Of a DNA stretch of 64,000 nt, positions 1 through 64,000 are shown one piece after another (within the stretch, counting starts at the first letter, position 1; every line of letters starts with the position of its first letter). This stretch comes from Algibacter pectinivorans (GTDB lineage Bacteria > Bacteroidota > Bacteroidia > Flavobacteriales > Flavobacteriaceae): assembly GCF_900112595.1 (NCBI RefSeq), contig NZ_FOMI01000004.1, positions 186,001-250,000 of the forward strand, read 5' to 3'. Below the pieces are notes generated by a model that worked only from the letters and a program-made list of their open reading frames with translations, was not told the origin of the DNA and made no database searches. The translations under genes were made by a program, and so were the position numbers.

Positions 1-543
1 AAGTTAATGTTACAACCGTTTAATGTGCTTATTATGGATGAGCCAACAAACCACTTAGATATAAAATCTAAAAACGTATTAAAAGAAGCTTTAAAGCGCT
101 TTGAAGGTACTTTAATTTTGGTATCGCATGATCGTGATTTTCTGCAAGGTTTAACCAACTTAGTTTACGAGTTTAAAGACCATAAGTTAACGCAATATTT
201 AGGTGATATTGATTATTATCTTGAAAAACGAAAAGTAGAAAATTTAAGAGAAGTTGAAAAACGTACGGTAGTTAAGGAAACGCCAAAGGTTAAAAAACAA
301 CAGTCTTACGAAGATCAAAAAAAGTTAAAGTCCTTAAATAACAAGTTGAGTAATGTTGAGTCTAAAATTAGCCAGTTAGAACGCGAAATAAAGGCAATTG
401 ATTTAGAACTCGAAATTAACTATGAAGAAGTGACCTCTAAACCAAACTTTTTTGATGATTATCAAAAAAAGAAAACTGCTTTACAAGGTTTTATGGAAAA
501 ATGGGAAGACATTCATCTAGAAATTGAAGAGTTCGAAAATTAG
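1..543 (+). CDS. ABC-F family ATPase, C-terminal part (5' end outside window)
   Basis: The reading frame is open from base 1, so the gene begins upstream of the window. The first visible residues hold a Walker B and D-loop signature (VLIMDEPTNHLDI), followed by an H-loop (LVSHDRDFL). These belong to the second nucleotide-binding domain of a duplicated soluble ATPase. After it comes a Lys/Glu-rich coiled coil (about residues 80-175) like the C-terminal extension of Uup/EttA-type ABC-F proteins, which act on ribosomes. No membrane segment is visible. Family assignment is firm; the subfamily cannot be fixed from the fragment. It is unrelated to the catabolic locus further right. Confidence 0.88.
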   Translation, partial: KLMLQPFNVLIMDEPTNHLDIKSKNVLKEALKRFEGTLILVSHDRDFLQGLTNLVYEFKDHKLTQYLGDIDYYLEKRKVENLREVEKRTVVKETPKVKKQQSYEDQKKLKSLNNKLSNVESKISQLEREIKAIDLELEINYEEVTSKPNFFDDYQKKKTALQGFMEKWEDIHLEIEEFEN

Positions 544-622
544 TAATTTTTTATGTTTTTTTTAACGTTTATCGCTTGAACTATAGGCTAATTTTGCCTG
601 CATACTTATCAAAACTCTGTGT

Positions 623-1756
623 ATGCGCAAAATTATACTATCCATTATTGGCCTATTGCTAATAGTAGCCTCTTTTTTTTATGCAAAAAAATTAATAGCA
701 GATAAAAACAGACCAAAGCCTGTACAAGCAAAAGTTGTAAAAACTGTTTTTACAGATACTATTCAAAACAGCGTAATTCCTATCGTTATTGCTGCAAATG
801 GAAGTTTGGAAGCCAAACGCAGACTAGAAATTTATGCCGAGGTACAAGGTATATTTAAACAAGGAAGTAAGTTATTTAAGCCAGGGCAGGAATACAGGGC
901 AGGACAAACTTTAATTAAAGTGGATGCAGCAGAGTATTATGCAAGTGTACAATCTGCTAAAAGCAATCTCTACAACTCCATTGCTGCAATTATGCCAGAT
1001 TTACGTTTAGATTTTCCTGATATTTTTAATAAATGGCAAAACTATCTTTCTGGTTTCGATTTAAATAAAACAACACCTAAGTTGCCTGAAATGACTTCTG
1101 ATAAGGAGAACTATTTTATTACAGGAAGAAGTATAGTTTCTAATTACTACAATGTAAAAAATTTAGAACAGCGTTTAGCCAAATATAGTATTACGGCACC
1201 GTTTTCAGGTATTTTAACTGAAGCTTTAGTTACCGAAGGTACATTAATTAGAAGTGGACAAAAACTAGGGGAATTTATAGATCCATCCGTTTACGAAATG
1301 GAAGTTGCTGTTAGTAAAATCTATGCCAACTTACTTAAAGTAGGAGAAGATGTTGTTTTAAATAATTTAGATAAAACCGAAAATTATAAAGGAAAAGTAT
1401 CTCGTGTAAACGGAAGCATAGATCCAACAACGCAAACCATTACAGCTTATATTGAAGTTAAAAATACAAACCTAAAGGAAGGTATGTACTTAGAGGCTAA
1501 TTTAAATGCGAAGGAGGAAAGTGATGCTATAGAAATAGATAGAAACTTATTACTAGAAACGCAACAAATTTACGTTGTAAAAGATACTTTGCTAGATGTT
1601 ATAGATGTAAAACCTATTTATTTTTCGGATACCAAAGTGGTTTTAAAAAATGTGCCAAACGGAACTGTAATACTTAAAAAGCCAGTTCCTGGAGCGTATG
1701 CAGGAATGTTGGTGAAATCTTTTGAAGAACAACCTGAAGCTAAAGACCAACAGTAG
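623..1756 (+). CDS. RND efflux periplasmic adaptor (HlyD/AcrA family)
   Basis: A 377-residue protein with one N-terminal membrane-spanning or signal segment (residues 4-22), then the split lipoyl/barrel-sandwich arrangement of membrane fusion proteins: a first half around residues 60-100 (GSLEAKRRLEIYAEVQG) and a second half around 190-215 (YSITAPFSGILTEALVTEG). A beta-barrel domain follows (EVAVSKIYANLLKVGEDV). It would connect the inner-membrane pump to the outer-membrane channel. The pump gene starts 2 bp after its stop and the TolC-like gene follows, giving a three-gene efflux operon. The substrate cannot be told from sequence. Confidence 0.92.
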   Translation: MRKIILSIIGLLLIVASFFYAKKLIADKNRPKPVQAKVVKTVFTDTIQNSVIPIVIAANGSLEAKRRLEIYAEVQGIFKQGSKLFKPGQEYRAGQTLIKVDAAEYYASVQSAKSNLYNSIAAIMPDLRLDFPDIFNKWQNYLSGFDLNKTTPKLPEMTSDKENYFITGRSIVSNYYNVKNLEQRLAKYSITAPFSGILTEALVTEGTLIRSGQKLGEFIDPSVYEMEVAVSKIYANLLKVGEDVVLNNLDKTENYKGKVSRVNGSIDPTTQTITAYIEVKNTNLKEGMYLEANLNAKEESDAIEIDRNLLLETQQIYVVKDTLLDVIDVKPIYFSDTKVVLKNVPNGTVILKKPVPGAYAGMLVKSFEEQPEAKDQQ

Positions 1757-1758
1757 CC

Positions 1759-4700
1759 ATGAGAAAACTAATAGCCTATTTTATTAAGTATCATGTAGCA
1801 GTAAATGTTTTTATTTTAGCTTTTATTGGTTTCGGGATTCTAGGAATACAATCGTTAAAATCATCATTTTTTCCTTTAGTAGATTCTAAAATAATTAATG
1901 TTAGTGTTAATTATCCGGGAGCTTCACCTCAAGAAATTGAGGAAGGTATTGTGCTTCAAATAGAAGATAATCTTAAAGGATTAAAAGGTGTAGATCGCGT
2001 TACATCTGTATCGAGAGAAAACAGTGGGTCTATTACTGTAGAAATAGAAAAAGGCGAGAATATAGACTTCATGTTACTTGAAGTTAAAAATGCGGTAGAT
2101 CGTGTGCCTTCTTTTCCAACAGGAATGGAACCTTTAGTAGTTGCAAAGCAAGAAGCCGTTAGAGAAACCATTTCGTTTGCATTGAGTGGCGAAAATATTC
2201 CGCTAGCTACCTTAAAACAAATTGGTAGAGATGTTGAAAACGATTTGAGAGCTATTGATGGTATTTCTCAAATTTCTATTTCTGGTTACCCTGCTGAAGA
2301 AATTGAAATAGCAGTAAACGAAACCAATTTGTTAGCTTATAATTTAACATTTAGTGAGGTTTCGCAAGCAGTTAGCAGAACTAATATTTTAACTACAGGC
2401 GGAACTATAAAAACAGATGCCGAAGAGTATCTTATTAGAGCGAATAACCGTTCGTATTATGGAGACGAGCTTTCTAATATTGTTGTTCGTGCTTCAAGCG
2501 ATGGAAAAGTAGTCCGTTTAAAAGATGTTGCTATTATTCGCGATCGCTTTTCAGAAACACCTAATGCCACGTATTTTAATCAAAAATTAGCCATAAATAT
2601 TTCTATAACTAGTACCAATTCTGAGGATTTAATTTCATCTGCAGATAAAGTTAAAGAGTATATTGAAGTTTATAACCAGAAACATAATAATGTACAATTA
2701 AATGTTGTTCGTGATTTATCTACAACATTAAACCAACGTACAGATCTTTTAACAGAAAATGCTATAGTAGGAATGCTATTGGTATTAATATTTTTATCCT
2801 TATTCTTAAATACACGTTTAGCCTTTTGGGTTGCTTTTGGGTTGCCAATTTCATTTTTAGGAATGTTCATATTTGCAGGACAGTTTGATGTAACCATTAA
2901 TGTATTATCACTTTTTGGAATGATTATCGTTATTGGGATTTTGGTAGATGATGGTATTGTTATTGCTGAAAATATTTATCAGCATTTCGAAAAAGGAAAA
3001 TCCGCTATCGATGCAGCTATAGATGGAACAATGGAAGTTATTCCTCCTGTAGTTTCAGCAATTATTACAACGCTATTAGCATTTTCATTATTTCTGTTTT
3101 TAGACAGTAGGATTGGTGAGTTTTTTGGCGAAGTGTCGGTAATTGTAATACTTACTTTGGTGGTTTCTTTAGTGGAGGCACTAATTATTCTTCCGGCTCA
3201 CTTAGCCCATTCTAAAGCGTTAAGAAAACCAGTGGTAGAAGAGAATCCTTCAAAAATGAAGCAATTCTTCACAAAAATGAGAGTCATAAATAAAGCTGGA
3301 GATAATTTTATGAACTTTTTACGCGATAAATTTTATACACCAATAATTACTTTCGTTTTAAATTTTAAAATACTCTCTTTAAGTATTTTTGTGGCTTTAC
3401 TAATTTTTACCTTTGGAGCTATTGGAGGCGGAATAATTGGAGTTACCATGTTTCCTTCGGTAGCCAGTGATAGGGTATCCATAGAACTGGATATGCCCAA
3501 CGGAACCAACGAGAAAATCACAGATTCTATTATTTCTATGATAGAAGAAAAATCGTTTATTGTAAACAAAGAATTTACCGAGAAATACTTAAAAGGAACC
3601 GGTAAGGTGCTTTTTGAAAATACTATTTTAACTATAAATAGTAGCTCTAGTGCACAATTACAAATTAATATGTTACCCGGAGAGGAGCGACCAGATGCTA
3701 TTAAATCTTCATTAGTAACTAATAGATTAAGAGAGCTTGTAGGTCCTGTAATTGGGACAGAACGTTTAATCTATGGTTCTGGAGGAAATTTTGGAGGAAG
3801 TCCAGTTTCAGTAGCGCTTTTAGGAAATAATATAGACGAATTAAAGGCAGCAAAAGTAGAACTGAAAAAAGTTTTAGAATCTAATGTTTTATTAAAGGAT
3901 GTCGAGGACAACGATCCTGCAGGAATTAAGGAAATACGCATAGAACTTAAGGAAAGTGCATATTTACTAGGTTTAAATTTAAGCACTGTAATGAGTCAAG
4001 TACGTTCTGGGTTTTTTGGAACACAAGCGCAGCGTTTTCAGAGAGGACAAGATGAAATTAGAGTTTGGGTGCGTTACGATAGAAGCAATAGAGCATCTAT
4101 TAACGATCTAGACGAAATGCGAATTGTAACACCAACAGGTGAGCGTGTTACCTTAAAGGATATTGCGTTTTATAGTATTGAAAGAGGAGATGTTGCCATT
4201 AATCACTTAGAAGGGAAAAGAGAAATTAAAGTGTCGGCAGATTTAAAAGATCCAAATACAAGTACAGCAGATATTCTAGAAGATTTAAAAAACATTACGC
4301 TTGTAGATTTGAAGTCTAAATACCCAACCATTTCTGCATCTTTCGAAGGACAAAACAGAGAAAAAGATAAATTAATGAGTTCTTTAGGTAAAGCTGGAAT
4401 TCCTATTTTATTTCTTATCTATATTGTTATTGCTTTCACGTTTAGAAGTTACAGCCAACCTATATTATTAATTTTATTGGTTCCGTTTAGTCTTACAGCT
4501 GTAGCTTGGGGACACTGGATGCTTGGTTTTTCTGTAAATATATTATCGCTTTTAGGAATCATAGCCTTAATAGGTATTATGGTTAACGACGGATTGGTGT
4601 TAATAGGTAAATTTAATTCTAATTTAAAGGAAGGTTTAAAGTTTGATGAAGCATTATTAAACGCAGGTAAATCGCGTTTTAGAGCAATATTTTTAACATC

Positions 4701-4956
4701 TTTAACAACTATTGCAGGTTTAGCACCGTTGCTTTTAGAAAAAAGTAGACAAGCACAATTTTTAAAACCTATGGCAATTTCAATATCATTTGGTATTGCA
4801 TATGCAACCGTATTAACATTGTTGGTGTTACCATTGTTCCTATCCTTTTGTAATACCATAAAGCAAAAGTCGAAATGGTTGTTAACAGGCGAGAATGTTA
4901 CTAAAGAAGAAGTAGAAAGAGCTATAAAAGAACAAAATGAAGAGAATGAACATTAA
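1759..4956 (+). CDS. RND efflux permease (AcrB/HAE-1 type)
   Basis: At 1065 residues it has the normal length of an RND pump. It shows the internal duplication of the family: an N-terminal membrane helix, a large periplasmic domain, then helices with the proton-relay pattern GILVDDGIVIAEN, repeated in the second half as GIMVNDGLVLIGK. In family knowledge the paired Asp residues of the first repeat carry proton translocation; the second repeat has Asn-Asp instead. It sits between adaptor and outer-membrane factor and overlaps the latter by 20 bp, so the three are probably co-translated. Drug or metabolite specificity is unknown. Confidence 0.93.
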   Translation: MRKLIAYFIKYHVAVNVFILAFIGFGILGIQSLKSSFFPLVDSKIINVSVNYPGASPQEIEEGIVLQIEDNLKGLKGVDRVTSVSRENSGSITVEIEKGENIDFMLLEVKNAVDRVPSFPTGMEPLVVAKQEAVRETISFALSGENIPLATLKQIGRDVENDLRAIDGISQISISGYPAEEIEIAVNETNLLAYNLTFSEVSQAVSRTNILTTGGTIKTDAEEYLIRANNRSYYGDELSNIVVRASSDGKVVRLKDVAIIRDRFSETPNATYFNQKLAINISITSTNSEDLISSADKVKEYIEVYNQKHNNVQLNVVRDLSTTLNQRTDLLTENAIVGMLLVLIFLSLFLNTRLAFWVAFGLPISFLGMFIFAGQFDVTINVLSLFGMIIVIGILVDDGIVIAENIYQHFEKGKSAIDAAIDGTMEVIPPVVSAIITTLLAFSLFLFLDSRIGEFFGEVSVIVILTLVVSLVEALIILPAHLAHSKALRKPVVEENPSKMKQFFTKMRVINKAGDNFMNFLRDKFYTPIITFVLNFKILSLSIFVALLIFTFGAIGGGIIGVTMFPSVASDRVSIELDMPNGTNEKITDSIISMIEEKSFIVNKEFTEKYLKGTGKVLFENTILTINSSSSAQLQINMLPGEERPDAIKSSLVTNRLRELVGPVIGTERLIYGSGGNFGGSPVSVALLGNNIDELKAAKVELKKVLESNVLLKDVEDNDPAGIKEIRIELKESAYLLGLNLSTVMSQVRSGFFGTQAQRFQRGQDEIRVWVRYDRSNRASINDLDEMRIVTPTGERVTLKDIAFYSIERGDVAINHLEGKREIKVSADLKDPNTSTADILEDLKNITLVDLKSKYPTISASFEGQNREKDKLMSSLGKAGIPILFLIYIVIAFTFRSYSQPILLILLVPFSLTAVAWGHWMLGFSVNILSLLGIIALIGIMVNDGLVLIGKFNSNLKEGLKFDEALLNAGKSRFRAIFLTSLTTIAGLAPLLLEKSRQAQFLKPMAISISFGIAYATVLTLLVLPLFLSFCNTIKQKSKWLLTGENVTKEEVERAIKEQNEENEH

Positions 4957-6265
4957 AATTCTTTGTTTTAGTTTAGCGGTAATATTGTTCCACGGTTCAA
5001 TGGTTGCTCAAGAACTAATAACACCCGAAAAAGCTGTTAGTTTAGCTTTAGAAAATAATTACGGTATAAAATTGGCAAAAACCGATGTGGAAATTGCTAA
5101 AAATAATGCCGATATTTTAAATTCAGGCTATTTACCAACCGTAACGGGTAATGCTGGTGTTAACTATAATGTGGACGATACAGAAGTAGGTTTCTCAGAC
5201 GGAACGAGTAGAGTTTTAAATGGAGCAGAGAGTTCTAGGTATAATGCTTCTATAGACTTAAACTATACTATATTTGATGGTTTAGGGCGCTCTTATAACT
5301 ATAAGCAGTTTAAGGAAGCGAAACAGCTAACAGAGCTGGAAGCGCGTGAAACCATTGAAAATACGATAGTACAACTTTTTACAGTTTATTATAAAGTAGC
5401 CGAACTTATTGAAAATAAAGATGCGGTTTCTGAAACTTTAGAAATCTCTAAAGAGCGATTATTAAGATCGCAATACCAATTTGAATATGGACAATCTAAT
5501 AAGTTAGCGAGTCTTAATGCCGAAGTCGATATTAATAATGACAGTATTAGTTTAATGAATACTATACAAGAGTTAAATAATGCGAAACGCGATTTAAATT
5601 TTGTACTAGGCAATACCATAGCTAAAGATTTTAATATAAGTACAGAGGTTGATTTTAATAATCTTTACGATAAAAACGACCTTTTAAATAAGGTTAAAAG
5701 TAATAATGTTAGTGTCTTGCAAATAAATAAAAATATAGATATTAATACCTTGGGGGTAAAATTGGAAACTTCGGCCTATTTACCTACTGTGGGCTTAACC
5801 GGAAGTTACGGTTGGAATAAAAATAACAATAATGCGGCGTCCTTTGCGGCTTACTCAATAAATACAGGACTTGCTGCCGGATTAAGTTTAAGGTGGAATT
5901 TATTTGATGGTGGTAAAACCATTACCAATGTTAAGAATGCTAAATTAAATTTAGAAACACAAAACATTGTAAAAGAAGAGTTATTAGTATCAATAGAAAG
6001 AGATTTTAATAATGCCTGGGATGACTATCAAAATAAGTTAAATGTTTATAAGCTTCAGGAACAAAATATTAAAACAGCTCAAAATAATTTCGACAGAACT
6101 CAAGAGCAATTTAAATTAGGGCAGGTAAACTCTATAGAGTTTAGGCAGGCGCAACTTAATTTACTAAGTGCAGAGTTAAGCAGAAATCAAGCAAAATATT
6201 TAACAAAATTATCAGAATTTAAACTTCTTCAATTAAGTGGAGAGATTTTAAACGTAGAATATTAG
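4937..6265 (+). CDS. TolC-family outer-membrane efflux channel
   Basis: A 442-residue protein with a cleavable signal peptide (KILCFSLAVILFHGSMVAQ) followed by ITPEKAVSLALENNYGIKLA, the typical N-terminal start of OEP/TolC proteins. Two repeats of long amphipathic helices follow, each ending in a beta segment with the FDG turn (IFDGLGRSYNYKQ and LFDGGKTITNVKNA). It closes the tripartite pump with the two upstream genes. The ATG at 4937 lies inside the pump reading frame; another in-frame ATG at 4946 would give a slightly shorter leader and cannot be excluded. Confidence 0.92.
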   Translation: MKRMNIKILCFSLAVILFHGSMVAQELITPEKAVSLALENNYGIKLAKTDVEIAKNNADILNSGYLPTVTGNAGVNYNVDDTEVGFSDGTSRVLNGAESSRYNASIDLNYTIFDGLGRSYNYKQFKEAKQLTELEARETIENTIVQLFTVYYKVAELIENKDAVSETLEISKERLLRSQYQFEYGQSNKLASLNAEVDINNDSISLMNTIQELNNAKRDLNFVLGNTIAKDFNISTEVDFNNLYDKNDLLNKVKSNNVSVLQINKNIDINTLGVKLETSAYLPTVGLTGSYGWNKNNNNAASFAAYSINTGLAAGLSLRWNLFDGGKTITNVKNAKLNLETQNIVKEELLVSIERDFNNAWDDYQNKLNVYKLQEQNIKTAQNNFDRTQEQFKLGQVNSIEFRQAQLNLLSAELSRNQAKYLTKLSEFKLLQLSGEILNVEY

Positions 6266-6330
6266 TTTAGTCTGTTTAAAATCAATGTTTTATGATGTTT
6301 TTGTTTTCGTGTTTGTTTAGTTTTAGGGGT

Positions 6331-6347
6331 GCGGTTCGTCTATTCAT
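6331..6347 (+). promoter_or_regulatory. Candidate LytTR-type site upstream of the LRR gene (weak copy)
   Basis: GCGGTTCGTCTATTCAT resembles the repeated GTTGTTNGTCGAA motif found upstream of the catabolic genes and contains the GTTCGTC core known for the LytTR protein AlgR. It lies about 107 bp before the LRR gene. Assignment rests on resemblance only; this is the most divergent of the copies listed. Confidence 0.25.
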
Positions 6348-6453
6348 CGAAAACAAAATGTTAAAATTATATGCGTTTCAACGATAAAAATAGTTTTTTA
6401 TCCGATTCGGGTCTATATTCGTACTAAGAATTAACCCCGAATTAACCGAAATC

Positions 6454-7278
6454 ATGAAAACTCTTAAATTAATAGCAATTTGTTTTTTAGTGTCAGCTTA
6501 TTCCTTTGCAAACGTATCTAGCTCAGATAAAGATGCTTTAATAGCATTATACAATTCAACCAATGGTGCAGAATGGAATTCTTCATGGGACTTAAGTTTA
6601 GATATAGACACTTGGTATGGTGTAAAAATAGAGAACGATAGAGTTGTAGAAATTAATCTTCAATTTAATAATCTTAACGGACCTTTACCTACGGAAATAG
6701 GAGATTTAACAGGTTTAAAAATTTTAAATTTAGGTTTTAACAAACTTAATGGCACAATTCCTTCTTCAATAAAAAAATTAACAGAATTAAGAGATTTACA
6801 GTTGTTTATGAATGGTTTTGAAGGCGAAATACCTTCGGAGCTTGGTGAATTAAAAAAATTAGAATCTTTAAAATTATACAGCAACAAATTTACAGGAGAG
6901 ATTCCTAGTGTATTAATGGGCTTAACCAATTTAAAAGAGCTTTTATTAGGAAGTAACTTTTTAACAGGACAAATTCCAACAGAGATTTATGCATTAACAA
7001 AGTTGCAAAAACTAAGTTTAATGGATAATAAAATGGATGGTGAGATTCCTGCAGAAATAGCACAATTAAAAGATTTAGAAGAGTTATTATTATCTACTAA
7101 TCAATTTTCTGGCGACTTGCCAAAAGAGTTCATGAATTTAACTAAGTTAAATACAATGATGGTAAGCGATAATAACTTAAACCAAGAATACATTAGTGTA
7201 TCTGGTAAAAACCCTCCAACGTTAATGCATTTAGAATTACAAAATGCAACTGCAACAATGGATATAGAAAAAGAATAA
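6454..7278 (+). CDS. Secreted leucine-rich-repeat protein
   Basis: A 274-residue protein with a signal peptide (LKLIAICFLVSAYSFA) and an N-terminal cap of the plant-like type (DKDALIALYNSTNGAEWN). About six or seven 24-residue repeats follow, with pattern LxxLxLxxNxLxGxIPxxI (for example FNKLNGTIPSSI, SNKFTGEIPSVL). Such repeats form a curved binding surface, usually for protein partners. There is no membrane anchor after the signal and no recognisable type IX secretion C-terminal domain, so it is probably periplasmic or released. It stands alone between the efflux operon and a terminator; its partner is unknown. Confidence 0.85.
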   Translation: MKTLKLIAICFLVSAYSFANVSSSDKDALIALYNSTNGAEWNSSWDLSLDIDTWYGVKIENDRVVEINLQFNNLNGPLPTEIGDLTGLKILNLGFNKLNGTIPSSIKKLTELRDLQLFMNGFEGEIPSELGELKKLESLKLYSNKFTGEIPSVLMGLTNLKELLLGSNFLTGQIPTEIYALTKLQKLSLMDNKMDGEIPAEIAQLKDLEELLLSTNQFSGDLPKEFMNLTKLNTMMVSDNNLNQEYISVSGKNPPTLMHLELQNATATMDIEKE

Positions 7279-7305
7279 TATAGTTTTTATAGTTTAGTTA
7301 GTATT

Positions 7306-7336
7306 AAACCATCACAGTTGTGATGGTTTTTTTTAT
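7306..7336 (+). terminator. Rho-independent terminator after the LRR gene
   Basis: AAACCATCAC, loop AGTT, GTGATGGTTT, then a run of T. The 10-bp stem is perfect and starts 28 bp after the LRR stop codon. Confidence 0.88.
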
Positions 7337-7345
7337 TTTTATAAA

Positions 7346-7528
7346 ATGATTGAACATTATTTTACTTGTCCGCATTGCTGGGAAACCATCTCTATGTTAT
7401 TGGACGCATCTATAAATAATCAAACTTATATTGAAGACTGCGAAGTTTGCTGCAACCCAATTCAAATTACTACGCAGTTTAATAACTCCGAATTATCGGT
7501 GTTTCAGGCAAATAGCATCGATCAATAA
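7346..7528 (+). CDS. CPXCG-motif Cys-rich small protein
   Basis: A 60-residue protein beginning MIEHYFTCPHCWETISMLLD, with a second Cys cluster DCEVCCNPIQI. The paired CxxC and CxxCC motifs match the small family known as CPXCG motif-containing Cys-rich proteins, which probably bind a metal such as zinc. No biochemical role is established for the family to my knowledge. It starts 10 bp after a terminator, so it has its own promoter or relies on read-through. Confidence 0.75.
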   Translation: MIEHYFTCPHCWETISMLLDASINNQTYIEDCEVCCNPIQITTQFNNSELSVFQANSIDQ

Positions 7529-7545
7529 TATTTTAGTAAAATTTG

Positions 7546-7576
7546 TTTGTAGAAACGTAAAAACAGTGTATATTTG
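7546..7576 (+). promoter_or_regulatory. Bacteroidota-type promoter for tRNA-fMet
   Basis: TTTG at 7546-7549, 19 bp, then TATATTTG at 7569-7576 fits the Bacteroidota consensus (TTTG at -33, TAnnTTTG at -7). The tRNA begins about 72 bp downstream. Confidence 0.7.
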
Positions 7577-7647
7577 CAGTCCGAAATAATTTGGTCGGCA
7601 TTATGAACCGAAAGTTAAAAACTAAGTAAATTATTTCAAGATTATAT

Positions 7648-7720
<73 letters not shown>

Positions 7721-7726
7721 CTAAGT

Positions 7727-7760
7727 AAAAAGCCTTTCAAGACATTGAAAGGCTTTTTTA
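7727..7760 (+). terminator. Rho-independent terminator of the tRNA
   Basis: AAAAAGCCTTTCAA, loop GACA, TTGAAAGGCTTTTT and further T. The stem is perfect and starts 7 bases after the tRNA. Confidence 0.92.
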
Positions 7761-7950
7761 TTTTAATTAAAGTTTTTTGTTCAGTTTTAAAAATGATTAA
7801 AGTACTCTAGGTTTTAATGTGATTGCTTTAGTAATTATAATAGTCTATTTTTTACATTTAGATTTGTTAATTGAATTAATAGAGCAGTAGTTCTTTTTAT
7901 GAAAACCACCAATAAGTTCATTGAAGCTTAATCCTATCCAGTGGTATTAG

Positions 7951-8257
7951 TACATTACTATTTATATGTTATTAACCATAAGCACAACCTTAGAGCCACT
8001 TGCTGTTGTAGTTGTTTCTAATACTTTACTTAGGGTCGCAATAAATATAGTGCTGAACTTTAAAAGGTTTGGTTAAATTTGTAGAAACTGTGTTAACTTT
8101 AGTAGTTGGGTCTTTTACTGGTAGTGTAATAATTTCTCGGTTATATGCGAAATTGGTTTATAGCAGTAATAAAAAATTAATACAAATACAAAATTACTAT
8201 CTGCCGTTTCTAAGGAAACTTAAACGAAATTTACCCCATTTTACATTACTATTTTAA
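7951..8257 (+). pseudogene. Possible remnant of a membrane protein (MgtC/DUF4010-like end?)
   Basis: Between the tRNA terminator and nagB (about 700 bp) there is no intact gene. A short frame (from 7951) reads ITIYMLLTISTTLEPLAVVV and ends FKRFG at a stop near 8068. A second frame directly after it (8069-8257) reads ETVLTLVVGSFTGSVII. Joined by a frameshift, they resemble the hydrophobic C-terminal end of an MgtC/DUF4010-type membrane protein. The resemblance is from memory and weak; the stretch could simply be non-coding AT-rich DNA. Confidence 0.22.
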
Positions 8258-8392
8258 GATTTGCTATTTGGTGAAATAAATTAATTCCCAATAACTACAT
8301 CAAAAACGTTTATTCTTAAGTAATTTAAAGTAAAACAAAACACGGCATCGTCATTTAAGTATGTTAATTTCAGTTTTCAGCTAATGCTAGTA

Positions 8393-8409
8393 GTTGTTTG
8401 TCGAATTTA
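8393..8409 (+). promoter_or_regulatory. Candidate LytTR-type site upstream of nagB
   Basis: GTTGTTTGTCGAATTTA, 50 bp before the nagB start. The first 13 bases are identical to the copy upstream of susC. A partial second copy (GTTGTTAATCATT) starts 20 bp further on at 8413, roughly two helical turns away, as LytTR proteins often require. Confidence 0.45.
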
Positions 8410-8459
8410 TAGGTTGTTAATCATTCATAGCTGTTAATTTAGTATTTCAATATAAATTA

Positions 8460-10385
8460 ATGTTAGCATCCATGATTTTAGATACAATTAGATATAAGGA
8501 ACCTGGAACCTTTGAGGAAACAAGATTTGAAAAAGTACATAGTGTTATTTTTAAAGAATCAAAAGAGCCATCGATACTAGTAGCAAGAGAGATTGCCCAC
8601 CTAATAAAATTAAAGAAAGAACGTAATGAAACTTGTGTATTAGGTCTAGCTACGGGTTCTTCTCCAATTGGCGTTTATCAAGAACTTGTAAAACTGCATA
8701 GAGAAGAAGGTTTGAGTTTTTCAAACGTTATCACTTTTAATCTAGATGAATATTACCCAATGGAACGAAGTAATATGCAGAGTTACCATTATTTTATGCA
8801 TGACCATCTTTTTAACCACGTAGACATACCACCAGAAAATATTAATATTCCAGATGGTAAGGTTAGTCCGGGAAATTTAAAAGCATATTGTATAGAATAT
8901 GAGAATAAAATTAAGGACTTGGGAGGCTTAGATTTTCAGCTTTTAGGTATAGGAAGAACGGGACATATTGGGTTTAATGAACCAGGTTCGCATCTTAACT
9001 CAAGAACTAGAAGTATAACTTTAGACCATATTACAAGAGTTGATGCCGCACCAGACTTTTTAGGTATTGATAATGTGCCTAGAAAAGCAATTACTATGGG
9101 TATTGGAACAGTAATGGATGCTAAACGTATTATACTTTTAGGATGGGGTAACAATAAGGCGGAAATATTACGAAAAACCATTGAAAGTTCTATAAATTCT
9201 GAGGTGCCAGCCACATATTTGCAAGAACATAATAATACTACATTTATACTGGATGAAGGCGCATCATCAGAACTAACCAGAGTAAAAACACCTTGGTTAG
9301 TATCAACTTGTGTATGGGATAGTTCTTTAAAATTTAAGGCTGTAGTTTGGTTATCAGAACTATTAGGGAAATCTATACTAAAACTAACAGATTCAGATTA
9401 CAATAATAATGGAATGGCAGAACTATTAATTCAAGAAGGATCTGCTTACGATTTGAATATAAAAATGTTTAACAAGCTTCAGCATACAATCACAGGTTGG
9501 CCAGGAGGTAAACCCAATTGTGATGCCTCTAATAGGCCAGAAAGAGCTATTCCAGAGAAAAAACGAATTATTATTTTTAGTCCTCATCCAGATGATGATG
9601 TGATTTCTATGGGAGGAACATTTGATAGATTAATTACTCAAGGACATGAGGTACATGTGGCATACCAAACTTCAGGAAATATAGCGGTTTCTGATGATGA
9701 AGCCTTAAAATTTGCTGAAATTACTAAGTCTCTATGCAAAGAATGTAAACCTGTAGATCAAATTATCGATTTTATTAAGTCTAAAAAGGACAACGAGATA
9801 GATATAAATATATTAAGAAAACTAAAAGGCGAAATTCGCAGAAGTGAGTCTAAGGGAGCTACCAGATATTTGGGGTTAAGCGACGAGAATGTCCATTTTT
9901 TAGATTTACCATTTTATGAAACAGGAACGGTGAAGAAAAATAATCTAGAGAAAAAAGATATAGATATTATGATTGGGTTAATTGAAGAAATAAAACCACA
10001 CCAAATATATGCAGCTGGAGATCTTTCAGATCCACACGGTACCCACAAAACATGCTTGGATGCGCTTTTTATTGCAATTGAAGAAATAAAAAAAGAAGAT
10101 TATATGAAAGATTGTTGGGTTTGGTTATATCGTGGTGCTTGGCACGAATGGGAAACTTATCAAATAGAAATGGCAGTTCCAATGAGTCCAGATCAAGTAC
10201 TAAGAAAAAGACAAGCTATATTTTATCACCAATCTCAAAAAGATGGCGTAATGTTTCAAGGTAGCGATTCTAGAGAGTTTTGGGTTAGAGCGGAAGATAG
10301 AAATAGGTTAACAGCAAAAAGATATAACGATTTAGGCTTAGCAGATTATGCAGCAATAGAGGCTTTTAAAAGATATGTGTTTTAG
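8460..10385 (+). CDS. nagB: Glucosamine-6-phosphate deaminase fused to a PIG-L/LmbE-type deacetylase domain
   Basis: Residues about 30-290 are a NagB domain, with the substrate loop GLATGSSPIGVYQEL, the acidic FNLDEYYPM and LLGIGRTGHIGFNEPGS. This part converts glucosamine-6-phosphate to fructose-6-phosphate and ammonia. Residues about 370-600 are a PIG-L-like domain with the zinc motif SPHPDDDVISMGG and a downstream His in DPHGTHKTC. PIG-L enzymes de-N-acetylate GlcNAc compounds, so one chain could in principle remove the acetyl group and then deaminate; that is inference. The two-domain form (641 residues) is known in Bacteroidota. It serves GlcNAc released by the locus. In-frame ATGs at 8460 and 8472 are both possible starts. 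Confidence 0.9.
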   Translation: MLASMILDTIRYKEPGTFEETRFEKVHSVIFKESKEPSILVAREIAHLIKLKKERNETCVLGLATGSSPIGVYQELVKLHREEGLSFSNVITFNLDEYYPMERSNMQSYHYFMHDHLFNHVDIPPENINIPDGKVSPGNLKAYCIEYENKIKDLGGLDFQLLGIGRTGHIGFNEPGSHLNSRTRSITLDHITRVDAAPDFLGIDNVPRKAITMGIGTVMDAKRIILLGWGNNKAEILRKTIESSINSEVPATYLQEHNNTTFILDEGASSELTRVKTPWLVSTCVWDSSLKFKAVVWLSELLGKSILKLTDSDYNNNGMAELLIQEGSAYDLNIKMFNKLQHTITGWPGGKPNCDASNRPERAIPEKKRIIIFSPHPDDDVISMGGTFDRLITQGHEVHVAYQTSGNIAVSDDEALKFAEITKSLCKECKPVDQIIDFIKSKKDNEIDINILRKLKGEIRRSESKGATRYLGLSDENVHFLDLPFYETGTVKKNNLEKKDIDIMIGLIEEIKPHQIYAAGDLSDPHGTHKTCLDALFIAIEEIKKEDYMKDCWVWLYRGAWHEWETYQIEMAVPMSPDQVLRKRQAIFYHQSQKDGVMFQGSDSREFWVRAEDRNRLTAKRYNDLGLADYAAIEAFKRYVF

Positions 10386-10466
10386 AAAGTAAGCTAGGAT
10401 TTTAATAAGTTTTGAGTTTATGTGGGTTTTTCCTTAATTATTAATGATGTTTAGCTTAGATAATAC

Positions 10467-10483
10467 GTTGTCCGTCTAAATTT
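10467..10483 (+). promoter_or_regulatory. Candidate LytTR-type site overlapping a TAnnTTTG element, upstream of the first GH92 operon
   Basis: GTTGTCCGTCTAAATTT matches the repeated motif at most positions. The bases TAAATTTG (10477-10484) also match the -7 promoter element. It lies about 54 bp before the chosen GH92 start. Confidence 0.35.
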
Positions 10484-10536
10484 GTTTGCCATTCAATTTA
10501 ATTTATGAAATTTTGATTATTAGAAGAAATAAATTT

Positions 10537-12792
10537 ATGTTGAAATATACGTTTCTATTTTTATTCGTATTAGTTTACAGTTGTTTAGATAAAGAGGAGA
10601 ACTTAGATACTAGTTCTAACTTAAAAATCAAACATTATGTAGACCCTTTTATAGGTACAGGCGGTCATGGTCATACTTATCCTGGAGCAACGGTTCCATT
10701 TGGAATGTTACAGGTTAGTCCTGTAAACGGTATAAGTGCCTGGGATTGGTGTTCTGGTTATCATTACTCAGATTCTTTAGTTGTTGGTTTTAGTCATTTA
10801 AGTTTAAGTGGAACGGGTATTGGCGATTTAGCAGATGTTATGTTTATGCCTGTAAACAAAGAGGTAGATGTGTCTGTTACACCAAAAAACCGAGATAGTT
10901 TAAACTATAAGTCAAAATATACGCATTTAAACGAGACTGCTACTCCAGGATATTACCAATTATATTTAGAAGATCATAATGTGAATGTAGAATTAACTAC
11001 ATCTCAAAGAACAGCATATCACAAATATACTTTTGAAAAGGATGATGCCCAGTCTGTGGTAATCGATTTAGGATTTGAAATTAATTGGGACGCTGCCATT
11101 GAGAGTTCTTTAAATTTAGAAGATAAATACACAGTAAGCGGTTATCGTTTTAGCAAAGGTTGGGCAAAAAATCAAAAAGTTTTTTTTGTTGCTATATTTT
11201 CAAAACCAATAACTAAAGTAAACCTTTATGCAGATGGTAATTTAAATAAAACTAATGCAGCTAAAGGTGTTAAAGTTGCATCTCAACTATTTTTTAATAC
11301 CGAAGATAATAATGAATTGGAAGTAAAAGTTGCCTTGTCATCAGTGAGTATTGAAAATGCAAAGGAGAATTTAAGTAAAGTAGAGTTTGATTTTGAAAAA
11401 GTTAAGACTGAAGCAGGTAAAACCTGGGGAAATGCTTTAGATATAATAGAAGTAGAAACAGATGTAGATTCACTTAAAACCATGTTTTATACAGCTATGT
11501 ATCATGCGCAATTAGCACCTGTAACTTACAGCGATAAAAACGGACAATTTAGAAAGGAAAACGACAGTATTGCTTTTGCAAAAGATTACACTGCATATTC
11601 AACATTGTCGCTTTGGGATACTTTTAGAGCAGAAAATCCGCTATTAACCTTTATAGCGCCAGATAAAGTTTCGGATATCATTAACTCCATGTTAGCGTAT
11701 TATGAAACCAAAAAAATATTACCAGTTTGGACGCTTTATGCCAATGAAACAAATACCATGACAGGGTATCATTCCATACCTGTTATTGTTGACGCTTATA
11801 AAAAAGGAATTACAGGTTTTGATGTAGAAAAGGCTTATCAAGCTATGAGACAAACTATGATGCAAGACGAGCGTGGATTAAGCATATATAAAAAATATGG
11901 TTACATTCCTTATAATTTACTAGACGAATCTGTAACGATTACCCTAGAATATGCCTTTAATGATTGGTGTGTCGCACAAATGGCAAAAGCGTTAGGTAAA
12001 GATAATGATTATAAGTATTTCTTAAATCGCTCTAAAGCTTATACCTATTTATTTGATAATGAAAGTGGATTTATGAGAGGGAAATTAGATGATGGGAAAA
12101 CGTGGAACTCCCCTTTTGATCCAAAACATTCAAACCATAGAGAACATACAGATTATACAGAAGGTAATGCTTGGCAACACAGTTGGTTTGTTCCTCATGA
12201 TGTTAAAAATTTCATAGCACTTCATGGTGGAGGAGAAATTTTTTCTAAACGCCTAAACCAATTATTTACGGAGAGTTCAGAGATTACAGGAAATAATGTC
12301 TCCGCTGATATTTCAGGGTTAATTGGACAATATGCACATGGTAATGAGCCAAGTCATCATATAGCCTATATGTTTAATCATGCAAACCAACCTTGGCGAA
12401 CACAATATTGGGTACGTCATATTTTAAATACACAGTATAACACAACTCCAAACGGATTGAGCGGAAATGAAGACTGCGGACAAATGTCTGCTTGGTACAT
12501 ATTTAGTTCTATGGGTTTATACCCTACGAACCCAGCTTCGGGAGACTACGATATTGGGAGTCCTATATTCAAAAAAACAACGATTAAACTCCCAGATGGT
12601 AAAATATTTGAAATCGAAGTAGAAAACCCTTCTAGCGATAATATTTATATTAAATCTGCATCACTTAATGGTAAAGAATTTAATCAAACATCTATCTCTC
12701 ACAAACAAATTTTAAAAGGAGGTAAACTCTATTTTGTTATGGACTCTAAACCTAACAAATCATGGGGAATCTATAAAAACACTAAAAAATAA
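10537..12792 (+). CDS. GH92 alpha-mannosidase, lipoprotein (copy 1)
   Basis: A GH92 exo-alpha-mannosidase of 751 residues. The start was moved to the ATG at 10537 because it gives a clean lipoprotein signal (KYTFLFLFVLVYSC) and has AGAAG upstream; the longer frame from 10486 adds a non-signal leader. Family landmarks: YVDPFIGTGGHGHTYPGATV near the N-terminus, YTEGNAWQHSWFVPHD (Glu near residue 542, the presumed catalytic acid), AHGNEPSHHIAYMFN, and GNEDCGQMSAWYIF near residue 643 (acidic/Ca region). Family members cleave alpha-1,2, -1,3, -1,4 or -1,6 mannose with calcium; the linkage is not predictable here. It heads an operon whose next gene overlaps by one base. Confidence 0.93.
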   Translation: MLKYTFLFLFVLVYSCLDKEENLDTSSNLKIKHYVDPFIGTGGHGHTYPGATVPFGMLQVSPVNGISAWDWCSGYHYSDSLVVGFSHLSLSGTGIGDLADVMFMPVNKEVDVSVTPKNRDSLNYKSKYTHLNETATPGYYQLYLEDHNVNVELTTSQRTAYHKYTFEKDDAQSVVIDLGFEINWDAAIESSLNLEDKYTVSGYRFSKGWAKNQKVFFVAIFSKPITKVNLYADGNLNKTNAAKGVKVASQLFFNTEDNNELEVKVALSSVSIENAKENLSKVEFDFEKVKTEAGKTWGNALDIIEVETDVDSLKTMFYTAMYHAQLAPVTYSDKNGQFRKENDSIAFAKDYTAYSTLSLWDTFRAENPLLTFIAPDKVSDIINSMLAYYETKKILPVWTLYANETNTMTGYHSIPVIVDAYKKGITGFDVEKAYQAMRQTMMQDERGLSIYKKYGYIPYNLLDESVTITLEYAFNDWCVAQMAKALGKDNDYKYFLNRSKAYTYLFDNESGFMRGKLDDGKTWNSPFDPKHSNHREHTDYTEGNAWQHSWFVPHDVKNFIALHGGGEIFSKRLNQLFTESSEITGNNVSADISGLIGQYAHGNEPSHHIAYMFNHANQPWRTQYWVRHILNTQYNTTPNGLSGNEDCGQMSAWYIFSSMGLYPTNPASGDYDIGSPIFKKTTIKLPDGKIFEIEVENPSSDNIYIKSASLNGKEFNQTSISHKQILKGGKLYFVMDSKPNKSWGIYKNTKK

Positions 12793-14669
12793 TGGATATA
12801 GTAGATGTTTTAATTATTGCCCTGTATATTATTTTAACATTAGGTGTTGGAATTTGGATTTCCAAAAAGGCATCAAATGGATTAAGTTCTTATTTCCTTG
12901 GCGGAAAAAGTATCAAGTGGTATTTTTTAGGGCTAAGTAATGGTTCCGGAATGTTTGATGTTTCTGGCACTGCTTGGATGGTCGGTATTCTTTTCCTATA
13001 CGGAGTAAAGAGTTTTATGTTTATGTGGATGTGGCCAATTTTTAATCAAATATTTGTAATGATATTTTTGGCTGCGTGGATTAGGCGCTCTAATATAATG
13101 ACGGGATCTGAATGGATCTTAACACGTTTTGGAGACGGTAAGTCTGGTAGGGCTTCGCATTTAATTGTAGCTATTTTTGCTATAATAGCCTCTGTAGGTT
13201 TTATAGCCTATTTTTTTGAAGGTGTTGGTAAGTTTATGACTATTATTTTACCATGGGATTTAACGCTCATGTTTGGCGATTCCGTATTATTAACCTCAGA
13301 TCAAAACTATGCCTTAATTATTATATTTTTAACAACTATTTACACCATTAAAGGTGGTATGTTCTCGGTTGTTGCAACAGAAGTTTTACAATATTTTATT
13401 ATGGTGCTTGCAGGTGTACTAGTTGCAATATATGCCTCTATATCTGTTACAGATTCTCAAATTACAAGTGTGCTTTCGGCAGATTGGAATAATGTGTTTT
13501 TTGGAGCAGAACTAGAAGGCTCTTGGTCTGGGAAGTTCGAAGTGTTTAATGCACTAATTGATACGCACGGTTACAAAATGTTTGGTGCGTTTATTGGTAT
13601 GTCTCTTTTTAAAGGGTTTTTTGCAAGTATTGCAGGCCCAACTCCAAGTTATGATATGCAACGTATTTTGTCAACAAGGTCTGTAAAAGAAGCTGCATAC
13701 ATGAGTGGATTTACCAACCTTGTACTTTTTATACCAAGATATTTACTTATTGGTGGTATTGTTGTTTTAGGGCTTGTTTATTTGGCCCCAGAAATGGCAA
13801 GTTCTAGCTCATTAAGTCTTAGTGATTTGGAAATTATCTTACCTAAGGTTATTAATAATCATGTACCAGTAGGTATAAAAGGATTGTTGTTAGCAGGTCT
13901 TCTGGCAGCTTTTATGTCTACCTTTTCAGCTTATGTAAATTCAGGTCCAGCATATATTGTAAACGATATTTATAAAAAATATTTTAAACCTTTTGCTACA
14001 CCAAATCATTATATTAAGGCAAGTCATTTAGCGTCTTTTGCTATTGTAGCTTTAGGTGTGTTTATGGGCTTTTTTGCAGAGTCTATCAATTCATTAACAC
14101 TATGGATAACAAGTGCGCTTTTTGGTGGTTACGTAGCATCAAATTTCTTAAAATGGATTTGGTGGCGTTTTAATGGTTGGGGGTACTTTTGGGGTATGAC
14201 GTCGGGTTTGTTTATTGCAACTATTCAATTTTTAATAGACCAAAATAAAGCTAATTTTGAAGTAGGAAGTTGGTTATTCAATGCAGCTCATTTACCAGCT
14301 ATTTATGTGTTTCCAATTATTTTTGCAGTATCTCTATTAGGTTCTTTTTTAGGAACTTTGTTCACCCCACCAACTAACATAGAAACTTTAAAAAGTTTTT
14401 ATTCAACCGTACGTCCTTGGGGGTGGTGGAAACCTGTTTATAAAGTACTTAAAAATGAAGATGCAAATTTTGAAAAGAACAATGACTTTGTAAGTGATAT
14501 GTTAAACTGTATTGTTGGAATTGTTTGGCAATCCAGTATGATTCTTATACCAATTTATTTTATGATACGAGATTACCCAAAAATGATTTGGGCTATAATG
14601 GTATTTGTAATTACTTCCGTTATTTTAAAATTTACGTGGTTAGATAAGGTAAGAAAATATAAAAATTAA
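12792..14669 (+). CDS. Sodium:solute symporter (SSS family)
   Basis: A 625-residue inner-membrane protein with about 13-14 hydrophobic helices. The start DVLIIALYIILTLGVGIWIS and the stretch SSYFLGGKSIKWYFLGLSNG are typical of the SSS family. TaaTG overlap with the GH92 upstream and 9 bp to the GH130 downstream place it in the same operon. Neighbouring a Man-GlcNAc phosphorylase, it is a good candidate for bringing a mannose-containing di- or oligosaccharide (or free mannose) across the inner membrane with sodium; the substrate is inference. Confidence 0.9.
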   Translation: MDIVDVLIIALYIILTLGVGIWISKKASNGLSSYFLGGKSIKWYFLGLSNGSGMFDVSGTAWMVGILFLYGVKSFMFMWMWPIFNQIFVMIFLAAWIRRSNIMTGSEWILTRFGDGKSGRASHLIVAIFAIIASVGFIAYFFEGVGKFMTIILPWDLTLMFGDSVLLTSDQNYALIIIFLTTIYTIKGGMFSVVATEVLQYFIMVLAGVLVAIYASISVTDSQITSVLSADWNNVFFGAELEGSWSGKFEVFNALIDTHGYKMFGAFIGMSLFKGFFASIAGPTPSYDMQRILSTRSVKEAAYMSGFTNLVLFIPRYLLIGGIVVLGLVYLAPEMASSSSLSLSDLEIILPKVINNHVPVGIKGLLLAGLLAAFMSTFSAYVNSGPAYIVNDIYKKYFKPFATPNHYIKASHLASFAIVALGVFMGFFAESINSLTLWITSALFGGYVASNFLKWIWWRFNGWGYFWGMTSGLFIATIQFLIDQNKANFEVGSWLFNAAHLPAIYVFPIIFAVSLLGSFLGTLFTPPTNIETLKSFYSTVRPWGWWKPVYKVLKNEDANFEKNNDFVSDMLNCIVGIVWQSSMILIPIYFMIRDYPKMIWAIMVFVITSVILKFTWLDKVRKYKN

Positions 14670-14678
14670 ATAAAATAG

Positions 14679-15644
14679 ATGAGTTCAATTCCATGGCAAG
14701 ATAAACCAGAAGGAAGTCAAGATATTGTTTGGCGCTATTCTGAAAATCCAATTATAAAAAGAGATGCTATTCTATCGTCTAATAGTGTATTTAATAGTGC
14801 TGTAGTACCTTATAAAGATGGTTATGCAGGTGTGTTTAGATGTGATAATAAAGCTGTACAAATGAATATTTTTGCAGGTTTTAGCAATGACGGAATAAAT
14901 TGGAAGATTAATGAAAACCCAATAGATTTTAAAGCAGGCGATGTAGAACAGGTTTTAGGTGACTATAAATACGATCCTAGAGTTGTATTTATAGAAGATC
15001 GCTATTGGATTACATGGTGCGAAGGGCATAATGGACCAACTATTGGAATTGGTTATACCTTTAACTTTGAGGAATTTTTTCAATGTGAAAGCGCTTTTTT
15101 ACCCTTTAACAGAAATGGTGTGTTGTTTCCTAAAAAAATAAATGGAAAATATGCCATGATGAGTCGTCCTAGTGATAATGGTCATACCCCTTTTGGAGAT
15201 ATTTACATGAGCTATAGTCCTGATATGAAATATTGGGGAGAGCACAGGCACATGATGTCTCCAACAGCATTTAAGGATAGTGCGTGGCAATGTACAAAAG
15301 TAGGTGCAGGATCCGTGCCATTTTTAACCAATGAAGGTTGGCTTATGTTTTATCACGGCGTTATTAATACCTGTAATGGGTTTAGATATGCCATGGGTTC
15401 TGCAATATTAGATGAAGAAAATCCACACATTGTGAAGTTCAGAACGCAACCTTATTTATTAACACCATCAGTACCTTACGAGCAAATAGGAGACGTTCCA
15501 AACGTAATTTTTCCATGTGCTTCTTTACAAGATATTAAAGCGGATAAAGTAACCGTATTTTACGGTGCAGCGGATACAGTTGTAGCTCTAGCCTTTGGTT
15601 ATATAAGTGAAATATTAGAATTTACAAAAAATAATAGTATATAG
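14679..15644 (+). CDS. GH130 beta-mannoside phosphorylase, probably Man-beta-1,4-GlcNAc phosphorylase
   Basis: A 321-residue GH130 enzyme without signal peptide, thus cytoplasmic. The five-bladed propeller family is recognised by [20 protein letters not shown] (catalytic Asp of YDPRV near residue 99), [19 protein letters not shown] and [21 protein letters not shown]. The length and the N-glycan setting fit the subgroup containing BT1033 of B. thetaiotaomicron, which phosphorolyses beta-1,4-mannosyl-GlcNAc to mannose-1-phosphate and GlcNAc. Mannosyl-glucose phosphorylases are close relatives, so the acceptor remains to be tested. It would process the core disaccharide left after alpha-mannosidases and ENGase have acted. 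Confidence 0.9.
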
Positions 15645-15648
15645 GAGA

Positions 15649-16728
15649 ATGAGATTAATAGCAGTATCAAATACTCTTTTTATAAGGGGCTTATATTTTA
15701 TAAGCCTTTTTTTTCTTTGTCTGCCTTTCTCTAGTTATGCTCAAAATACCGTAAATTATAGTACTCCAAAATCCTATATTGCAAATCACACCAACGAAAT
15801 TATTAAAATTGATGGTTTGGGATTAGAAGAATCTTGGAAAAACGCAGAATATTCTGATGTGTTTATCGATATAGAAGGTGTTAAAAAACCAAAGTACAAT
15901 ACCCAAGTAAAAATACTTTGGGATAAAAATTATATTTATTTTTTAGCCACTATGGAAGAACCTCATGTATGGGGAACGTTGAGAAAAAGGGATACCATAA
16001 TTTTTCATAATAACGATTTTGAAATTTTTGTAGACCCTGATGGTGATGCGCATAATTACTACGAATTTGAATTTAATGCGCTAAATACAGTTTGGGATCT
16101 ATTTATTACAAAACCTTATAGAGACGGGGCTTTAACTATAAATGATTGGGATGCTAACGGATTAAAATCTGCTGTATATGTTGATGGTACACTAAATAAT
16201 CCAAACGATATCGATAAAAGTTGGAGTATAGAAATTGCAATTCCATTAAAGGTATTTAAAACATCATATTTTCAAACTATAGATTTAAATGATAAATTTT
16301 GGAGGATTAATTTTTCTAGAGTAAACTGGGATTTTCAACTAGATAATAAACAGTATTCTCGTAAAAAAGATAAAAATGGTGCTTTTTCGCATGAGTATAA
16401 CTGGGTTTGGTCTCCACAAGGTGTCATCGCTATGCATCAACCAGAAACTTGGGGCTATGTATATTTTGCTAATGAAGATGTGAAAGAAATTAATGAGTTT
16501 TTAATCCCTAAAGATGAGCATATTAAGTGGTTTTTATTCGATTTACATAACCAGTTGAAAAAGAAAAAAATAACAGCTAAAGATGTTAGTACAGCAAAAT
16601 TTGTTTTAGAAAAAAAACTTGTACCCAAGTATCAATCTCACGAAACGGGATATAATATTTGGATTGATAGTCCATTTACAGGAAGTAAAATTATCTTAAA
16701 TCAAAACGGTCAAATCATCATAAAATAA
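15649..16728 (+). CDS. Secreted CBM9-like carbohydrate-binding protein
   Basis: A 359-residue protein with a signal peptide (about residues 15-31, ending SSYAQ). The body reads KIDGLGLEESWKNAEYSDVF, ILWDKNYIYFLATMEEPHVW and NNDFEIFVDPDGDAHNYYEF. This is the pattern of CBM9-related domains, in which a beta-sandwich binds sugar ends or lines a partner enzyme. No catalytic domain is visible. The C-terminal ~70 residues look like a helical tail and short beta segments. It lies 5 bp after the GH130 stop and 6 bp before the TIM-barrel gene; the purine run AGGAGA abuts the ATG. Likely periplasmic glycan binding; the ligand is not known. Confidence 0.8.
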   Translation: MRLIAVSNTLFIRGLYFISLFFLCLPFSSYAQNTVNYSTPKSYIANHTNEIIKIDGLGLEESWKNAEYSDVFIDIEGVKKPKYNTQVKILWDKNYIYFLATMEEPHVWGTLRKRDTIIFHNNDFEIFVDPDGDAHNYYEFEFNALNTVWDLFITKPYRDGALTINDWDANGLKSAVYVDGTLNNPNDIDKSWSIEIAIPLKVFKTSYFQTIDLNDKFWRINFSRVNWDFQLDNKQYSRKKDKNGAFSHEYNWVWSPQGVIAMHQPETWGYVYFANEDVKEINEFLIPKDEHIKWFLFDLHNQLKKKKITAKDVSTAKFVLEKKLVPKYQSHETGYNIWIDSPFTGSKIILNQNGQIIIK

Positions 16729-16734
16729 CTCACA

Positions 16735-17820
16735 ATGAAACATAATCTATATTTTATAATTATCACTTTACTTTTAGTGGTTTCATGTACACATCAAAAA
16801 AAAGAAACAGTTGCTAAAACAGATGAGTCTATAGAACAACCTTTTAAATATTGGGCGTGGTATGGTGCAGGTGCTGGAGTAGCCGATAGTATACATAAAA
16901 AACAATTCAAAAAGTATGCAGATAGTGGTATTGATGCTGTGTTAATTGATACTAGAGCAGATGCCCAGTATTTATCTAAAATAACACCACTCGCTATAGA
17001 AGTAGGTTTAGAAGTGCACGCGTGGATGTTCACTATGAACAGACCAGGCGACACAACAGCTCTAAAACACCCAGATTGGTATATGGTAAGCCGCAGTGGT
17101 AAATCCTGTTTTAACAACCGCCCTTATGTAGATTACTACCAATGGTTATCACCAAGTCATCCAGAAGCGCGCCAACATGTATGGAATTTAGTTGAAGGTT
17201 TAGCTAAGGTTGATGGGGTTACAAGTGTACATCTAGATTATATAAGATATCCTGATGTTTACTTGCCAGTAGGTTTATTACCGAAGTACAATTTGGTGCA
17301 AAATGAGGAATTGCCAGATTTCGATTTTGATTATTCTGATGCAGCAGTTGAAAAGTTCGAAAAATTATATGGTAGAAACATAAAAGAGGTTGAAGTACCC
17401 GCCATAGATATCGAGTGGAAACAATTTAGATTAAATGAAATAAAAGCTGTTGTTGATGGTGCTTATGACATTGCACATAAACATGGTAAAAAACTAACAG
17501 CAGCCGTATTTCCATATCCGGAAATGGCAGACCATATGGTACGTCAACGTTGGGATAAATGGAGTATTGATGCCGTATTACCTATGATTTACAATAATTT
17601 TTATAATGAAGGTTTAAATTGGGTAAAATTTGCCTCAGAACAAGGGATAAAAGATTTACAAGGTCGAAATACACAATTACACACGGGTTTATACCTTCCC
17701 GAAATGGATGATGAAACCGTAGCTAATGCTATTAAAGCAGCTAAGGAAAGTGGAGCGAGTGGTGTCGCATTTTTCGATATTCAAGAATCGCATTATAATG
17801 TTATAAAATCTTCAAAATAA
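16735..17820 (+). CDS. Lipoprotein TIM-barrel glycosidase-like protein (GHL10/DUF187-like), unassigned
   Basis: A 361-residue lipoprotein (signal KHNLYFIIITLLLVVSC). The body looks like a (beta/alpha)8 barrel related to the GHL10/DUF187 putative glycosidases: AWYGAGAGVADSIHKKQF, GIDAVLIDTRADAQYL, GLEVHAWMFTMN, SVHLDYIRYPD, a long loop, KLTAAVFPYPEM, DAVLPMIYNNFY and GASGVAFFD. Asp and Glu residues at strand ends (LDYIRYPD; YPEM) could be catalytic, which is inference. It is embedded between a sugar-binding protein and a GH92 in a close-packed operon, so it most likely acts on an N-glycan or glycopeptide fragment. No characterised activity is known to me for this subgroup. Confidence 0.72.
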   Translation: MKHNLYFIIITLLLVVSCTHQKKETVAKTDESIEQPFKYWAWYGAGAGVADSIHKKQFKKYADSGIDAVLIDTRADAQYLSKITPLAIEVGLEVHAWMFTMNRPGDTTALKHPDWYMVSRSGKSCFNNRPYVDYYQWLSPSHPEARQHVWNLVEGLAKVDGVTSVHLDYIRYPDVYLPVGLLPKYNLVQNEELPDFDFDYSDAAVEKFEKLYGRNIKEVEVPAIDIEWKQFRLNEIKAVVDGAYDIAHKHGKKLTAAVFPYPEMADHMVRQRWDKWSIDAVLPMIYNNFYNEGLNWVKFASEQGIKDLQGRNTQLHTGLYLPEMDDETVANAIKAAKESGASGVAFFDIQESHYNVIKSSK

Positions 17821-17830
17821 TAGTAGTATT

Positions 17831-20107
17831 ATGAAAAAAGGCTTCATTTATATCATTGTTGTAGTAGTATTTGGAGCATGTAATCAATCTAAAACTACAA
17901 CGGCAAACACTAATAAAATGTTGGTGGATTATGTTAATCCTTTTATAGGAACAGACGGTCCAGGAAACACCTACCCAGGTGCAACAGTACCTTTTGGAAT
18001 GGTACAGTTAAGTCCAGATATTGGTATTCCTGGTTGGGATAGAATTGCAGGGTACTATTATAAAGATTCTATAATTACGGGTTTTTCGCATACCCATTTA
18101 TCCGGAACGGGAGCAGGAGATTTGTATGATATTTTAATCATGCCAGTAAACAGTAGGTCAAAAAAAAGGATTGAAGCTAATAATTTTAAACCCTTTTCGT
18201 CTTTTAGTCATGAGCAAGAAAAAGCATTTCCCGGCTACTATTCTGTAGATTTATTAGACTATGGTATTAAAGCAGAATTAACCGCTACAAAACGCGTAGG
18301 TATTCATCGCTATACATTTCCAAAAGATGGCAGTAGCGAAATACATATAGATTTAGGCTATGCTTTAAATTGGGATAAGCCTACAGAGACTTATCTAGAA
18401 AAAGTAAACGATACCACTATTCAAGGTTATCGTATGTCTACAGGTTGGGCAAGAAACCAAAAAGTGTATTTTCAAATGCAGTTTTCAAAACCTTTTGATG
18501 CGCATAGCTACTTTAAAGGTGATACACTGAAGATTTACCCCATGAAAGGGAACACTAAAATGGTGCTCAAATATCAAACGATGGAAGATGAGCAGATTAT
18601 TATCAAAACAGGACTATCTTCAACAAGTTGTGAGGCTGCTTCCTATGCCATAAAAATGGAAACTACAGGTTTCGATTTTGATTATCAACAGGAAAAAACA
18701 ACGCTTATTTGGGAAAATCAACTTAAAAAAGTAAAAATAAAATCAAAAGACGACAATAAGAAAAGTGTGTTTTATACAATGATGTATCAATCCATGTTAG
18801 CACCAACATTATTTAGCGATTATGGAGGCACTTACAAAGCGGCTAATGATGAAAATGGAAATTATAAAACAGGCGTAAAACCTATTGCTAGAGCGCGAGG
18901 GTTTCATCGATACGATACTTTTTCGCTGTGGGATACATACAGGGCGGCGCATCCGCTTTACACCATTTTGCAGCCAAAATTAGTGCCAGATATGATAAAA
19001 TCGCTTTTGGCACATTATGATGAAACAGGTGAGCTTCCCGTTTGGTCTATGCAAGGGAGTGAAACTAATATGATGATTGGTTATCATGCGGTGCCAGTTA
19101 TTGTAGATGCTTATTTTAAAGGCTTCAAATTTAATGCAGAAGTAGCCTATAAAGCGTGTAAAGAAAGCGCTATGGTTAATGATAGACAAATAGATGTTTA
19201 TAGAGCCAAAGGATATATTCCTGTTAATAAACATCATGAAAATTGGTCGGTTTCAAAAACCATGGAATATGCTTATGATGATTGGTGTATCGCTATGTTT
19301 GCAAAAAGCTTAGGAAAGCTTGACGATTATAGAATTTTTATAGAACGCTCTCAAAATTGGAAAAATCTTTACAACAAAAATAACTCGTGGCTTCAGCCTA
19401 AAGATGAAAAAGGGAATTTTATAACGCCTTTTACTCCAAAAGAATATAGTCCGTATTTTTGCGAAAGCAATGCTTGGCAATATTACTGGTCCGTACCGCA
19501 TGACGTTGGTGCGTTAATAGAAAAAACAGGAGGTACAAAGCGTTTTGAACAAAAACTAGATTCTATGTTTTCGTACTACCCAGAGCCAACGGACAAACTA
19601 CCTGTTTTTAGCACAGGGATGATTGGGCAATATGCGCACGGTAACGAACCAAGTCATCATGTAGCGTATCTATATAATTACTTAAAAACACCATCTAAAA
19701 CTCAGGAATTAGTTCGAAATATTTTAGAAAATCAATATAAAAATGAACCAAATGGGCATTGTGGAAATGAAGATTGCGGACAAATGTCGTCTTGGTTTAT
19801 TTTTAATGCATTAGGGTTTTATCCTGTAAATCCTGCACAAGGGGTTTATCATTTAGGAGCGCCATTGTTTGAAGAAGCAAAAATCCAACTGCAAAATGAT
19901 AAAACCTTTAAGGTTATTGCAACCAATCATGCTTCAGAAAATATTTATGTTGAAAGCATGACCCTAAATGGAAAAGTATTAGACAGACTTTATATCACGC
20001 ATAAAGAAATTATTAATGGTGGTGTTTTAGAATTTAAAATGACAAATATTCCAAATGATACTTTGTTTGATAAAACACGCTTACCACAACAAAATAACAT
20101 CTATTGA
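17831..20107 (+). CDS. GH92 alpha-mannosidase, lipoprotein (copy 2)
   Basis: A 758-residue GH92 with lipoprotein signal (KGFIYIIVVVVFGAC). N-terminal landmark YVNPFIGTDGPGNTYPGATV; HGNEPSHHVAYLYN; GNEDCGQMSSWFIF near residue 645. The catalytic-acid motif reads FCESNAWQYYWSVPHD (Glu near 545), with Ser replacing the Gly of the usual EGNAW. It follows the TIM-barrel gene by 10 bp and ends two bases before the glycosylasparaginase start, so it belongs to the same operon as copy 1. Copies 1 and 2 are the most canonical of the six and may share a linkage preference, but this cannot be read from sequence alone. Confidence 0.93.
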   Translation: MKKGFIYIIVVVVFGACNQSKTTTANTNKMLVDYVNPFIGTDGPGNTYPGATVPFGMVQLSPDIGIPGWDRIAGYYYKDSIITGFSHTHLSGTGAGDLYDILIMPVNSRSKKRIEANNFKPFSSFSHEQEKAFPGYYSVDLLDYGIKAELTATKRVGIHRYTFPKDGSSEIHIDLGYALNWDKPTETYLEKVNDTTIQGYRMSTGWARNQKVYFQMQFSKPFDAHSYFKGDTLKIYPMKGNTKMVLKYQTMEDEQIIIKTGLSSTSCEAASYAIKMETTGFDFDYQQEKTTLIWENQLKKVKIKSKDDNKKSVFYTMMYQSMLAPTLFSDYGGTYKAANDENGNYKTGVKPIARARGFHRYDTFSLWDTYRAAHPLYTILQPKLVPDMIKSLLAHYDETGELPVWSMQGSETNMMIGYHAVPVIVDAYFKGFKFNAEVAYKACKESAMVNDRQIDVYRAKGYIPVNKHHENWSVSKTMEYAYDDWCIAMFAKSLGKLDDYRIFIERSQNWKNLYNKNNSWLQPKDEKGNFITPFTPKEYSPYFCESNAWQYYWSVPHDVGALIEKTGGTKRFEQKLDSMFSYYPEPTDKLPVFSTGMIGQYAHGNEPSHHVAYLYNYLKTPSKTQELVRNILENQYKNEPNGHCGNEDCGQMSSWFIFNALGFYPVNPAQGVYHLGAPLFEEAKIQLQNDKTFKVIATNHASENIYVESMTLNGKVLDRLYITHKEIINGGVLEFKMTNIPNDTLFDKTRLPQQNNIY

Positions 20108-20109
20108 AT

Positions 20110-21084
20110 ATGAGATTTTTAAAAGCCATATTATTTTTTATTGTAATCTTTAGTTTTAATGCTTGCGAAAACTCAACTTCAAAAAAAGAAAAAAAGCAAA
20201 TTATAAAACCAGTAGTCATTTCAACATGGAATCACGGGTTAGTAGCGAACGAATTGGCTTGGGAACTTTTAATAAATGGAAGAAGTGCTCTCGATGCCGT
20301 TGAGGTTGGTGTAAAAACTGCAGAAGCAAACCCAGATGTGCAAACTGTGGGTTTAGGTGGCTTTCCAGATAGAGAAGGGAAAGTAACTTTAGATGCTTGT
20401 ATTATGGACCAAAATAATAATTGTGGTTCGGTAGCATTTTTGCAACATATAAAGCACCCTATTTCTGTTGCGCGAAAAGTTATGGAAGAAACACCACACG
20501 TAATGTTGGTTGGAGAAGGGGCATTACAATTTGCCTTAGCGCAAGGGTTTAAAAAAGAAAAGTTATTAACCGAAAAATCTAAAAAGGCGTATGAGGAATG
20601 GTTGGTTAATTCCAACTACAAACCCATAATTAATATAGAGAATCATGATACCATTAGTATGCTAGCCTTAGACGAAAACGGTAACCTTTCTGGGGCGTGT
20701 ACCACAAGTGGGGCATCATGGAAAATGCATGGACGCGTAGGCGATTCGCCAATAATTGGAGCAGGCTTATTTTTAGATAACGAAGTAGGTGCAGCCGCCG
20801 CTACAGGCATGGGAGAAGCCATAATAAAAACAGCAGGAAGCGCAATGGTAGTAGAATTAATGCGCCATGGGAAATCGCCGGAAGCGGCTTGTAAAGAAGT
20901 GGTAGAACGTATTTATAAAATCTATAAAAACGCACCAGATTTAGAGTGGTTGCAAGTAGGCTTCATTGCTTTAAATAAAAATGGCGAATATGGATCTTAT
21001 TGTTTAAGACCAGGTTTTAATTATGCAGTACAAACTAAGTCTTTAGATAATCAATTAATGGATGCTAAATATAAAATAAAATGA
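20110..21084 (+). CDS. N4-(beta-N-acetylglucosaminyl)-L-asparaginase (glycosylasparaginase), lipoprotein form
   Basis: An Ntn-hydrolase that cleaves the GlcNAc-Asn bond left when glycoproteins are fully digested, giving aspartate and GlcNAc-amine. The motif NHDTISMLALDENGNLSGAC contains the autoproteolysis site: cleavage before Thr (residue 181) would expose the nucleophile. TTSGASWKMHGRVGDSPIIG and GAAAATGMGEAI are family signatures. ATG 20110 gives a lipoprotein signal (RFLKAILFFIVIFSFNAC); the frame can be extended only by a TTG at 20104. It ends the operon headed by GH92 copy 1. It is homologous to the periplasmic enzyme of Elizabethkingia and to human AGA. Confidence 0.92.
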   Translation: MRFLKAILFFIVIFSFNACENSTSKKEKKQIIKPVVISTWNHGLVANELAWELLINGRSALDAVEVGVKTAEANPDVQTVGLGGFPDREGKVTLDACIMDQNNNCGSVAFLQHIKHPISVARKVMEETPHVMLVGEGALQFALAQGFKKEKLLTEKSKKAYEEWLVNSNYKPIINIENHDTISMLALDENGNLSGACTTSGASWKMHGRVGDSPIIGAGLFLDNEVGAAAATGMGEAIIKTAGSAMVVELMRHGKSPEAACKEVVERIYKIYKNAPDLEWLQVGFIALNKNGEYGSYCLRPGFNYAVQTKSLDNQLMDAKYKIK

Positions 21085-21190
21085 TGAATGCTTTCCATTA
21101 CTTTTTGATGGTAATATTGAGGTAGGTACACTAAAAGAAGGCGTTTTTAGAATTAACCACATTTAAAATTAAATCTGTTATCTGAAAAAA

Positions 21191-21227
21191 TATAATATCA
21201 AGATACCTCCATGATTTTGATATTATA
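21191..21227. repeat. Inverted repeat, 11-bp perfect arms
   Basis: TATAATATCAA (21191-21201) and TTGATATTATA (21217-21227), spacer 15 nt. First of three inverted repeats in the 290 bp between glycosylasparaginase and manA. No T-run follows on either strand, so it is not a standard terminator. Confidence 0.6.
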
Positions 21228-21233
21228 CTAATC

Positions 21234-21263
21234 ATAAAATTATAGCTGTTAGTATAATTTTAT
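21234..21263. repeat. Inverted repeat, 11-bp perfect arms
   Basis: ATAAAATTATA (21234-21244) and TATAATTTTAT (21253-21263), spacer 8 nt. Lies 7 bp after the previous repeat. AT-only arms make chance more likely than for the third repeat. Confidence 0.5.
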
Positions 21264-21323
21264 AGAACAAAAGTTTATATTTATAATACTACTTTTAGTT
21301 ATATTATAGGCTAATGCATAACA

Positions 21324-21351
21324 ACAATCTGTTTTTTGGAAAACAGATTGT
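21324..21351. repeat. Inverted repeat, 12-bp perfect arms, upstream of manA
   Basis: ACAATCTGTTTT (21324-21335), TTGG, AAAACAGATTGT (21340-21351). It ends 23 bp before the manA ATG, so a transcript from upstream would place a strong hairpin in the manA leader. It could be an operator, an attenuator or an mRNA stabiliser or processing element. Confidence 0.6.
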
Positions 21352-21374
21352 ATAACTATAATTAAACTTAAAAA

Positions 21375-22346
21375 ATGAATTTATACCCTTTAAAATTTAC
21401 GCCCCTTTATAAATATAGAATTTGGGGAGGCGAAAAATTAAAAACAGTTTTAAATAAAGATTATACAGAAGAAAGCATAGGAGAATCTTGGGAGATTTCA
21501 GTCGTTGAAAACGATGAAACATTAGTTACAGAAGGTTCTTTAAAAGGTAAAAGTTTAAAAGCATTAATAAATGAGTTTAAAGGCGATTTTGTAGGTAATA
21601 ATGTCTACGAAACCTTTGGCGATAAATTTCCGTTACTCATTAAATTTATTGATGCTAAAACACCATTATCCATACAAGTGCATCCAAGTAATGAGATAGC
21701 AAAAGAGCGTCATAATTCGTTTGGTAAAAATGAAATGTGGTATGTTATGGGAGCCGATAAAGAGGCAGAATTAATTGTTGGTTTTGATGAGAAAATAAAT
21801 CAAGAAGACTATAAAACACATTTAGAAAATAATACGATTTTAAATGTAATGCATCATGAAATTGTAGAAAAAGGGGATACATTTTATATTCCAACGGGTA
21901 GAGTCCATGCTATTGGTGCTGGTGTTTTATTGGCAGAAATTCAGCAAACATCAGACATTACCTATAGAATTTATGATTACGATAGAGTAGATGCTAAAAC
22001 GGGGGAAAAGCGCGAGTTGCATAACGATTTAGCGATTGATGTTATAGACTATGAAGTGCACGATGCTTATAAAACAGATTACAAACTAGAGACAAATAAA
22101 TCAAATACACTAGTGCATTCGCCATATTTTAAAACCAATATTATTGCCTTAGGTGGTACGATGAAAAAAGACTATTCAAATCTAGATTCTTTTGTTATTT
22201 ATGTGTGTGTTGAAGGTGCAGCTAATTTAAGTTGTAATGGTGAACGCTACAATATTAAAAAAGGGGAAACACTTTTAATCCCCGCAAGTTTAAGCGAAAT
22301 ACAATTAGAATCAACAGGAGTGAAAATTTTAGAAGCGTATTATTAA
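21375..22346 (+). CDS. manA: Mannose-6-phosphate isomerase (type I, ManA family)
   Basis: A 323-residue cytoplasmic zinc enzyme interconverting mannose-6-phosphate and fructose-6-phosphate. Zinc-site motifs are visible: SIQVHPSNEIAKERHNSFGK, KNEMWYVMG and FYIPTGRVHAIGAGVLLAEI, then QQTSDITYRIYDYDR. The length matches the short bacterial type I class. It is the entry point of released mannose into glycolysis once phosphorylated. It starts a new unit after three inverted repeats, and its stop codon overlaps the following GH92 ATG by one base. Confidence 0.95.
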   Translation: MNLYPLKFTPLYKYRIWGGEKLKTVLNKDYTEESIGESWEISVVENDETLVTEGSLKGKSLKALINEFKGDFVGNNVYETFGDKFPLLIKFIDAKTPLSIQVHPSNEIAKERHNSFGKNEMWYVMGADKEAELIVGFDEKINQEDYKTHLENNTILNVMHHEIVEKGDTFYIPTGRVHAIGAGVLLAEIQQTSDITYRIYDYDRVDAKTGEKRELHNDLAIDVIDYEVHDAYKTDYKLETNKSNTLVHSPYFKTNIIALGGTMKKDYSNLDSFVIYVCVEGAANLSCNGERYNIKKGETLLIPASLSEIQLESTGVKILEAYY

Positions 22347-24700
22347 TGAAAATATGTATGAAGACAGTTAAATATTTATTTTGTGTATTATTTTTAAGTA
22401 TGCTTTCTTGTAATCAAGAAGCAGAAAAAGAAAACACTTCGAATATAATTTCGGAAGGAAGAAGTTTAGTAGATTTTGTAAACCCTTTAATGGGAACAGA
22501 TTCTTCTTTCGATTTATCAAACGGAAATACATATCCTGCAATTGCAACACCTTGGGGAATGAATTTCTGGACACCAATGACTTCCAAAATGGGAGATGGT
22601 TGGACATACAAGTACGACGAAAATAAAATACGAGGTATTAAACAAACCCACCAACCAAGTCCGTGGATAAACGATTATGCCGCTTTTTCATTAATGGCGG
22701 TAACAGGCCATTTAAAATATCAAGAAGACGAACGTCAATCTTGGTTTTCTCATAAAGCAGAAACCGTTAAACCACACCATTATAGGGTGTATTTAGCAGA
22801 TTATGATGTTACTGCTGAGGTTACACCAACAGAGCGAGCAGCTCACTTTAAATTCACCTTTCCAGATAATCAATCTTACATTCTAGTAGATGCCTTTTTT
22901 AAAGGATCTATGGTTAAAATTATACCCGAAGAACGAAAAATTATAGGCTATTGTAGAAATAATAAAGGAGGCGTTCCAGAAAATTTTCATAACTATTTTG
23001 TGGCAGAATTTGATAAAGATTTTGAAGTGAACCACACTTGGGGAGATAATTGGAAACTATTAAAAAACTCTAAAGAAAACGAGGGAGAGCATGTTGGAGC
23101 TATTGTAGGTTTTAAAACAAAACGAGGCGAAGTAGTTCATGTAAAAGTAGCATCATCATTTATAAGTTTAGAGCAAGCAGAACTTAATTTAAATCGAGAA
23201 ATAGGAACCGATACTTTTGATAAAACGTTAGCAAAAGCAAAGGCATCATGGGAAACCGAGTTAAACAAAATTAGAGTTGAAGATGATAATATAGATAACA
23301 TTAGAACCTTTTACTCCTGTTTATATCGTGTTTTATTATTCCCAAGGAAATTACACGAATTAGATAAAGACAATAACATAGTGCATTACAGCCCATACAA
23401 TGGCCAAGTTTTACCAGGTTATATGTTTACCGATAACGGATTTTGGGATACCTTTAGAGCTGTTTTTCCTTTTTTCAATATGGTCTACCCAGAGCTAAAT
23501 AGCCAAATTATGGAAGGATTGGCAAATACCTACAAAGAATCTGGTTGGTTGCCAGAATGGGCTAGTCCTGGGCATCGCGATTGTATGATAGGTTCTAATT
23601 CGTCACCAATTATTTCAGATGCATTTTTAAAAGGTGTTACTGTAGATAATGTTGATTTGCTTTTAGAAGCCATGATTAAAAATGCAACTACAGCAGAAAA
23701 CAGACCACTTTCTAGAGGTGGAAATGTGATTAAATCAGTAGGACGAGAAGGGATTGATTATTATAATAACTTAGGTTATGTGCCTTACAATGTTGGGATA
23801 AAAGAAAACGCTGCCCGAACCCTTGAATATGCTTATGCCGATTTTACAATTGCGCAAATGGCAAAAAAACTTGGTAAAGAAGATATGGCAAATACATTTT
23901 ACAAACGTTCTTTAAACTACAAGAATTTATTTGATTCTGAAACTGGTTGGATGCGTGGTAAAAATGAAGACGGTTCGTTTCAATCCCCTTTTAATCCATT
24001 AAAATGGGGCGATGCGTTTACCGAGGGGAATAGTCTACACTACACATGGTCTGTTTTTCATGATGTAAATGGTTTAATTGATTTAATGGGAGGAAAAGAG
24101 GCTTTTGTAAACCAATTGGATACTGTGTTTAACATGCCGCCAGATTTTGATAATTCGTATTACGGCTTTACCATTCACGAAATAAGAGAAATGCAAATTA
24201 TGAATATGGGGAACTATGCACACGGAAATCAACCTATTCAACACATGATTTATTTGTATAATTATGCAAATGCAAGTTATAAAACGCAAGAAAAAATTAG
24301 AGAGGTAGTAACAAAATTATACACACCAACACCAGATGGATATTGTGGTGATGAAGACAACGGACAAACATCGGCGTGGTACGTATTTAGTGCCTTAGGT
24401 TTTTATCCTGTTACGCCAGCCGTAAATCAATATGTTATTGGTAGTCCATTATTTAAAAAAGCAAACATCCAACTAGAAAATGGAAAAACGTTTCAAATTT
24501 CTGCCCCTAATAATTCAAAAGAGAATTTTTATATTCAATCAGCAACTTTAAATTCCGAAGCTCATAACAAATCATTTATTACGTTTGAGGCTATTCAAAA
24601 TGGAGGTGAATTATATTTTAAAATGGATAGTACACCTAACAAAAAATGGGCAAGCGATGAAGATTCTTTACCATATTCATTAAGTTCAAATTTAAAATAA
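22346..24700 (+). CDS. GH92 alpha-mannosidase, lipoprotein (copy 3, divergent)
   Basis: A 784-residue GH92 with lipoprotein signal (TVKYLFCVLFLSMLSC). The ATG at 22346 overlaps the manA stop; an alternative ATG at 22358 gives an equally good signal. Landmarks differ from copies 1 and 2: FVNPLMGTDSSFDLSNGNTY at the N-terminus, FTEGNSLHYTWSVFHD (Glu near 560), AHGNQPIQHMIYLYN where others have HGNEPSHH, and GDEDNGQTSAWYVF (near 668) without the Cys. These changes fall in regions that line the active site in the family, so linkage or aglycone preference probably differs from copies 1 and 2 (inference). Confidence 0.9.
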   Translation: MKICMKTVKYLFCVLFLSMLSCNQEAEKENTSNIISEGRSLVDFVNPLMGTDSSFDLSNGNTYPAIATPWGMNFWTPMTSKMGDGWTYKYDENKIRGIKQTHQPSPWINDYAAFSLMAVTGHLKYQEDERQSWFSHKAETVKPHHYRVYLADYDVTAEVTPTERAAHFKFTFPDNQSYILVDAFFKGSMVKIIPEERKIIGYCRNNKGGVPENFHNYFVAEFDKDFEVNHTWGDNWKLLKNSKENEGEHVGAIVGFKTKRGEVVHVKVASSFISLEQAELNLNREIGTDTFDKTLAKAKASWETELNKIRVEDDNIDNIRTFYSCLYRVLLFPRKLHELDKDNNIVHYSPYNGQVLPGYMFTDNGFWDTFRAVFPFFNMVYPELNSQIMEGLANTYKESGWLPEWASPGHRDCMIGSNSSPIISDAFLKGVTVDNVDLLLEAMIKNATTAENRPLSRGGNVIKSVGREGIDYYNNLGYVPYNVGIKENAARTLEYAYADFTIAQMAKKLGKEDMANTFYKRSLNYKNLFDSETGWMRGKNEDGSFQSPFNPLKWGDAFTEGNSLHYTWSVFHDVNGLIDLMGGKEAFVNQLDTVFNMPPDFDNSYYGFTIHEIREMQIMNMGNYAHGNQPIQHMIYLYNYANASYKTQEKIREVVTKLYTPTPDGYCGDEDNGQTSAWYVFSALGFYPVTPAVNQYVIGSPLFKKANIQLENGKTFQISAPNNSKENFYIQSATLNSEAHNKSFITFEAIQNGGELYFKMDSTPNKKWASDEDSLPYSLSSNLK

Positions 24701-24708
24701 TTCCAATT

Positions 24709-27003
24709 ATGAAATCGTTTTCAACAGTATTGTCTCGATTATTAGTAATTCTTTTTATTTCTTTTTTAGGATGTAAAAATGAAACTTCAAAAGATACTAC
24801 AACTAAAGAAGCAGCCCAGGTATTAAAAGATTTCACGCAATATGTAAATCCGTTTATAGGGACTTCCAATTTTGGAACCACCAATCCTGGGCCTATTGCA
24901 GTTCGTGGTATGGCAAATGTTTCACCATTTAATGTTGCAGGGCCTAAAAACTTACCTTTAGAGAAAGATAGTAGATGGTTATCAACACCTTATATAAACG
25001 AAAATCCATTTTTAACAGGGTTTAGCCATGTTAATTTAAGTGGTGTGGGGTGTCCAGAACTTGGCGTAATTTTAGCAATGCCAACAACAGGAAGTTTAGA
25101 AACAAATCATTTAAAATATGGTTCAACCTACTCAGAAGAAAACGCTACAGTGGGTTATTACACCAATAAAATTGATAAATACAATGTAAAAGTTGAAGCT
25201 AGCGCAACAACACGAGTTGGTGTAAGTAAATATCATTTTCCTGCTGGAGACGCTAATATACTTTTAAATCTTGGTTTAGGATTAACTAATGAAGAAGGTG
25301 CTATGGTAAAAGTGGTATCGTCTACCGAAATTGAAGGAATGCGCAGTGTAGGGTCATTTTGTTATTATAAACCAGAAGAAGCTTATCCTGTTTATTTTGT
25401 AGCGCGCTTTTCAAAACCTGCTGATAAATTTGGTATTTGGAAAAAACCAAGAACATACACAGGTGTGGAAGCAGATTGGATGACGTACAATGCTGAAACA
25501 CGAATTAAAGAAAACTATACAAAAGAAGTTATTGGTGATAGTATTGGTGCGTTTATGCGTTATAAATTTGATAAACCATCAACGGTTGAAATGAAAATAG
25601 GCGTCTCCTACGTGAGCATAGAAAATGCACGTGAAAATTTAGAAAAAGAAACAGCAGATAAAAGTTTTGACGAAATTCTTACAGACACTAAAAAGGAATG
25701 GAACACCCATTTGTCGCGAATAGAAGTTGAAGGCGGTACGGCCAATGATAAAACTATTTTTTACACAGCCTTATACCATACATTAATTCACCCTAGTACG
25801 TTAAACGATTTTAACGGTGAGTATCCTAAAATGAAAACGAGGGAAACTTTAAAAACAGATGGTACGCGTTACACTGTGTTTTCGCTATGGGATACCTACA
25901 GGAATTTACACCAATTGATGAGTTTGGTATATCCAGAACAACAATCGAATATGGTAAAAAGTATGTTGCAAATTTATGACGAATCAGGTTGGTTGCCAAA
26001 ATGGGAACTAAATGCTACCGAAACGACAACTATGGTTGGAGACCCTGCAGGTATTATTATAACAGATACTTATTTAAAAGGTATCCGCGATTTTGATGTA
26101 GAAAAAGCTTATGAAGCCATGAAAAAGAGTGCAACACAATTAGAAAATAACCCCTTGCGCCCGGGTATTAAAGATTATATTGAAAAAGGATATTTAACCA
26201 CAACAACGGTTCATAGTGGCTCAGTATCAACCACCCAAGAGTATAATGTTTCAGATTTTGCCATTGCCCAACTAGCAAAAGTATTAGATAAAAAAGACGA
26301 TTATAAAACCTTTTCTGAAAGGGCTATTTCATACAGAAAACTATTTAATAAAGAATTCAATTTGTTACGCCCTAAAAATGATGATGGCAGTTGGGTAACA
26401 CCATACAATCCTGAAGCAGGGGCAAATTTTGAGAAAAACTTAGGCTTTATAGAAGGCAATGCGTGGCAATATACTTTTATGGTAGCTCATGATACTAAGG
26501 GGCTTAAAGAGCTAATGGGAGGCGATACACCTTTTGTAAATAGATTGGAAGATGTTTTTGATAAAAACCAGTTTGATATGGCTAACGAGCCAGATATTAA
26601 TTATCCATTTTTGTTTAATCATATAAAAGGACAAGAATATAAAACGGGACAAAAAGTAAGCGAATTACTCAAGAAGTATTTTAAAAATACACCCGACGGG
26701 CTTCCCGGTAATGATGATACAGGTACTATGAGTGCTTGGGCTGTTTTTTCTATGATGGGAATTTATCCTGTAACTCCTGCAGAACCAAAATATGCTATTA
26801 CTACTCCTGTTTTTGATAAGATTACAATAAGGTTGAATAATAAATATTATAAAAATAGCCAATTAGTTATTAAAGGAGGGGGAAATAAAAAAGGTAAGAT
26901 TAAGGGCGTTAAATTAGGCAATACTAATATAAAAGGGTTTTTTATTAATCACTCGGATTTAGTAAAAATAGGTACTTTAACTGTTAGTAATAAGCAAGAT
27001 TAG
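24709..27003 (+). CDS. GH92 alpha-mannosidase, lipoprotein (copy 4, most divergent)
   Basis: A 764-residue GH92 with lipoprotein signal (ending LFISFLGC). The N-terminal motif is YVNPFIGTSNFGTTNPGPIA. The acid motif is kept (FIEGNAWQYTFMVAHD, Glu near 582), but the next landmark reads ANEPDINYPFLFNHI instead of HGNEPSHHxAYLYN, and the acidic motif is GNDDTGTMSAWAVF (near 667), lacking the usual Cys-Gly-Gln. It is 8 bp downstream of copy 3 and ends in a terminator. Probably active, with a different linkage or with phosphorylated or substituted mannose; this is inference. Confidence 0.87.
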   Translation: MKSFSTVLSRLLVILFISFLGCKNETSKDTTTKEAAQVLKDFTQYVNPFIGTSNFGTTNPGPIAVRGMANVSPFNVAGPKNLPLEKDSRWLSTPYINENPFLTGFSHVNLSGVGCPELGVILAMPTTGSLETNHLKYGSTYSEENATVGYYTNKIDKYNVKVEASATTRVGVSKYHFPAGDANILLNLGLGLTNEEGAMVKVVSSTEIEGMRSVGSFCYYKPEEAYPVYFVARFSKPADKFGIWKKPRTYTGVEADWMTYNAETRIKENYTKEVIGDSIGAFMRYKFDKPSTVEMKIGVSYVSIENARENLEKETADKSFDEILTDTKKEWNTHLSRIEVEGGTANDKTIFYTALYHTLIHPSTLNDFNGEYPKMKTRETLKTDGTRYTVFSLWDTYRNLHQLMSLVYPEQQSNMVKSMLQIYDESGWLPKWELNATETTTMVGDPAGIIITDTYLKGIRDFDVEKAYEAMKKSATQLENNPLRPGIKDYIEKGYLTTTTVHSGSVSTTQEYNVSDFAIAQLAKVLDKKDDYKTFSERAISYRKLFNKEFNLLRPKNDDGSWVTPYNPEAGANFEKNLGFIEGNAWQYTFMVAHDTKGLKELMGGDTPFVNRLEDVFDKNQFDMANEPDINYPFLFNHIKGQEYKTGQKVSELLKKYFKNTPDGLPGNDDTGTMSAWAVFSMMGIYPVTPAEPKYAITTPVFDKITIRLNNKYYKNSQLVIKGGGNKKGKIKGVKLGNTNIKGFFINHSDLVKIGTLTVSNKQD

Positions 27004-27026
27004 CCTTTTTTAAAGGCTAGTTTTTT
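27001..27026 (+). terminator. Rho-independent terminator overlapping the GH92 copy 4 stop codon
   Basis: TAGCCTTT, short T loop, AAAGGCTA, then G and six T. The first stem bases are the TAG stop codon itself. It separates the manA-GH92-GH92 unit from susC. Confidence 0.8.
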
Positions 27027-27134
27027 AGTATAATATAAAGGATTTGATGATTGGTTTAATTAAAGTTTTACTTTTAAAAAGTATTAATTCCTTACAATAT
27101 AGAAGGTTGTAATCGCAAACTCCTTTTCAAAACT

Positions 27135-27173
27135 GTTGTTTGTCGAAAAACTAAACTTTTAATTATAACTTTT
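27135..27173 (+). promoter_or_regulatory. Candidate LytTR-type site and -7-like element upstream of susC
   Basis: GTTGTTTGTCGAAAAAC at 27135-27151, then TAACTTTT at 27166-27173 (seven of eight with TAnnTTTG). The distance from motif start to -7-like element is 31 bp, the same as upstream of the FucP-like gene. SusC starts 52 bp further. Confidence 0.5.
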
Positions 27174-27225
27174 TTGTTCTTTTATATTTAACAATTAATT
27201 AACTGAAAATTAAACTAATTAGATT

Positions 27226-30200
27226 ATGACAAAAAATGTACTTAAACTTCTGTTTACTCTAAGTATACTGTGCTGTTACAGTATGAAAGCACAAACTGTG
27301 GTAAACGGAACGGTGGTTGATTCTAGTGGAATTCCTTTACCTGGAGTAAATGTTACTGAAAAAGGAACTGCAAATGGTGCCTCAACAGACTTTGATGGAA
27401 ACTATTCTCTAAGTGTAAGTTCTTCTTCAATATTAGTATTTTCTTATGTAGGATTTGTGCCCCAGGAAATTACAGTAGGAAATAAAAAAACGATTAATGT
27501 TACTTTAGTTGAAAATCTTGAAGCTTTGGATGAGGTAGTAGTTACAGCTTTAGGGATTAAAAAGGAAAAGAAAGCGCTGGCTTATGCAGTACAAGAAGTA
27601 AATTCCGAAACAATTACGGCTGCTGCAAATCCAAATGTTGCTTCGTCTATACAGGGTAAAGCTGCTGGAGTTAATATTACCAATTCAGGCGGTATTGCAG
27701 GTAAGCCAAGAATTGATATTCGTGGTGCTAGTTCCTTGAGTGGAAACGATCAATTACTTTGGGTAATAGATGGTGTGCCTTTTTCTACTCAAGAATTTTC
27801 CTCAGATGCACAAGATTTATTTGGTGGTAACTCTAATGGAGGTGGGTTTTTGGATATTAATCCAGATGATATTGAAACTATTTCTGTACTTAAAGGTGGG
27901 CCAGCAGCTGCATTATACGGTGCTCGTGGTGGTAATGGTGTTGTTCTTGTTACTACAAAAAGCGGGAAGCGATCACAAGGTTTAGGAATATCCTATACTG
28001 GCTCTACTACATTTTCCGAAGCAGGTTTTTTTCTAGATACGCAAAGGGACTACGGTCAAGGTATAAATGGGGTTTACGATCCTAGTTCTAGAGTAGCATG
28101 GGGTCCTCGATTTGATGGTCTTGAACGAGTAGCTTGGACGGGTGAGTCGCTACCATACCAATCTGAATCTAATTTATTAGAAGATTTTACAAGAACAGGG
28201 GTAAGTACAAGACATGCTCTAACTTTTACTAAAGGTAGTGAGCAAGGAAACTTTAAGGTTTTGGTAAGTAAAGACGATACCGAAGGTATATACGAAGGAC
28301 AAGCTTTAGAACGCTTAAATTTCGATTTTAAGGCAGCATACGATATAAATCCGTGGCTAAATGTTGATGCAAAGGTGTCTTATATAAACACAAAGGGGTT
28401 TCAGAGACCTACTATAGGTAGATACAGTTTTGTTTCCTTTTTTAACACTATGCCGGCAAACATTAGAACTCGCGATTTGTCTCCAGGCTTTGTTTTTGAA
28501 GATAATAAAACTAAAGAGATTTTGTTTGGACCCAGCGCAAACTTAACAGAAAATGCCAATGCAGATAACAGAAACCCTTATTTTTTACAAACTCAAACTT
28601 TTAATAGAGATCAACGTAATAGATCGTTTGGATATTTAGCTACCAATGTTAAGTTTTCAGAAGCACTTAGATTAAAAGTAAAATATGGCTTAGATATTTA
28701 TAGATATGAGCAAATAAGTGGTGCTCGCTTTGAAGACCAAATATTCTTTAACAATACCCCATCTATTAATACCTCGGAGTCTTTCTTTAAAGAAGAAAAC
28801 GCAGAATTTTTATTAAGTTATAATAAAGATTTAAATGAAGATTTTACATTTGGAATTAGTGCAGGGGGTAACCAAATGCGAAGAGGTATAGAGTCTCTAA
28901 ACGCATCATCAGGTAAATTAGATTCAGAAACTACACTTTTCTTAAATGCGGGTACTAATATACAGGCTAATGAGCAATTTACAGATGAGGAAATCCATTC
29001 TTTATATGGTTTTGGTGATGTTTCTTATAAAAATTACTTATTTCTAAATGCTACAATTAGAAATGACTGGTCTTCAACACTACCAACCTCAAACAATTCA
29101 TTCTTATATTCTTCCGTTGGACTAAGTGCGTTAATCTCTGAAATGGTTGAAATGCCAAGTTGGATAGATTATTTAAAGGTTAGAGGTACTTGGGCAGAAG
29201 TTGGTAAAGCATCTACACCACAAACCACAAACCCTACATTTAATGTCTTTTTAAGTAATTTTAATTTATCACAGTCAACTACACCAAATGAAGGTGTCGA
29301 TCCTAATTTGGATCCGGAAATTTCTACCACTACGGAGTTTGGTTTAGAATTTAGATTATTAGAAAATCGTTTAAATTTTGATGTGGCTTTTTACGATGAA
29401 CGTACTAGAAATCAAATTGCGTCGGTACCTGTTAATAGCACAAGTCTTTTTTCAAGTTTGCTTACTAACGTAGGTGAGATCTCTAATAAGGGTATTGAAG
29501 TATCTGCGAATATAGTGCCTATAAAAACAGAGGATTTTAATTTAGGACTAACATTGAATTTTGGAACTAATAAAGGGGTAATAGAAGAACTTCCTGATGG
29601 AACAGAGTTTTTTCCATATTTTGCAAGTAATACAATTATAGAAGAGGTTCGTGGATACGTTGGTGAAAGATATGGCGATATTTATGGATTTAAGTACCAA
29701 AGAGACGATCAAGGAAATGTTATAGTAGGAGCAGATGGTTTACCTGTAACAACAACCGAAAAGGAAAAAATTGGTAATATTCAAGCTGATTTTACGGGGT
29801 CTATTGGTCTAAATGCTGCATATAAAGGATTCTCTTTAAATGCGTTATTTGTAATGCAACAAGGTGGAGATATTTACTCATTAACAGAAGCGGAAGCAAC
29901 ATCTTCTGGTAATACTCCAAAAACATTAACTTTAGGAAGGGATCCATTTTTTACACCTAACGGTATTTTAGCAGATGGTAGCTCAAATACTACAATAGTA
30001 TCTGCGCAATCTTATTGGCAAACTGTTTCAAATATATCTGAAGAATTTCTATATGATGCCTCATTTATGAAATTAGGAGAGGTTTCTTTAGGATATTCTT
30101 TACCTAAATCAATATTGAATTCTTTTGGTAATGGACTTTTAAGTGATGTTAGATTTTCTGTAATAGGTAGAAATTTATTTTACCTATATAGAAATACACC

Positions 30201-30315
30201 AGGTACAGTGCCTGATGCAGGCGTGTTTAACTCTTCTGTAGGAGGACAAGCTTTTGATTTTTCACCTGTACCAGTGGAAAGAACCTATGGTTTTTCACTT
30301 AATGTTAAATTTTAA
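27226..30315 (+). CDS. SusC/RagA-type TonB-dependent outer-membrane transporter
   Basis: At 1029 residues this is a full-length SusC-like porin: signal peptide ending MKAQ, an N-terminal carboxypeptidase-like domain (VVNGTVVDSSGIPLPGVNV), a plug domain (IDIRGASSLSGNDQLLWVID and VLKGGPAAALYGARGGNGV) and a large beta-barrel ending in FSLNVKF. With the SusD lipoprotein 14 bp downstream it forms the lidded importer that takes glycans into the periplasm using TonB energy. It has no anti-sigma-binding N-terminal extension. It is the only SusC in the window, so probably the importer of mannose-rich oligosaccharides or glycopeptides. Confidence 0.95.
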   Translation: MTKNVLKLLFTLSILCCYSMKAQTVVNGTVVDSSGIPLPGVNVTEKGTANGASTDFDGNYSLSVSSSSILVFSYVGFVPQEITVGNKKTINVTLVENLEALDEVVVTALGIKKEKKALAYAVQEVNSETITAAANPNVASSIQGKAAGVNITNSGGIAGKPRIDIRGASSLSGNDQLLWVIDGVPFSTQEFSSDAQDLFGGNSNGGGFLDINPDDIETISVLKGGPAAALYGARGGNGVVLVTTKSGKRSQGLGISYTGSTTFSEAGFFLDTQRDYGQGINGVYDPSSRVAWGPRFDGLERVAWTGESLPYQSESNLLEDFTRTGVSTRHALTFTKGSEQGNFKVLVSKDDTEGIYEGQALERLNFDFKAAYDINPWLNVDAKVSYINTKGFQRPTIGRYSFVSFFNTMPANIRTRDLSPGFVFEDNKTKEILFGPSANLTENANADNRNPYFLQTQTFNRDQRNRSFGYLATNVKFSEALRLKVKYGLDIYRYEQISGARFEDQIFFNNTPSINTSESFFKEENAEFLLSYNKDLNEDFTFGISAGGNQMRRGIESLNASSGKLDSETTLFLNAGTNIQANEQFTDEEIHSLYGFGDVSYKNYLFLNATIRNDWSSTLPTSNNSFLYSSVGLSALISEMVEMPSWIDYLKVRGTWAEVGKASTPQTTNPTFNVFLSNFNLSQSTTPNEGVDPNLDPEISTTTEFGLEFRLLENRLNFDVAFYDERTRNQIASVPVNSTSLFSSLLTNVGEISNKGIEVSANIVPIKTEDFNLGLTLNFGTNKGVIEELPDGTEFFPYFASNTIIEEVRGYVGERYGDIYGFKYQRDDQGNVIVGADGLPVTTTEKEKIGNIQADFTGSIGLNAAYKGFSLNALFVMQQGGDIYSLTEAEATSSGNTPKTLTLGRDPFFTPNGILADGSSNTTIVSAQSYWQTVSNISEEFLYDASFMKLGEVSLGYSLPKSILNSFGNGLLSDVRFSVIGRNLFYLYRNTPGTVPDAGVFNSSVGGQAFDFSPVPVERTYGFSLNVKF

Positions 30316-30329
30316 AAAAAAAGAAAATT

Positions 30330-31850
30330 ATGAGAAAATTACTAATAGCCATCTTTTTTGTTACGGTTAGCTGTACAGAAAATTTTGAGGAAATTAATAC
30401 TAATAAAAATGCCGTTACTGCTCCGCAACCAGGGCAGTTGTTTAATAGAATTGTTACAACACCAGTTTTTGATTATCAACGTAACGTAAACCTATTTGCT
30501 GATTTTTACTCTCAGTACTGGGCTAATACGGTATCTAGCTTTGAATCTGGTAGATACGAGTATGTTGATGGATGGGCTTTTACTGGATGGAATGCATTTT
30601 TTGTTGATGAATTAGCTAATATTAAATCTCTGCAAGACTTATATGGAGACGACCCCTTTTATAGTAACTTAATGCAGGTTTTAGAAATTTGGGAAGTATC
30701 AGAATGGGCACGTATGATGGCATACTATGGTGATTTGCCATATTTTGAAATTGACTTTGCATCTAAAGTTCCATACAATTCAGAACGTGATATCTATTAC
30801 GATTTATTTGATAGATTAAATAACGCAGTAAATGCTATAGACTCTAGTGATACTAGCCAGTATATAATGCCCAGTGCAGAAGATTTAATATATGGTTGGG
30901 ATTTAGAGAAGTGGAAACGTTTTGGTAATTCTATGCGATTACGATTAGCGATAAGAATATCTAACATAGATCCGGGAAAAGCGCAAACAGAAGCAGTAGC
31001 AGCTATAAATGCTGGTGTTATGCAAAGTAATACTGATGTAGCACATATCCCCGCTTGGGTAAATGGCTTTTACGATTATTTACGTAACATGGCTATTTTT
31101 TGGGATAATATTAGAGCATCAAAAACTTTTATAGATATGATGTATTCTCAGACTTCCATGGAAGACCCAAGAGCAAGAATATGGTTTGATTATAAAGAAA
31201 GCTCGCCATTGTTTGGTAGCGAACGTTTAGAGGGTGTTGCTAATGGTTACAATATTTTACCAGCTGATGCCAACGATTTTACAACTATGAATGAAAACAC
31301 AACTTATATTGGTTTTACAGGAGATGATGCAGAAATAGACCATTATCAACCTGTTATGCTTTATGCAGAGGTATTATTCTTACAAGCTGAGGCGGCGTTA
31401 CGCGGTTGGACAGGTGGAGATGCAACAAGCCTTATGCAAGAAGGTGTTAGAGCTTCTATGGAATTTGTTGGAGTAGAACCTGCGGCAGCTAGTACTTATA
31501 TAGAAGAGCTCCCAGCGTTAGCAGGATCTAATGAAGCACAGTTAAAACAATTAATTACCCAAAAATACATATCTAATTTCCCTAATGGTAGAGAAGCTTG
31601 GGTAGATTTTAGACGTACAGATTATCCAGATTTAACCTTACCTATCGATGGTGTAAGTAGTGCATCTACAGTAGCATCGGGTACATATGTAAAACGTATT
31701 AGGTATCCAGATAATGCATTCAATGTGGAGGCAGATATGCTGCCTTCAAATCAAAATACAATAGATACAAACCGTATGGATAATAAATTATGGTGGGATA
31801 CTGCAGATACTAAAACAAAGTCTAACGGTTTAATGAATAGTAATTTTTAA
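30330..31850 (+). CDS. SusD/RagB-like surface glycan-binding lipoprotein
   Basis: A 506-residue lipoprotein (signal RKLLIAIFFVTVSC, then TENFEEINTNKNAV). The text matches the SusD-like-2 group: FADFYSQYWANTVSSFESGRYE, an EVSEWARMMAYYGDLPYFEI segment and a WKRFGNSMRLRLAIRISNID segment, and C-terminal GREAWVDFRRTDYPDL. TPR-like helices form the scaffold in this family. It caps the SusC barrel and supplies part of the ligand site. Position directly after susC supports pairing. Confidence 0.94.
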   Translation: MRKLLIAIFFVTVSCTENFEEINTNKNAVTAPQPGQLFNRIVTTPVFDYQRNVNLFADFYSQYWANTVSSFESGRYEYVDGWAFTGWNAFFVDELANIKSLQDLYGDDPFYSNLMQVLEIWEVSEWARMMAYYGDLPYFEIDFASKVPYNSERDIYYDLFDRLNNAVNAIDSSDTSQYIMPSAEDLIYGWDLEKWKRFGNSMRLRLAIRISNIDPGKAQTEAVAAINAGVMQSNTDVAHIPAWVNGFYDYLRNMAIFWDNIRASKTFIDMMYSQTSMEDPRARIWFDYKESSPLFGSERLEGVANGYNILPADANDFTTMNENTTYIGFTGDDAEIDHYQPVMLYAEVLFLQAEAALRGWTGGDATSLMQEGVRASMEFVGVEPAAASTYIEELPALAGSNEAQLKQLITQKYISNFPNGREAWVDFRRTDYPDLTLPIDGVSSASTVASGTYVKRIRYPDNAFNVEADMLPSNQNTIDTNRMDNKLWWDTADTKTKSNGLMNSNF

Positions 31851-31859
31851 AAAAATACC

Positions 31860-33725
31860 ATGAAAAAAATGTTTAAGAATTTAAAAAAAGTAGCACTAGC
31901 GTTGCCTATTATACTGGTGCTGTTTGCCGTGTCTTGTGCAAACGATGACGATGCCACGGGACAGAATTTTGATATAGCTCTATTGGAAGCAAGAATTGAT
32001 GAAGCTGAAAACTTAATTGCTACTTCAGTAGAAGGTATAAACGCCGGGGATTTTCAGCCAGGATCTAAACAGAGTTTACAAGATGTTGTAAATTGGATTT
32101 ATAAACGAATAGAAAGTTCTAAAGCTCAAGCTGATATAGATGATGCTGTTGTAAAAATTAATGCAGCCATCGATAAATTTTTAGTGAGTTTGGTTTCTGA
32201 AGCTTTTCCTTGGGTTAAATCGGAGAATGGAGCAGGTATTCAATTTTCAGATAATATTAAAGCATTATATTTTAATGATGTTACAGTTGAATTTCAAGTA
32301 TACATAGTTGATATTAACCCTTCAGGATGCTGTGCTAATTTAATTTCATCAGTCGATCCTGCTGCGAACGGTCTAGGTGTACGTTATTTTGGAGACGGAC
32401 AAGTTGAGATTTATGCAGGTATTGGTGGTACATGGCCAGAAGCAGAAGCTCCAGTTGGAACTCTAGTGGCAGGTCAATGGATTAATATTGCTTTAACAAA
32501 TAATCAATCTACAAGTAATTTATATGTTAATGGTCAGTTAGTGGCTACTTTAGAAGCAGTTCCTGCTTTATCGAATTTACCATTAATATTAGGAAATAGT
32601 CCGGCTTTTATTGAAAGAGTAAGTAATGCACTTTACAAAGAATTTAGAGTTTGGAATAGCGTGTTAGACGCAAGTACAATACAAAGTAATATTGGTGCAT
32701 CTTTTGATGGTTCAGAGTCAGGACTTGAAGTATATTTCCCCCTTGGATCAAATTTAGGTTCGTCCTTTTCTGATATTAGTGGTGATTATACTGCCACAAT
32801 AAATGGGACAGTTGAGTGGGTTTCAGAGCCACCAATAATTCTCCTAGACTACACGAATTTGAATGCCTCTATCCAACAAATAACTGATTTTAGAACTACG
32901 GTTACTGAAGGTGATATGGATGGTGATTATCCTATAGGAGTATTAGAATATATTGATAGTTTAATTGCATCTGCTAATGATACACTAGAAAATGAAACTA
33001 GACAAACAGCTCTCGATGATGAGGCAGCTAGGTTGACTGATGCTATAAACTTAATTAATGCAAACCTCGTTGCACCTGCAGATGGAGTTTACATTGATAG
33101 TGAAGATCCAAATGCCGTAGGTTTAAGAATTACTCCTAATTATACTCCACAAGGCGATTATACTTATGAGTTTGAAGTCAGGTTAAAAACTTTAAACTTT
33201 ACAACCACCCCTCCAATTGGCGATATTATGGGTAATGGTAATATTGGCTTTCGTGTAAATGGTTATGCTGAATTAACTGAAGAAAATGTGCTTAATTCTG
33301 GTGGAGGTTGGAACTGGACCAACGTAGAAGGATTTGGTTATATTGGTCCTGAGTATCCAGCTGGAACATTAAAATCTGGAACTTGGCAACACGTAGCTAT
33401 TGTGCATGATAATACAATAATGACAACTTCAATATATGTAGATGGCGAGATGGTAGGACAATCTACAGATATAGGAGTTCCAGCAGTATCTGGATGGGAA
33501 GAAATTTGGTTAGGTAATTCTTTTGGTTTTAAAATGAACGGGGATATCAAGGATTTTAGAGTTTGGGATGAAGTTCGTACTGTTGGACAGTTTGATGCAG
33601 ATATAGACGGCACAGAATCAAATTTACAAATATATTTCCCTCTAGATAGAGTTAAAGGTATACAGTTTAAGGATGAAACTGGAGATTATGCTGGAGAATT
33701 GAGAGGTGTTATATGGAATAAATAG
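31860..33725 (+). CDS. Surface lipoprotein with two LamG-like domains (putative glycan-binding protein)
   Basis: A 621-residue lipoprotein (signal ending FAVSC, then ANDDDATG, an acidic stretch like a surface-export signal). It has two copies of the same unit: a short helical segment (LLEARIDEAENLIATSVEGI; NASIQQITDFRTTVTEGD) followed by a LamG/concanavalin-like beta-sandwich (about residues 120-310 and 430-620), with GQWINIALTNN, KEFRVWNS and GTWQHVAIVHDN, KDFRVWDE. The position after susC-susD is typical for a surface glycan-binding protein that holds the substrate. Ligand unknown. Confidence 0.82.
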   Translation: MKKMFKNLKKVALALPIILVLFAVSCANDDDATGQNFDIALLEARIDEAENLIATSVEGINAGDFQPGSKQSLQDVVNWIYKRIESSKAQADIDDAVVKINAAIDKFLVSLVSEAFPWVKSENGAGIQFSDNIKALYFNDVTVEFQVYIVDINPSGCCANLISSVDPAANGLGVRYFGDGQVEIYAGIGGTWPEAEAPVGTLVAGQWINIALTNNQSTSNLYVNGQLVATLEAVPALSNLPLILGNSPAFIERVSNALYKEFRVWNSVLDASTIQSNIGASFDGSESGLEVYFPLGSNLGSSFSDISGDYTATINGTVEWVSEPPIILLDYTNLNASIQQITDFRTTVTEGDMDGDYPIGVLEYIDSLIASANDTLENETRQTALDDEAARLTDAINLINANLVAPADGVYIDSEDPNAVGLRITPNYTPQGDYTYEFEVRLKTLNFTTTPPIGDIMGNGNIGFRVNGYAELTEENVLNSGGGWNWTNVEGFGYIGPEYPAGTLKSGTWQHVAIVHDNTIMTTSIYVDGEMVGQSTDIGVPAVSGWEEIWLGNSFGFKMNGDIKDFRVWDEVRTVGQFDADIDGTESNLQIYFPLDRVKGIQFKDETGDYAGELRGVIWNK

Positions 33726-33752
33726 TTAATTTCTATCATTGTTTTTAATACT

Positions 33753-33789
33753 AAAAAACGTTAGACATCTGTGTCTAACGTTTTTTTTT
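33753..33789 (+). terminator. Rho-independent terminator after the susCD operon
   Basis: AACGTTAGACA, loop TCTG, TGTCTAACGTT flanked by an A run and a T run. Perfect stem, 28 bp after the stop codon. Confidence 0.9.
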
Positions 33790-33833
33790 AATAACTTGTA
33801 AAAAAAAATACTTTTTAAGGGAAATAAATCCTT

Positions 33834-34913
33834 ATGTCGTACTATACTAAATTAAAACCAGCAAGGATATACAAAATTACCTTAAAACATCATGTGATGT
33901 TTTGGTTGATTTATTTTTTGTTCAATACGTTTCGTTGGGGTAGTTATTTTAATGATTACCTGTATTCATTACAAACAAATTTGATTGGTTTTCCAATACA
34001 CATGTCACTTTGTTATCTCAATTTATACGTTTTAATGCCAGTGTTTCTTTTTAAACGACGTATATTATTCTACATATTGTCTTTACTGTCGGCTATATTT
34101 CTAATGGTGTTATTGAAATTTAATTTAACATATTTTTTAGTAAGTACTGATGTTTGGCCAGAGGGACCGGAGATTATTAATCATCTTACTATGAACTATA
34201 TTGTTGATATGATGATAGGAGAATTATATGTTATAGCGTTCGTAGCGGCCATAAAAATAACATTCGATTGGTTAGAAGAGAATAAACGTTTAACAGATTT
34301 AGAAAAAATTCAGTTAGAAACCGAACTTCAGTTTTTAAGAGCGCAAGTATCTCCTCATTTTTTTCTAAATACGCTCAATAATATTTATGCGCTTTCCATT
34401 ACTAATTCTAATAAAACATCGAAGGTAATCATTAAGCTTGCAGGATTACTTAAATATTTGCTATACGAAACTAGAAAAAAGAGGCAAACATTAGAAAACG
34501 AATTACATTTTATAGAAAACTATTTAGAAATTGAGAGAATAAGACATGGTAATAAATTAGTAATTGATATGAATATCTCTGGAGATATACATAATAAAAC
34601 TATTGCTCCAATGCTGCTAATATCATTTATTGAAAATGCATTTAAGCATGGGGTCAATAAAAATATAGATAAGGTTAAAATAAGTATTAACTTTAAAGTT
34701 AAAAAAAATTATCTTTACTTTTATATTTCTAACCCAAAGCCCCAAGAACTGCAAGAAGAAGGATATACAAATACAATGAAGTACGAAGGAGGTATTGGCT
34801 TGGAGAACGTTAAAAAAAGATTAACTTTAGGATATAATCAAGACGATTATATTCTTAAGATTGATGATTCTGGCAAAAATTTCAATGTTAAATTAAAACT
34901 TAAAGTAGTATGA
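33834..34913 (+). CDS. LytS/YehU-type sensor histidine kinase
   Basis: A 359-residue membrane kinase. Four hydrophobic helices occupy residues about 20-145; a short coiled coil (EENKRLTDLEKIQLETELQF) leads to the His_kinase box LRAQVSPHFFLNTLNNIYAL, with the phospho-accepting His near residue 175. The ATP-binding part has ISFIENAFKHGV (N box) and GGIGLENVKKRL (G box). It has no periplasmic sensor domain of note, so the signal may be sensed in the membrane or through a partner. ATGA overlap with the response regulator shows a pair. Placed right behind susCD it is a good candidate to control the locus. Confidence 0.9.
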   Translation: MSYYTKLKPARIYKITLKHHVMFWLIYFLFNTFRWGSYFNDYLYSLQTNLIGFPIHMSLCYLNLYVLMPVFLFKRRILFYILSLLSAIFLMVLLKFNLTYFLVSTDVWPEGPEIINHLTMNYIVDMMIGELYVIAFVAAIKITFDWLEENKRLTDLEKIQLETELQFLRAQVSPHFFLNTLNNIYALSITNSNKTSKVIIKLAGLLKYLLYETRKKRQTLENELHFIENYLEIERIRHGNKLVIDMNISGDIHNKTIAPMLLISFIENAFKHGVNKNIDKVKISINFKVKKNYLYFYISNPKPQELQEEGYTNTMKYEGGIGLENVKKRLTLGYNQDDYILKIDDSGKNFNVKLKLKVV

Positions 34914-35623
34914 TAATTAGAAGTATCATAATTGAAGACGAACCGTTAGCAATTGAAGTTATTAAAAGTTATTTAAAAGAATTTCCAGTTTTTGAGCTGC
35001 TTGCTACTTTTAATAATGCAATAGATGGATTGGCATATTTAAAAGAAAACTCTGTAGATGTAATTTTTTTGGATATTAATATGCCTTTACTAGATGGTTT
35101 AAGCTTTATAAGGAGCTTAACAAAAAAACCAACTATTATAATTACTAGTGCTTATAAAGAACACGCTGTTGAGTCCTACGATTTAGAAGTTTTTGATTAT
35201 TTGATGAAGCCAATAGAATTTTCTAGATTTGTAAAAACAGTTAATAAAATAACTAGTGCATTTGAGTCAAAATCTAGTTCAGATTCTCAGTTAACTAATC
35301 GTCCTTATATTTTTATAAAAATAGACAAGAAGAAACTTCAGAAAGTTTACATCGATGAAATATTAGTGATTGAAAGCCTAAAGGATTATTTAAAAATAAA
35401 AACAGAATCAGGGCGTTTTATAATACATCAAACCTTAAGTGCATTTACCGATTTATTACCAGATAACTTTATTAGAATTCACCGTTCCTATACAATAGCC
35501 ATAAATAAAATAGATGCTATAGAAGCTAATAGCCTTGAAATTGACGGGATAAGATATACAATAGGAAGAACTTATGCAGAAAAAGTTAAAGATAAGATTC
35601 TAAAATCGGGTTTAGTAATTTAA
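34910..35623 (+). CDS. LytTR-family response regulator
   Basis: A 237-residue protein: receiver domain (residues 1-120, acidic pair EDE at 9-11, phosphorylation site Asp55 in VIFLDINMP, Lys in YLMKPI) and a LytTR DNA-binding domain (about 140-237; VYIDEILVIESLKDYLKI, FIRIHRSYTIAINKIDAIEA). LytTR proteins bind pairs of short repeats about two helix turns apart. Candidate sites with a GTCGAA core occur upstream of several units in this window. Partner kinase overlaps by 4 bp. Confidence 0.93.
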   Translation: MIIRSIIIEDEPLAIEVIKSYLKEFPVFELLATFNNAIDGLAYLKENSVDVIFLDINMPLLDGLSFIRSLTKKPTIIITSAYKEHAVESYDLEVFDYLMKPIEFSRFVKTVNKITSAFESKSSSDSQLTNRPYIFIKIDKKKLQKVYIDEILVIESLKDYLKIKTESGRFIIHQTLSAFTDLLPDNFIRIHRSYTIAINKIDAIEANSLEIDGIRYTIGRTYAEKVKDKILKSGLVI

Positions 35624-35758
35624 ATTTAGTTCCGGGAGATAGACTTATTTTCTAGTGCACCGCTTAATATATTTATTTTTAAGCCACCTATTCTAATGGT
35701 TTGAAATTTTAGATTCTTACTATTTAATTTTAAAAAAAATATTTAGCATACCATAGTT

Positions 35759-35797
35759 GTTGTTGGTCGAAATTTTTCTATAAGGTATATAGGTTTG
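35759..35797 (+). promoter_or_regulatory. Candidate LytTR-type site and -7 element upstream of the FucP-like gene
   Basis: GTTGTTGGTCGAAATTT at 35759-35775 and an exact TAnnTTTG match, TAGGTTTG, at 35790-35797. Spacing of 31 bp equals that upstream of susC. The rest of the 277-bp gap shows nothing else recognisable. Confidence 0.5.
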
Positions 35798-35900
35798 TTT
35801 ATCATTGAAATTCTTTTAGTAGCAATTCTATAGAAGTTTTAAAAGTAAGCCTGTTAAACGATACTTCTTTTTTTTTAACAAAGTACTTAAATAAAAAAAT

Positions 35901-37199
35901 ATGCATAAACCAAAAGTTGTTTCGCAAAATGTTTTGTTTCCTTTTGTTTTAGTTACATCATTATTTGCATTATGGGGTTTTGCAAATGCCGTTACCGATC
36001 CCATGGTACAAGCCTTTAAAAAAGTTCTAGAGCTATCAAACTCGCAAGCCGCTTGGGTACAAATGGCATTTTATGGTGGCTATTTCTGTATGGCAATGCC
36101 TGCCGCTATGTTTATGAGAAAGTATTCTTATAAAGTTGGTATATTAATAGGTTTGGGCTTATATGCTATTGGTGCTTTGATGTTTTATCCGGCAGCACTG
36201 ATGGAACAATTTTGGTTTTTTTGTTTTGGACTTTATATTATAACATTTGGGTTGGCATTTCTAGAAACGGCCGCTAATCCTTATGCTTTAGCTTTGGGCC
36301 CCAAGGAAACGGCTACTCAAAGATTAAATTTAGCTCAGGCTTTTAATCCATTAGGGCTTATTGCAGGTTTATTTGTAGCGCAACAGTTTGTGTTAAAAAA
36401 ATTAAAATCCGACGATATCACTGATTTTAGCGCTTTGGATGAAGCTTCAAAAATCTTAATAAAAACATCCGACTTATTAGTAATTCGCAATCCTTATGTA
36501 ATTCTAGGCTTGGTTGTTTTAGGAGTTTTTGTATTGTTTTTTATAAGTAAAATGCCGCAACCTAAAACAGAAGGCAGCATGCCTAATATTACAGAAACCT
36601 TTTCAATGCTTTTAAATAATAAAAAGTACACATTAGGTGTTTTAGCACAAGTGCTATACGTAGGAGCACAAATTATGTGTTGGACTTATATTTATCAATA
36701 CGCCGAAGCCATAAATATAAATAATGTAACAGCGGGTTATTACCAAATGGTAGCTTTTATACTATTTACTTTTGGGCGAGCTGTTGGTACTTATTTGTTA
36801 AAATTCATAAGCTCTGGAAAATTACTTATGTGTTTTGCTGTTTTAGCTATTATATTTGTTAGTTCTACAGTTTTTATAAAGGGTGTTATAGGTTTGTACT
36901 GTTTGGTAGGGGCGTCTTTTTGCATGTCTTTAATGTTTCCAACTATTTATGGAATTGCTCTAAAAGACCTTACGGAAGAACAATCTAAAGTTGGTTCAGC
37001 AGGTTTAGTTATGGCCATTGTTGGAGGAGCATTATTACCAAAATTACAAGGCGTAATCATTGATATTGGAGGGAATGGAGTTGCAGATGTAACTATTTTA
37101 TCGGTGCCAGAAGTAAACATCTCCTTTGTGCTACCTTTATTATGTTTTGTATACATTGCTTGGTATGGTAGAAAAGTGTTTTCTAGTTATGATAGGTAG
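35901..37199 (+). CDS. Sugar permease of the FucP/FGHS branch of the MFS
   Basis: A 432-residue, 12-helix proton symporter. The FucP-type sequences LFALWGFANAVTDPMVQAFK, QMAFYGGYFCMAMPAAMFMR, FLETAANPYALALGP and ATQRLNLAQAFNPLG are clear. Relatives import fucose, glucose/galactose, mannose or GlcNAc. Its position 40 bp before a PNGase F gene suggests it takes up a sugar released from N-glycans; mannose, GlcNAc or core fucose are all plausible, and sequence does not decide. Confidence 0.9.
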   Translation: MHKPKVVSQNVLFPFVLVTSLFALWGFANAVTDPMVQAFKKVLELSNSQAAWVQMAFYGGYFCMAMPAAMFMRKYSYKVGILIGLGLYAIGALMFYPAALMEQFWFFCFGLYIITFGLAFLETAANPYALALGPKETATQRLNLAQAFNPLGLIAGLFVAQQFVLKKLKSDDITDFSALDEASKILIKTSDLLVIRNPYVILGLVVLGVFVLFFISKMPQPKTEGSMPNITETFSMLLNNKKYTLGVLAQVLYVGAQIMCWTYIYQYAEAININNVTAGYYQMVAFILFTFGRAVGTYLLKFISSGKLLMCFAVLAIIFVSSTVFIKGVIGLYCLVGASFCMSLMFPTIYGIALKDLTEEQSKVGSAGLVMAIVGGALLPKLQGVIIDIGGNGVADVTILSVPEVNISFVLPLLCFVYIAWYGRKVFSSYDR

Positions 37200-37239
37200 T
37201 TATATAGCTATTTAATAAAAATGCAACTAAATAAAAATT

Positions 37240-38319
37240 ATGAAAAAAGAATATTTTAAAAAAGCATCAAGGGTAATACTATGTGTTGTATTAGTAGCTA
37301 CGTTAAATTCTTGTAGTGGTAGTAGTGAAACTGAAAATGAGAATTCTAAAGAGAATAACCTTTTAGAAAATTTTGAAACTCTAAATTTTAAAACATTTAG
37401 CCAAACTAGAGTTGCATTTGGAGCGGGACTTAGTCAAACAAAAATTAACACTTTTACTTTAAACGACGATAATACCAATATAAAATCAATCAAGATGTTT
37501 ATAAATTTAGACTGTCCTTCTGTGGGTTGTAATATATGGGATGTGTATGCTAATATTAGTGTGAAGGATAAAAAAACGGAAAAGTGGTTTGAATTGGGGC
37601 GTTTTATTACGCCATACGGCGTTGATACGTCTCAGCTTACAAGAGGAATAGAAATAGATGTTACCGATTTTAAATCCTTACTTGAAGGACAAGTTGAATT
37701 AAAGGGGTTTATAGAGACATGGGGAGCCGATGGTTGGAATTTATCAGTAGAGTTTGATTTTGAGCAAGGTATACCAGATTATCCTTATTATGCCGTATCA
37801 GAGGTTATGGCATATAACACATTGTCTTTAGCAGGTGTACCTTATGGAAGTAGTACTGAAGGATTTGATTTAACAAAATCTATAGGTATACCAAGTAATA
37901 CATTTAGTACACATTTACGAACGGTTATTTCTGGTTGGGGGCATGCCACTCCTGCAGATAGCGATGGCAGAGGTTGTGCAGAATGGTGCTTTAGAACTCA
38001 CAAAATTCTTATTAATAATGAACCTACATTTACACACGAATTAAATCCTATTGGGTGTGGAAGCAATAAAATAAACCCGCAACGCGGTAATTGGGCACCA
38101 GATAGGGCGGGATGGTGTCCAGGAATGGCTGTACCTGTTAGGGTAGATAAATTTGATAAGGCGAACTCCAATAATACATTTAATTTTGAATATGATTTTG
38201 AAGATTGGGTCGCAGATGGTGGCACACAGTCAAGTCAAACCGGAGCGTATTATGCTATTTCAACTTATGTAGTAGTAAAAAGTAAAACACCAATACAGCC
38301 TCCAGTTGTAAGTAACTAA
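37240..38319 (+). CDS. Peptide:N-glycosidase F homologue (PNGase F), lipoprotein
   Basis: A 359-residue protein that aligns along its whole mature length with Elizabethkingia PNGase F, which hydrolyses the Asn-GlcNAc amide bond of intact N-glycans. Shared stretches include IKMFI, GRFITPYGV, IEIDVTDFKSLL, GRGCAEWCFRTH and NWAPDRAGWCPGMAVP. The three catalytic acids are present: Asp101 (IWDVYAN), Glu159 (IETW) and Glu248 (CAEWC), with spacings close to D60, E118 and E206 of the known enzyme. The six Cys of its three disulfides are conserved. Unlike the secreted classical enzyme this one has a lipoprotein signal (VILCVVLVATLNSC), so it is probably cell-bound. Co-transcribed with the permease upstream. 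Confidence 0.96.
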   Translation: MKKEYFKKASRVILCVVLVATLNSCSGSSETENENSKENNLLENFETLNFKTFSQTRVAFGAGLSQTKINTFTLNDDNTNIKSIKMFINLDCPSVGCNIWDVYANISVKDKKTEKWFELGRFITPYGVDTSQLTRGIEIDVTDFKSLLEGQVELKGFIETWGADGWNLSVEFDFEQGIPDYPYYAVSEVMAYNTLSLAGVPYGSSTEGFDLTKSIGIPSNTFSTHLRTVISGWGHATPADSDGRGCAEWCFRTHKILINNEPTFTHELNPIGCGSNKINPQRGNWAPDRAGWCPGMAVPVRVDKFDKANSNNTFNFEYDFEDWVADGGTQSSQTGAYYAISTYVVVKSKTPIQPPVVSN

Positions 38320-38325
38320 AAAAGC

Positions 38326-38460
38326 TTATTTCATAAACGCGTTAATACCTTTAGTTTTTTCATGATAATCCCTGGTGTTTTTATAGGATTTTGTTTCAGC
38401 TGGAATAACAAAGGATGCAGTATAATTTAATTGGTATTTAGCATTTAATAAGTTTGCTTT
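38326..38460 (-). pseudogene. Possible C-terminal remnant of a crotonase-family gene
   Basis: On the minus strand a 44-codon open stretch ends AETKSYKNTRDYHEKTKGIN and AFMK before a stop. This recalls the C-terminal tail of enoyl-CoA hydratase/isomerase proteins (acidic residue, T-D-E-G, then AFLEK). Upstream it is closed by a stop codon and no crotonase core is seen. It would be a decayed gene beside the PNGase F gene. Resemblance by eye only. Confidence 0.28.
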
Positions 38461-39100
38461 TTATTTTTAACCAAAGGCGGTACACGAACAATTATTAATT
38501 TTTGCTTTAGCTTAAGTGTTTATATAAAAACGGCTTAAATTATAAGAATATGTTTTATGCATTGGCACACTATTTGGTTTCCGGTCTTTCCTTTTTCTAG
38601 TATATAAGGGTGTGAAATAAATTTGTGTTATTTATTTCTTCTCTCTTTAAGTTTAAAATTTATGTATAGCTTTATTTATACTTATTGGTCTAAACTTACC
38701 ATTTAAATCTAGCCTTAACCAGTTATTTATTTTAAAGTAATTATAAGATGGTTCATTTATTTTTAATATTTAATTAGCTGTACTAGACCCCGTAATACTA
38801 CTCTGTAGAGTTATAAATATATCGTATTTATTGAAAAATAACATGAATTTTTATGCTTTTAGTAATGACTATTCCTTAAAAATTAGTTTTAGCCCCTTTA
38901 AGGTTTATGCTCTCTTAAAAAGTAGGAAGATAATACTTAGGATATTTGTTTGCTTTAAAAATAAAATTGGTTTTTTATTGGGTTATAGTTTCTTCAACAT
39001 ACTTTTTGAAGTAGTCTAAATCGTAATTTTGTTTACTGCGATAAAAAAGTTATTAATAAAGTGTTTTCATGAAAATTTGTCGATTAATAGTGGAAAAGCG
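38461..39100. other. Intergenic region without a supported gene
   Basis: About 640 bp of AT-rich DNA between convergent units. A 62-codon frame at 38831-39019 has low-complexity, Phe/Lys-rich text and no recognisable domain, so I do not call it. No RNA gene or repeat was recognised. Confidence 0.5.
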
Positions 39101-39145
39101 TAAAAAAAAATGACTATCTAGATTAAGTTTAGATAGCCATTTTTA
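39101..39145 (-). terminator. Rho-independent terminator of the GH38 operon
   Basis: Read on the minus strand: AAAAATGGCTATCTA, loop of 9, TAGATAGTCATTTTT with a long T run. The single irregular position is a G-U pair on this strand but a mismatch on the plus strand, which fixes the direction. It lies 23 bp after the GH38 stop. Confidence 0.85.
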
Positions 39146-39167
39146 CTAAAAAAAAAAGGATGGTTGG

Positions 39168-42100
39168 TTATTTAGTTTCTATGCTAAAGGTCTCTATTGA
39201 GTATTTTCCAACGTTTAATGCTGGTGCAACAGGAACTGGGTTTTCTTCAATAATATTTGTGTGGTTTTGAGACTTAATATCAAAGTAAGAAGATATGTTT
39301 ACCGTTTCATTTGTGTCTTTTACATTATACATTCTTGTAATAAAATCTTCTGAGTCTTCTGCTTTTTTTACGGTAGTAACAATTACATTTTCAGAATCAA
39401 AAGAAAAGAAACTTAATTGTTCTGGTAAATATGGTTTAGCTGCTGTTATTGTATTTAGGACTACCTGTATAGGCTCGTTTTCTTGCTTCGCAACTTTTTG
39501 CCCAATAATACTTCCAGCTTTGTTCGATGTGAATACGTTATGAAAGTTATGATTTCCTCCTTGAGAATATTCATTACCTTCCCAATGGCAAGAGGTTCTA
39601 CTTGCTAACAAAAGGTTTTGTAGTATTGGTGTGCCAGCTTTAGTTTTACCAGTTGGATCTATCCAATCTGCGGCAGCTACAGATGAGCTTAAAGTTACCG
39701 ATATGTCATTATCAGTAGCCGAAATCCAATCTATAATAGCTCTTGGGTGTACATCTTTACAAAGTGGTGTGTATCGTTCTCCTGCTGTTTCAATTTCGTC
39801 TTTTCCAACGCGAACACTTCCAAAAGGCACTTCATGAGCTATTTCAGGATTGTCCATATTTATAGGAAATGCAGTTCTAAATTCTCTGTATAATTCTCCA
39901 GACCAATTGCGTAAGCTTGTATTAAAGTAAATGCGTTTTAAATCGTGATATAGTGTTACATCTTGTCTTACAATGGCGTGATTAATTTGTTGTTCAAGCC
40001 TGTATTTGGTGTAAACAGTACCATTTTCTAGTATTTCCCATTGGGTATTGTGAGCACTTACTTGATCGTAATCTTTCATGGTAGGTTGTTGTACATCTCC
40101 AAATTCTCCGGCTCCGTTTCCTACAGATTCCATAGTAAATACATCGCCAGCTTTAAATACACTACTATCAAATAGTTCTTTCTTTAATTCTTTATCAAAT
40201 ACGCTAGTAATGCCGCCTTTTTCAAAAGTAATATCGTAAAAAGGGTTATTATACTTATTAATTGTAGCGGAACTCTTTTTGTTTTTTGAAGACGAATTTT
40301 TATTTTGTAAGTAATATGTAGCATAACCTATGGAAGGGATATCTTTTGCTATAAAAGTTACATCAATACTTTTAATACTTCCATCATCATAATATTTAGC
40401 ATTAGATGTTTGAGATGGTACTTCTTTTTTATCAGCAGATACAATAGTGATATGCTTTGTTACTGCTTTATTAAATTTTAATGTGGTAGTTACAGGGTCT
40501 GTTCTTTGCCATGATAAACTATTAAAAAGCACGATAGGCTTACCTAATTTTTCATTCTTTTTAATTTTAGACGAAATAAGCTCTATACCATCATTTAAAA
40601 GGTTTTGCCCCATGGTTCTAGATTTTACAAAACTCTCTTTAAAAAGGTTATCTGTAACGTCACCGTCATGACCACCCCAACCATGGTCTGGGTAAATTTT
40701 GGCTTGCCACGCTTCATCTAAGGCTTCAAATGGATATGGTGATAATTCTGGTTCAATTTTATTTGCTATGGATAAAAACTTTTCAGCGGCCGGCAATAAT
40801 TTAGATGCTTCTCTGCTTGCTGTAAGTGCATCATGATGTCCAGGACCATGAATGTAAACCCAAACATTAGGGCGTTCTCCCATAATTGTATCTACCTTAG
40901 TTGCATTTTTTTCAGCTAAAGGAAAAAATTCATCAACAGTCATTAATTCCATTTTTGGTAAATGTACATCTATGTCCTTACCTTCGGTATCTTTTACTTT
41001 ATCAAAGGCATTCCATGTATCAATATAGTCGGAGTAATCAATGGCTGGCAACATGTCTTGACTAGATAGTAAAGGGGTTTGTATTTTACCTTCGTCGAAA
41101 CTATTTTCCCAATACAATACTTGTTCTGCACCATATTTCATTTTATTATTCATATCTCTAGAAAGGTAAAGTAAATCGTTACCGTAATGTCCTGGAGAGT
41201 AGGTAAATACGGAGCTTCCGTCTGGGCTAGCCCAATGGAACATGCCTTTTGCATGCCTACTAATTACCATATAATCAACACCAGCTTTTTTTAATATTTG
41301 CGGGAGTTGCATTGTTTTTCCTGGTACATCAACATTCCAGTATACTTTAGAGTCGTATCCTCCAAAGGTTTTTTTAACCCACTTTTTGCCTAAGTACAAT
41401 TGTCTTACTTGGTCTTCGGCATCATACATATCCTCATAAGGGCAATTGTAAGTAGCACCAACAGACATTAATTTTCGTTGCAGTAATGTTGTAATTTGCT
41501 CTTCAGAACCTGGGTGTCTTTCAATATATTCGCGAAGCATTAATCCATCTTCAATATCAAAACCATAATCATCTCTTATAAAAGCATCTTTAAGTACTGG
41601 TGCAAGGAGTAAGGTGTCTCTTAAAATAATGCATACTTCTGGTCTGTCTACCCAAGCAATATCTTGGTGGCTAGAATTCATTATAGATACCAGACCTGTT
41701 TCGTATTTTTTATCAAAAAAATCATCATAGGTATCAAAAAACTCTGGCTTGTATAATTTTGCTAAAGAAGCTGTCCAATTTGGATTAAAATTGGCAACAT
41801 GATGATATAGAAAACTACCTTCAATTTCTGACTTCATTATTTTCCCATCGCCTTCGTCAAAGGCTACAACAATCTCCTGGATATTGTGAACAATTTTGAA
41901 AGTGTGTTTTGGAGCATTTATACTAAATGATGCTTTAGCAAGTTCGCCTTGACCAGTAAATGTTTTTGTTTTACTTTTTTTGCCATCCGATATAACGTAA
42001 ATTGATTTGCCAGCAAAATGTGCAGGTGCATCAACATAAAGTTTCCCGTCTTTTTGTTTAATACTAAAAGCAGCTTCATCGGTAACAGATTTATTTATGC

Positions 42101-42776
42101 GTTCTACCACGTCTGTACCTTTAAATATCATGAACCAACAGTTGGAGCTTTTTTTACGCCCAACAACTTTAATTTTTGCACTTTCTCCTTTTTTTAGAGA
42201 TGATGTAGGTACGGTTAAACGAAAAGCACCAAGGCCGTCGCCGTTTAAGTCTCTTCTTACTAAAATGTATTCGGCATTACCATTTCCAGGATTTTCTGTA
42301 ATGGAAAGTGAGCCATCTTTGTTAGAATTAAAAGTTAGTAACGGCTTGTCATTAATAAAAATGTCAAAGGATTCTCTTAAGTTAAAATCAATATCACTCA
42401 AAAAAAAGAAATTTACTTTATCCTTAGCGTAGTTTTTAGGAACCTCGCCTGTTAAAAACTCAAATCCTTTTTCTCCTGTGGTAGCTCTCGAAATCATTGC
42501 CACATTCATATCTTCTCTTAATGATGGATACAAGAAATATTCAGACCCAGAAAGCATTTCTTTATACCCTTCTATGTCATTTTTACAAATTTGATGTAAA
42601 CGATAATTGACGTTAAGACTTTCTATATGTCCAACACTTCCGGTACCACCATGAAAAGCGGAACTTTTAGGGGTTTTTAAAACACCATCGTTTGCATAAG
42701 CTGCGCTAATAGTAATTAAGGCTAAACCGAAACTACAAATTAGATTAAGGATTGATTTTTGATTTTTGATTTTCAT
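39168..42776 (-). CDS. GH38 alpha-mannosidase, large form (copy B)
   Basis: A 1202-residue secreted protein (signal ending ISAAYA). The GH38 zinc/active-site motifs are NSSHQDIAWVDRPE (His370 and Asp372), YWNVDVPGKTMQLPQIL (presumed nucleophile Asp near 482) and IHGPGHHDALTASRE. The C-terminal half is the beta-sandwich region of the family (NWSGELYREFRTAFPINMD). About 330 residues precede the catalytic part, longer than in classical GH38, and contain beta-rich segments. It would remove alpha-mannose from N-glycans in the periplasm. It follows copy A by 18 bp; both end at one terminator. Confidence 0.92.
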   Translation of the reverse strand: MKIKNQKSILNLICSFGLALITISAAYANDGVLKTPKSSAFHGGTGSVGHIESLNVNYRLHQICKNDIEGYKEMLSGSEYFLYPSLREDMNVAMISRATTGEKGFEFLTGEVPKNYAKDKVNFFFLSDIDFNLRESFDIFINDKPLLTFNSNKDGSLSITENPGNGNAEYILVRRDLNGDGLGAFRLTVPTSSLKKGESAKIKVVGRKKSSNCWFMIFKGTDVVERINKSVTDEAAFSIKQKDGKLYVDAPAHFAGKSIYVISDGKKSKTKTFTGQGELAKASFSINAPKHTFKIVHNIQEIVVAFDEGDGKIMKSEIEGSFLYHHVANFNPNWTASLAKLYKPEFFDTYDDFFDKKYETGLVSIMNSSHQDIAWVDRPEVCIILRDTLLLAPVLKDAFIRDDYGFDIEDGLMLREYIERHPGSEEQITTLLQRKLMSVGATYNCPYEDMYDAEDQVRQLYLGKKWVKKTFGGYDSKVYWNVDVPGKTMQLPQILKKAGVDYMVISRHAKGMFHWASPDGSSVFTYSPGHYGNDLLYLSRDMNNKMKYGAEQVLYWENSFDEGKIQTPLLSSQDMLPAIDYSDYIDTWNAFDKVKDTEGKDIDVHLPKMELMTVDEFFPLAEKNATKVDTIMGERPNVWVYIHGPGHHDALTASREASKLLPAAEKFLSIANKIEPELSPYPFEALDEAWQAKIYPDHGWGGHDGDVTDNLFKESFVKSRTMGQNLLNDGIELISSKIKKNEKLGKPIVLFNSLSWQRTDPVTTTLKFNKAVTKHITIVSADKKEVPSQTSNAKYYDDGSIKSIDVTFIAKDIPSIGYATYYLQNKNSSSKNKKSSATINKYNNPFYDITFEKGGITSVFDKELKKELFDSSVFKAGDVFTMESVGNGAGEFGDVQQPTMKDYDQVSAHNTQWEILENGTVYTKYRLEQQINHAIVRQDVTLYHDLKRIYFNTSLRNWSGELYREFRTAFPINMDNPEIAHEVPFGSVRVGKDEIETAGERYTPLCKDVHPRAIIDWISATDNDISVTLSSSVAAADWIDPTGKTKAGTPILQNLLLASRTSCHWEGNEYSQGGNHNFHNVFTSNKAGSIIGQKVAKQENEPIQVVLNTITAAKPYLPEQLSFFSFDSENVIVTTVKKAEDSEDFITRMYNVKDTNETVNISSYFDIKSQNHTNIIEENPVPVAPALNVGKYSIETFSIETK

Positions 42777-42794
42777 TTTTTAATGTATTAATTT

Positions 42795-45700
42795 TTATTT
42801 AGTACCCAGGCTAAAAGTTTCAATAGCATATTTACCAAGTTCTAATCTTGGTGCTATTATTTTAGGATTTTCTTCTATAATATTAGTATGCTTATAAGAG
42901 TTTATATTGAAATAGGAAGACATCGTTACGCTTTCATTTCCATCTTTAAGATTGTACATTCTTGCAATAAAATCTTCAGAATCTTCCGCTTTTTTAATGG
43001 TTGTGATGATGACATTTTCCGCATCAATTTTAAAGAAACTCAAATTTTCTGGCAAGTATGGTTTTGAAGTGGTTACAGGGTTAAAAACAACTTGTATAGG
43101 TTCGTTTTCTTGTTTTGCTATTTTTTGTCCCTTTACACTTCCTGATTTGTTGGATGTAAATACATTGTGATAATTGTGGTCGCCACCTTGTAAATATTCA
43201 TTACCCTCCCAATGGCATGATCGTCTACTGGCTAGTAACAAATTTTGTAACATAGTTGTATTTGTTTTTCCTGTTGGGTCAATCCAATCGGCAGCAGCTA
43301 CAGATGAGCTTAAAGTTATAGATACATCATCCTCTGTTGCAGAAATCCAATCTATAATGCCTCTTGGACGTACATTTTTACAAAGTGCTGTATACCATTC
43401 GCCACCAGTTTCAATTTCATCTTTACCAACGCGTACGTTTCCAAAAGGTACTTCGTGAGCCACTTCTGGGTTATCCATGTTTATAGGAAATGCTGTTCTA
43501 AATTCGCGATATAATTCACCAGACCAATTGCGTAAACTGGTATTAAAATAAACACGTTTTAAGTTATGATACAACGTTACATCTTGTCTTACTATACTAT
43601 GTAAAATTTGTTGCTCTAGTCTATATTTGGTATAAACTGGGCCATTTTCTATAATCTTCCATTTAGGATTATGAATGCTTACTTGGTCAAAATCTTTCAT
43701 AGAAGGTTGCTGTATATCTCCAAACTCGCCAGCACCTGTTCCAACAGATTCCATAGTAAAAACTTCTCCTATTTTAAACGCATCTGTTTTAAATAAGTTT
43801 TTATTAAATGCTTTATCATATACTTGTGAAATGCCGCCATCTTCAAATGTGATATTGTAAAATTGATTCTCATAAGTATCTAGCATCGCATTTTCGTTTT
43901 TACTTTGTATAGAGCTAATTTTGTTTTGAATGTAATACGTACTGTAACCAATAGAAGGAACCTCAGCAATAAACGTAATAGCTATACTTTTAATACTGCC
44001 ATCATCATGTAATTGTTTATTGTTAGTTTGTGATGCGATTTCTTTTTTATTTGCAGCTACAATAGCTATATTTTGAATTTTTCCTTTAGGAAAATGAACC
44101 GTAATGGTTACAGGGTCATTCCGTTTCCAGGATAAACTATTATATAATACAATGGGTACACCTAATTTTTTATTAGATTTTATATAGCTTGATAAAAAGT
44201 TAATTCCTTTATTTAAAAGATTTTGGCCTAAAGTTCTTGACTTTACAAGATTTGCTTGAAATAGATTATCGGTAACATCGCCATCATGACCACCCCAACC
44301 GTGGTCTGGATAAATTTTAGCTTGCCAAGCTTCATCAAATTCCTCAAATGGATAAGGCATTTTAGCAGGTTCTATTTTATTGGCTATTGATAAGAATTTT
44401 TCGGCAGCTGGTAGTAACTTAGAGCCTTCTCTACTTGCTGTAAGCGCATCATGATGCCCTGGCCCATGAATGTAAAGCCATACGTTTGGGCGTTCTCCTA
44501 AAATAGTATCTACCTTTGTAGCATGTTTTTCGGCAAGTGGCATATACTCATCTACAGTCATTAATTCCATAGGTGGTAAATACACGTCTTTAGCTTGCCC
44601 TGTTTCATCTTTTAAAGTATCAAATGTATTCCATGATGCTATATAATCAGAATAGTCAATAGCGGGCAACATATCTTGGCTAGATAGTAGTGGTGTTTGT
44701 ACTTTACCATCTTCAAAGTTCTTCTCCCAAAACTTTATTTGTTCAGCACCATATTTTATTTTAGAGTTCATGTCGCCTCGCCTTAGCATAGTTTCATCAA
44801 CACCATAATGCCCAGGGGAATATGTAAAAACAGAACTTCCATCTGGACTTGCCCAATGAAACATCCCTCTAGAATGTCTACTAATTACCATATAATCTAC
44901 ACCTGCTTTTTTGAGTATTTGTGGTAGTTGTAGCGTTTTTCCGGGTACATCTACGTTCCAGTATACCTTAGAATTGTACCCCCCAAAGGTTTTTTTAACC
45001 CATTTTTTACCAAGATATAATTGACGTACTTGATCTTCGGCATCATACATATCTTCGTACGGGCAATTGTATGTAGCGCCAACAGAGATTAATTTGTTAT
45101 TTAAAAGTGTTGTAATTTTTTCTTGAGATTCTGGGTGTCTATTAAGATATTCTCTTAGCATTAAACCATCTTCAATATCAAAACCATAATCGTCTCTTAT
45201 AAAAGCATCTTTAATAACAGGTGTTAAAAGCATCGTATCTCTTAATATAATGCAAACTTCTGGCCTGTCTACCCATGCAATGTCTTGATGACTAGAGTTC
45301 ATGATGGAAATCCCTCCATCTGCATATTTTTTATCAAAGAAATCGTCGTACGTATCAAAATATTCTGGACGATACATTTTTGTTAAAGAAGCTCGCCAAC
45401 CATTTTTATAGTTAGTTTTATTATGGTATAAATAATGCCCTTCAATATCGGTTTTTGATGTTGTACCATCGTTGTTTTCAAAAAGTAAAGACAGAGCTTC
45501 ATTTCCATAAACAATTTTGAAGTCATTTTTAGGAGGCGCGATAGTGAATGATGCTTTCGATTGTTCGCCCAACACCTCAAATGTTTTTACTTTACTTTTT
45601 AGACCGTCGCTTATAACGTATACTTTTTTACCAGAAAAATGTGCTGGAGCGTCTACATAAAGTTTTCCATTTTTTTCTTTAATATCAAAAGCAGCTTCTG

Positions 45701-46391
45701 TATTTGCCGATTTTTTAATATGCTCTACAGCATCAATAGCTGTAAAAATCATAAGCCACGCATTATCGTTTTTTCTAAGGCCTTCTATTTTAATTTTTGC
45801 AGATTCTCCTTTTTCTAAAAACGAAATTGGTATGGTTAGTCGCATGGCACCATAACCATCTCCATTACCATCACGCTTAGATAAAACAAATTCAGCCTTG
45901 CTTTTGGATATATTATCTGTAATATCTAAAGTTCCATCTTCATTGGCTTTGAACGTAAGTAGAAAGTTGTCGTTAACATGTACCTTAAAATGGTCTCTAT
46001 GCTTTAGAGAAATATTACTTAACATAAAAAAAGTAACGGTCTCTTTATTATAATCTACAGGAACTGTACTCGTCAAAAAAACAATAGGCTCATCGTTGCT
46101 ATTGGACCGGGTAAATAGTGAGCTATACAGCCCATCCCTAATTGACCCATAAGCTCCAAATTCTCGTCCGTTTAAAGATTTGCTATAACCCTCAATATCA
46201 TTTTTGCAAATATTGAATAGCTTATAATTCATGTTCAGCTCTTGTATGTGGCTATTACCATTACCTTCATGAAATTCTATTGTAGTTTTAGTTATGTTAG
46301 GTTTAATTCCATGAGCATGAATATTAACTACCAAAAGCAGTATAAAACTAAGCTTAAAATAATTATAAAGTTTTTTAATATTCAAGTGCAT
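42795..46391 (-). CDS. GH38 alpha-mannosidase, large form (copy A)
   Basis: A 1198-residue paralogue of the next gene, aligned over its full length with long identical blocks (NSSHQDIAWVDRPEVCIILRD, VRQLYLGKKWVKKTFGGY, EFRTAFPINMDNPE and others). All GH38 motifs are kept: SSHQDIAW, YWNVDVPGKTLQLPQ, HGPGHHDALTASRE. Signal peptide about residues 13-27 (FILLLVVNIHAHG). It is first in the minus-strand operon. A LacI-type operator and a -7 element sit directly in front, so its expression is probably gated by the LacI protein encoded at 53236. The two copies may act on different linkages. Confidence 0.92.
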   Translation of the reverse strand: MHLNIKKLYNYFKLSFILLLVVNIHAHGIKPNITKTTIEFHEGNGNSHIQELNMNYKLFNICKNDIEGYSKSLNGREFGAYGSIRDGLYSSLFTRSNSNDEPIVFLTSTVPVDYNKETVTFFMLSNISLKHRDHFKVHVNDNFLLTFKANEDGTLDITDNISKSKAEFVLSKRDGNGDGYGAMRLTIPISFLEKGESAKIKIEGLRKNDNAWLMIFTAIDAVEHIKKSANTEAAFDIKEKNGKLYVDAPAHFSGKKVYVISDGLKSKVKTFEVLGEQSKASFTIAPPKNDFKIVYGNEALSLLFENNDGTTSKTDIEGHYLYHNKTNYKNGWRASLTKMYRPEYFDTYDDFFDKKYADGGISIMNSSHQDIAWVDRPEVCIILRDTMLLTPVIKDAFIRDDYGFDIEDGLMLREYLNRHPESQEKITTLLNNKLISVGATYNCPYEDMYDAEDQVRQLYLGKKWVKKTFGGYNSKVYWNVDVPGKTLQLPQILKKAGVDYMVISRHSRGMFHWASPDGSSVFTYSPGHYGVDETMLRRGDMNSKIKYGAEQIKFWEKNFEDGKVQTPLLSSQDMLPAIDYSDYIASWNTFDTLKDETGQAKDVYLPPMELMTVDEYMPLAEKHATKVDTILGERPNVWLYIHGPGHHDALTASREGSKLLPAAEKFLSIANKIEPAKMPYPFEEFDEAWQAKIYPDHGWGGHDGDVTDNLFQANLVKSRTLGQNLLNKGINFLSSYIKSNKKLGVPIVLYNSLSWKRNDPVTITVHFPKGKIQNIAIVAANKKEIASQTNNKQLHDDGSIKSIAITFIAEVPSIGYSTYYIQNKISSIQSKNENAMLDTYENQFYNITFEDGGISQVYDKAFNKNLFKTDAFKIGEVFTMESVGTGAGEFGDIQQPSMKDFDQVSIHNPKWKIIENGPVYTKYRLEQQILHSIVRQDVTLYHNLKRVYFNTSLRNWSGELYREFRTAFPINMDNPEVAHEVPFGNVRVGKDEIETGGEWYTALCKNVRPRGIIDWISATEDDVSITLSSSVAAADWIDPTGKTNTTMLQNLLLASRRSCHWEGNEYLQGGDHNYHNVFTSNKSGSVKGQKIAKQENEPIQVVFNPVTTSKPYLPENLSFFKIDAENVIITTIKKAEDSEDFIARMYNLKDGNESVTMSSYFNINSYKHTNIIEENPKIIAPRLELGKYAIETFSLGTK

Positions 46392-46423
46392 AATTAATTA
46401 AATTTGAACAAATTTTTTAATAA

Positions 46424-46441
46424 AACTAAATCGGTTTAGTT
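46424..46441. promoter_or_regulatory. LacI-type operator in front of the GH38 operon
   Basis: AACTAAATCGGTTTAGTT, an almost perfect 18-bp palindrome with a central CG. It is the exact reverse complement of the copy at 54284-54301. It lies 33 bp before the GH38 start and would overlap the transcription start predicted from the -7 element at 46444-46451, which suits repression. Confidence 0.85.
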
Positions 46442-46443
46442 AT

Positions 46444-46451
46444 CAAATATA
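46444..46451 (-). promoter_or_regulatory. -7 promoter element of the GH38 operon
   Basis: On the minus strand TATATTTG, an exact TAnnTTTG match, ends 2 bp before the operator. No convincing -33 TTTG was seen at the usual distance. Confidence 0.55.
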
Positions 46452-46578
46452 TTAAATAATTTTAGTTTTTTAGCATTGTAAACGATAAGTACTTGCTTTA
46501 TTTATAGCTATTTATAAGGTATATTTAAGTTTTTAGGTTTTTTGTAGCTTTAAAAGTGTTATTTAGGTATTTCAAGGA

Positions 46579-46595
46579 GGTGTTCGTCGAAATGT
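46579..46595 (+). promoter_or_regulatory. Candidate LytTR-type site between the divergent GH38 and CoA-transferase units
   Basis: GGTGTTCGTCGAAATGT includes the TGTTCGTCGAAAT core. It points toward the CoA-transferase gene, 219 bp away. With the LacI-type operator in the same 423-bp gap, this region may integrate two regulators. AATATTTG at 46607-46614 is a one-mismatch -7 element. Confidence 0.4.
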
Positions 46596-46814
46596 TAATT
46601 TTATTAAATATTTGAAAATTATATTTAGATAATAAACTATAATTCGTAAAAACTAGTAATAAATGGAATTTTAGGAGTATTTATTTTATTCTGCTTTAGT
46701 TAGAAATGAAGTTAAAATAGTAATTAAATATCTCAACAATGAAAATTTGAGCGAAGCTTTAAAAGTTTTTAAAATTAAGATTTTACATTAATATAAAATT
46801 ATAAAATTACAAAA

Positions 46815-48017
46815 ATGCAAGAAGCACTAGAAGGCGTTAAGGTTTTAGATTTTTCGCAATTACTGCAAGGGCCTTATGCAACCCAAATGATGGGTGATTT
46901 AGGTGCAGATATAATAAAAATAGAAAGAAACGGAACTGGAGATATTTATAGAGGTATGACATTTTTAAACAAATGGATTGCTAAAGATGAATCGCCTTGT
47001 TTTATGGCGTGGAATAGAAACAAACGCTCATTATCTATAGATATTAAATCTGAAGAAGGAAAAGAAATTATCTACAAACTTGTTAAAGATGCAGATGTAG
47101 TAGTTGAGAATTTTCGCCCGGGAGTAATGGCGCGTTTAGGTTTTGGATATGAAGACCTAAAAAAGATTAACCCAAGTATTATTTATTGTTCAGCAAGTGG
47201 TTGGGGTGCAGATGGCCCTTATGTAACTAGACCAGGGCAAGACTTGTTAGTGCAGAGTGTTAGTGGTGCTGCGATGACTAGTGGAAAAAAATCTGATAGC
47301 CCTGTGGTATTAGGAACATCGCTTTGCGACCAAGTAAACGGATTGAATTCTGTTTATGCTATTCTTGCAGCATTATATTTTAGAGAGAAAACAGGTAAAG
47401 GACAAGAAATAAAAACAAATTTATTGTCGTCTGCTATAGCTTTTCAAATGCAGGATTTTTTTGCAATTCAGAACTTAAATACCCCTTTTGTACGACCAGA
47501 ATCAAATATAGGACACCCAGGAAGTGGAGCACCATTTGGAACATATAAAACAAGCGATGGCTATTTAACAATAGCCATGAATCCTTGGGCTAAGTTAGTT
47601 AAGGCATTAGGAGAACCTAAGCTCATGCAATATGATGATGCGCAAGTACTTTATGATAAACGTGATGAAGTTCATGCAGCTATAGAAGCTGTAACAATAA
47701 CCAAAACTGCAGATGAGTGGTTAGATATTATGTTGGAAATGGATTTGTGGGTGGCCAAAGTACACGACCAATCTGAGGTAGAACATAATCCGCAAGTTAT
47801 TCACAATAAAACATTTGTAGAGGTAGAGCACCCTAAGGCAGGAAAAGTAAAGGTTACTAATATTCCTTTTTATATGAGTGAAACACCTGGGCAAATAAAA
47901 CGACCATCGCCAATGTTGGGCGAACACGGAGAAGAGATTTTAGCAGAATTAGGACTGAGTAAACAAGAAATTCAAGAGTTAATTGATAAGAATGTTATAA
48001 CAATTGAGAGGCTTTAA
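46815..48017 (+). CDS. Family III CoA-transferase (CaiB/BaiF), copy 1
   Basis: A 400-residue cytoplasmic enzyme of the family that moves CoA between carboxylic acids through an enzyme aspartyl-CoA intermediate. Signatures: GVKVLDFSQLLQGPYATQMM, GADIIKIE, NRNKRSLSIDIKSEEGKE, VVENFRPGVMARLGFGYEDL and GTSLCDQVNG, whose Asp172 is the likely catalytic residue. Substrates cannot be read from sequence. Its stop is 28 bp before a GH92 lipoprotein gene, so it is co-transcribed with two alpha-mannosidases, an uncommon combination. A second member lies at 60949 with the key Asp at the same residue number. Confidence 0.9.
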   Translation: MQEALEGVKVLDFSQLLQGPYATQMMGDLGADIIKIERNGTGDIYRGMTFLNKWIAKDESPCFMAWNRNKRSLSIDIKSEEGKEIIYKLVKDADVVVENFRPGVMARLGFGYEDLKKINPSIIYCSASGWGADGPYVTRPGQDLLVQSVSGAAMTSGKKSDSPVVLGTSLCDQVNGLNSVYAILAALYFREKTGKGQEIKTNLLSSAIAFQMQDFFAIQNLNTPFVRPESNIGHPGSGAPFGTYKTSDGYLTIAMNPWAKLVKALGEPKLMQYDDAQVLYDKRDEVHAAIEAVTITKTADEWLDIMLEMDLWVAKVHDQSEVEHNPQVIHNKTFVEVEHPKAGKVKVTNIPFYMSETPGQIKRPSPMLGEHGEEILAELGLSKQEIQELIDKNVITIERL

Positions 48018-48045
48018 AAGCAGTTTGTTAAACCTTTAGAAATAT

Positions 48046-50739
48046 ATGAAAAGCGTAACCTTTACAATATCCTCAAAATTAATATATACATTAGTAATAG
48101 GTACGCTTTTAACAGTAAGTTGTAATCTTAATAAAACTCAAGATTCACTTACCGAAGTAAATTCTCCAATAGATTACATTGATACACGAATAGGAACAAA
48201 ATCATGGTCTGGTAAATCTACCTTAAGTCAAGCCGAATTACCGCAAGGGCATGTTTATCCTGGTGTTGGAGCGCCTTTTGCAATGACGCAGATTAGCCCA
48301 CAAACCACAAAAAAAGATATTCCGTATTGGTGGGAGCATGAAAAAATTCAAGGATTCCGGAGTACACATTATCCAAACGGAGCCTCTATGTCTGAATATG
48401 GTCCGCTAACTATAATGCCTATGGTTGGAGATTTAAAAATTACGCCAGAAGAACGCGCATCCACATTTAACCATGCAAATGAAATAGCAAAACCACATTA
48501 TTATTCGGTTACTTTAAACGATTACAATATTAAAGCAGAATTAACTGCTGTTGCTAAAGCCAAGTTTTTACAGTTTAGCTACCCAAAATCTAATGCATCT
48601 CATATTGTTATAGATAATCCCTTTGCACATGGTTATTTTAAAGTGAATCCAGAAAAAAACGAAATTGAAGGCTACACAGATAATTCAGGTAGAGCAGGTA
48701 ATATGGGCTATACAGGTAGAGAATTTGCATCGTATTTTGTGGCAAAATTTAGTAAGCCTTTTGATAGTTTTATGATAGTACCAAAACCTGACATAACAAA
48801 GACACCTCTTCTGTTTCCTGAAGGATTTACAGGTAAATTTTATAACAATCTAAACTTATCTGGTAAGCCAAGTGTTACAAGAAATGATGCTATTATAGAT
48901 TTTGAATGGAGCGAATCTCCTGCAAAAGGTATAAAACCCAATCAATTTTCAGCAAAATACATTGGTGAACTCGTAACAACACAAGCAGGAGTTTATACAT
49001 TTTATGTTACTAGCGATGATGGCGTACGATTATTTTTAGATGATAAATTAGTTATAGATTCTTGGTATAATCGAGGTGCAACTACTAATACGTATAGTGT
49101 TTCTTTAGAAGCCACTAAAACATATAGCATTAAAATTGAATATTTTGATAGTGGTGGCGGTGCTACATTAAAGTTTGGTTGCGCACCTCCAGTAACACAT
49201 ACGCCAGAACAAATTAGTCTAATGGCAACTAAAGGTGCTCAGGCTAATGCGGTTCATGTATCTTTTAAAACTAATAAAGACGAAAAAGTACAAGTTAAAA
49301 TTGGGACTTCTTTTATAAGTATAGACCAAGCAAGAAAAAATCTAAATAGTGAAATTAATCATTGGGATTTTGAAAAAACAGCAGAAGAGACTAAAAATAA
49401 ATGGAATCAAGCATTAAGTAAAATCAAGATTGAAGCCTCAGAAACAGATAAGAAAATTTTCTACACCGCTTTACAACGTTGTATGCTTTTACCAAGAAAT
49501 ATAACAGAAGATGGGTATCATTATAGTGCGTTTAATGGCAAAGTAGTGCCAGGAGTTATGTATACTGATTTTTCATTGTGGGATACATTTCGTTCGGAAC
49601 ATCCACTGCTTATACTTCTTGAACCTGAAAGGGTTTCAGTAATGATTGAAGCGTTGCTTAACTCTTACGATGAAGGCGGTTGGATTCCAAAATGGCCAAG
49701 TCCAGGCTATTCAAACATTATGCATGGTACACATGGCGATGCTGTAATTGCGGATGCATACATAAAAGGAATCAAAGGCTATAATGTTGATAAAGCGTTT
49801 GAAGCCATGATTAAAAATGCAACTACTAAAAGTACTGGTCGTTATGTGGCGCGTGCAGGAATTTTAGAGTATCAAAAATTAGGGTATGTACCTACTGATA
49901 AATATGGAGAATCGGCAATAAGAACCATGGAGTTTGCCTATGATGATTATTGTATTGCACAAATGGCGAAAGCTATAGGTAAAACAGATGTCTATAATGA
50001 ATTCATAAAACGTGCTCTATATTATAAAAATATGCTAGACCCCGAAACAAAATTGGTTAGAGGAAGAAATTCCGATGGTTCTTGGCGAGATGCTAACGAC
50101 CCATCAATTAGTGGGTGGGCGTATGGAAGCGACAAGGACAGAGAAAATTATTTTAGGAACATTACACTTTTTGCCCCGCATGATGTGCAAGGATTAGCCA
50201 ATTTTATGGGAGGCAATCATAAACTAGAGGAATACTTAGACCATTTCTTTAAAAACGACTTCTATTACGTAGGCGATGAATATTCGATGCATTCCCCATA
50301 TTTATACAATTACGTTGGAGCGCCATGGAAAACTCAAAAGCTTATCCGAGAATTAATTAATGATAATTTTGAAGAGACACCTGGTGGCTTACCAGGTAAT
50401 GAGGACTGTGGACAAATGTCATCATGGTATATTTTTGGAGCCATGGGATTTTATCCTACCTGCCCAGGTAGTCCTACTTATCAAATAGGAAGCCCCGCTT
50501 TTAATAAGGGGAGTATTAATCTTGCAAATGGTAAAGTCTTTACTATAATAGCGAATAACAACTCAAAAGAAAATGTGTACATACAATCTGCGACTTTAAA
50601 TGGAGAAGCTTACACAAAATCTTGGATTCATCATGATGCTATTATGAACGGTAGTACTTTAGAATTTGAAATGGGGCCAAAGCCTAATAAAAATTGGGGA
50701 GACTTGAAAGGAGATAGACATGTTTCAATTAGTGAATAA
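48046..50739 (+). CDS. GH92 alpha-mannosidase with inserted PA14 domain, lipoprotein (copy 5)
   Basis: An 897-residue GH92, about 130 longer than its neighbours because a PA14 domain is inserted at residues about 258-390 (GFTGKFYNNLNLSGKPSVTR, YTFYVTSDDGVRLFLDDKLV and YSIKIEYFDSGGGATLKFGC), inside the N-terminal beta domain. PA14 domains often bind glycans. The lipoprotein signal ends GTLLTVSC. The catalytic-acid segment is unusual: DRENYFRNITLFAPHD (Glu near 700) instead of TEGNAWQYxWxxPHD. The downstream GNEDCGQMSSWYIF (near 784) is canonical. It lies between the CoA-transferase and GH92 copy 6. Specificity probably differs from the simple copies. Confidence 0.9.
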   Translation: MKSVTFTISSKLIYTLVIGTLLTVSCNLNKTQDSLTEVNSPIDYIDTRIGTKSWSGKSTLSQAELPQGHVYPGVGAPFAMTQISPQTTKKDIPYWWEHEKIQGFRSTHYPNGASMSEYGPLTIMPMVGDLKITPEERASTFNHANEIAKPHYYSVTLNDYNIKAELTAVAKAKFLQFSYPKSNASHIVIDNPFAHGYFKVNPEKNEIEGYTDNSGRAGNMGYTGREFASYFVAKFSKPFDSFMIVPKPDITKTPLLFPEGFTGKFYNNLNLSGKPSVTRNDAIIDFEWSESPAKGIKPNQFSAKYIGELVTTQAGVYTFYVTSDDGVRLFLDDKLVIDSWYNRGATTNTYSVSLEATKTYSIKIEYFDSGGGATLKFGCAPPVTHTPEQISLMATKGAQANAVHVSFKTNKDEKVQVKIGTSFISIDQARKNLNSEINHWDFEKTAEETKNKWNQALSKIKIEASETDKKIFYTALQRCMLLPRNITEDGYHYSAFNGKVVPGVMYTDFSLWDTFRSEHPLLILLEPERVSVMIEALLNSYDEGGWIPKWPSPGYSNIMHGTHGDAVIADAYIKGIKGYNVDKAFEAMIKNATTKSTGRYVARAGILEYQKLGYVPTDKYGESAIRTMEFAYDDYCIAQMAKAIGKTDVYNEFIKRALYYKNMLDPETKLVRGRNSDGSWRDANDPSISGWAYGSDKDRENYFRNITLFAPHDVQGLANFMGGNHKLEEYLDHFFKNDFYYVGDEYSMHSPYLYNYVGAPWKTQKLIRELINDNFEETPGGLPGNEDCGQMSSWYIFGAMGFYPTCPGSPTYQIGSPAFNKGSINLANGKVFTIIANNNSKENVYIQSATLNGEAYTKSWIHHDAIMNGSTLEFEMGPKPNKNWGDLKGDRHVSISE

Positions 50740-50782
50740 TTGAAGCGAAAAAATAGTATTGTTTATAATTAAAAAAACTTTT

Positions 50783-53113
50783 ATGAAGACTAGAATAATA
50801 AATATAAAACTCATTTTATTGATGGTTTTTTTCGTGTCGAGTTGCACAAAAAAATCAAAACAAAAAGCACCAATTCACGCAGTGGATTACACCCAATATG
50901 TAAACCCATTTATAGGAACCCAAAACGAAGGACATACATTTCCAGGAGCAACAACGCCCTTAGGAATGGTGCAACCAAGTCCAGAATCTTATAATATTCA
51001 TTACAAAGGCTATGAAATGGATCATATTGCTGGTTATCAGTACAACGATCCCTGGTTAATAGGCTTTACTCAAACACATTTAAATGGGGTTGGGTGTCCT
51101 TCTATGTCCGATATTTTATTACAACCTTTAAATACAGATACTATTAATAGTGAATCTAGATTTAACTATAAATCTACATACACCAAAGACTCTGAAATAG
51201 CCAAACCAGGTTATTACAAGGTGTATTTAGATAATTTTAAAGTGCAGGTAGAGTTAACTGCTACAGAACGAGTGGCGTATCATAGGTACACTTATGACAA
51301 TGAAAAAAATGCAAAACTATTGATAGATTTACAATACGGCGTCTCTTGGGATATCAATGAAATTCCTTTAAATATTTTAGAAGCTAATCAACAATTTGAA
51401 GACGACTATACGTTAACTGGCTATAGAAAAGCTAGGGTATGGGCGCCCAGAGATTTGTATTATGTAATCAAATTCAATAAGAAAATTGTAAAAAAGCAAG
51501 AGCTAACACCACCAGAAAACAAAGGTGAAAAGGCACCACGCTATATTCTTGATTTTGATATGCAAGGTGCTACAGTTCTTGAAGTAAAAATTGGAGTATC
51601 TACAGTAGGAATAGCAGAGGCTAAAAAGAACTTAGATACAGAAATAAGTACATGGAATAGTTTTGATTCCATTAGAGCAGCAACCAACAAAAAATGGAAT
51701 GACATATTAGCAAAGTTTCACTTAAAAGCAAACGAAGATAAAAAAGTAGCGTTTTATACTAGCTTGTACCATCTTTATATTCAACCTAATAATATTGCAG
51801 ATGTAGATGGAAGATTTAGAAGTGCCGATTCGGGTGTGCAAAATGCAGCCAGTGGTAAATACTATTCAACATTGTCTCTCTGGGATACGTATCGTGCGGC
51901 AAACCCTATGTACACAATTCTTAGTCCAGATTTAGTAAGCGATATTAATACCTCTATGCTTGATAGTTATAAATTTATGACTGTTGATTCATTAAATCCT
52001 AAAGAAGCTAATAAATACTTACCAAGATGGCAACTTTGGGGACAAGAAACACATACTATGGTTGGTAATCATGCTGTACCTGTAATTGTTGATGCTTATT
52101 TAAAAGGCATAAAACCAAAAGGTTATAGTGATCAGGAAATTTTTGATGCTGTTTGGACATCTTTAACCAAACCACATTATCGCAATCATGTAGAATTGAT
52201 AGATTCCTTTGGATACATTCCTTACGATGTTAAACTGTCTAGTATTGATGATGGTAGAGAAACGGTGTCACGTCTTTTGGAGAATACATACGACGATTAT
52301 GCAGGGGCTTTACTTGCTGAAAAACTAGGAAAACAAAAAGAGGCTGACTTCCTTAAAAAAAGAGCTACTTATTATAAAAATGTATATAATAAAGAAAGTG
52401 GTTTTATGCGAGGTAAAAATGCTAAAGGAGAATTTAAAAAAGACATAGATTTATCTGAGGTGGTTGGCGAATGGCTAAAAGGTTCAGATTTTACAGAAGG
52501 TAATGCATACCATTATCAATTTCATGTCTTACACGATATTTCAGGTTTGGTTGATATTATGGGGGGTAAAACAGAATTTGGAAAAAAACTAGACAATCTA
52601 TTTTATTCAGAATTTAAGCCAGAGGTTAAAACTCTGGTTTGGAATATTCATGGTACGTACGGGCAATATTGGCATGGAAATGAACCTTGTCACCATTTGC
52701 CTTATTTGTACAAATATTCAGATAAACCCTATAAAACAGATAAAATCATAAAAACACTAATTGATGAATATTATTACACAAAACCAGATGGTTTGATGGG
52801 GAATGACGATTGTGGGCAAATGTCTGCATGGTATATGTTTGGTGTACTTGGTTTTTATCCAGTAAATCCAACTGGAGGACAATATATTTTAGGAGCACCG
52901 CAGGTAGAGCAAGTGAAAATTAACCTTCCAAATAGAAATACATTTACCATAAAAGCTAAAAATTTAAGTGATACCAGTTTTATTGTTGAATCTGTAACCC
53001 TGAATGGGGAGGTATTAAATAGAAATTATATCACCCACGAAGAAATTATAAATGGAGGCGAGTTAGTATTTGAAATGACAGAGGAAGCCCCTTTGCTTAA
53101 ATATTTAAATTAA
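50783..53113 (+). CDS. GH92 alpha-mannosidase, lipoprotein (copy 6)
   Basis: A 776-residue GH92. The start at 50783 was chosen since it gives a lipoprotein signal (INIKLILLMVFFVSSC); the frame extends to 50759 without adding anything signal-like. Landmarks: YVNPFIGTQNEGHTFPGATT, FTEGNAYHYQFHVLHD (Glu near 572), WHGNEPCHHLPYLYKY and GNDDCGQMSAWYMFG (near 673). An extra segment around ETHTMVGNHAVPVI and the SLTKPHYRNHVEL region departs from copies 1 and 2. It ends the CoA-transferase operon; the lacI gene follows after 122 bp containing an operator. Confidence 0.92.
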   Translation: MKTRIINIKLILLMVFFVSSCTKKSKQKAPIHAVDYTQYVNPFIGTQNEGHTFPGATTPLGMVQPSPESYNIHYKGYEMDHIAGYQYNDPWLIGFTQTHLNGVGCPSMSDILLQPLNTDTINSESRFNYKSTYTKDSEIAKPGYYKVYLDNFKVQVELTATERVAYHRYTYDNEKNAKLLIDLQYGVSWDINEIPLNILEANQQFEDDYTLTGYRKARVWAPRDLYYVIKFNKKIVKKQELTPPENKGEKAPRYILDFDMQGATVLEVKIGVSTVGIAEAKKNLDTEISTWNSFDSIRAATNKKWNDILAKFHLKANEDKKVAFYTSLYHLYIQPNNIADVDGRFRSADSGVQNAASGKYYSTLSLWDTYRAANPMYTILSPDLVSDINTSMLDSYKFMTVDSLNPKEANKYLPRWQLWGQETHTMVGNHAVPVIVDAYLKGIKPKGYSDQEIFDAVWTSLTKPHYRNHVELIDSFGYIPYDVKLSSIDDGRETVSRLLENTYDDYAGALLAEKLGKQKEADFLKKRATYYKNVYNKESGFMRGKNAKGEFKKDIDLSEVVGEWLKGSDFTEGNAYHYQFHVLHDISGLVDIMGGKTEFGKKLDNLFYSEFKPEVKTLVWNIHGTYGQYWHGNEPCHHLPYLYKYSDKPYKTDKIIKTLIDEYYYTKPDGLMGNDDCGQMSAWYMFGVLGFYPVNPTGGQYILGAPQVEQVKINLPNRNTFTIKAKNLSDTSFIVESVTLNGEVLNRNYITHEEIINGGELVFEMTEEAPLLKYLN

Positions 53114-53210
53114 TAAGCAATAATATTTAAGGTGTTAGATATGAATAAGTTAAATTTAAATACATTTTTTTGGGAAATTAAAATCAAATTTACTTTATTT
53201 GTATAACTTT

Positions 53211-53228
53211 AACTAAACCGTTTTAGTT
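53211..53228. promoter_or_regulatory. LacI-type operator in front of the regulator gene
   Basis: AACTAAACCGTTTTAGTT, 7 bp before the lacI ATG, implying autoregulation. It differs from the other two copies at one central position. Confidence 0.85.
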
Positions 53229-53235
53229 CTACTTA

Positions 53236-54255
53236 ATGAAAAAAGTGTACCTTAAGGATATTGCAAAAGACTTGAATGTTTCCAAGACAGCTGTTTCGCT
53301 AGTTTTGAATGGTAAAGGAAACGAAAATAAAATAAGTCAAGAGACACAACAAAAAATTATAGAATATGCTAAAAAGCATAATTATATACCAAATCAGTTG
53401 GCTCGAGGCCTTAGTAGAGGTAAAAGTGAAACTATAGGTTTAATTATTCCTAATATTTCGGATACGTTTTATTCCAAAGTAGCAGGTGTAATTGAAAGAA
53501 AGGCTAAAGAAAACGGATATACGGTGCTTTTTAGTAGTTCTTATGAAAATCCTGAAAAGGAGGGAGAATTGATACAATCTATGTTGAATAGGCAAGTAGA
53601 TGGGTTAATTATAGCTTCGACGCAACAAAACCAAAAAGAGATTGATTTTTTGAAAAAAGAAAAATTTCCGTTTGTTCTTTTTGATAGACATTACCCTAGT
53701 AAGAATACGGATTATGTGGTTGTAGATAATTACGATGGAACTAGAAAGATTACAGAGCACCTTTTAAATCTTGGGAGAAAAAAAATAGGGCTAATTACGT
53801 TAAAACCAGGTTTAGAGCCGATAGCACAAAGGTTATTAGGTTATAAAGATGCATTAGCTACATTTAATATAGACCTAGATAAAGATTATATTTTCGAAAT
53901 TGAACGCGAAGAATATATACATGAGATTGAAAAGGCTATACAAAGTTTAGTTTTAGGTAAAAATCCTATAGATGCGATTGTTTTTTCAACTCATTATTTG
54001 GCATCTCAAGGTCTAAGATTACTTAAAAAATTAAACATAAGCGTACCAGAAAAGGTTGCTATTGTAAGTTTCGACGAACTAAGTGCTTTTGATATTGTAG
54101 ATCCACCTATTACATCTGTAATTCAGCCTATTAATAAAATAGGTTGTTCAGTAATAGATATTTTGTTAAATAAAATAGAAGGAATTTCAGAACAAGGAAC
54201 TAAAGGCATCGTTTTAGAAACAAAACTCGAAATTAGGCAGTCTTGTGGTCAATAA
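53236..54255 (+). CDS. LacI-family transcriptional regulator
   Basis: A 339-residue repressor-type protein. The N-terminal helix-turn-helix (VYLKDIAKDLNVSKTAVSLV, then LNGKG) and hinge (NYIPNQLARGLSRGKSETIG) are typical; the rest is a periplasmic-binding-protein-like sensor domain (IGLIIPNISDTFYSKVAGVI, DGLIIASTQ, VVDNYDGTRKITEHLL, VSFDELSAFDIVDPPITSV). Members respond to sugars or sugar phosphates. Palindromes of the LacI type sit before its own gene, the GH38 pair and the RraA operon, which define a likely regulon. Confidence 0.93.
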   Translation: MKKVYLKDIAKDLNVSKTAVSLVLNGKGNENKISQETQQKIIEYAKKHNYIPNQLARGLSRGKSETIGLIIPNISDTFYSKVAGVIERKAKENGYTVLFSSSYENPEKEGELIQSMLNRQVDGLIIASTQQNQKEIDFLKKEKFPFVLFDRHYPSKNTDYVVVDNYDGTRKITEHLLNLGRKKIGLITLKPGLEPIAQRLLGYKDALATFNIDLDKDYIFEIEREEYIHEIEKAIQSLVLGKNPIDAIVFSTHYLASQGLRLLKKLNISVPEKVAIVSFDELSAFDIVDPPITSVIQPINKIGCSVIDILLNKIEGISEQGTKGIVLETKLEIRQSCGQ

Positions 54256-54281
54256 GAACGGTAAATCAATAATTTTAAACC

Positions 54282-54303
54282 TTAACTAAACCGATTTAGT
54301 TAA
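54282..54303. promoter_or_regulatory. LacI-type operator upstream of the RraA-to-UxuA operon
   Basis: AACTAAACCGATTTAGTT at 54284-54301; the palindrome extends two more bases each side (TT and AA). It lies 171 bp before the RraA-like gene and 27 bp after lacI. The rest of the 218-bp gap shows no further motif. Confidence 0.85.
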
Positions 54304-54473
54304 ATGTAGGTTATTTTTATGAAAGCTTATAAAATAAGGATGTAAAAGCATTTTTAGAAATTTAGAACTATAGCTAGAAGTTAATAATGTAAGTCTTAAA
54401 ATTAGAATTAGTGTTATTAAACCTTCTATAATAATATAAAAACAACTAAGTAACATTTCTTAATTAAACTAAT

Positions 54474-55178
54474 ATGAGCAGTACAAAGAAAATATGGAAA
54501 AATGATAAAGAGCTATTCAGTATAGCTAAATCAGAATTATTCGTTGCCTTAGTAGGCGATATTTTAGATACACTTGGTTATCAACATCAATTTCTTCCAC
54601 CAAGTATAAAACCTTTAAATACAGATTTTGTTTTAATAGGAAGAGCTATGCCTGTGCTAGAAGCGGATGTTTTTGAAGAGTCTTCTAAAAATACTAATAA
54701 CCCTATGATGAAAAAGCCTTTCGGGATTATGTTCGAAGCTTTAGACGATTTAAAGGAAGATGAAGTTTATATCTGTTCAGGGTCGTCTCCAAGATACGCA
54801 CTTTGGGGCGGGTTAATGAGTACAAGGGCTTTAAAGCTTAAAGCAGCAGGTGCTGTACTTCATGGCTATTCTAGAGATACTAATGAAGTTTTAGAACTTA
54901 ATTTTCCAACCTTCTCTTATGGCGGGTATGCACAAGATCAAGGACCACGAGGAAAAGTGATAGATTATAGAGTGCCAATTGAAATTGAAGGTACACGCAT
55001 AAATCCAGGAGATATTATTTATGGAGATAGGGATGGTGTAATTGTAGTGCCTAAAGCTGTTGAAGAAGAGGCATTTATGGGTGCTATAGGAAAAGCTAGA
55101 GGCGAACAGTTAGTTAAAAAAGCTTTAGAAGAAGGTATGAGTACTGTTGACGCTTATAATAAATTCGGCATTATGTAA
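54474..55178 (+). CDS. RraA-family protein (HMG/CHA-aldolase-like)
   Basis: A 234-residue protein of the RraA/MenG-like fold, which includes 4-hydroxy-4-methyl-2-oxoglutarate and related class II pyruvate aldolases as well as the RNase E inhibitor RraA. Signatures: LVALVGDILDTLG, the SGSSPRYALWGGLMSTRALK loop, AAGAVLHGYSRDTNEV (Arg-Asp pair of the metal/pyruvate site) and GDIIYGDRDGVIVVPKAVEE. It is longer than E. coli RraA, and heading a catabolic operon it is more likely an aldolase, lyase or decarboxylase on an oxo acid than an RNase regulator (inference). Confidence 0.82.
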   Translation: MSSTKKIWKNDKELFSIAKSELFVALVGDILDTLGYQHQFLPPSIKPLNTDFVLIGRAMPVLEADVFEESSKNTNNPMMKKPFGIMFEALDDLKEDEVYICSGSSPRYALWGGLMSTRALKLKAAGAVLHGYSRDTNEVLELNFPTFSYGGYAQDQGPRGKVIDYRVPIEIEGTRINPGDIIYGDRDGVIVVPKAVEEEAFMGAIGKARGEQLVKKALEEGMSTVDAYNKFGIM

Positions 55179-55215
55179 AGTAAAATGCAAACTAACTAAA
55201 CTAAAACCACATATT

Positions 55216-56676
55216 ATGAGTACTAAAAAATCTAATTATTTATTAGGTATCAGTTTTGTGTCTACCATTGGAGGATTTCTGTTTGGATACGACACAGCTA
55301 TAATTTCTGGCTGTAATTCGTTTCTAGAACAGCATTTTCAATTGTCTGCAGCCATGTTAGGTTGGGTAGTATCATCAGCACTATTAGGAACCATTTTGGG
55401 CTGCGTAGTGGCAGGGTCTATAACAGATAAATTTGGAAGGAAAAAGGCACTTATTTTAGCGGCACTTTGTTTAACAATATCTGCTTTTGGTTCCATGTTG
55501 CCGCCACAATTTTTAGGTAATTTGGATAACAATTTTTGGATAACATCAGATGTTACTACATCTTTTAATTTCTTAATAGTAGTCAGATTAATAGGCGGTA
55601 TTGGTGTTGGTATAACATCTGTAGTGGCACCAATTTATATTTCAGAACTTTCTAAACCAGAGAATAGAGGTAAAATGGTGTCTTTATATCAGTTGTCCAT
55701 TACTTTAGGTATTTTATTAGCCTTTTTAATAGATTGGATTGTATTAAGTAGTGCAGGCGATGCGGCAGGGGTGATTACTAACGAGCCATCTTCATTTTGG
55801 AACTGGTTATTTGTAGATGAGTTATGGCGTGGTATGTTTGGTACAGAAGTGCCTATTGCATTACTATTCTTAGGCTTACTTTTTATAGTGCCAGAAACCC
55901 CTAGATGGTTAATTACTAAAGGGAGAAAAGTTGAAGCGTTAGCGATAATGGAAAAGATACTTGGAAAAGAAGAAGCACAACTGGAGATGAAAGAAATAGA
56001 GGCTCTAGAAAAAGAAGAGACAGGAGGTTTTAAAGAATTATTTCAACCGTTTTTAAGAATTCCACTTTTAATAGGTATTCTACTTCCAATGTTTGCGCAT
56101 TTAAGCGGTATTGCAGCAATAATGTACTATGCACCAAATATTATTAACGAATCTGTAAAAAGTGTAGAAAGTGCTTTTTTAGGTGCGGTTTTAGTGGGGG
56201 TTGTTAATAGTGCATTTACGTTTGTAGCCATTTCTCAGATTGAAAAGTTTGGTAGAAAAAAACTACTACTTATAGGAGTTGTAGGCGCTTTTATTTCACT
56301 ATCTGGTGTTGGTATATTGTTCGCTATGGGGTCACAATATGTTATCATACCGTTACTAATGTACGTTGCAAGTTTCGCATTCTCATTTGGTCCAATTGTT
56401 TGGGTTATTATTAGTGAGATTTTCCCTACTAGAATACGAGGTTTAGCGGTATCTATCGGAAGTTTCTCATTAATGGTTACTGGTTTTGTAGTCACGCTTA
56501 CCAATCCTGTTTTAATAGAAACTATTAATGCTTCTGGAACCTTCTTTTTGTATGCCTTTTTAACCATGCCAGCCATTTGGTTTATATGGAAATTTGTTCC
56601 AGAAACAAAAGGAAAAACTTTAGAAGACATAGAAAAACACTGGCATTCATTAATTAAGTCTAGAAACAAATCATAA
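55216..56676 (+). CDS. Sugar porter (MFS, XylE/GLUT-type)
   Basis: A 486-residue, 12-helix permease. ATG 55216 was chosen because it gives the usual N-terminus directly before helix 1 (YLLGISFVSTIGGFLFGYDT); the open frame extends back to 55147 into the preceding gene. Family signatures: GSITDKFGRKKALIL, RLIGGIGVGITSVVAPIYIS, VPETPRWLI, SEIFPTRIRGLA and the terminal VPETKGKTLEDIEKHW. It imports a sugar or polyol with protons. Within the LacI-controlled operon it probably brings in the starting compound of the pathway encoded downstream. Confidence 0.93.
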   Translation: MSTKKSNYLLGISFVSTIGGFLFGYDTAIISGCNSFLEQHFQLSAAMLGWVVSSALLGTILGCVVAGSITDKFGRKKALILAALCLTISAFGSMLPPQFLGNLDNNFWITSDVTTSFNFLIVVRLIGGIGVGITSVVAPIYISELSKPENRGKMVSLYQLSITLGILLAFLIDWIVLSSAGDAAGVITNEPSSFWNWLFVDELWRGMFGTEVPIALLFLGLLFIVPETPRWLITKGRKVEALAIMEKILGKEEAQLEMKEIEALEKEETGGFKELFQPFLRIPLLIGILLPMFAHLSGIAAIMYYAPNIINESVKSVESAFLGAVLVGVVNSAFTFVAISQIEKFGRKKLLLIGVVGAFISLSGVGILFAMGSQYVIIPLLMYVASFAFSFGPIVWVIISEIFPTRIRGLAVSIGSFSLMVTGFVVTLTNPVLIETINASGTFFLYAFLTMPAIWFIWKFVPETKGKTLEDIEKHWHSLIKSRNKS

Positions 56677-56677
56677 T

Positions 56678-57094
56678 ATGATAGAAATATATAAAATAGA
56701 GGGCGATGGGTACCATCCTTTTTTAATACGAGAAGGATGGCAAGTAGCTCAGCTTAACTATCAGGAAGAACAGCATATTGATAATATAAAAAAACTAGAT
56801 GTTCATCTAGAAACAGATGAGGTTTTTGTTTTAACAAAAGGAAACTCAGTATTAATTGCTGCCAAAATAGAAGATGGAGAGCCCGTTTTTGAATTGCAAC
56901 TCATGGAACAACATAAAGTTTATAATATCCCACAAGATATGTGGCATAATATAGCCATGGAAAAAGGTAGTGAAGTTATAATTATAGAAAAATCGAACAC
57001 ACACATTTCTGATTTTGAGTTTTTTCCATTAAATAACGATAAACAAATTGAATTAAAGGAAAAGGTTAAAACTCTTTTTAATACAGTAAAGTAA
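56678..57094 (+). CDS. Small cupin-fold protein
   Basis: A 138-residue protein starting one base after the porter stop. The segment VHLETDEVFVLTKGNSVLIA, followed by QHKVYNIPQDMWHNIAM, is the two-motif pattern of a small RmlC-like cupin; possible metal ligands are His, Glu and the later His (DEVF; MWHNI). Small cupins in sugar-acid operons act as isomerases, lyases or sensors. I do not recognise a specific function. Confidence 0.65.
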   Translation: MIEIYKIEGDGYHPFLIREGWQVAQLNYQEEQHIDNIKKLDVHLETDEVFVLTKGNSVLIAAKIEDGEPVFELQLMEQHKVYNIPQDMWHNIAMEKGSEVIIIEKSNTHISDFEFFPLNNDKQIELKEKVKTLFNTVK

Positions 57095-57105
57095 ACATAA
57101 GCAAC

Positions 57106-57903
57106 ATGAAACATATTGATTTAGCTGGAAAAACAGCTTTAATTACTGGGGGAAGCCAAGGTATAGGAGCCGAAATTTGTAAGCAACTAGCAGCTTGTGG
57201 TGCAAATGTTTTTATAAATTATTACAGTAATAAAGAAAAGGCAGAAGTTGTTGCCGAAGAGATAAGAAAGTCTTTTAATGTAAAAGTAGCCATAGGTAGA
57301 GCAAACGTATCTAAATCTAAAGAGGTTAAAGCTATGTTTAATAAACTAGATGAAGAACTTGGCAGTTTAGATATTTTAGTAAATAATGCTGGAAGTGAAA
57401 GCGTAGAGCATGTTTTAGATTTAGAAGAAGACGAATGGGATAGAGTGCTTAATATTAATTTAAAAGGTCCTTTTTTGTGTGCTAAAGAAGCGGGGCGAAG
57501 AATGGAATTAAAAAAATCTGGGGTTATCATAAATATTTCATCCATTCATGATGCTGTACCAAGAAAAGGATTAATTCATTACTGTTCTGCAAAAGCGGGT
57601 TTAAAAATGTTTTCAAAATGCTTGTCTCTAGAATTAGCAGAAAGTAATATAAGAGTGGTTTCGGTAGCTCCCGGAGCTATAGAAACTAATATGAATAGAG
57701 AAGAAATTAACAAATTTGGTCGAGAAAAATTCAACAATTGGATTCCATCTGGTCGCGTTGGCAATGTTACAGAAGTTGCAAATACTGTAGCCTTTCTTGC
57801 TAGTGATATGGCAGCCTATATAAATGGTTCAGACCTTTATATAGATGGTGCGTATATGAATCATACCATACAGTATGACCCCAGACCGCCACGTAAAAAA
57901 TAA
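57106..57903 (+). CDS. Short-chain dehydrogenase/reductase
   Basis: A 265-residue classical SDR: cofactor motif TGGSQGIGAEICKQL, NNAGS, catalytic Ser in NISSIHD and the YCSAK motif (Tyr and Lys), then the PGAIETNM loop. The Asn-Tyr-Tyr-Ser end of strand 2 (INYYSNKEKAE) is compatible with NADP use, though that is weak evidence. Within this operon it could oxidise a sugar or hydroxy acid, for example aldose to lactone ahead of the lactonase that follows 17 bp later (inference). Confidence 0.9.
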   Translation: MKHIDLAGKTALITGGSQGIGAEICKQLAACGANVFINYYSNKEKAEVVAEEIRKSFNVKVAIGRANVSKSKEVKAMFNKLDEELGSLDILVNNAGSESVEHVLDLEEDEWDRVLNINLKGPFLCAKEAGRRMELKKSGVIINISSIHDAVPRKGLIHYCSAKAGLKMFSKCLSLELAESNIRVVSVAPGAIETNMNREEINKFGREKFNNWIPSGRVGNVTEVANTVAFLASDMAAYINGSDLYIDGAYMNHTIQYDPRPPRKK

Positions 57904-57920
57904 TAAATCATAATTTATTT

Positions 57921-59009
57921 ATGAAACTGATTCTCTTAACATTAACGCTACAAAGTATGGCAATATTCTATACAGGAAGTTACACGCAAGCGGGTGCACC
58001 TGCCGAAAACCCAACAGGTAAAGGTATAGGGTGCTTTCAACTAAATTTAGAAACAGGAGAAATTAAAAACCTGCACTATACAAAACAGCGTAATCCTAGT
58101 TATCTTACAATTTCTGAAGACAAAAAATATCTATATGCTCTTGAGGAAATGTTTGAAAACTTAAACCCTAAAGTGTATGCGTATAAAATTGAAAAAGATG
58201 GGGCATTAACGCTTTTAAACTCACAAAAAATAAATGGGGATTATGCATGTCATTTAGATATAATTGAGGATAAACTAGTGTTAGCTAATTATGTTTCAGG
58301 AAATTTATTGTCTTTTCCAATTTTAAACGATGGGAGTTTAGCACCTTGTTCGCAAGAGATTAAACACAAAGGTACAGGGCCTAATACAGAACGACAGGAA
58401 GCTGCACATGCCCATATGGTATATCCTTTTGGAAAAGATAAAATGTACGGAGTAGACTTAACTTTAGATACGGCCAAGGCATATCAACTAAATCCTATTT
58501 CTAAAAAATGGGAGGCTAAGCCAAATCTTGATATTACCATTGAGAAGGGTAGCGGTTCAAGGCACATGGTTATGGATAACACCGAAGATTTTGCTTATAT
58601 ATTAGGAGAGTTAACAGGTGGAATTTCTGTGGCTAATCTACAAGGAAGTAAACCCGAAATTGTGCAAAAACTAAGTTTTATTCCAGAAAATCATACAGGA
58701 GCTATTGGTGGCGCAGCTATTAAAATGCATCCAAACGGCAAGTTTTTGTACGCTTCAAACCGAGGCTCAGAAACTATTACAATATTTAGAATTGATGATA
58801 CCTCTAAACAATTGAGTTTATTAGGATATCAACCTACTTTAGGAAAAACAGCAAGAGATTTTAATATAGATAAAACTGGAAATTGGCTTATTGTAGCAAA
58901 TCAAGATTCAAATGTATTGGTAGTATTTCAAATTCATTCAAACACTGGAATGCTTAAAGAAAAATCTAAGCTAGAAGTACAAACACCAGTAAATATTTGC
59001 TGGTTGTAA
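57921..59009 (+). CDS. Beta-propeller lactonase (6-phosphogluconolactonase-like, PF10282 type)
   Basis: A 362-residue seven-bladed propeller: IFYTGSYTQAGAPAENPTGK, KYLYALEEM, YACHLDI, HAHMVYPFGKDKMYGVDLTL, GSGSRHMVM, MHPNGKFLYASNRGSETITI and TGNWLIVANQDSNVLVVFQI. Relatives hydrolyse sugar lactones. Two starts are possible: the given ATG adds a short hydrophobic leader (KLILLTLTLQS) too brief for a convincing signal peptide, whereas ATG 57957 begins at the first propeller strand. Cytoplasmic location is assumed. It follows the SDR, a pairing seen in oxidative sugar pathways. Confidence 0.85.
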   Translation: MKLILLTLTLQSMAIFYTGSYTQAGAPAENPTGKGIGCFQLNLETGEIKNLHYTKQRNPSYLTISEDKKYLYALEEMFENLNPKVYAYKIEKDGALTLLNSQKINGDYACHLDIIEDKLVLANYVSGNLLSFPILNDGSLAPCSQEIKHKGTGPNTERQEAAHAHMVYPFGKDKMYGVDLTLDTAKAYQLNPISKKWEAKPNLDITIEKGSGSRHMVMDNTEDFAYILGELTGGISVANLQGSKPEIVQKLSFIPENHTGAIGGAAIKMHPNGKFLYASNRGSETITIFRIDDTSKQLSLLGYQPTLGKTARDFNIDKTGNWLIVANQDSNVLVVFQIHSNTGMLKEKSKLEVQTPVNICWL

Positions 59010-59038
59010 ATTAAAAAATTAAATAATCATAATATAAA

Positions 59039-60193
59039 ATGATTGAACTTAAAGGTATAGCATGGGACCACCCACGAGGGTATGAACCTCTAATTGCAGC
59101 ATCAAAGGCATTCAAAAAAGTAAATCCGATGATAAACATCCAGTGGGATGTGCGCTCGCTAAAAGAATTTGGTGACATGCCGATAGAGGATTTAATTGGT
59201 AAGTACGATTTTATAACTATTGACCATCCTTATATGGGGCAAGCCGATAAAAATGGATTGTTACTTAAATTAGAAACATGTGTATCTTCAGAAGCATTAG
59301 AACTATTAAAATCTGACGCTTTAGGTAAATGTTATGATATTTACCATTACAATAGCTGTTTCTATGCAACGCCTATAGATGCGGCGGCTTTAGTGGCTTC
59401 ATATAGAAAAGATCTTCTTAAAAACACAGGTTTAAGCTTGCCAAAAAACCGTGATGAACTTAAAGGGTTTTATAAAAAACTACCATCAGAGTTTTCAATA
59501 GCATGGGCACTATGTCCAACCGATATTTGGTGTACATTTCTAAGCCTTTGTGCTCAGAATTATGGTAAAGATTTTATTCAAAATCAACATATAAATTCGC
59601 AAGTTGGAGTGGAGGTATTAGACGATATAAAATTTCATGTAGCGCATAGTCATCCAGAGTCTTTAAATTGGAATCCTATTCAAATATTAGACAGCATGGG
59701 TAATGAAGATAAAATCATTTATTCACCCTATTTATTTGGATACACCAACTATTCCCGAAAAAGTTACACCAAAAATATCGTGCATTTCACCAATAGTCCA
59801 GTTGGCCAGCAGCAAAACGTGTCAACGATAATGGGAGGTGTAGGACTAGCAGTATCAGCTTTATGTAAGCAACCTTCTTTAGCTGCAAATTTTGTCATGT
59901 ATGCGGCAAGTGCAAATATTCAAAAAGGTGTTTTTACTTTAAATGGGGGGCAACCTGCAAGTAAAACTGCTTGGGAAAATGCAGAGAACAATGAGCTATG
60001 TAATAACTTTTTTAAAGACACTAAGTTAACTATTGAAAACGCTTATATACGTCCACAGCATCCAGGGTGGAATCAATTTCAGGAGCATGGTGCAGACATT
60101 ATTCATGAAGGGATATTGAAAAATATCAGCTCTGAAATTATTATGAAAGACTTAAACGAACTTTATAAATCAGTTGGTAATGAAGACATTTAA
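59039..60193 (+). CDS. Solute-binding-protein-like protein without a signal peptide
   Basis: A 384-residue protein resembling family 1 extracellular solute-binding proteins: GYEPLIAASKAFKKVNPMIN, YDFITIDHPYMGQADKNGLL, YATPIDAAALVASYRKDLLK, STIMGGVGLAVSALCKQPSL and NGGQPASKTAWENAE. It starts directly with MIELKGIAWDHPRGYEPL, with no hydrophobic leader or lipobox, and no ABC permease or ATPase is nearby, so it should be cytoplasmic and not a transport component. It is followed, with a 14-bp overlap, by a crotonase and then a CoA-transferase. It may bind or act on a pathway intermediate; function unknown. Confidence 0.75.
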   Translation: MIELKGIAWDHPRGYEPLIAASKAFKKVNPMINIQWDVRSLKEFGDMPIEDLIGKYDFITIDHPYMGQADKNGLLLKLETCVSSEALELLKSDALGKCYDIYHYNSCFYATPIDAAALVASYRKDLLKNTGLSLPKNRDELKGFYKKLPSEFSIAWALCPTDIWCTFLSLCAQNYGKDFIQNQHINSQVGVEVLDDIKFHVAHSHPESLNWNPIQILDSMGNEDKIIYSPYLFGYTNYSRKSYTKNIVHFTNSPVGQQQNVSTIMGGVGLAVSALCKQPSLAANFVMYAASANIQKGVFTLNGGQPASKTAWENAENNELCNNFFKDTKLTIENAYIRPQHPGWNQFQEHGADIIHEGILKNISSEIIMKDLNELYKSVGNEDI

Positions 60194-60959
60194 AACTATA
60201 AAGGTTGAAACCACAGGTAAAATAGCGGTGTTAAAATTTAACCGCTCCTTACAATTAAATGCCATGAATCGGCTAATGATGGATGAAATTGTTGAAGGTA
60301 TTAAATGGATTAATTCAAATAATGAAGTAAATGTCGCTGTTATAACGGGAGAAGGAAGAGCGTTTATGGCGGGAGCCGATATAAAAGAGTATGGTAGTCA
60401 AACTGCAGAAGAGTTTGATGCATTTCAAGAAAAAGGGATGCAATTGTATGATGCTATAGAACATGCATCAAAACCATGGATTGCTGCCGTAAACGGTTTT
60501 GCGCTAGGGGGCGGCTTTGAAATTGCTTTGTCTTGTGACATGATTGTAGCTTCAGAAGATGCCAAAATGGGATTACCAGAAGTGTTTTTAAGTTTAATTC
60601 CTGGTGGAGGTGGCACACAACGCCTAATTCAAAAGGTAGGCGTTAATCGAGTTAAAGAAATGTTGTTTTTAGGAGGGCAATATGATGCTAAAACTTTAAA
60701 CAATTGGGGTGTTGTTAACACTATATTTCCAAGTGATAATTTTCAATCTCAAGCCATGGATTATGCAGGTAAATTATCAAGGCGACCACAACAATCTATT
60801 GCGCAGTTAAAACGCTTAGTAAACTTAAGTATGACGGCTACCCCTTTTGAAGAACGTATAAACAATGAAGCACGCACCGTTAAAAAATTGTACTTACATG
60901 ATGATGCTCAAAAAGCTATTCAAAATTTTATAAAAAAATCAGAAAACAATGGAAAATAA
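60180..60959 (+). CDS. Enoyl-CoA hydratase/isomerase (crotonase family)
   Basis: A 259-residue crotonase. ATG 60180 is used; the open frame only extends to a TTG at 60174. The oxyanion-hole motifs are GRAFMAGADIKEY and GFALGGGFEIALSCD. Both acidic residues that define hydratase activity in the rat enzyme are present, Glu114 (GGGFE) and Glu134 (LPEV), exactly 20 apart as there. So water addition or elimination on an acyl-CoA is plausible. It overlaps the solute-binding-like gene by 14 bp and the CoA-transferase by 11 bp, showing tight coupling of the three. Confidence 0.93.
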   Translation: MKTFKTIKVETTGKIAVLKFNRSLQLNAMNRLMMDEIVEGIKWINSNNEVNVAVITGEGRAFMAGADIKEYGSQTAEEFDAFQEKGMQLYDAIEHASKPWIAAVNGFALGGGFEIALSCDMIVASEDAKMGLPEVFLSLIPGGGGTQRLIQKVGVNRVKEMLFLGGQYDAKTLNNWGVVNTIFPSDNFQSQAMDYAGKLSRRPQQSIAQLKRLVNLSMTATPFEERINNEARTVKKLYLHDDAQKAIQNFIKKSENNGK

Positions 60960-62136
60960 CGGACCATTAAAAGGATTGGTTGTTGCCGATTTTTCACAAT
61001 TAGCACAAGGCCCTTGGGCAACGCAGATGTTAGGAGACATGGGTGCAGAAATCATAAAAATAGAGCCTCCCAAAGGCGATTGGATGCGTCACTATGCTTA
61101 TGGAAATCTGTATCCAAAAGGCGAAAGTATTTCATTTATTAGTTTCAACAGAAATAAAAAAAGTATTGCACTCGATATCAAAACAGATGAGGGCAAACAA
61201 ATAGCAAAAGACATTATTGCTAAGGCCGATATTCTTTTAGAAAATTTCCGTCCAGGAGTTATGGAGCGTTTGGGTTTAGGCTATGACAATATGAAAGTAC
61301 TAAACCCTAAATTGGTGTATTGTTCAAGCTCGGGTTACGGTGCATCTGGCCCTTATTTAAAACGACCAGGACAAGATTTACTGGCGCAATCTATAAGCGG
61401 TGGCCCATTTTTAAATGGAAAAAAAGGAGATTTACCAGTAGTGACTGCCGTTGGACAAGCAGACTTATTAACGAGTTTGTTTATTGTACAGTCGGTTTTG
61501 GCAGCTATTTATTCGCGTAGCGTTACAGGAAAAGGTCAAAAAATAGAAGCTAATTTACTGAGTTCGGCAGTAGGGTTTCATACTCAAGAAATTACGGCGT
61601 TTTTACATAAAGGCGAAAACCCTGAACGTAGTGAAAGTGGTATTCCAAATCCTTGGCTTGGAGCGCCTTATGGATTGTACGATACAAGTGATGGCTATAT
61701 TGCTATAGGCATGAATACTGTGCGCAAATTAGCCCAGGTCATCGGTTTGGATAAATATGATAACGAAGCATTTAATTCAAATAATATTATAGAAGGAAGG
61801 GATGATATTCGTAATGATTTCAATGCTGTTTTTAAAACAAAAACTACTACCGAATGGTTAGATATATTATTAGCAGAAGATATTTGGTGTTCCCAAGTTA
61901 ATAGTTTTAAAGAGATGGTAGAAGATCCACAAATAAAGCATAATAATATGATTTTGGAGTACGAACACCCAACAATAGGTAAAGTAAAAACTACAGGTTT
62001 TCCTGTGCAATTTAGTGATACGCCACAAAAAATTGATAAACCTGCTCCACTATTAAATCAACACGCCGAAGAGATATTACAACACTTTAGTAGCTATACA
62101 GATGAAGAGATTAAAGCATTTTTAAAACAAAAATAG
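60949..62136 (+). CDS. Family III CoA-transferase (CaiB/BaiF), copy 2
   Basis: A 395-residue paralogue of the enzyme at 46815. It shows VVADFSQLAQGPWATQMLGD, GAEIIKIE, SFNRNKKSIALDIKTDEGKQ, LLENFRPGVMERLGLGYDNM, and the probable catalytic Asp172 in VGQADLL. Family III enzymes are often heteromers, so copies 1 and 2 could form one enzyme or act on two substrates. It overlaps the crotonase gene by 11 bp and is followed 6 bp later by the UxuA-like gene. Confidence 0.92.
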   Translation: MENNGPLKGLVVADFSQLAQGPWATQMLGDMGAEIIKIEPPKGDWMRHYAYGNLYPKGESISFISFNRNKKSIALDIKTDEGKQIAKDIIAKADILLENFRPGVMERLGLGYDNMKVLNPKLVYCSSSGYGASGPYLKRPGQDLLAQSISGGPFLNGKKGDLPVVTAVGQADLLTSLFIVQSVLAAIYSRSVTGKGQKIEANLLSSAVGFHTQEITAFLHKGENPERSESGIPNPWLGAPYGLYDTSDGYIAIGMNTVRKLAQVIGLDKYDNEAFNSNNIIEGRDDIRNDFNAVFKTKTTTEWLDILLAEDIWCSQVNSFKEMVEDPQIKHNNMILEYEHPTIGKVKTTGFPVQFSDTPQKIDKPAPLLNQHAEEILQHFSSYTDEEIKAFLKQK

Positions 62137-62142
62137 TATAAG

Positions 62143-63213
62143 ATGAAATTAGGATTTGGATTATACCGTCACATGCTCAATGAGCAGCATTATAAGTTTG
62201 CAAAACAATGTGGTGCTACACATTTAGTGGTACACATGGTAGATTATTTTGGTAATACAGACAACAGTAAATCTAACGCCAACCAGCCTATTGGTGGCGA
62301 TAGAGGTTGGGGTAAAGCAGGTAATGGCGAGCTATGGACTTTAGAAGACCTTCTTAAAATTAAAAAAGAGATAAATAGTCACGGTTTAGAATGGTATGCT
62401 ATAGAAAATTTCGACCCTTCTATTTGGCATGATATTCTTTTGGATGGCCCCAAAAAAGAAGCACAAATAGAATTGGTTAAAGAGCAGATTCGTATAGTTG
62501 GAAAAGCAGGAATACCTGTTTTTGGATACAATTTTTCTTTGGCTGGCGTATCTAGTAGAGTTGAAAAACCATTTGCTAGGGGAGGCGCTGTTTCTGTTGG
62601 GATGGAAGGTTCAGTAGACGAAAAACCAATACCCAATGGCATGGTTTGGAATATGGTTTACGATGAAAATGCGCCAGAAGGCACCGTAGAACGCGTATCT
62701 CATGATACACTATGGGAACGCTTGCAGTATTTTCTAGATGAAATTATTCCTGTTGCAGAAGAAGCGGGTGTTAAAATGGCTGCTCACCCAGATGACCCAC
62801 CAATGCCCTATGTTAGAAACACACCACGATTGGTATACCAACCAGATATGTACCAACGTCTTATAGACATGCAACCTAGCGAAAGTAATAATCTTGAATT
62901 TTGCTTAGGAACCATTGCAGAAATGACCGATGGTAATGTATACGAAGCAACAAAACAGTACAGTAAACAAAATAAAATTGCTTATATTCATTTTAGAAAT
63001 GTAGTAGGCAAAGTACCTAATTATAAAGAAGTATTTGTGGATGAAGGAGATATAGATATGTTTAAAATATTAGAAATTTTAAAACAGAATAGTTTTGAAG
63101 GTATTCTAATTCCAGACCATACACCGCAAATGAGTTGCGATGGTTCATGGTACGCAGGTATGGCTTATGCTATGGGATTCATGAAAGCAGCTTTAAGGGC
63201 TGTGAATGAATAG
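62143..63213 (+). CDS. Mannonate dehydratase-like protein (UxuA family)
   Basis: A 356-residue TIM-barrel metalloenzyme. Family signatures: KMAAHPDDPPMPYVRNTPRL, LEFCLGTIAEM, IAYIHFRNVVGKVPNYKEVF with the EGDIDMFKIL segment, and IPDHTPQM near the end; the His and Cys ligands of the Mn/Fe site appear present. UxuA removes water from D-mannonate to give 2-keto-3-deoxygluconate. Together with the SDR and lactonase upstream, an oxidative mannose route (mannose, lactone, mannonate) can be drawn, which suits a mannosidase locus; but some family members are inactive on mannonate, so the substrate is open. Last gene of the operon. Confidence 0.85.
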   Translation: MKLGFGLYRHMLNEQHYKFAKQCGATHLVVHMVDYFGNTDNSKSNANQPIGGDRGWGKAGNGELWTLEDLLKIKKEINSHGLEWYAIENFDPSIWHDILLDGPKKEAQIELVKEQIRIVGKAGIPVFGYNFSLAGVSSRVEKPFARGGAVSVGMEGSVDEKPIPNGMVWNMVYDENAPEGTVERVSHDTLWERLQYFLDEIIPVAEEAGVKMAAHPDDPPMPYVRNTPRLVYQPDMYQRLIDMQPSESNNLEFCLGTIAEMTDGNVYEATKQYSKQNKIAYIHFRNVVGKVPNYKEVFVDEGDIDMFKILEILKQNSFEGILIPDHTPQMSCDGSWYAGMAYAMGFMKAALRAVNE

Positions 63214-63319
63214 TAATTGCAAAATCTAAAATTATCCTTTTGGAAAGATTTAAATCGATGTTATGTGAACAAGAAAATGTAAACACAACATATATTTATT
63301 TGGAATACCTTTAATAAGT

Positions 63320-63336
63320 GTTTCTCGTCTATTTTC
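63320..63336 (+). promoter_or_regulatory. Candidate LytTR-type site in the gap before the GH85 gene (weak copy)
   Basis: GTTTCTCGTCTATTTTC shares the GTT...GTC.A spacing of the repeated motif. It is 329 bp before the GH85 start. In the same 452-bp gap TATCTTTG at 63437-63444 matches TAnnTTTG. Nothing else was recognised there. Confidence 0.28.
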
Positions 63337-63665
63337 TGCGGAATATTTTAGTGTTAATTGATTTATAAATAACTTGTTAAACGACCAAACGCTTTTAAAA
63401 AAATTAGTATTTTAATGATTTTTTTAAAATAGGAAATATCTTTGAGGTGTTTTGTTTTTGCGTTACAAGAGCGTTGGTTAGAAACCAGTAAAAAAGTACT
63501 ATTTATAAAAAAGTTGTAGGTGTGCTAGAGGAAAATTTAATCTTTTTCCGTAACTACTAGAAAAAAAACACCAACCCTAGGTAAGAAGATGGTTTGGACT
63601 AGAAATCAAATAAGGTAAAGTGTCGCCGTAGTATATATGTAAACTATTAAGAATGTATTATTAGT

Positions 63666-64000
63666 ATGAAGCAATTTAAAACTCCATTTCAGATACTTGT
63701 ACTAGTTGTTTTCTTTAATTTTTCAAATGCTCAAAGAAAACTTAGTAAGCATCAGCCATTTTCGTCATATTGGTTTATAGATGAATTATTGAAATGGCAA
63801 CCAGAAACGGATATCGATACCAAATTCAATATAAGTCATTTGCCGCTACAAGAACGATTTATAGATAGTACAACACAACTACGTCCAGTACTTAGTACAA
63901 AGCCATCTATAGTTTCGTTAATTGCACCTTACACTACAAGTAATAATCCATCACAGGGGTTTCAATCTGTAGCGCAATATGCATTTCCATATTGGCAATA
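63666..64000 (+). CDS. GH85 endo-beta-N-acetylglucosaminidase, N-terminal part (3' end outside window)
   Basis: Only the first 111 codons are inside the window. After a signal peptide (ILVLVVFFNFSNAQ) the protein reads HQPFSSYWFIDELLKWQPET, then DTKFNISHLPLQERF, and later TSNNPSQGFQSVAQYAFPYW. These match, by memory, the opening of GH85 ENGases (QPxSSYWFPxxLLxWxPxxDxDAxFNxSxxPLxxR and NPSQGF...YWQY). GH85 enzymes hydrolyse the chitobiose core of N-glycans, leaving one GlcNAc on the protein. The catalytic residues lie beyond the edge. It complements the PNGase F gene. Confidence 0.85.
   Translation, partial: MKQFKTPFQILVLVVFFNFSNAQRKLSKHQPFSSYWFIDELLKWQPETDIDTKFNISHLPLQERFIDSTTQLRPVLSTKPSIVSLIAPYTTSNNPSQGFQSVAQYAFPYWQ

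Follow-up and report, generated by a model that had tools for sequence, protein, structure and literature searches.

Non-phosphorylative sugar oxidation proceeds through an SDR, a lactonase, a dehydratase and an aldolase, and we know of no CoA-transferase, acyl-CoA hydratase or cytosolic solute-binding protein (SBP) within it. The dehydration of a hydroxy acid by CoA cycling is described for CaiB/CaiD in PMC2131755, and a CoA-bound sugar acid has been proposed, in PMC6365646, for deoxyribonate oxidation in Klebsiella michiganensis. The locus described here lies in a 64,000-nucleotide stretch of the Algibacter pectinivorans genome (NZ_FOMI01000004.1, positions 186,001 to 250,000), the whole of which is referred to as the window. 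The GH38, GH92, GH130 and SusC/SusD genes of the window, together with a PNGase F-like gene, provide an N-glycan setting, as the original prediction had it, and the genes that it named were all located, packed with short gaps or overlaps. The features are as follows.

37240-38319, PNGase F-like gene, N-glycan context
39168-42776, minus strand, GH38 alpha-mannosidase (a), an ORF clustering with the Pfam-confirmed neighbouring GH38
42795-46391, minus strand, GH38 alpha-mannosidase (b), Pfam Glyco_hydro_38N 4.1e-22
46424-46441, no strand, putative palindromic operator AACTAAATCGGTTTAGTT between the divergent GH38b and CoAT1 genes
46815-48017, plus strand, CoAT1, predicted family III CoA-transferase, Pfam CoA_transf_3 1.2e-112, nearest PDB sequence SUGCT 9br7
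48046-50739, plus strand, GH92 alpha-mannosidase, clustering with a Pfam-confirmed GH92 of the window
50759-53113, plus strand, second GH92 alpha-mannosidase, clustering likewise with a Pfam-confirmed GH92 of the window
53211-53228, no strand, putative operator AACTAAACCGTTTTAGTT upstream of lacI
53236-54255, plus strand, LacI-family regulator, Pfam LacI and Peripla_BP_3
54284-54301, no strand, putative operator AACTAAACCGATTTAGTT ahead of the rraA operon
54474-55178, plus strand, RraA-like protein, Pfam RraA-like 1.5e-30, PDB 5ir2 1.2e-20
55216-56676, plus strand, sugar porter (MFS, XylE-like), Pfam Sugar_tr 2.5e-104, TIGR00879 above cut-off
56678-57094, plus strand, small cupin-like protein of 138 aa (weak assignment), TIGR04366 9e-4, below cut-off
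57106-57903, plus strand, SDR, glucose-1-dehydrogenase-like, Pfam 1.5e-58, NF005559 9.7e-68, above cut-off
57921-59009, plus strand, 7-bladed propeller lactonase, Pfam Lactonase 2.3e-85
59039-60193, plus strand, leaderless solute-binding-like protein (SBP), Pfam SBP_bac_1 5.3e-10
60180-60959, plus strand, crotonase, Pfam ECH_1 4.2e-57, PDB 5zai 8.5e-51
60949-62136, plus strand, CoAT2, predicted family III CoA-transferase, PDB SUGCT 9br6 6.7e-71, NCBIfam family III models
62143-63213, plus strand, UxuA-like mannonate dehydratase, Pfam UxuA 4.9e-55, PDB UxuA 3ban 8.5e-40

The CoAT1-GH92-GH92 genes are separated by 28 bp and then 19 bp, in agreement with the operon previously proposed for one CoA-transferase and two GH92 mannosidases, and the gaps from the RraA gene to the UxuA gene are, in order, 37, 1, 11, 17, 29, -14, -11 and 6 bp. 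The gene earlier called a cupin is present, but its family name is weak, because the product has no Pfam match at 0.001 and its sole NCBIfam match, to TIGR04366, is below cut-off. An antisense ORF at 56235-56669, within the sugar porter gene, is presumed spurious.

The palindrome AACTAAANCGNTTTAGTT was found in three exact copies in the window, one each upstream of CoAT1/GH38, lacI and the rraA-uxuA operon, and its only further exact match in the genome is upstream of another GH38. Given these positions, GH38, CoAT1-GH92-GH92, lacI and the rraA-to-uxuA genes look like one LacI regulon, with the palindromes as the presumed binding sites of LacI. The pattern is also exact between CoAT1 and GH38 in genome G152 (locus L149), and matches with 0-2 mismatches flank lacI on both sides in L031, L032, L033, L058, L035, L038 and L153. 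It was not found in L034, L147 or L148, and L036 has a match only at 3 mismatches; the count in the window at 3 mismatches is not significant, being reached by 10 of 100 shuffles.

Among 299 Flavobacteriaceae genomes, the SBP was found in 24 and a CoAT2 match in 32, of which 22 scored at least 228 bits and 10 at most 175 bits. The SBP was present in all 22 genomes of the high-scoring group and in none of the other 10 (Fisher 2e-31, uncorrected for kinship, the cut between 228 and 175 bits having been set afterwards, at the gap in the scores). In total, 62 stretches were mapped (the window, L031-L076 and L096-L110); L056 (an SBP fragment), L057 and L059 (no SBP match) were left out, giving 59 SBP loci, which are not independent and include five Sinorhizobium CoAT-SBP pairs, several near-identical Algibacter-like copies and eight loci from genus g127. 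A CoAT lies within 10 kb of the SBP in 52/59 of these intact, non-independent loci and within 200 bp in 43. The original prediction had tied the linkage to co-occurrence elsewhere, and such co-occurrence was observed both around the SBP and between whole genomes. A 4-base CoAT-SBP overlap is common, with the CoAT first in Alphaproteobacteria and the SBP first in Bacteroidota, and the CoAT-hydratase-SBP module recurs in three bacterial phyla, mostly adjoining sugar-oxidation genes. Gene labels were assigned by phmmer with single reference proteins, so that distant members are left unlabelled; plasmid loci make up 17 of 146 matching records, only one of them being from Streptomyces, and the PLSDB gene tables are incomplete.

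Seven of the 59 SBP loci have no CoAT within 10 kb. In G216 the SBP is present with no CoAT match anywhere in the genome, and in L107 the SBP adjoins genes for an isomerase, a kinase and an aldolase, among which no sugar-acid step can be seen. In G240 the SBP is cut to 95 aa and the CoAT to 280 aa, while G270 retains only a 57-residue SBP match, and no crotonase was labelled in the mapped stretches of either. G240 and G270 nevertheless keep RraA, SDR, lactonase, porter and UxuA, although the SBP, crotonase and CoAT of the locus were there either truncated or missed by the search; G216 keeps the same five genes along with its SBP, with neither crotonase nor CoAT found.

The SBP family was found in Bacteroidota, Alphaproteobacteria and Streptomyces. 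A search of viral contigs gave 57 pattern matches, none of them a relative. By profile the protein groups with sugar SBPs (TMBP, 1eu8, 1.6e-21; SmoF, 7nbz, 1.7e-16), with no NCBIfam family match at 1e-5. Its description as leaderless holds: in the window copy an in-frame stop lies just ahead of the start codon, which is the third codon from it, and translation opens directly on the mature-domain motif. When 45 SBP ORFs were read from the preceding stop, no signal peptide was seen: 18 had fewer than 12 residues ahead of the mature motif, and among the longer ORFs L055 alone was borderline in the hydrophobicity of the 45 residues before that motif (1.6). No sugar-type ABC permease was found in the window genome, its three BPD_transp_1 matches being of peptide/nickel and nitrate/taurine type; several alphaproteobacterial loci do contain sugar permeases, there adjoined by another SBP gene. 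An alignment of 37 members, the most distant of which is 26% identical to the window copy, contains 23 invariant columns, including W9, R13, D57, D62, D114, Y235, Y238, Q305, W312 and R338. Structure prediction, from four near-identical rows (window, L031, L032 and L033), gave pLDDT 34 and pTM 0.29, too low for the model to be used.

CoAT1 and CoAT2 are 47% identical and, by sequence, are assigned to the family III (CaiB/BaiF-type) CoA-transferases, with the family III domain of CoAT1 spanning residues 5-371 (Pfam 1.2e-112) and CoAT2 aligning with SUGCT of the PDB over 1-391. The Asp of the RPGQD motif, which we take to be the catalytic Asp of the family, is kept in 87/87 module-type CoATs and occupies the same column as the D of SUGCT. 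It is also present in 8/8 unlinked weak relatives and therefore cannot separate the two groups. Module CoATs group by locus type in a quick FastTree with arbitrary rooting, and in G152 the CoAT1 locus is ~41 kb from the SBP locus.

The crotonase of the window has both of the hydratase Glu residues noted originally, at positions 116 and 136 (ORF counted from 60174), and both are kept in 15/15 crotonases labelled at most 10 kb from an SBP. Among solved crotonases, the 3-hydroxypropionyl-CoA dehydratase 5zai comes nearest to that of the window. Across the 59 SBP loci, 14 have only a crotonase, 28 only a MaoC protein, 1 has both and 16 have neither, the last group including the bare CoAT-SBP pairs of Sinorhizobium and also L074, a labelling miss where a crotonase is annotated. 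Crotonase and MaoC are two folds with one reaction type, and the presence of one in some loci and the other in others points to a single slot in the module, whose occupant would hydrate or dehydrate an acyl-CoA.

UxuA aligns with 3ban at His, Cys, His and Asp positions, presumably the metal ligands, and scores under the NCBIfam cut-offs. The RraA-like protein carries, as read on the translation, a G-X20-R-D-X2-E motif; we take G-X20-R-D-X2-E/D to be the motif of class II pyruvate aldolases, and the protein fits it, making 2-keto acid cleavage a putative activity, with no NCBIfam model reaching cut-off. RraA is labelled near just 7 of the 52 CoAT-bearing SBP loci, and KDG-kinase-like (KdgK) and KDPG-aldolase (Eda) genes occur in 13/13 genomes tested, so RraA is not required to complete the route. 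The order originally envisaged, in which CoA activation is followed by dehydration or cleavage and then by RraA, finds no specific support, as RraA persists in G240, G270 and G216. The CoA step looks redundant here, since the operon has its own UxuA, which would be expected to dehydrate the acid in question, and with KdgK and Eda this already makes a full route. Simple replacement of KdgK-Eda by SBP-crotonase-CoAT was also considered and is weakened, both having relatives in all 13 genomes. UxuA/mandelate-racemase-type dehydratases are found in 9/41 loci with CoAT and hydratase versus 4/5 with neither (Fisher 0.018), an anti-correlation that is only suggestive, being post hoc, drawn from related rows and limited to two dehydratase families.

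The simplest reading of these observations is CoA chemistry on a sugar acid. GH38 and GH92 would free mannose for import by the sugar porter, the SDR would oxidise it at C1, the lactonase would open the lactone to mannonate, and UxuA would turn mannonate into 2-keto-3-deoxygluconate. The SBP-crotonase-CoAT unit would form a conserved cytosolic module, in which a hydroxylated sugar acid is loaded with CoA by the family III CoA-transferase. Water would then be lost at C2-C3 through the crotonase, or through MaoC in other loci, by analogy with the action of CaiD on carnitinyl-CoA, and the CoA-transferase would move CoA from the product back to the substrate. The leaderless SBP may bind the sugar or sugar acid in the cytosol and assist the CoA step, either as an accessory protein or as an enzyme. 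Our preferred account, one LacI-controlled alpha-mannoside regulon with CaiB/CaiD-like CoA cycling on a sugar acid and a cytosolic SBP serving it, is put forward tentatively, with a little under an even chance of being correct. It retains the recurrent, apparently co-regulated module of the original interpretation and gives up the sequence of CoA activation and then RraA. A broader proposal, that a cytosolic SBP-type family in at least three phyla left ABC transport and now regularly accompanies family III CoA-transferases, as partner or as enzyme, in a CoA-thioester route for ordinary sugar acids, with crotonase or MaoC replacing classical sugar-acid dehydratases in many loci, is possible but held with considerable reserve.

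Alternatively, the CoA unit could act after KDG, with RraA yielding pyruvate and glyceraldehyde, the CoAT converting glycerate to glyceryl-CoA, and the crotonase forming the enol of pyruvoyl-CoA, from which CoA would pass to the next glycerate. Consistent with this, G240 and G270, which have lost the SBP and CoAT or keep them only in truncated form, have PfkB-kinase and KDPG-aldolase genes in or beside the slot (an additional copy in G240) with UxuA kept, and the aldolase motif of RraA and the 3-hydroxypropionyl-CoA dehydratase nearest to the crotonase would also fit. However, L031 has KdgK and Eda following an intact module at a distance of ~6 kb, KdgK and Eda are found somewhere in all 13 genomes, RraA is rare beside the CoAT-bearing loci, lactate rather than glycerate would be expected from deoxyhexose-type loci, and a nearest PDB match says little about substrate; we regard the scheme as unlikely.

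The SBP could instead itself be an enzyme (an SBP-fold isomerase, dehydratase or lyase), with CoAT and hydratase only processing its product or substrate. The 23 invariant columns over 37 members, the lack of a visible export signal or a sugar-type ABC permease in the genome, and the precedent of SBP-derived enzymes in PMC7683729 speak for this, but the profile groups the protein with the sugar SBPs TMBP and SmoF and some invariants (GG, RP) look generic to the fold, leaving it rather unlikely, if worth keeping in mind. Chance placement of fatty-acid-type genes might be read from the NCBIfam matches of the crotonase and CoATs, which are to generic acyl-CoA families and in no case pass an equivalog cut-off. 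Linkage in three phyla, common operators and shared decay argue against it, no thiolase or acyl-CoA dehydrogenase was found among the window genes scanned, and the co-occurrence largely contradicts it; we consider it very improbable.

Compared with known systems, the window shares SDR, lactonase, UxuA and an RraA-type protein with non-phosphorylative sugar oxidation. SUGCT (succinate-hydroxymethylglutarate CoA-transferase, 9br6/9br7), a mitochondrial acyl-group transferase, is the closest PDB sequence of both CoATs and has the Asp in the same column, but has no known sugar context. CaiB/CaiD likewise combines a family III CoA-transferase with an enoyl-CoA-hydratase-type enzyme; in contrast, the operon table of PMC2131755 lists neither sugar genes nor an SBP, and CoAT1 (174 bits) and CoAT2 (131 bits) both fall under the L-carnitine CoA-transferase cut-off of 413. 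The Klebsiella michiganensis proposal also activates a sugar acid with CoA in catabolism, but the available portion of PMC6365646 names a CoA-synthetase, hydroxyacyl-CoA dehydrogenase, thiolase and CoA-transferase, and not a crotonase or SBP. The claim of an undescribed route is thus qualified by this deoxyribonate precedent, the only proposal of CoA-thioester sugar logic in the literature found; among titles and abstract starts, no description of the CoAT-hydratase-SBP module was found (PMC9007349 has no bearing), and its function appears undescribed. If our preferred account is true, several phyla break down common sugars via CoA thioesters (mannose-type here, rhamnose- or fucose-like elsewhere), and many genes annotated as "extracellular solute-binding protein" would encode cytosolic metabolic proteins. 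Direct testing in tractable organisms is within reach, thanks to the operators, the compactness of the regulon and the Sinorhizobium unit of just two genes, CoAT and SBP. The ABC sugar-binding proteins TMBP and SmoF belong by profile to the same family as the module SBP, which differs from them in that no signal peptide was seen, no sugar-type ABC permease was found in the genome and some of its invariant residues are its own.

ORF calls and profile searches recovered, in its predicted place, every catabolic gene named in the original prediction. The first of two family III CoA-transferases, CoAT1 (46815–48017), opens an operon with two GH92 enzymes (intergenic gaps of 28 and 19 bp) and is 47% identical to the second, CoAT2 (60949–62136); the stretch from rraA through uxuA is tightly packed (gaps of −14 to 37 bp). 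The genome is of Flavobacteriaceae type, and genes found elsewhere in the window (PNGase F-like, GH92, GH38, GH130, SusC/SusD and sensor genes) make "N-glycan or alpha-mannoside locus" a fair label. A single ORF at 8460–10385 joins glucosamine-6-phosphate isomerase and PIG-L de-N-acetylase domains.

The palindrome AACTAAANCGNTTTAGTT has three exact copies in the window:

46424, gap between CoAT1 and a GH38 gene (42795–46391, minus strand)
53211, upstream of lacI
54284, upstream of rraA

Allowing up to 3 mismatches gives 4 matches in the window against 1.5 expected, a number reached by 10 of 100 shuffles; the three exact copies, one in each of the relevant gaps, carry the weight. Genome-wide, the only further exact copy is at position 7858 of contig C9. 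A gene downstream of it shares 65% identity over 320 residues with the GH38 found after lacI in locus L031, and a second copy (2 mismatches) lies closer to that gene. In L160 (7369–7875), two operator-like palindromes precede a distant GH38 of the window genome. Up to 2 mismatches, 17 sites were found, compared with 5 for a reversed control pattern. Both flanks of lacI carry the palindrome (0–2 mismatches) in L031, L032, L033, L058, L035, L038 and L153, and genome G152 has an exact copy in its CoAT1/GH38 gap, with ∼41 kb separating the CoAT1-GH92-GH92 operon from the SBP, the leaderless solute-binding-like protein (59039–60193 in the window). L036 matched at 3 mismatches only, and searches of L034, L147 and L148 gave no match. 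The palindrome is a putative LacI operator that would bring CoAT1, the mannosidases and the CoAT2 operon together in one regulon.

The closest named relatives of the SBP are Algibacter and Maribacter records. Of 299 Flavobacteriaceae genomes, 24 have it (E ≤1e-10), as do 19 of 395 Bacteroidota genomes (E ≤1e-30) from a partly shared sample. Among 72,556 plasmid records 146 match, including 90 from Sinorhizobium, 7 Azospirillum, 5 Roseibium and 3 Streptomyces. None of 45 SBP ORFs read showed an export signal, with L055 borderline. CoAT2 matches occur in 32 of the 299 genomes; all 22 scoring at least 228 bits have the SBP and all 10 at or below 175 bits lack it, a division set afterwards at the observed score gap (Fisher 2e-31, counting related genomes as independent). 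Two SBP genomes lack a CoAT, G216, whose locus also lacks a labelled crotonase, and G270, where the SBP match is a 57-residue remnant. Among 59 intact, non-independent SBP loci, 52 have a CoAT within 10 kb and 43 within 200 bp. L034, L036, L037 and L055 have none within 10 kb but carry one elsewhere in the genome; L038 has none in either search, and none lies within 10 kb in L067 (plasmid stretch only) or L107 (locus only). The linkage recurs elsewhere, which was the check proposed with the original prediction, and the module is real and widespread.

Gene contexts of the SBP

A (window type): LacI, RraA, sugar porter, SDR, lactonase, SBP, crotonase, CoAT2, UxuA
B (Bacteroidota): RhaT-like porter, SBP, two CoATs, usually a second leaderless SBP, Gfo/Idh oxidoreductase and MaoC, often IclR; crotonase and aldehyde dehydrogenase instead in L041, L047, L048
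C (Alphaproteobacteria): CoAT, SBP, MaoC, amidohydrolase, IclR; often mandelate-racemase-type dehydratase, rhamnose mutarotase, sugar ABC transporter
D (Sinorhizobium L071, L074; Pseudosulfitobacter L068): Gfo/Idh, isomerase, aldose epimerase, SDR, CoAT, SBP, crotonase
E (pSymB-type replicons): CoAT-SBP pair alone
F (single Streptomyces plasmid): SBP, FAH-type hydrolase, LacI, CoAT at 2.6 kb, MFS, MaoC, aldehyde dehydrogenase

The second leaderless family (e.g. L060 12445–13677) lies downstream of both CoATs in most type B loci and shares a single ORF with Gfo in L052; in L054 (11771–14083) a DUF5703/GH95-like gene interrupts the CoAT pair. Sinorhizobium L069 (7838–10125), like L063, L064, L075 and L076, has the two-gene form with no adjoining sugar-oxidation genes labelled. 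Near the Jannaschia locus, L073 18944–19092 is annotated as a 3-keto-5-aminohexanoate cleavage protein, recalling the deoxyribonate route. CoAT1 relatives have a setting distinct from the SBP loci: UxuA-type gene, MFS, SDR, CoAT1 and GH92 in L148 and L150, and MFS, SDR, CoAT1 and GH20 in L147.

KdgK- and Eda-type genes (KDG kinase and KDPG aldolase) are present in 13 of 13 genomes tested. In G240 and G270 the module is gone or fragmentary and this pair sits at or beside its slot; L031 has both the pair and the module. The ubiquity of the pair may count against a need for the CoA step. PfkB-kinase and KDPG-aldolase genes adjoin a decayed module in L056 (5726–10287; SBP ORF 95 aa, CoAT ORF 280 aa) and follow a lactonase in L057 (7603–9770), with an SBP remnant alone in between.

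The original observation is confirmed and its interpretation partly supported; sequence gives good support to the module and the regulon, and the chemistry is inferred. In contexts A–D and F, CoA-transferase and acyl-CoA hydratase typically occur together next to sugar-type genes, and the intact loci carry labelled crotonase alone (14), MaoC alone (28), both (1) or neither (16). As crotonase and MaoC have unrelated folds and common hydration/dehydration chemistry, hydration or dehydration of an acyl-CoA is the best guess for the reaction. In L107 (1033–10545) the SBP lies in a row with aldolase/SDR fusion, xylose-isomerase-like, FGGY kinase and EamA transporter genes, where no sugar-acid step is visible; judging by this isomerase/kinase/aldolase operon, the SBP may bind the sugar rather than an acid made from it. 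Profile searches group the SBP with the ABC sugar-binding proteins TMBP and SmoF, and some of the 23 invariant columns in an alignment of 37 sequences are apparently generic to the fold. The role of this leaderless protein is the most interesting question that the module raises.

For the acyl-CoA reaction, carnitine metabolism offers a model: with CaiB, CoA cycles between product and substrate, and the hydratase CaiD works on the CoA ester (PMC2131755). CoAT and hydratase could act likewise, with the same cycling dehydrating an aldonate to a 2-keto-3-deoxy acid. Within 10 kb of the SBP in contexts B and D, a search limited to UxuA/mandelate-racemase-type dehydratases found none labelled except in L074; the main weakness of the CoA mechanism is that context A and three loci of context C have such an enzyme as well. 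The precedent for a CoA-bound sugar acid, deoxyribonate in Klebsiella, is itself a proposal (PMC6365646).
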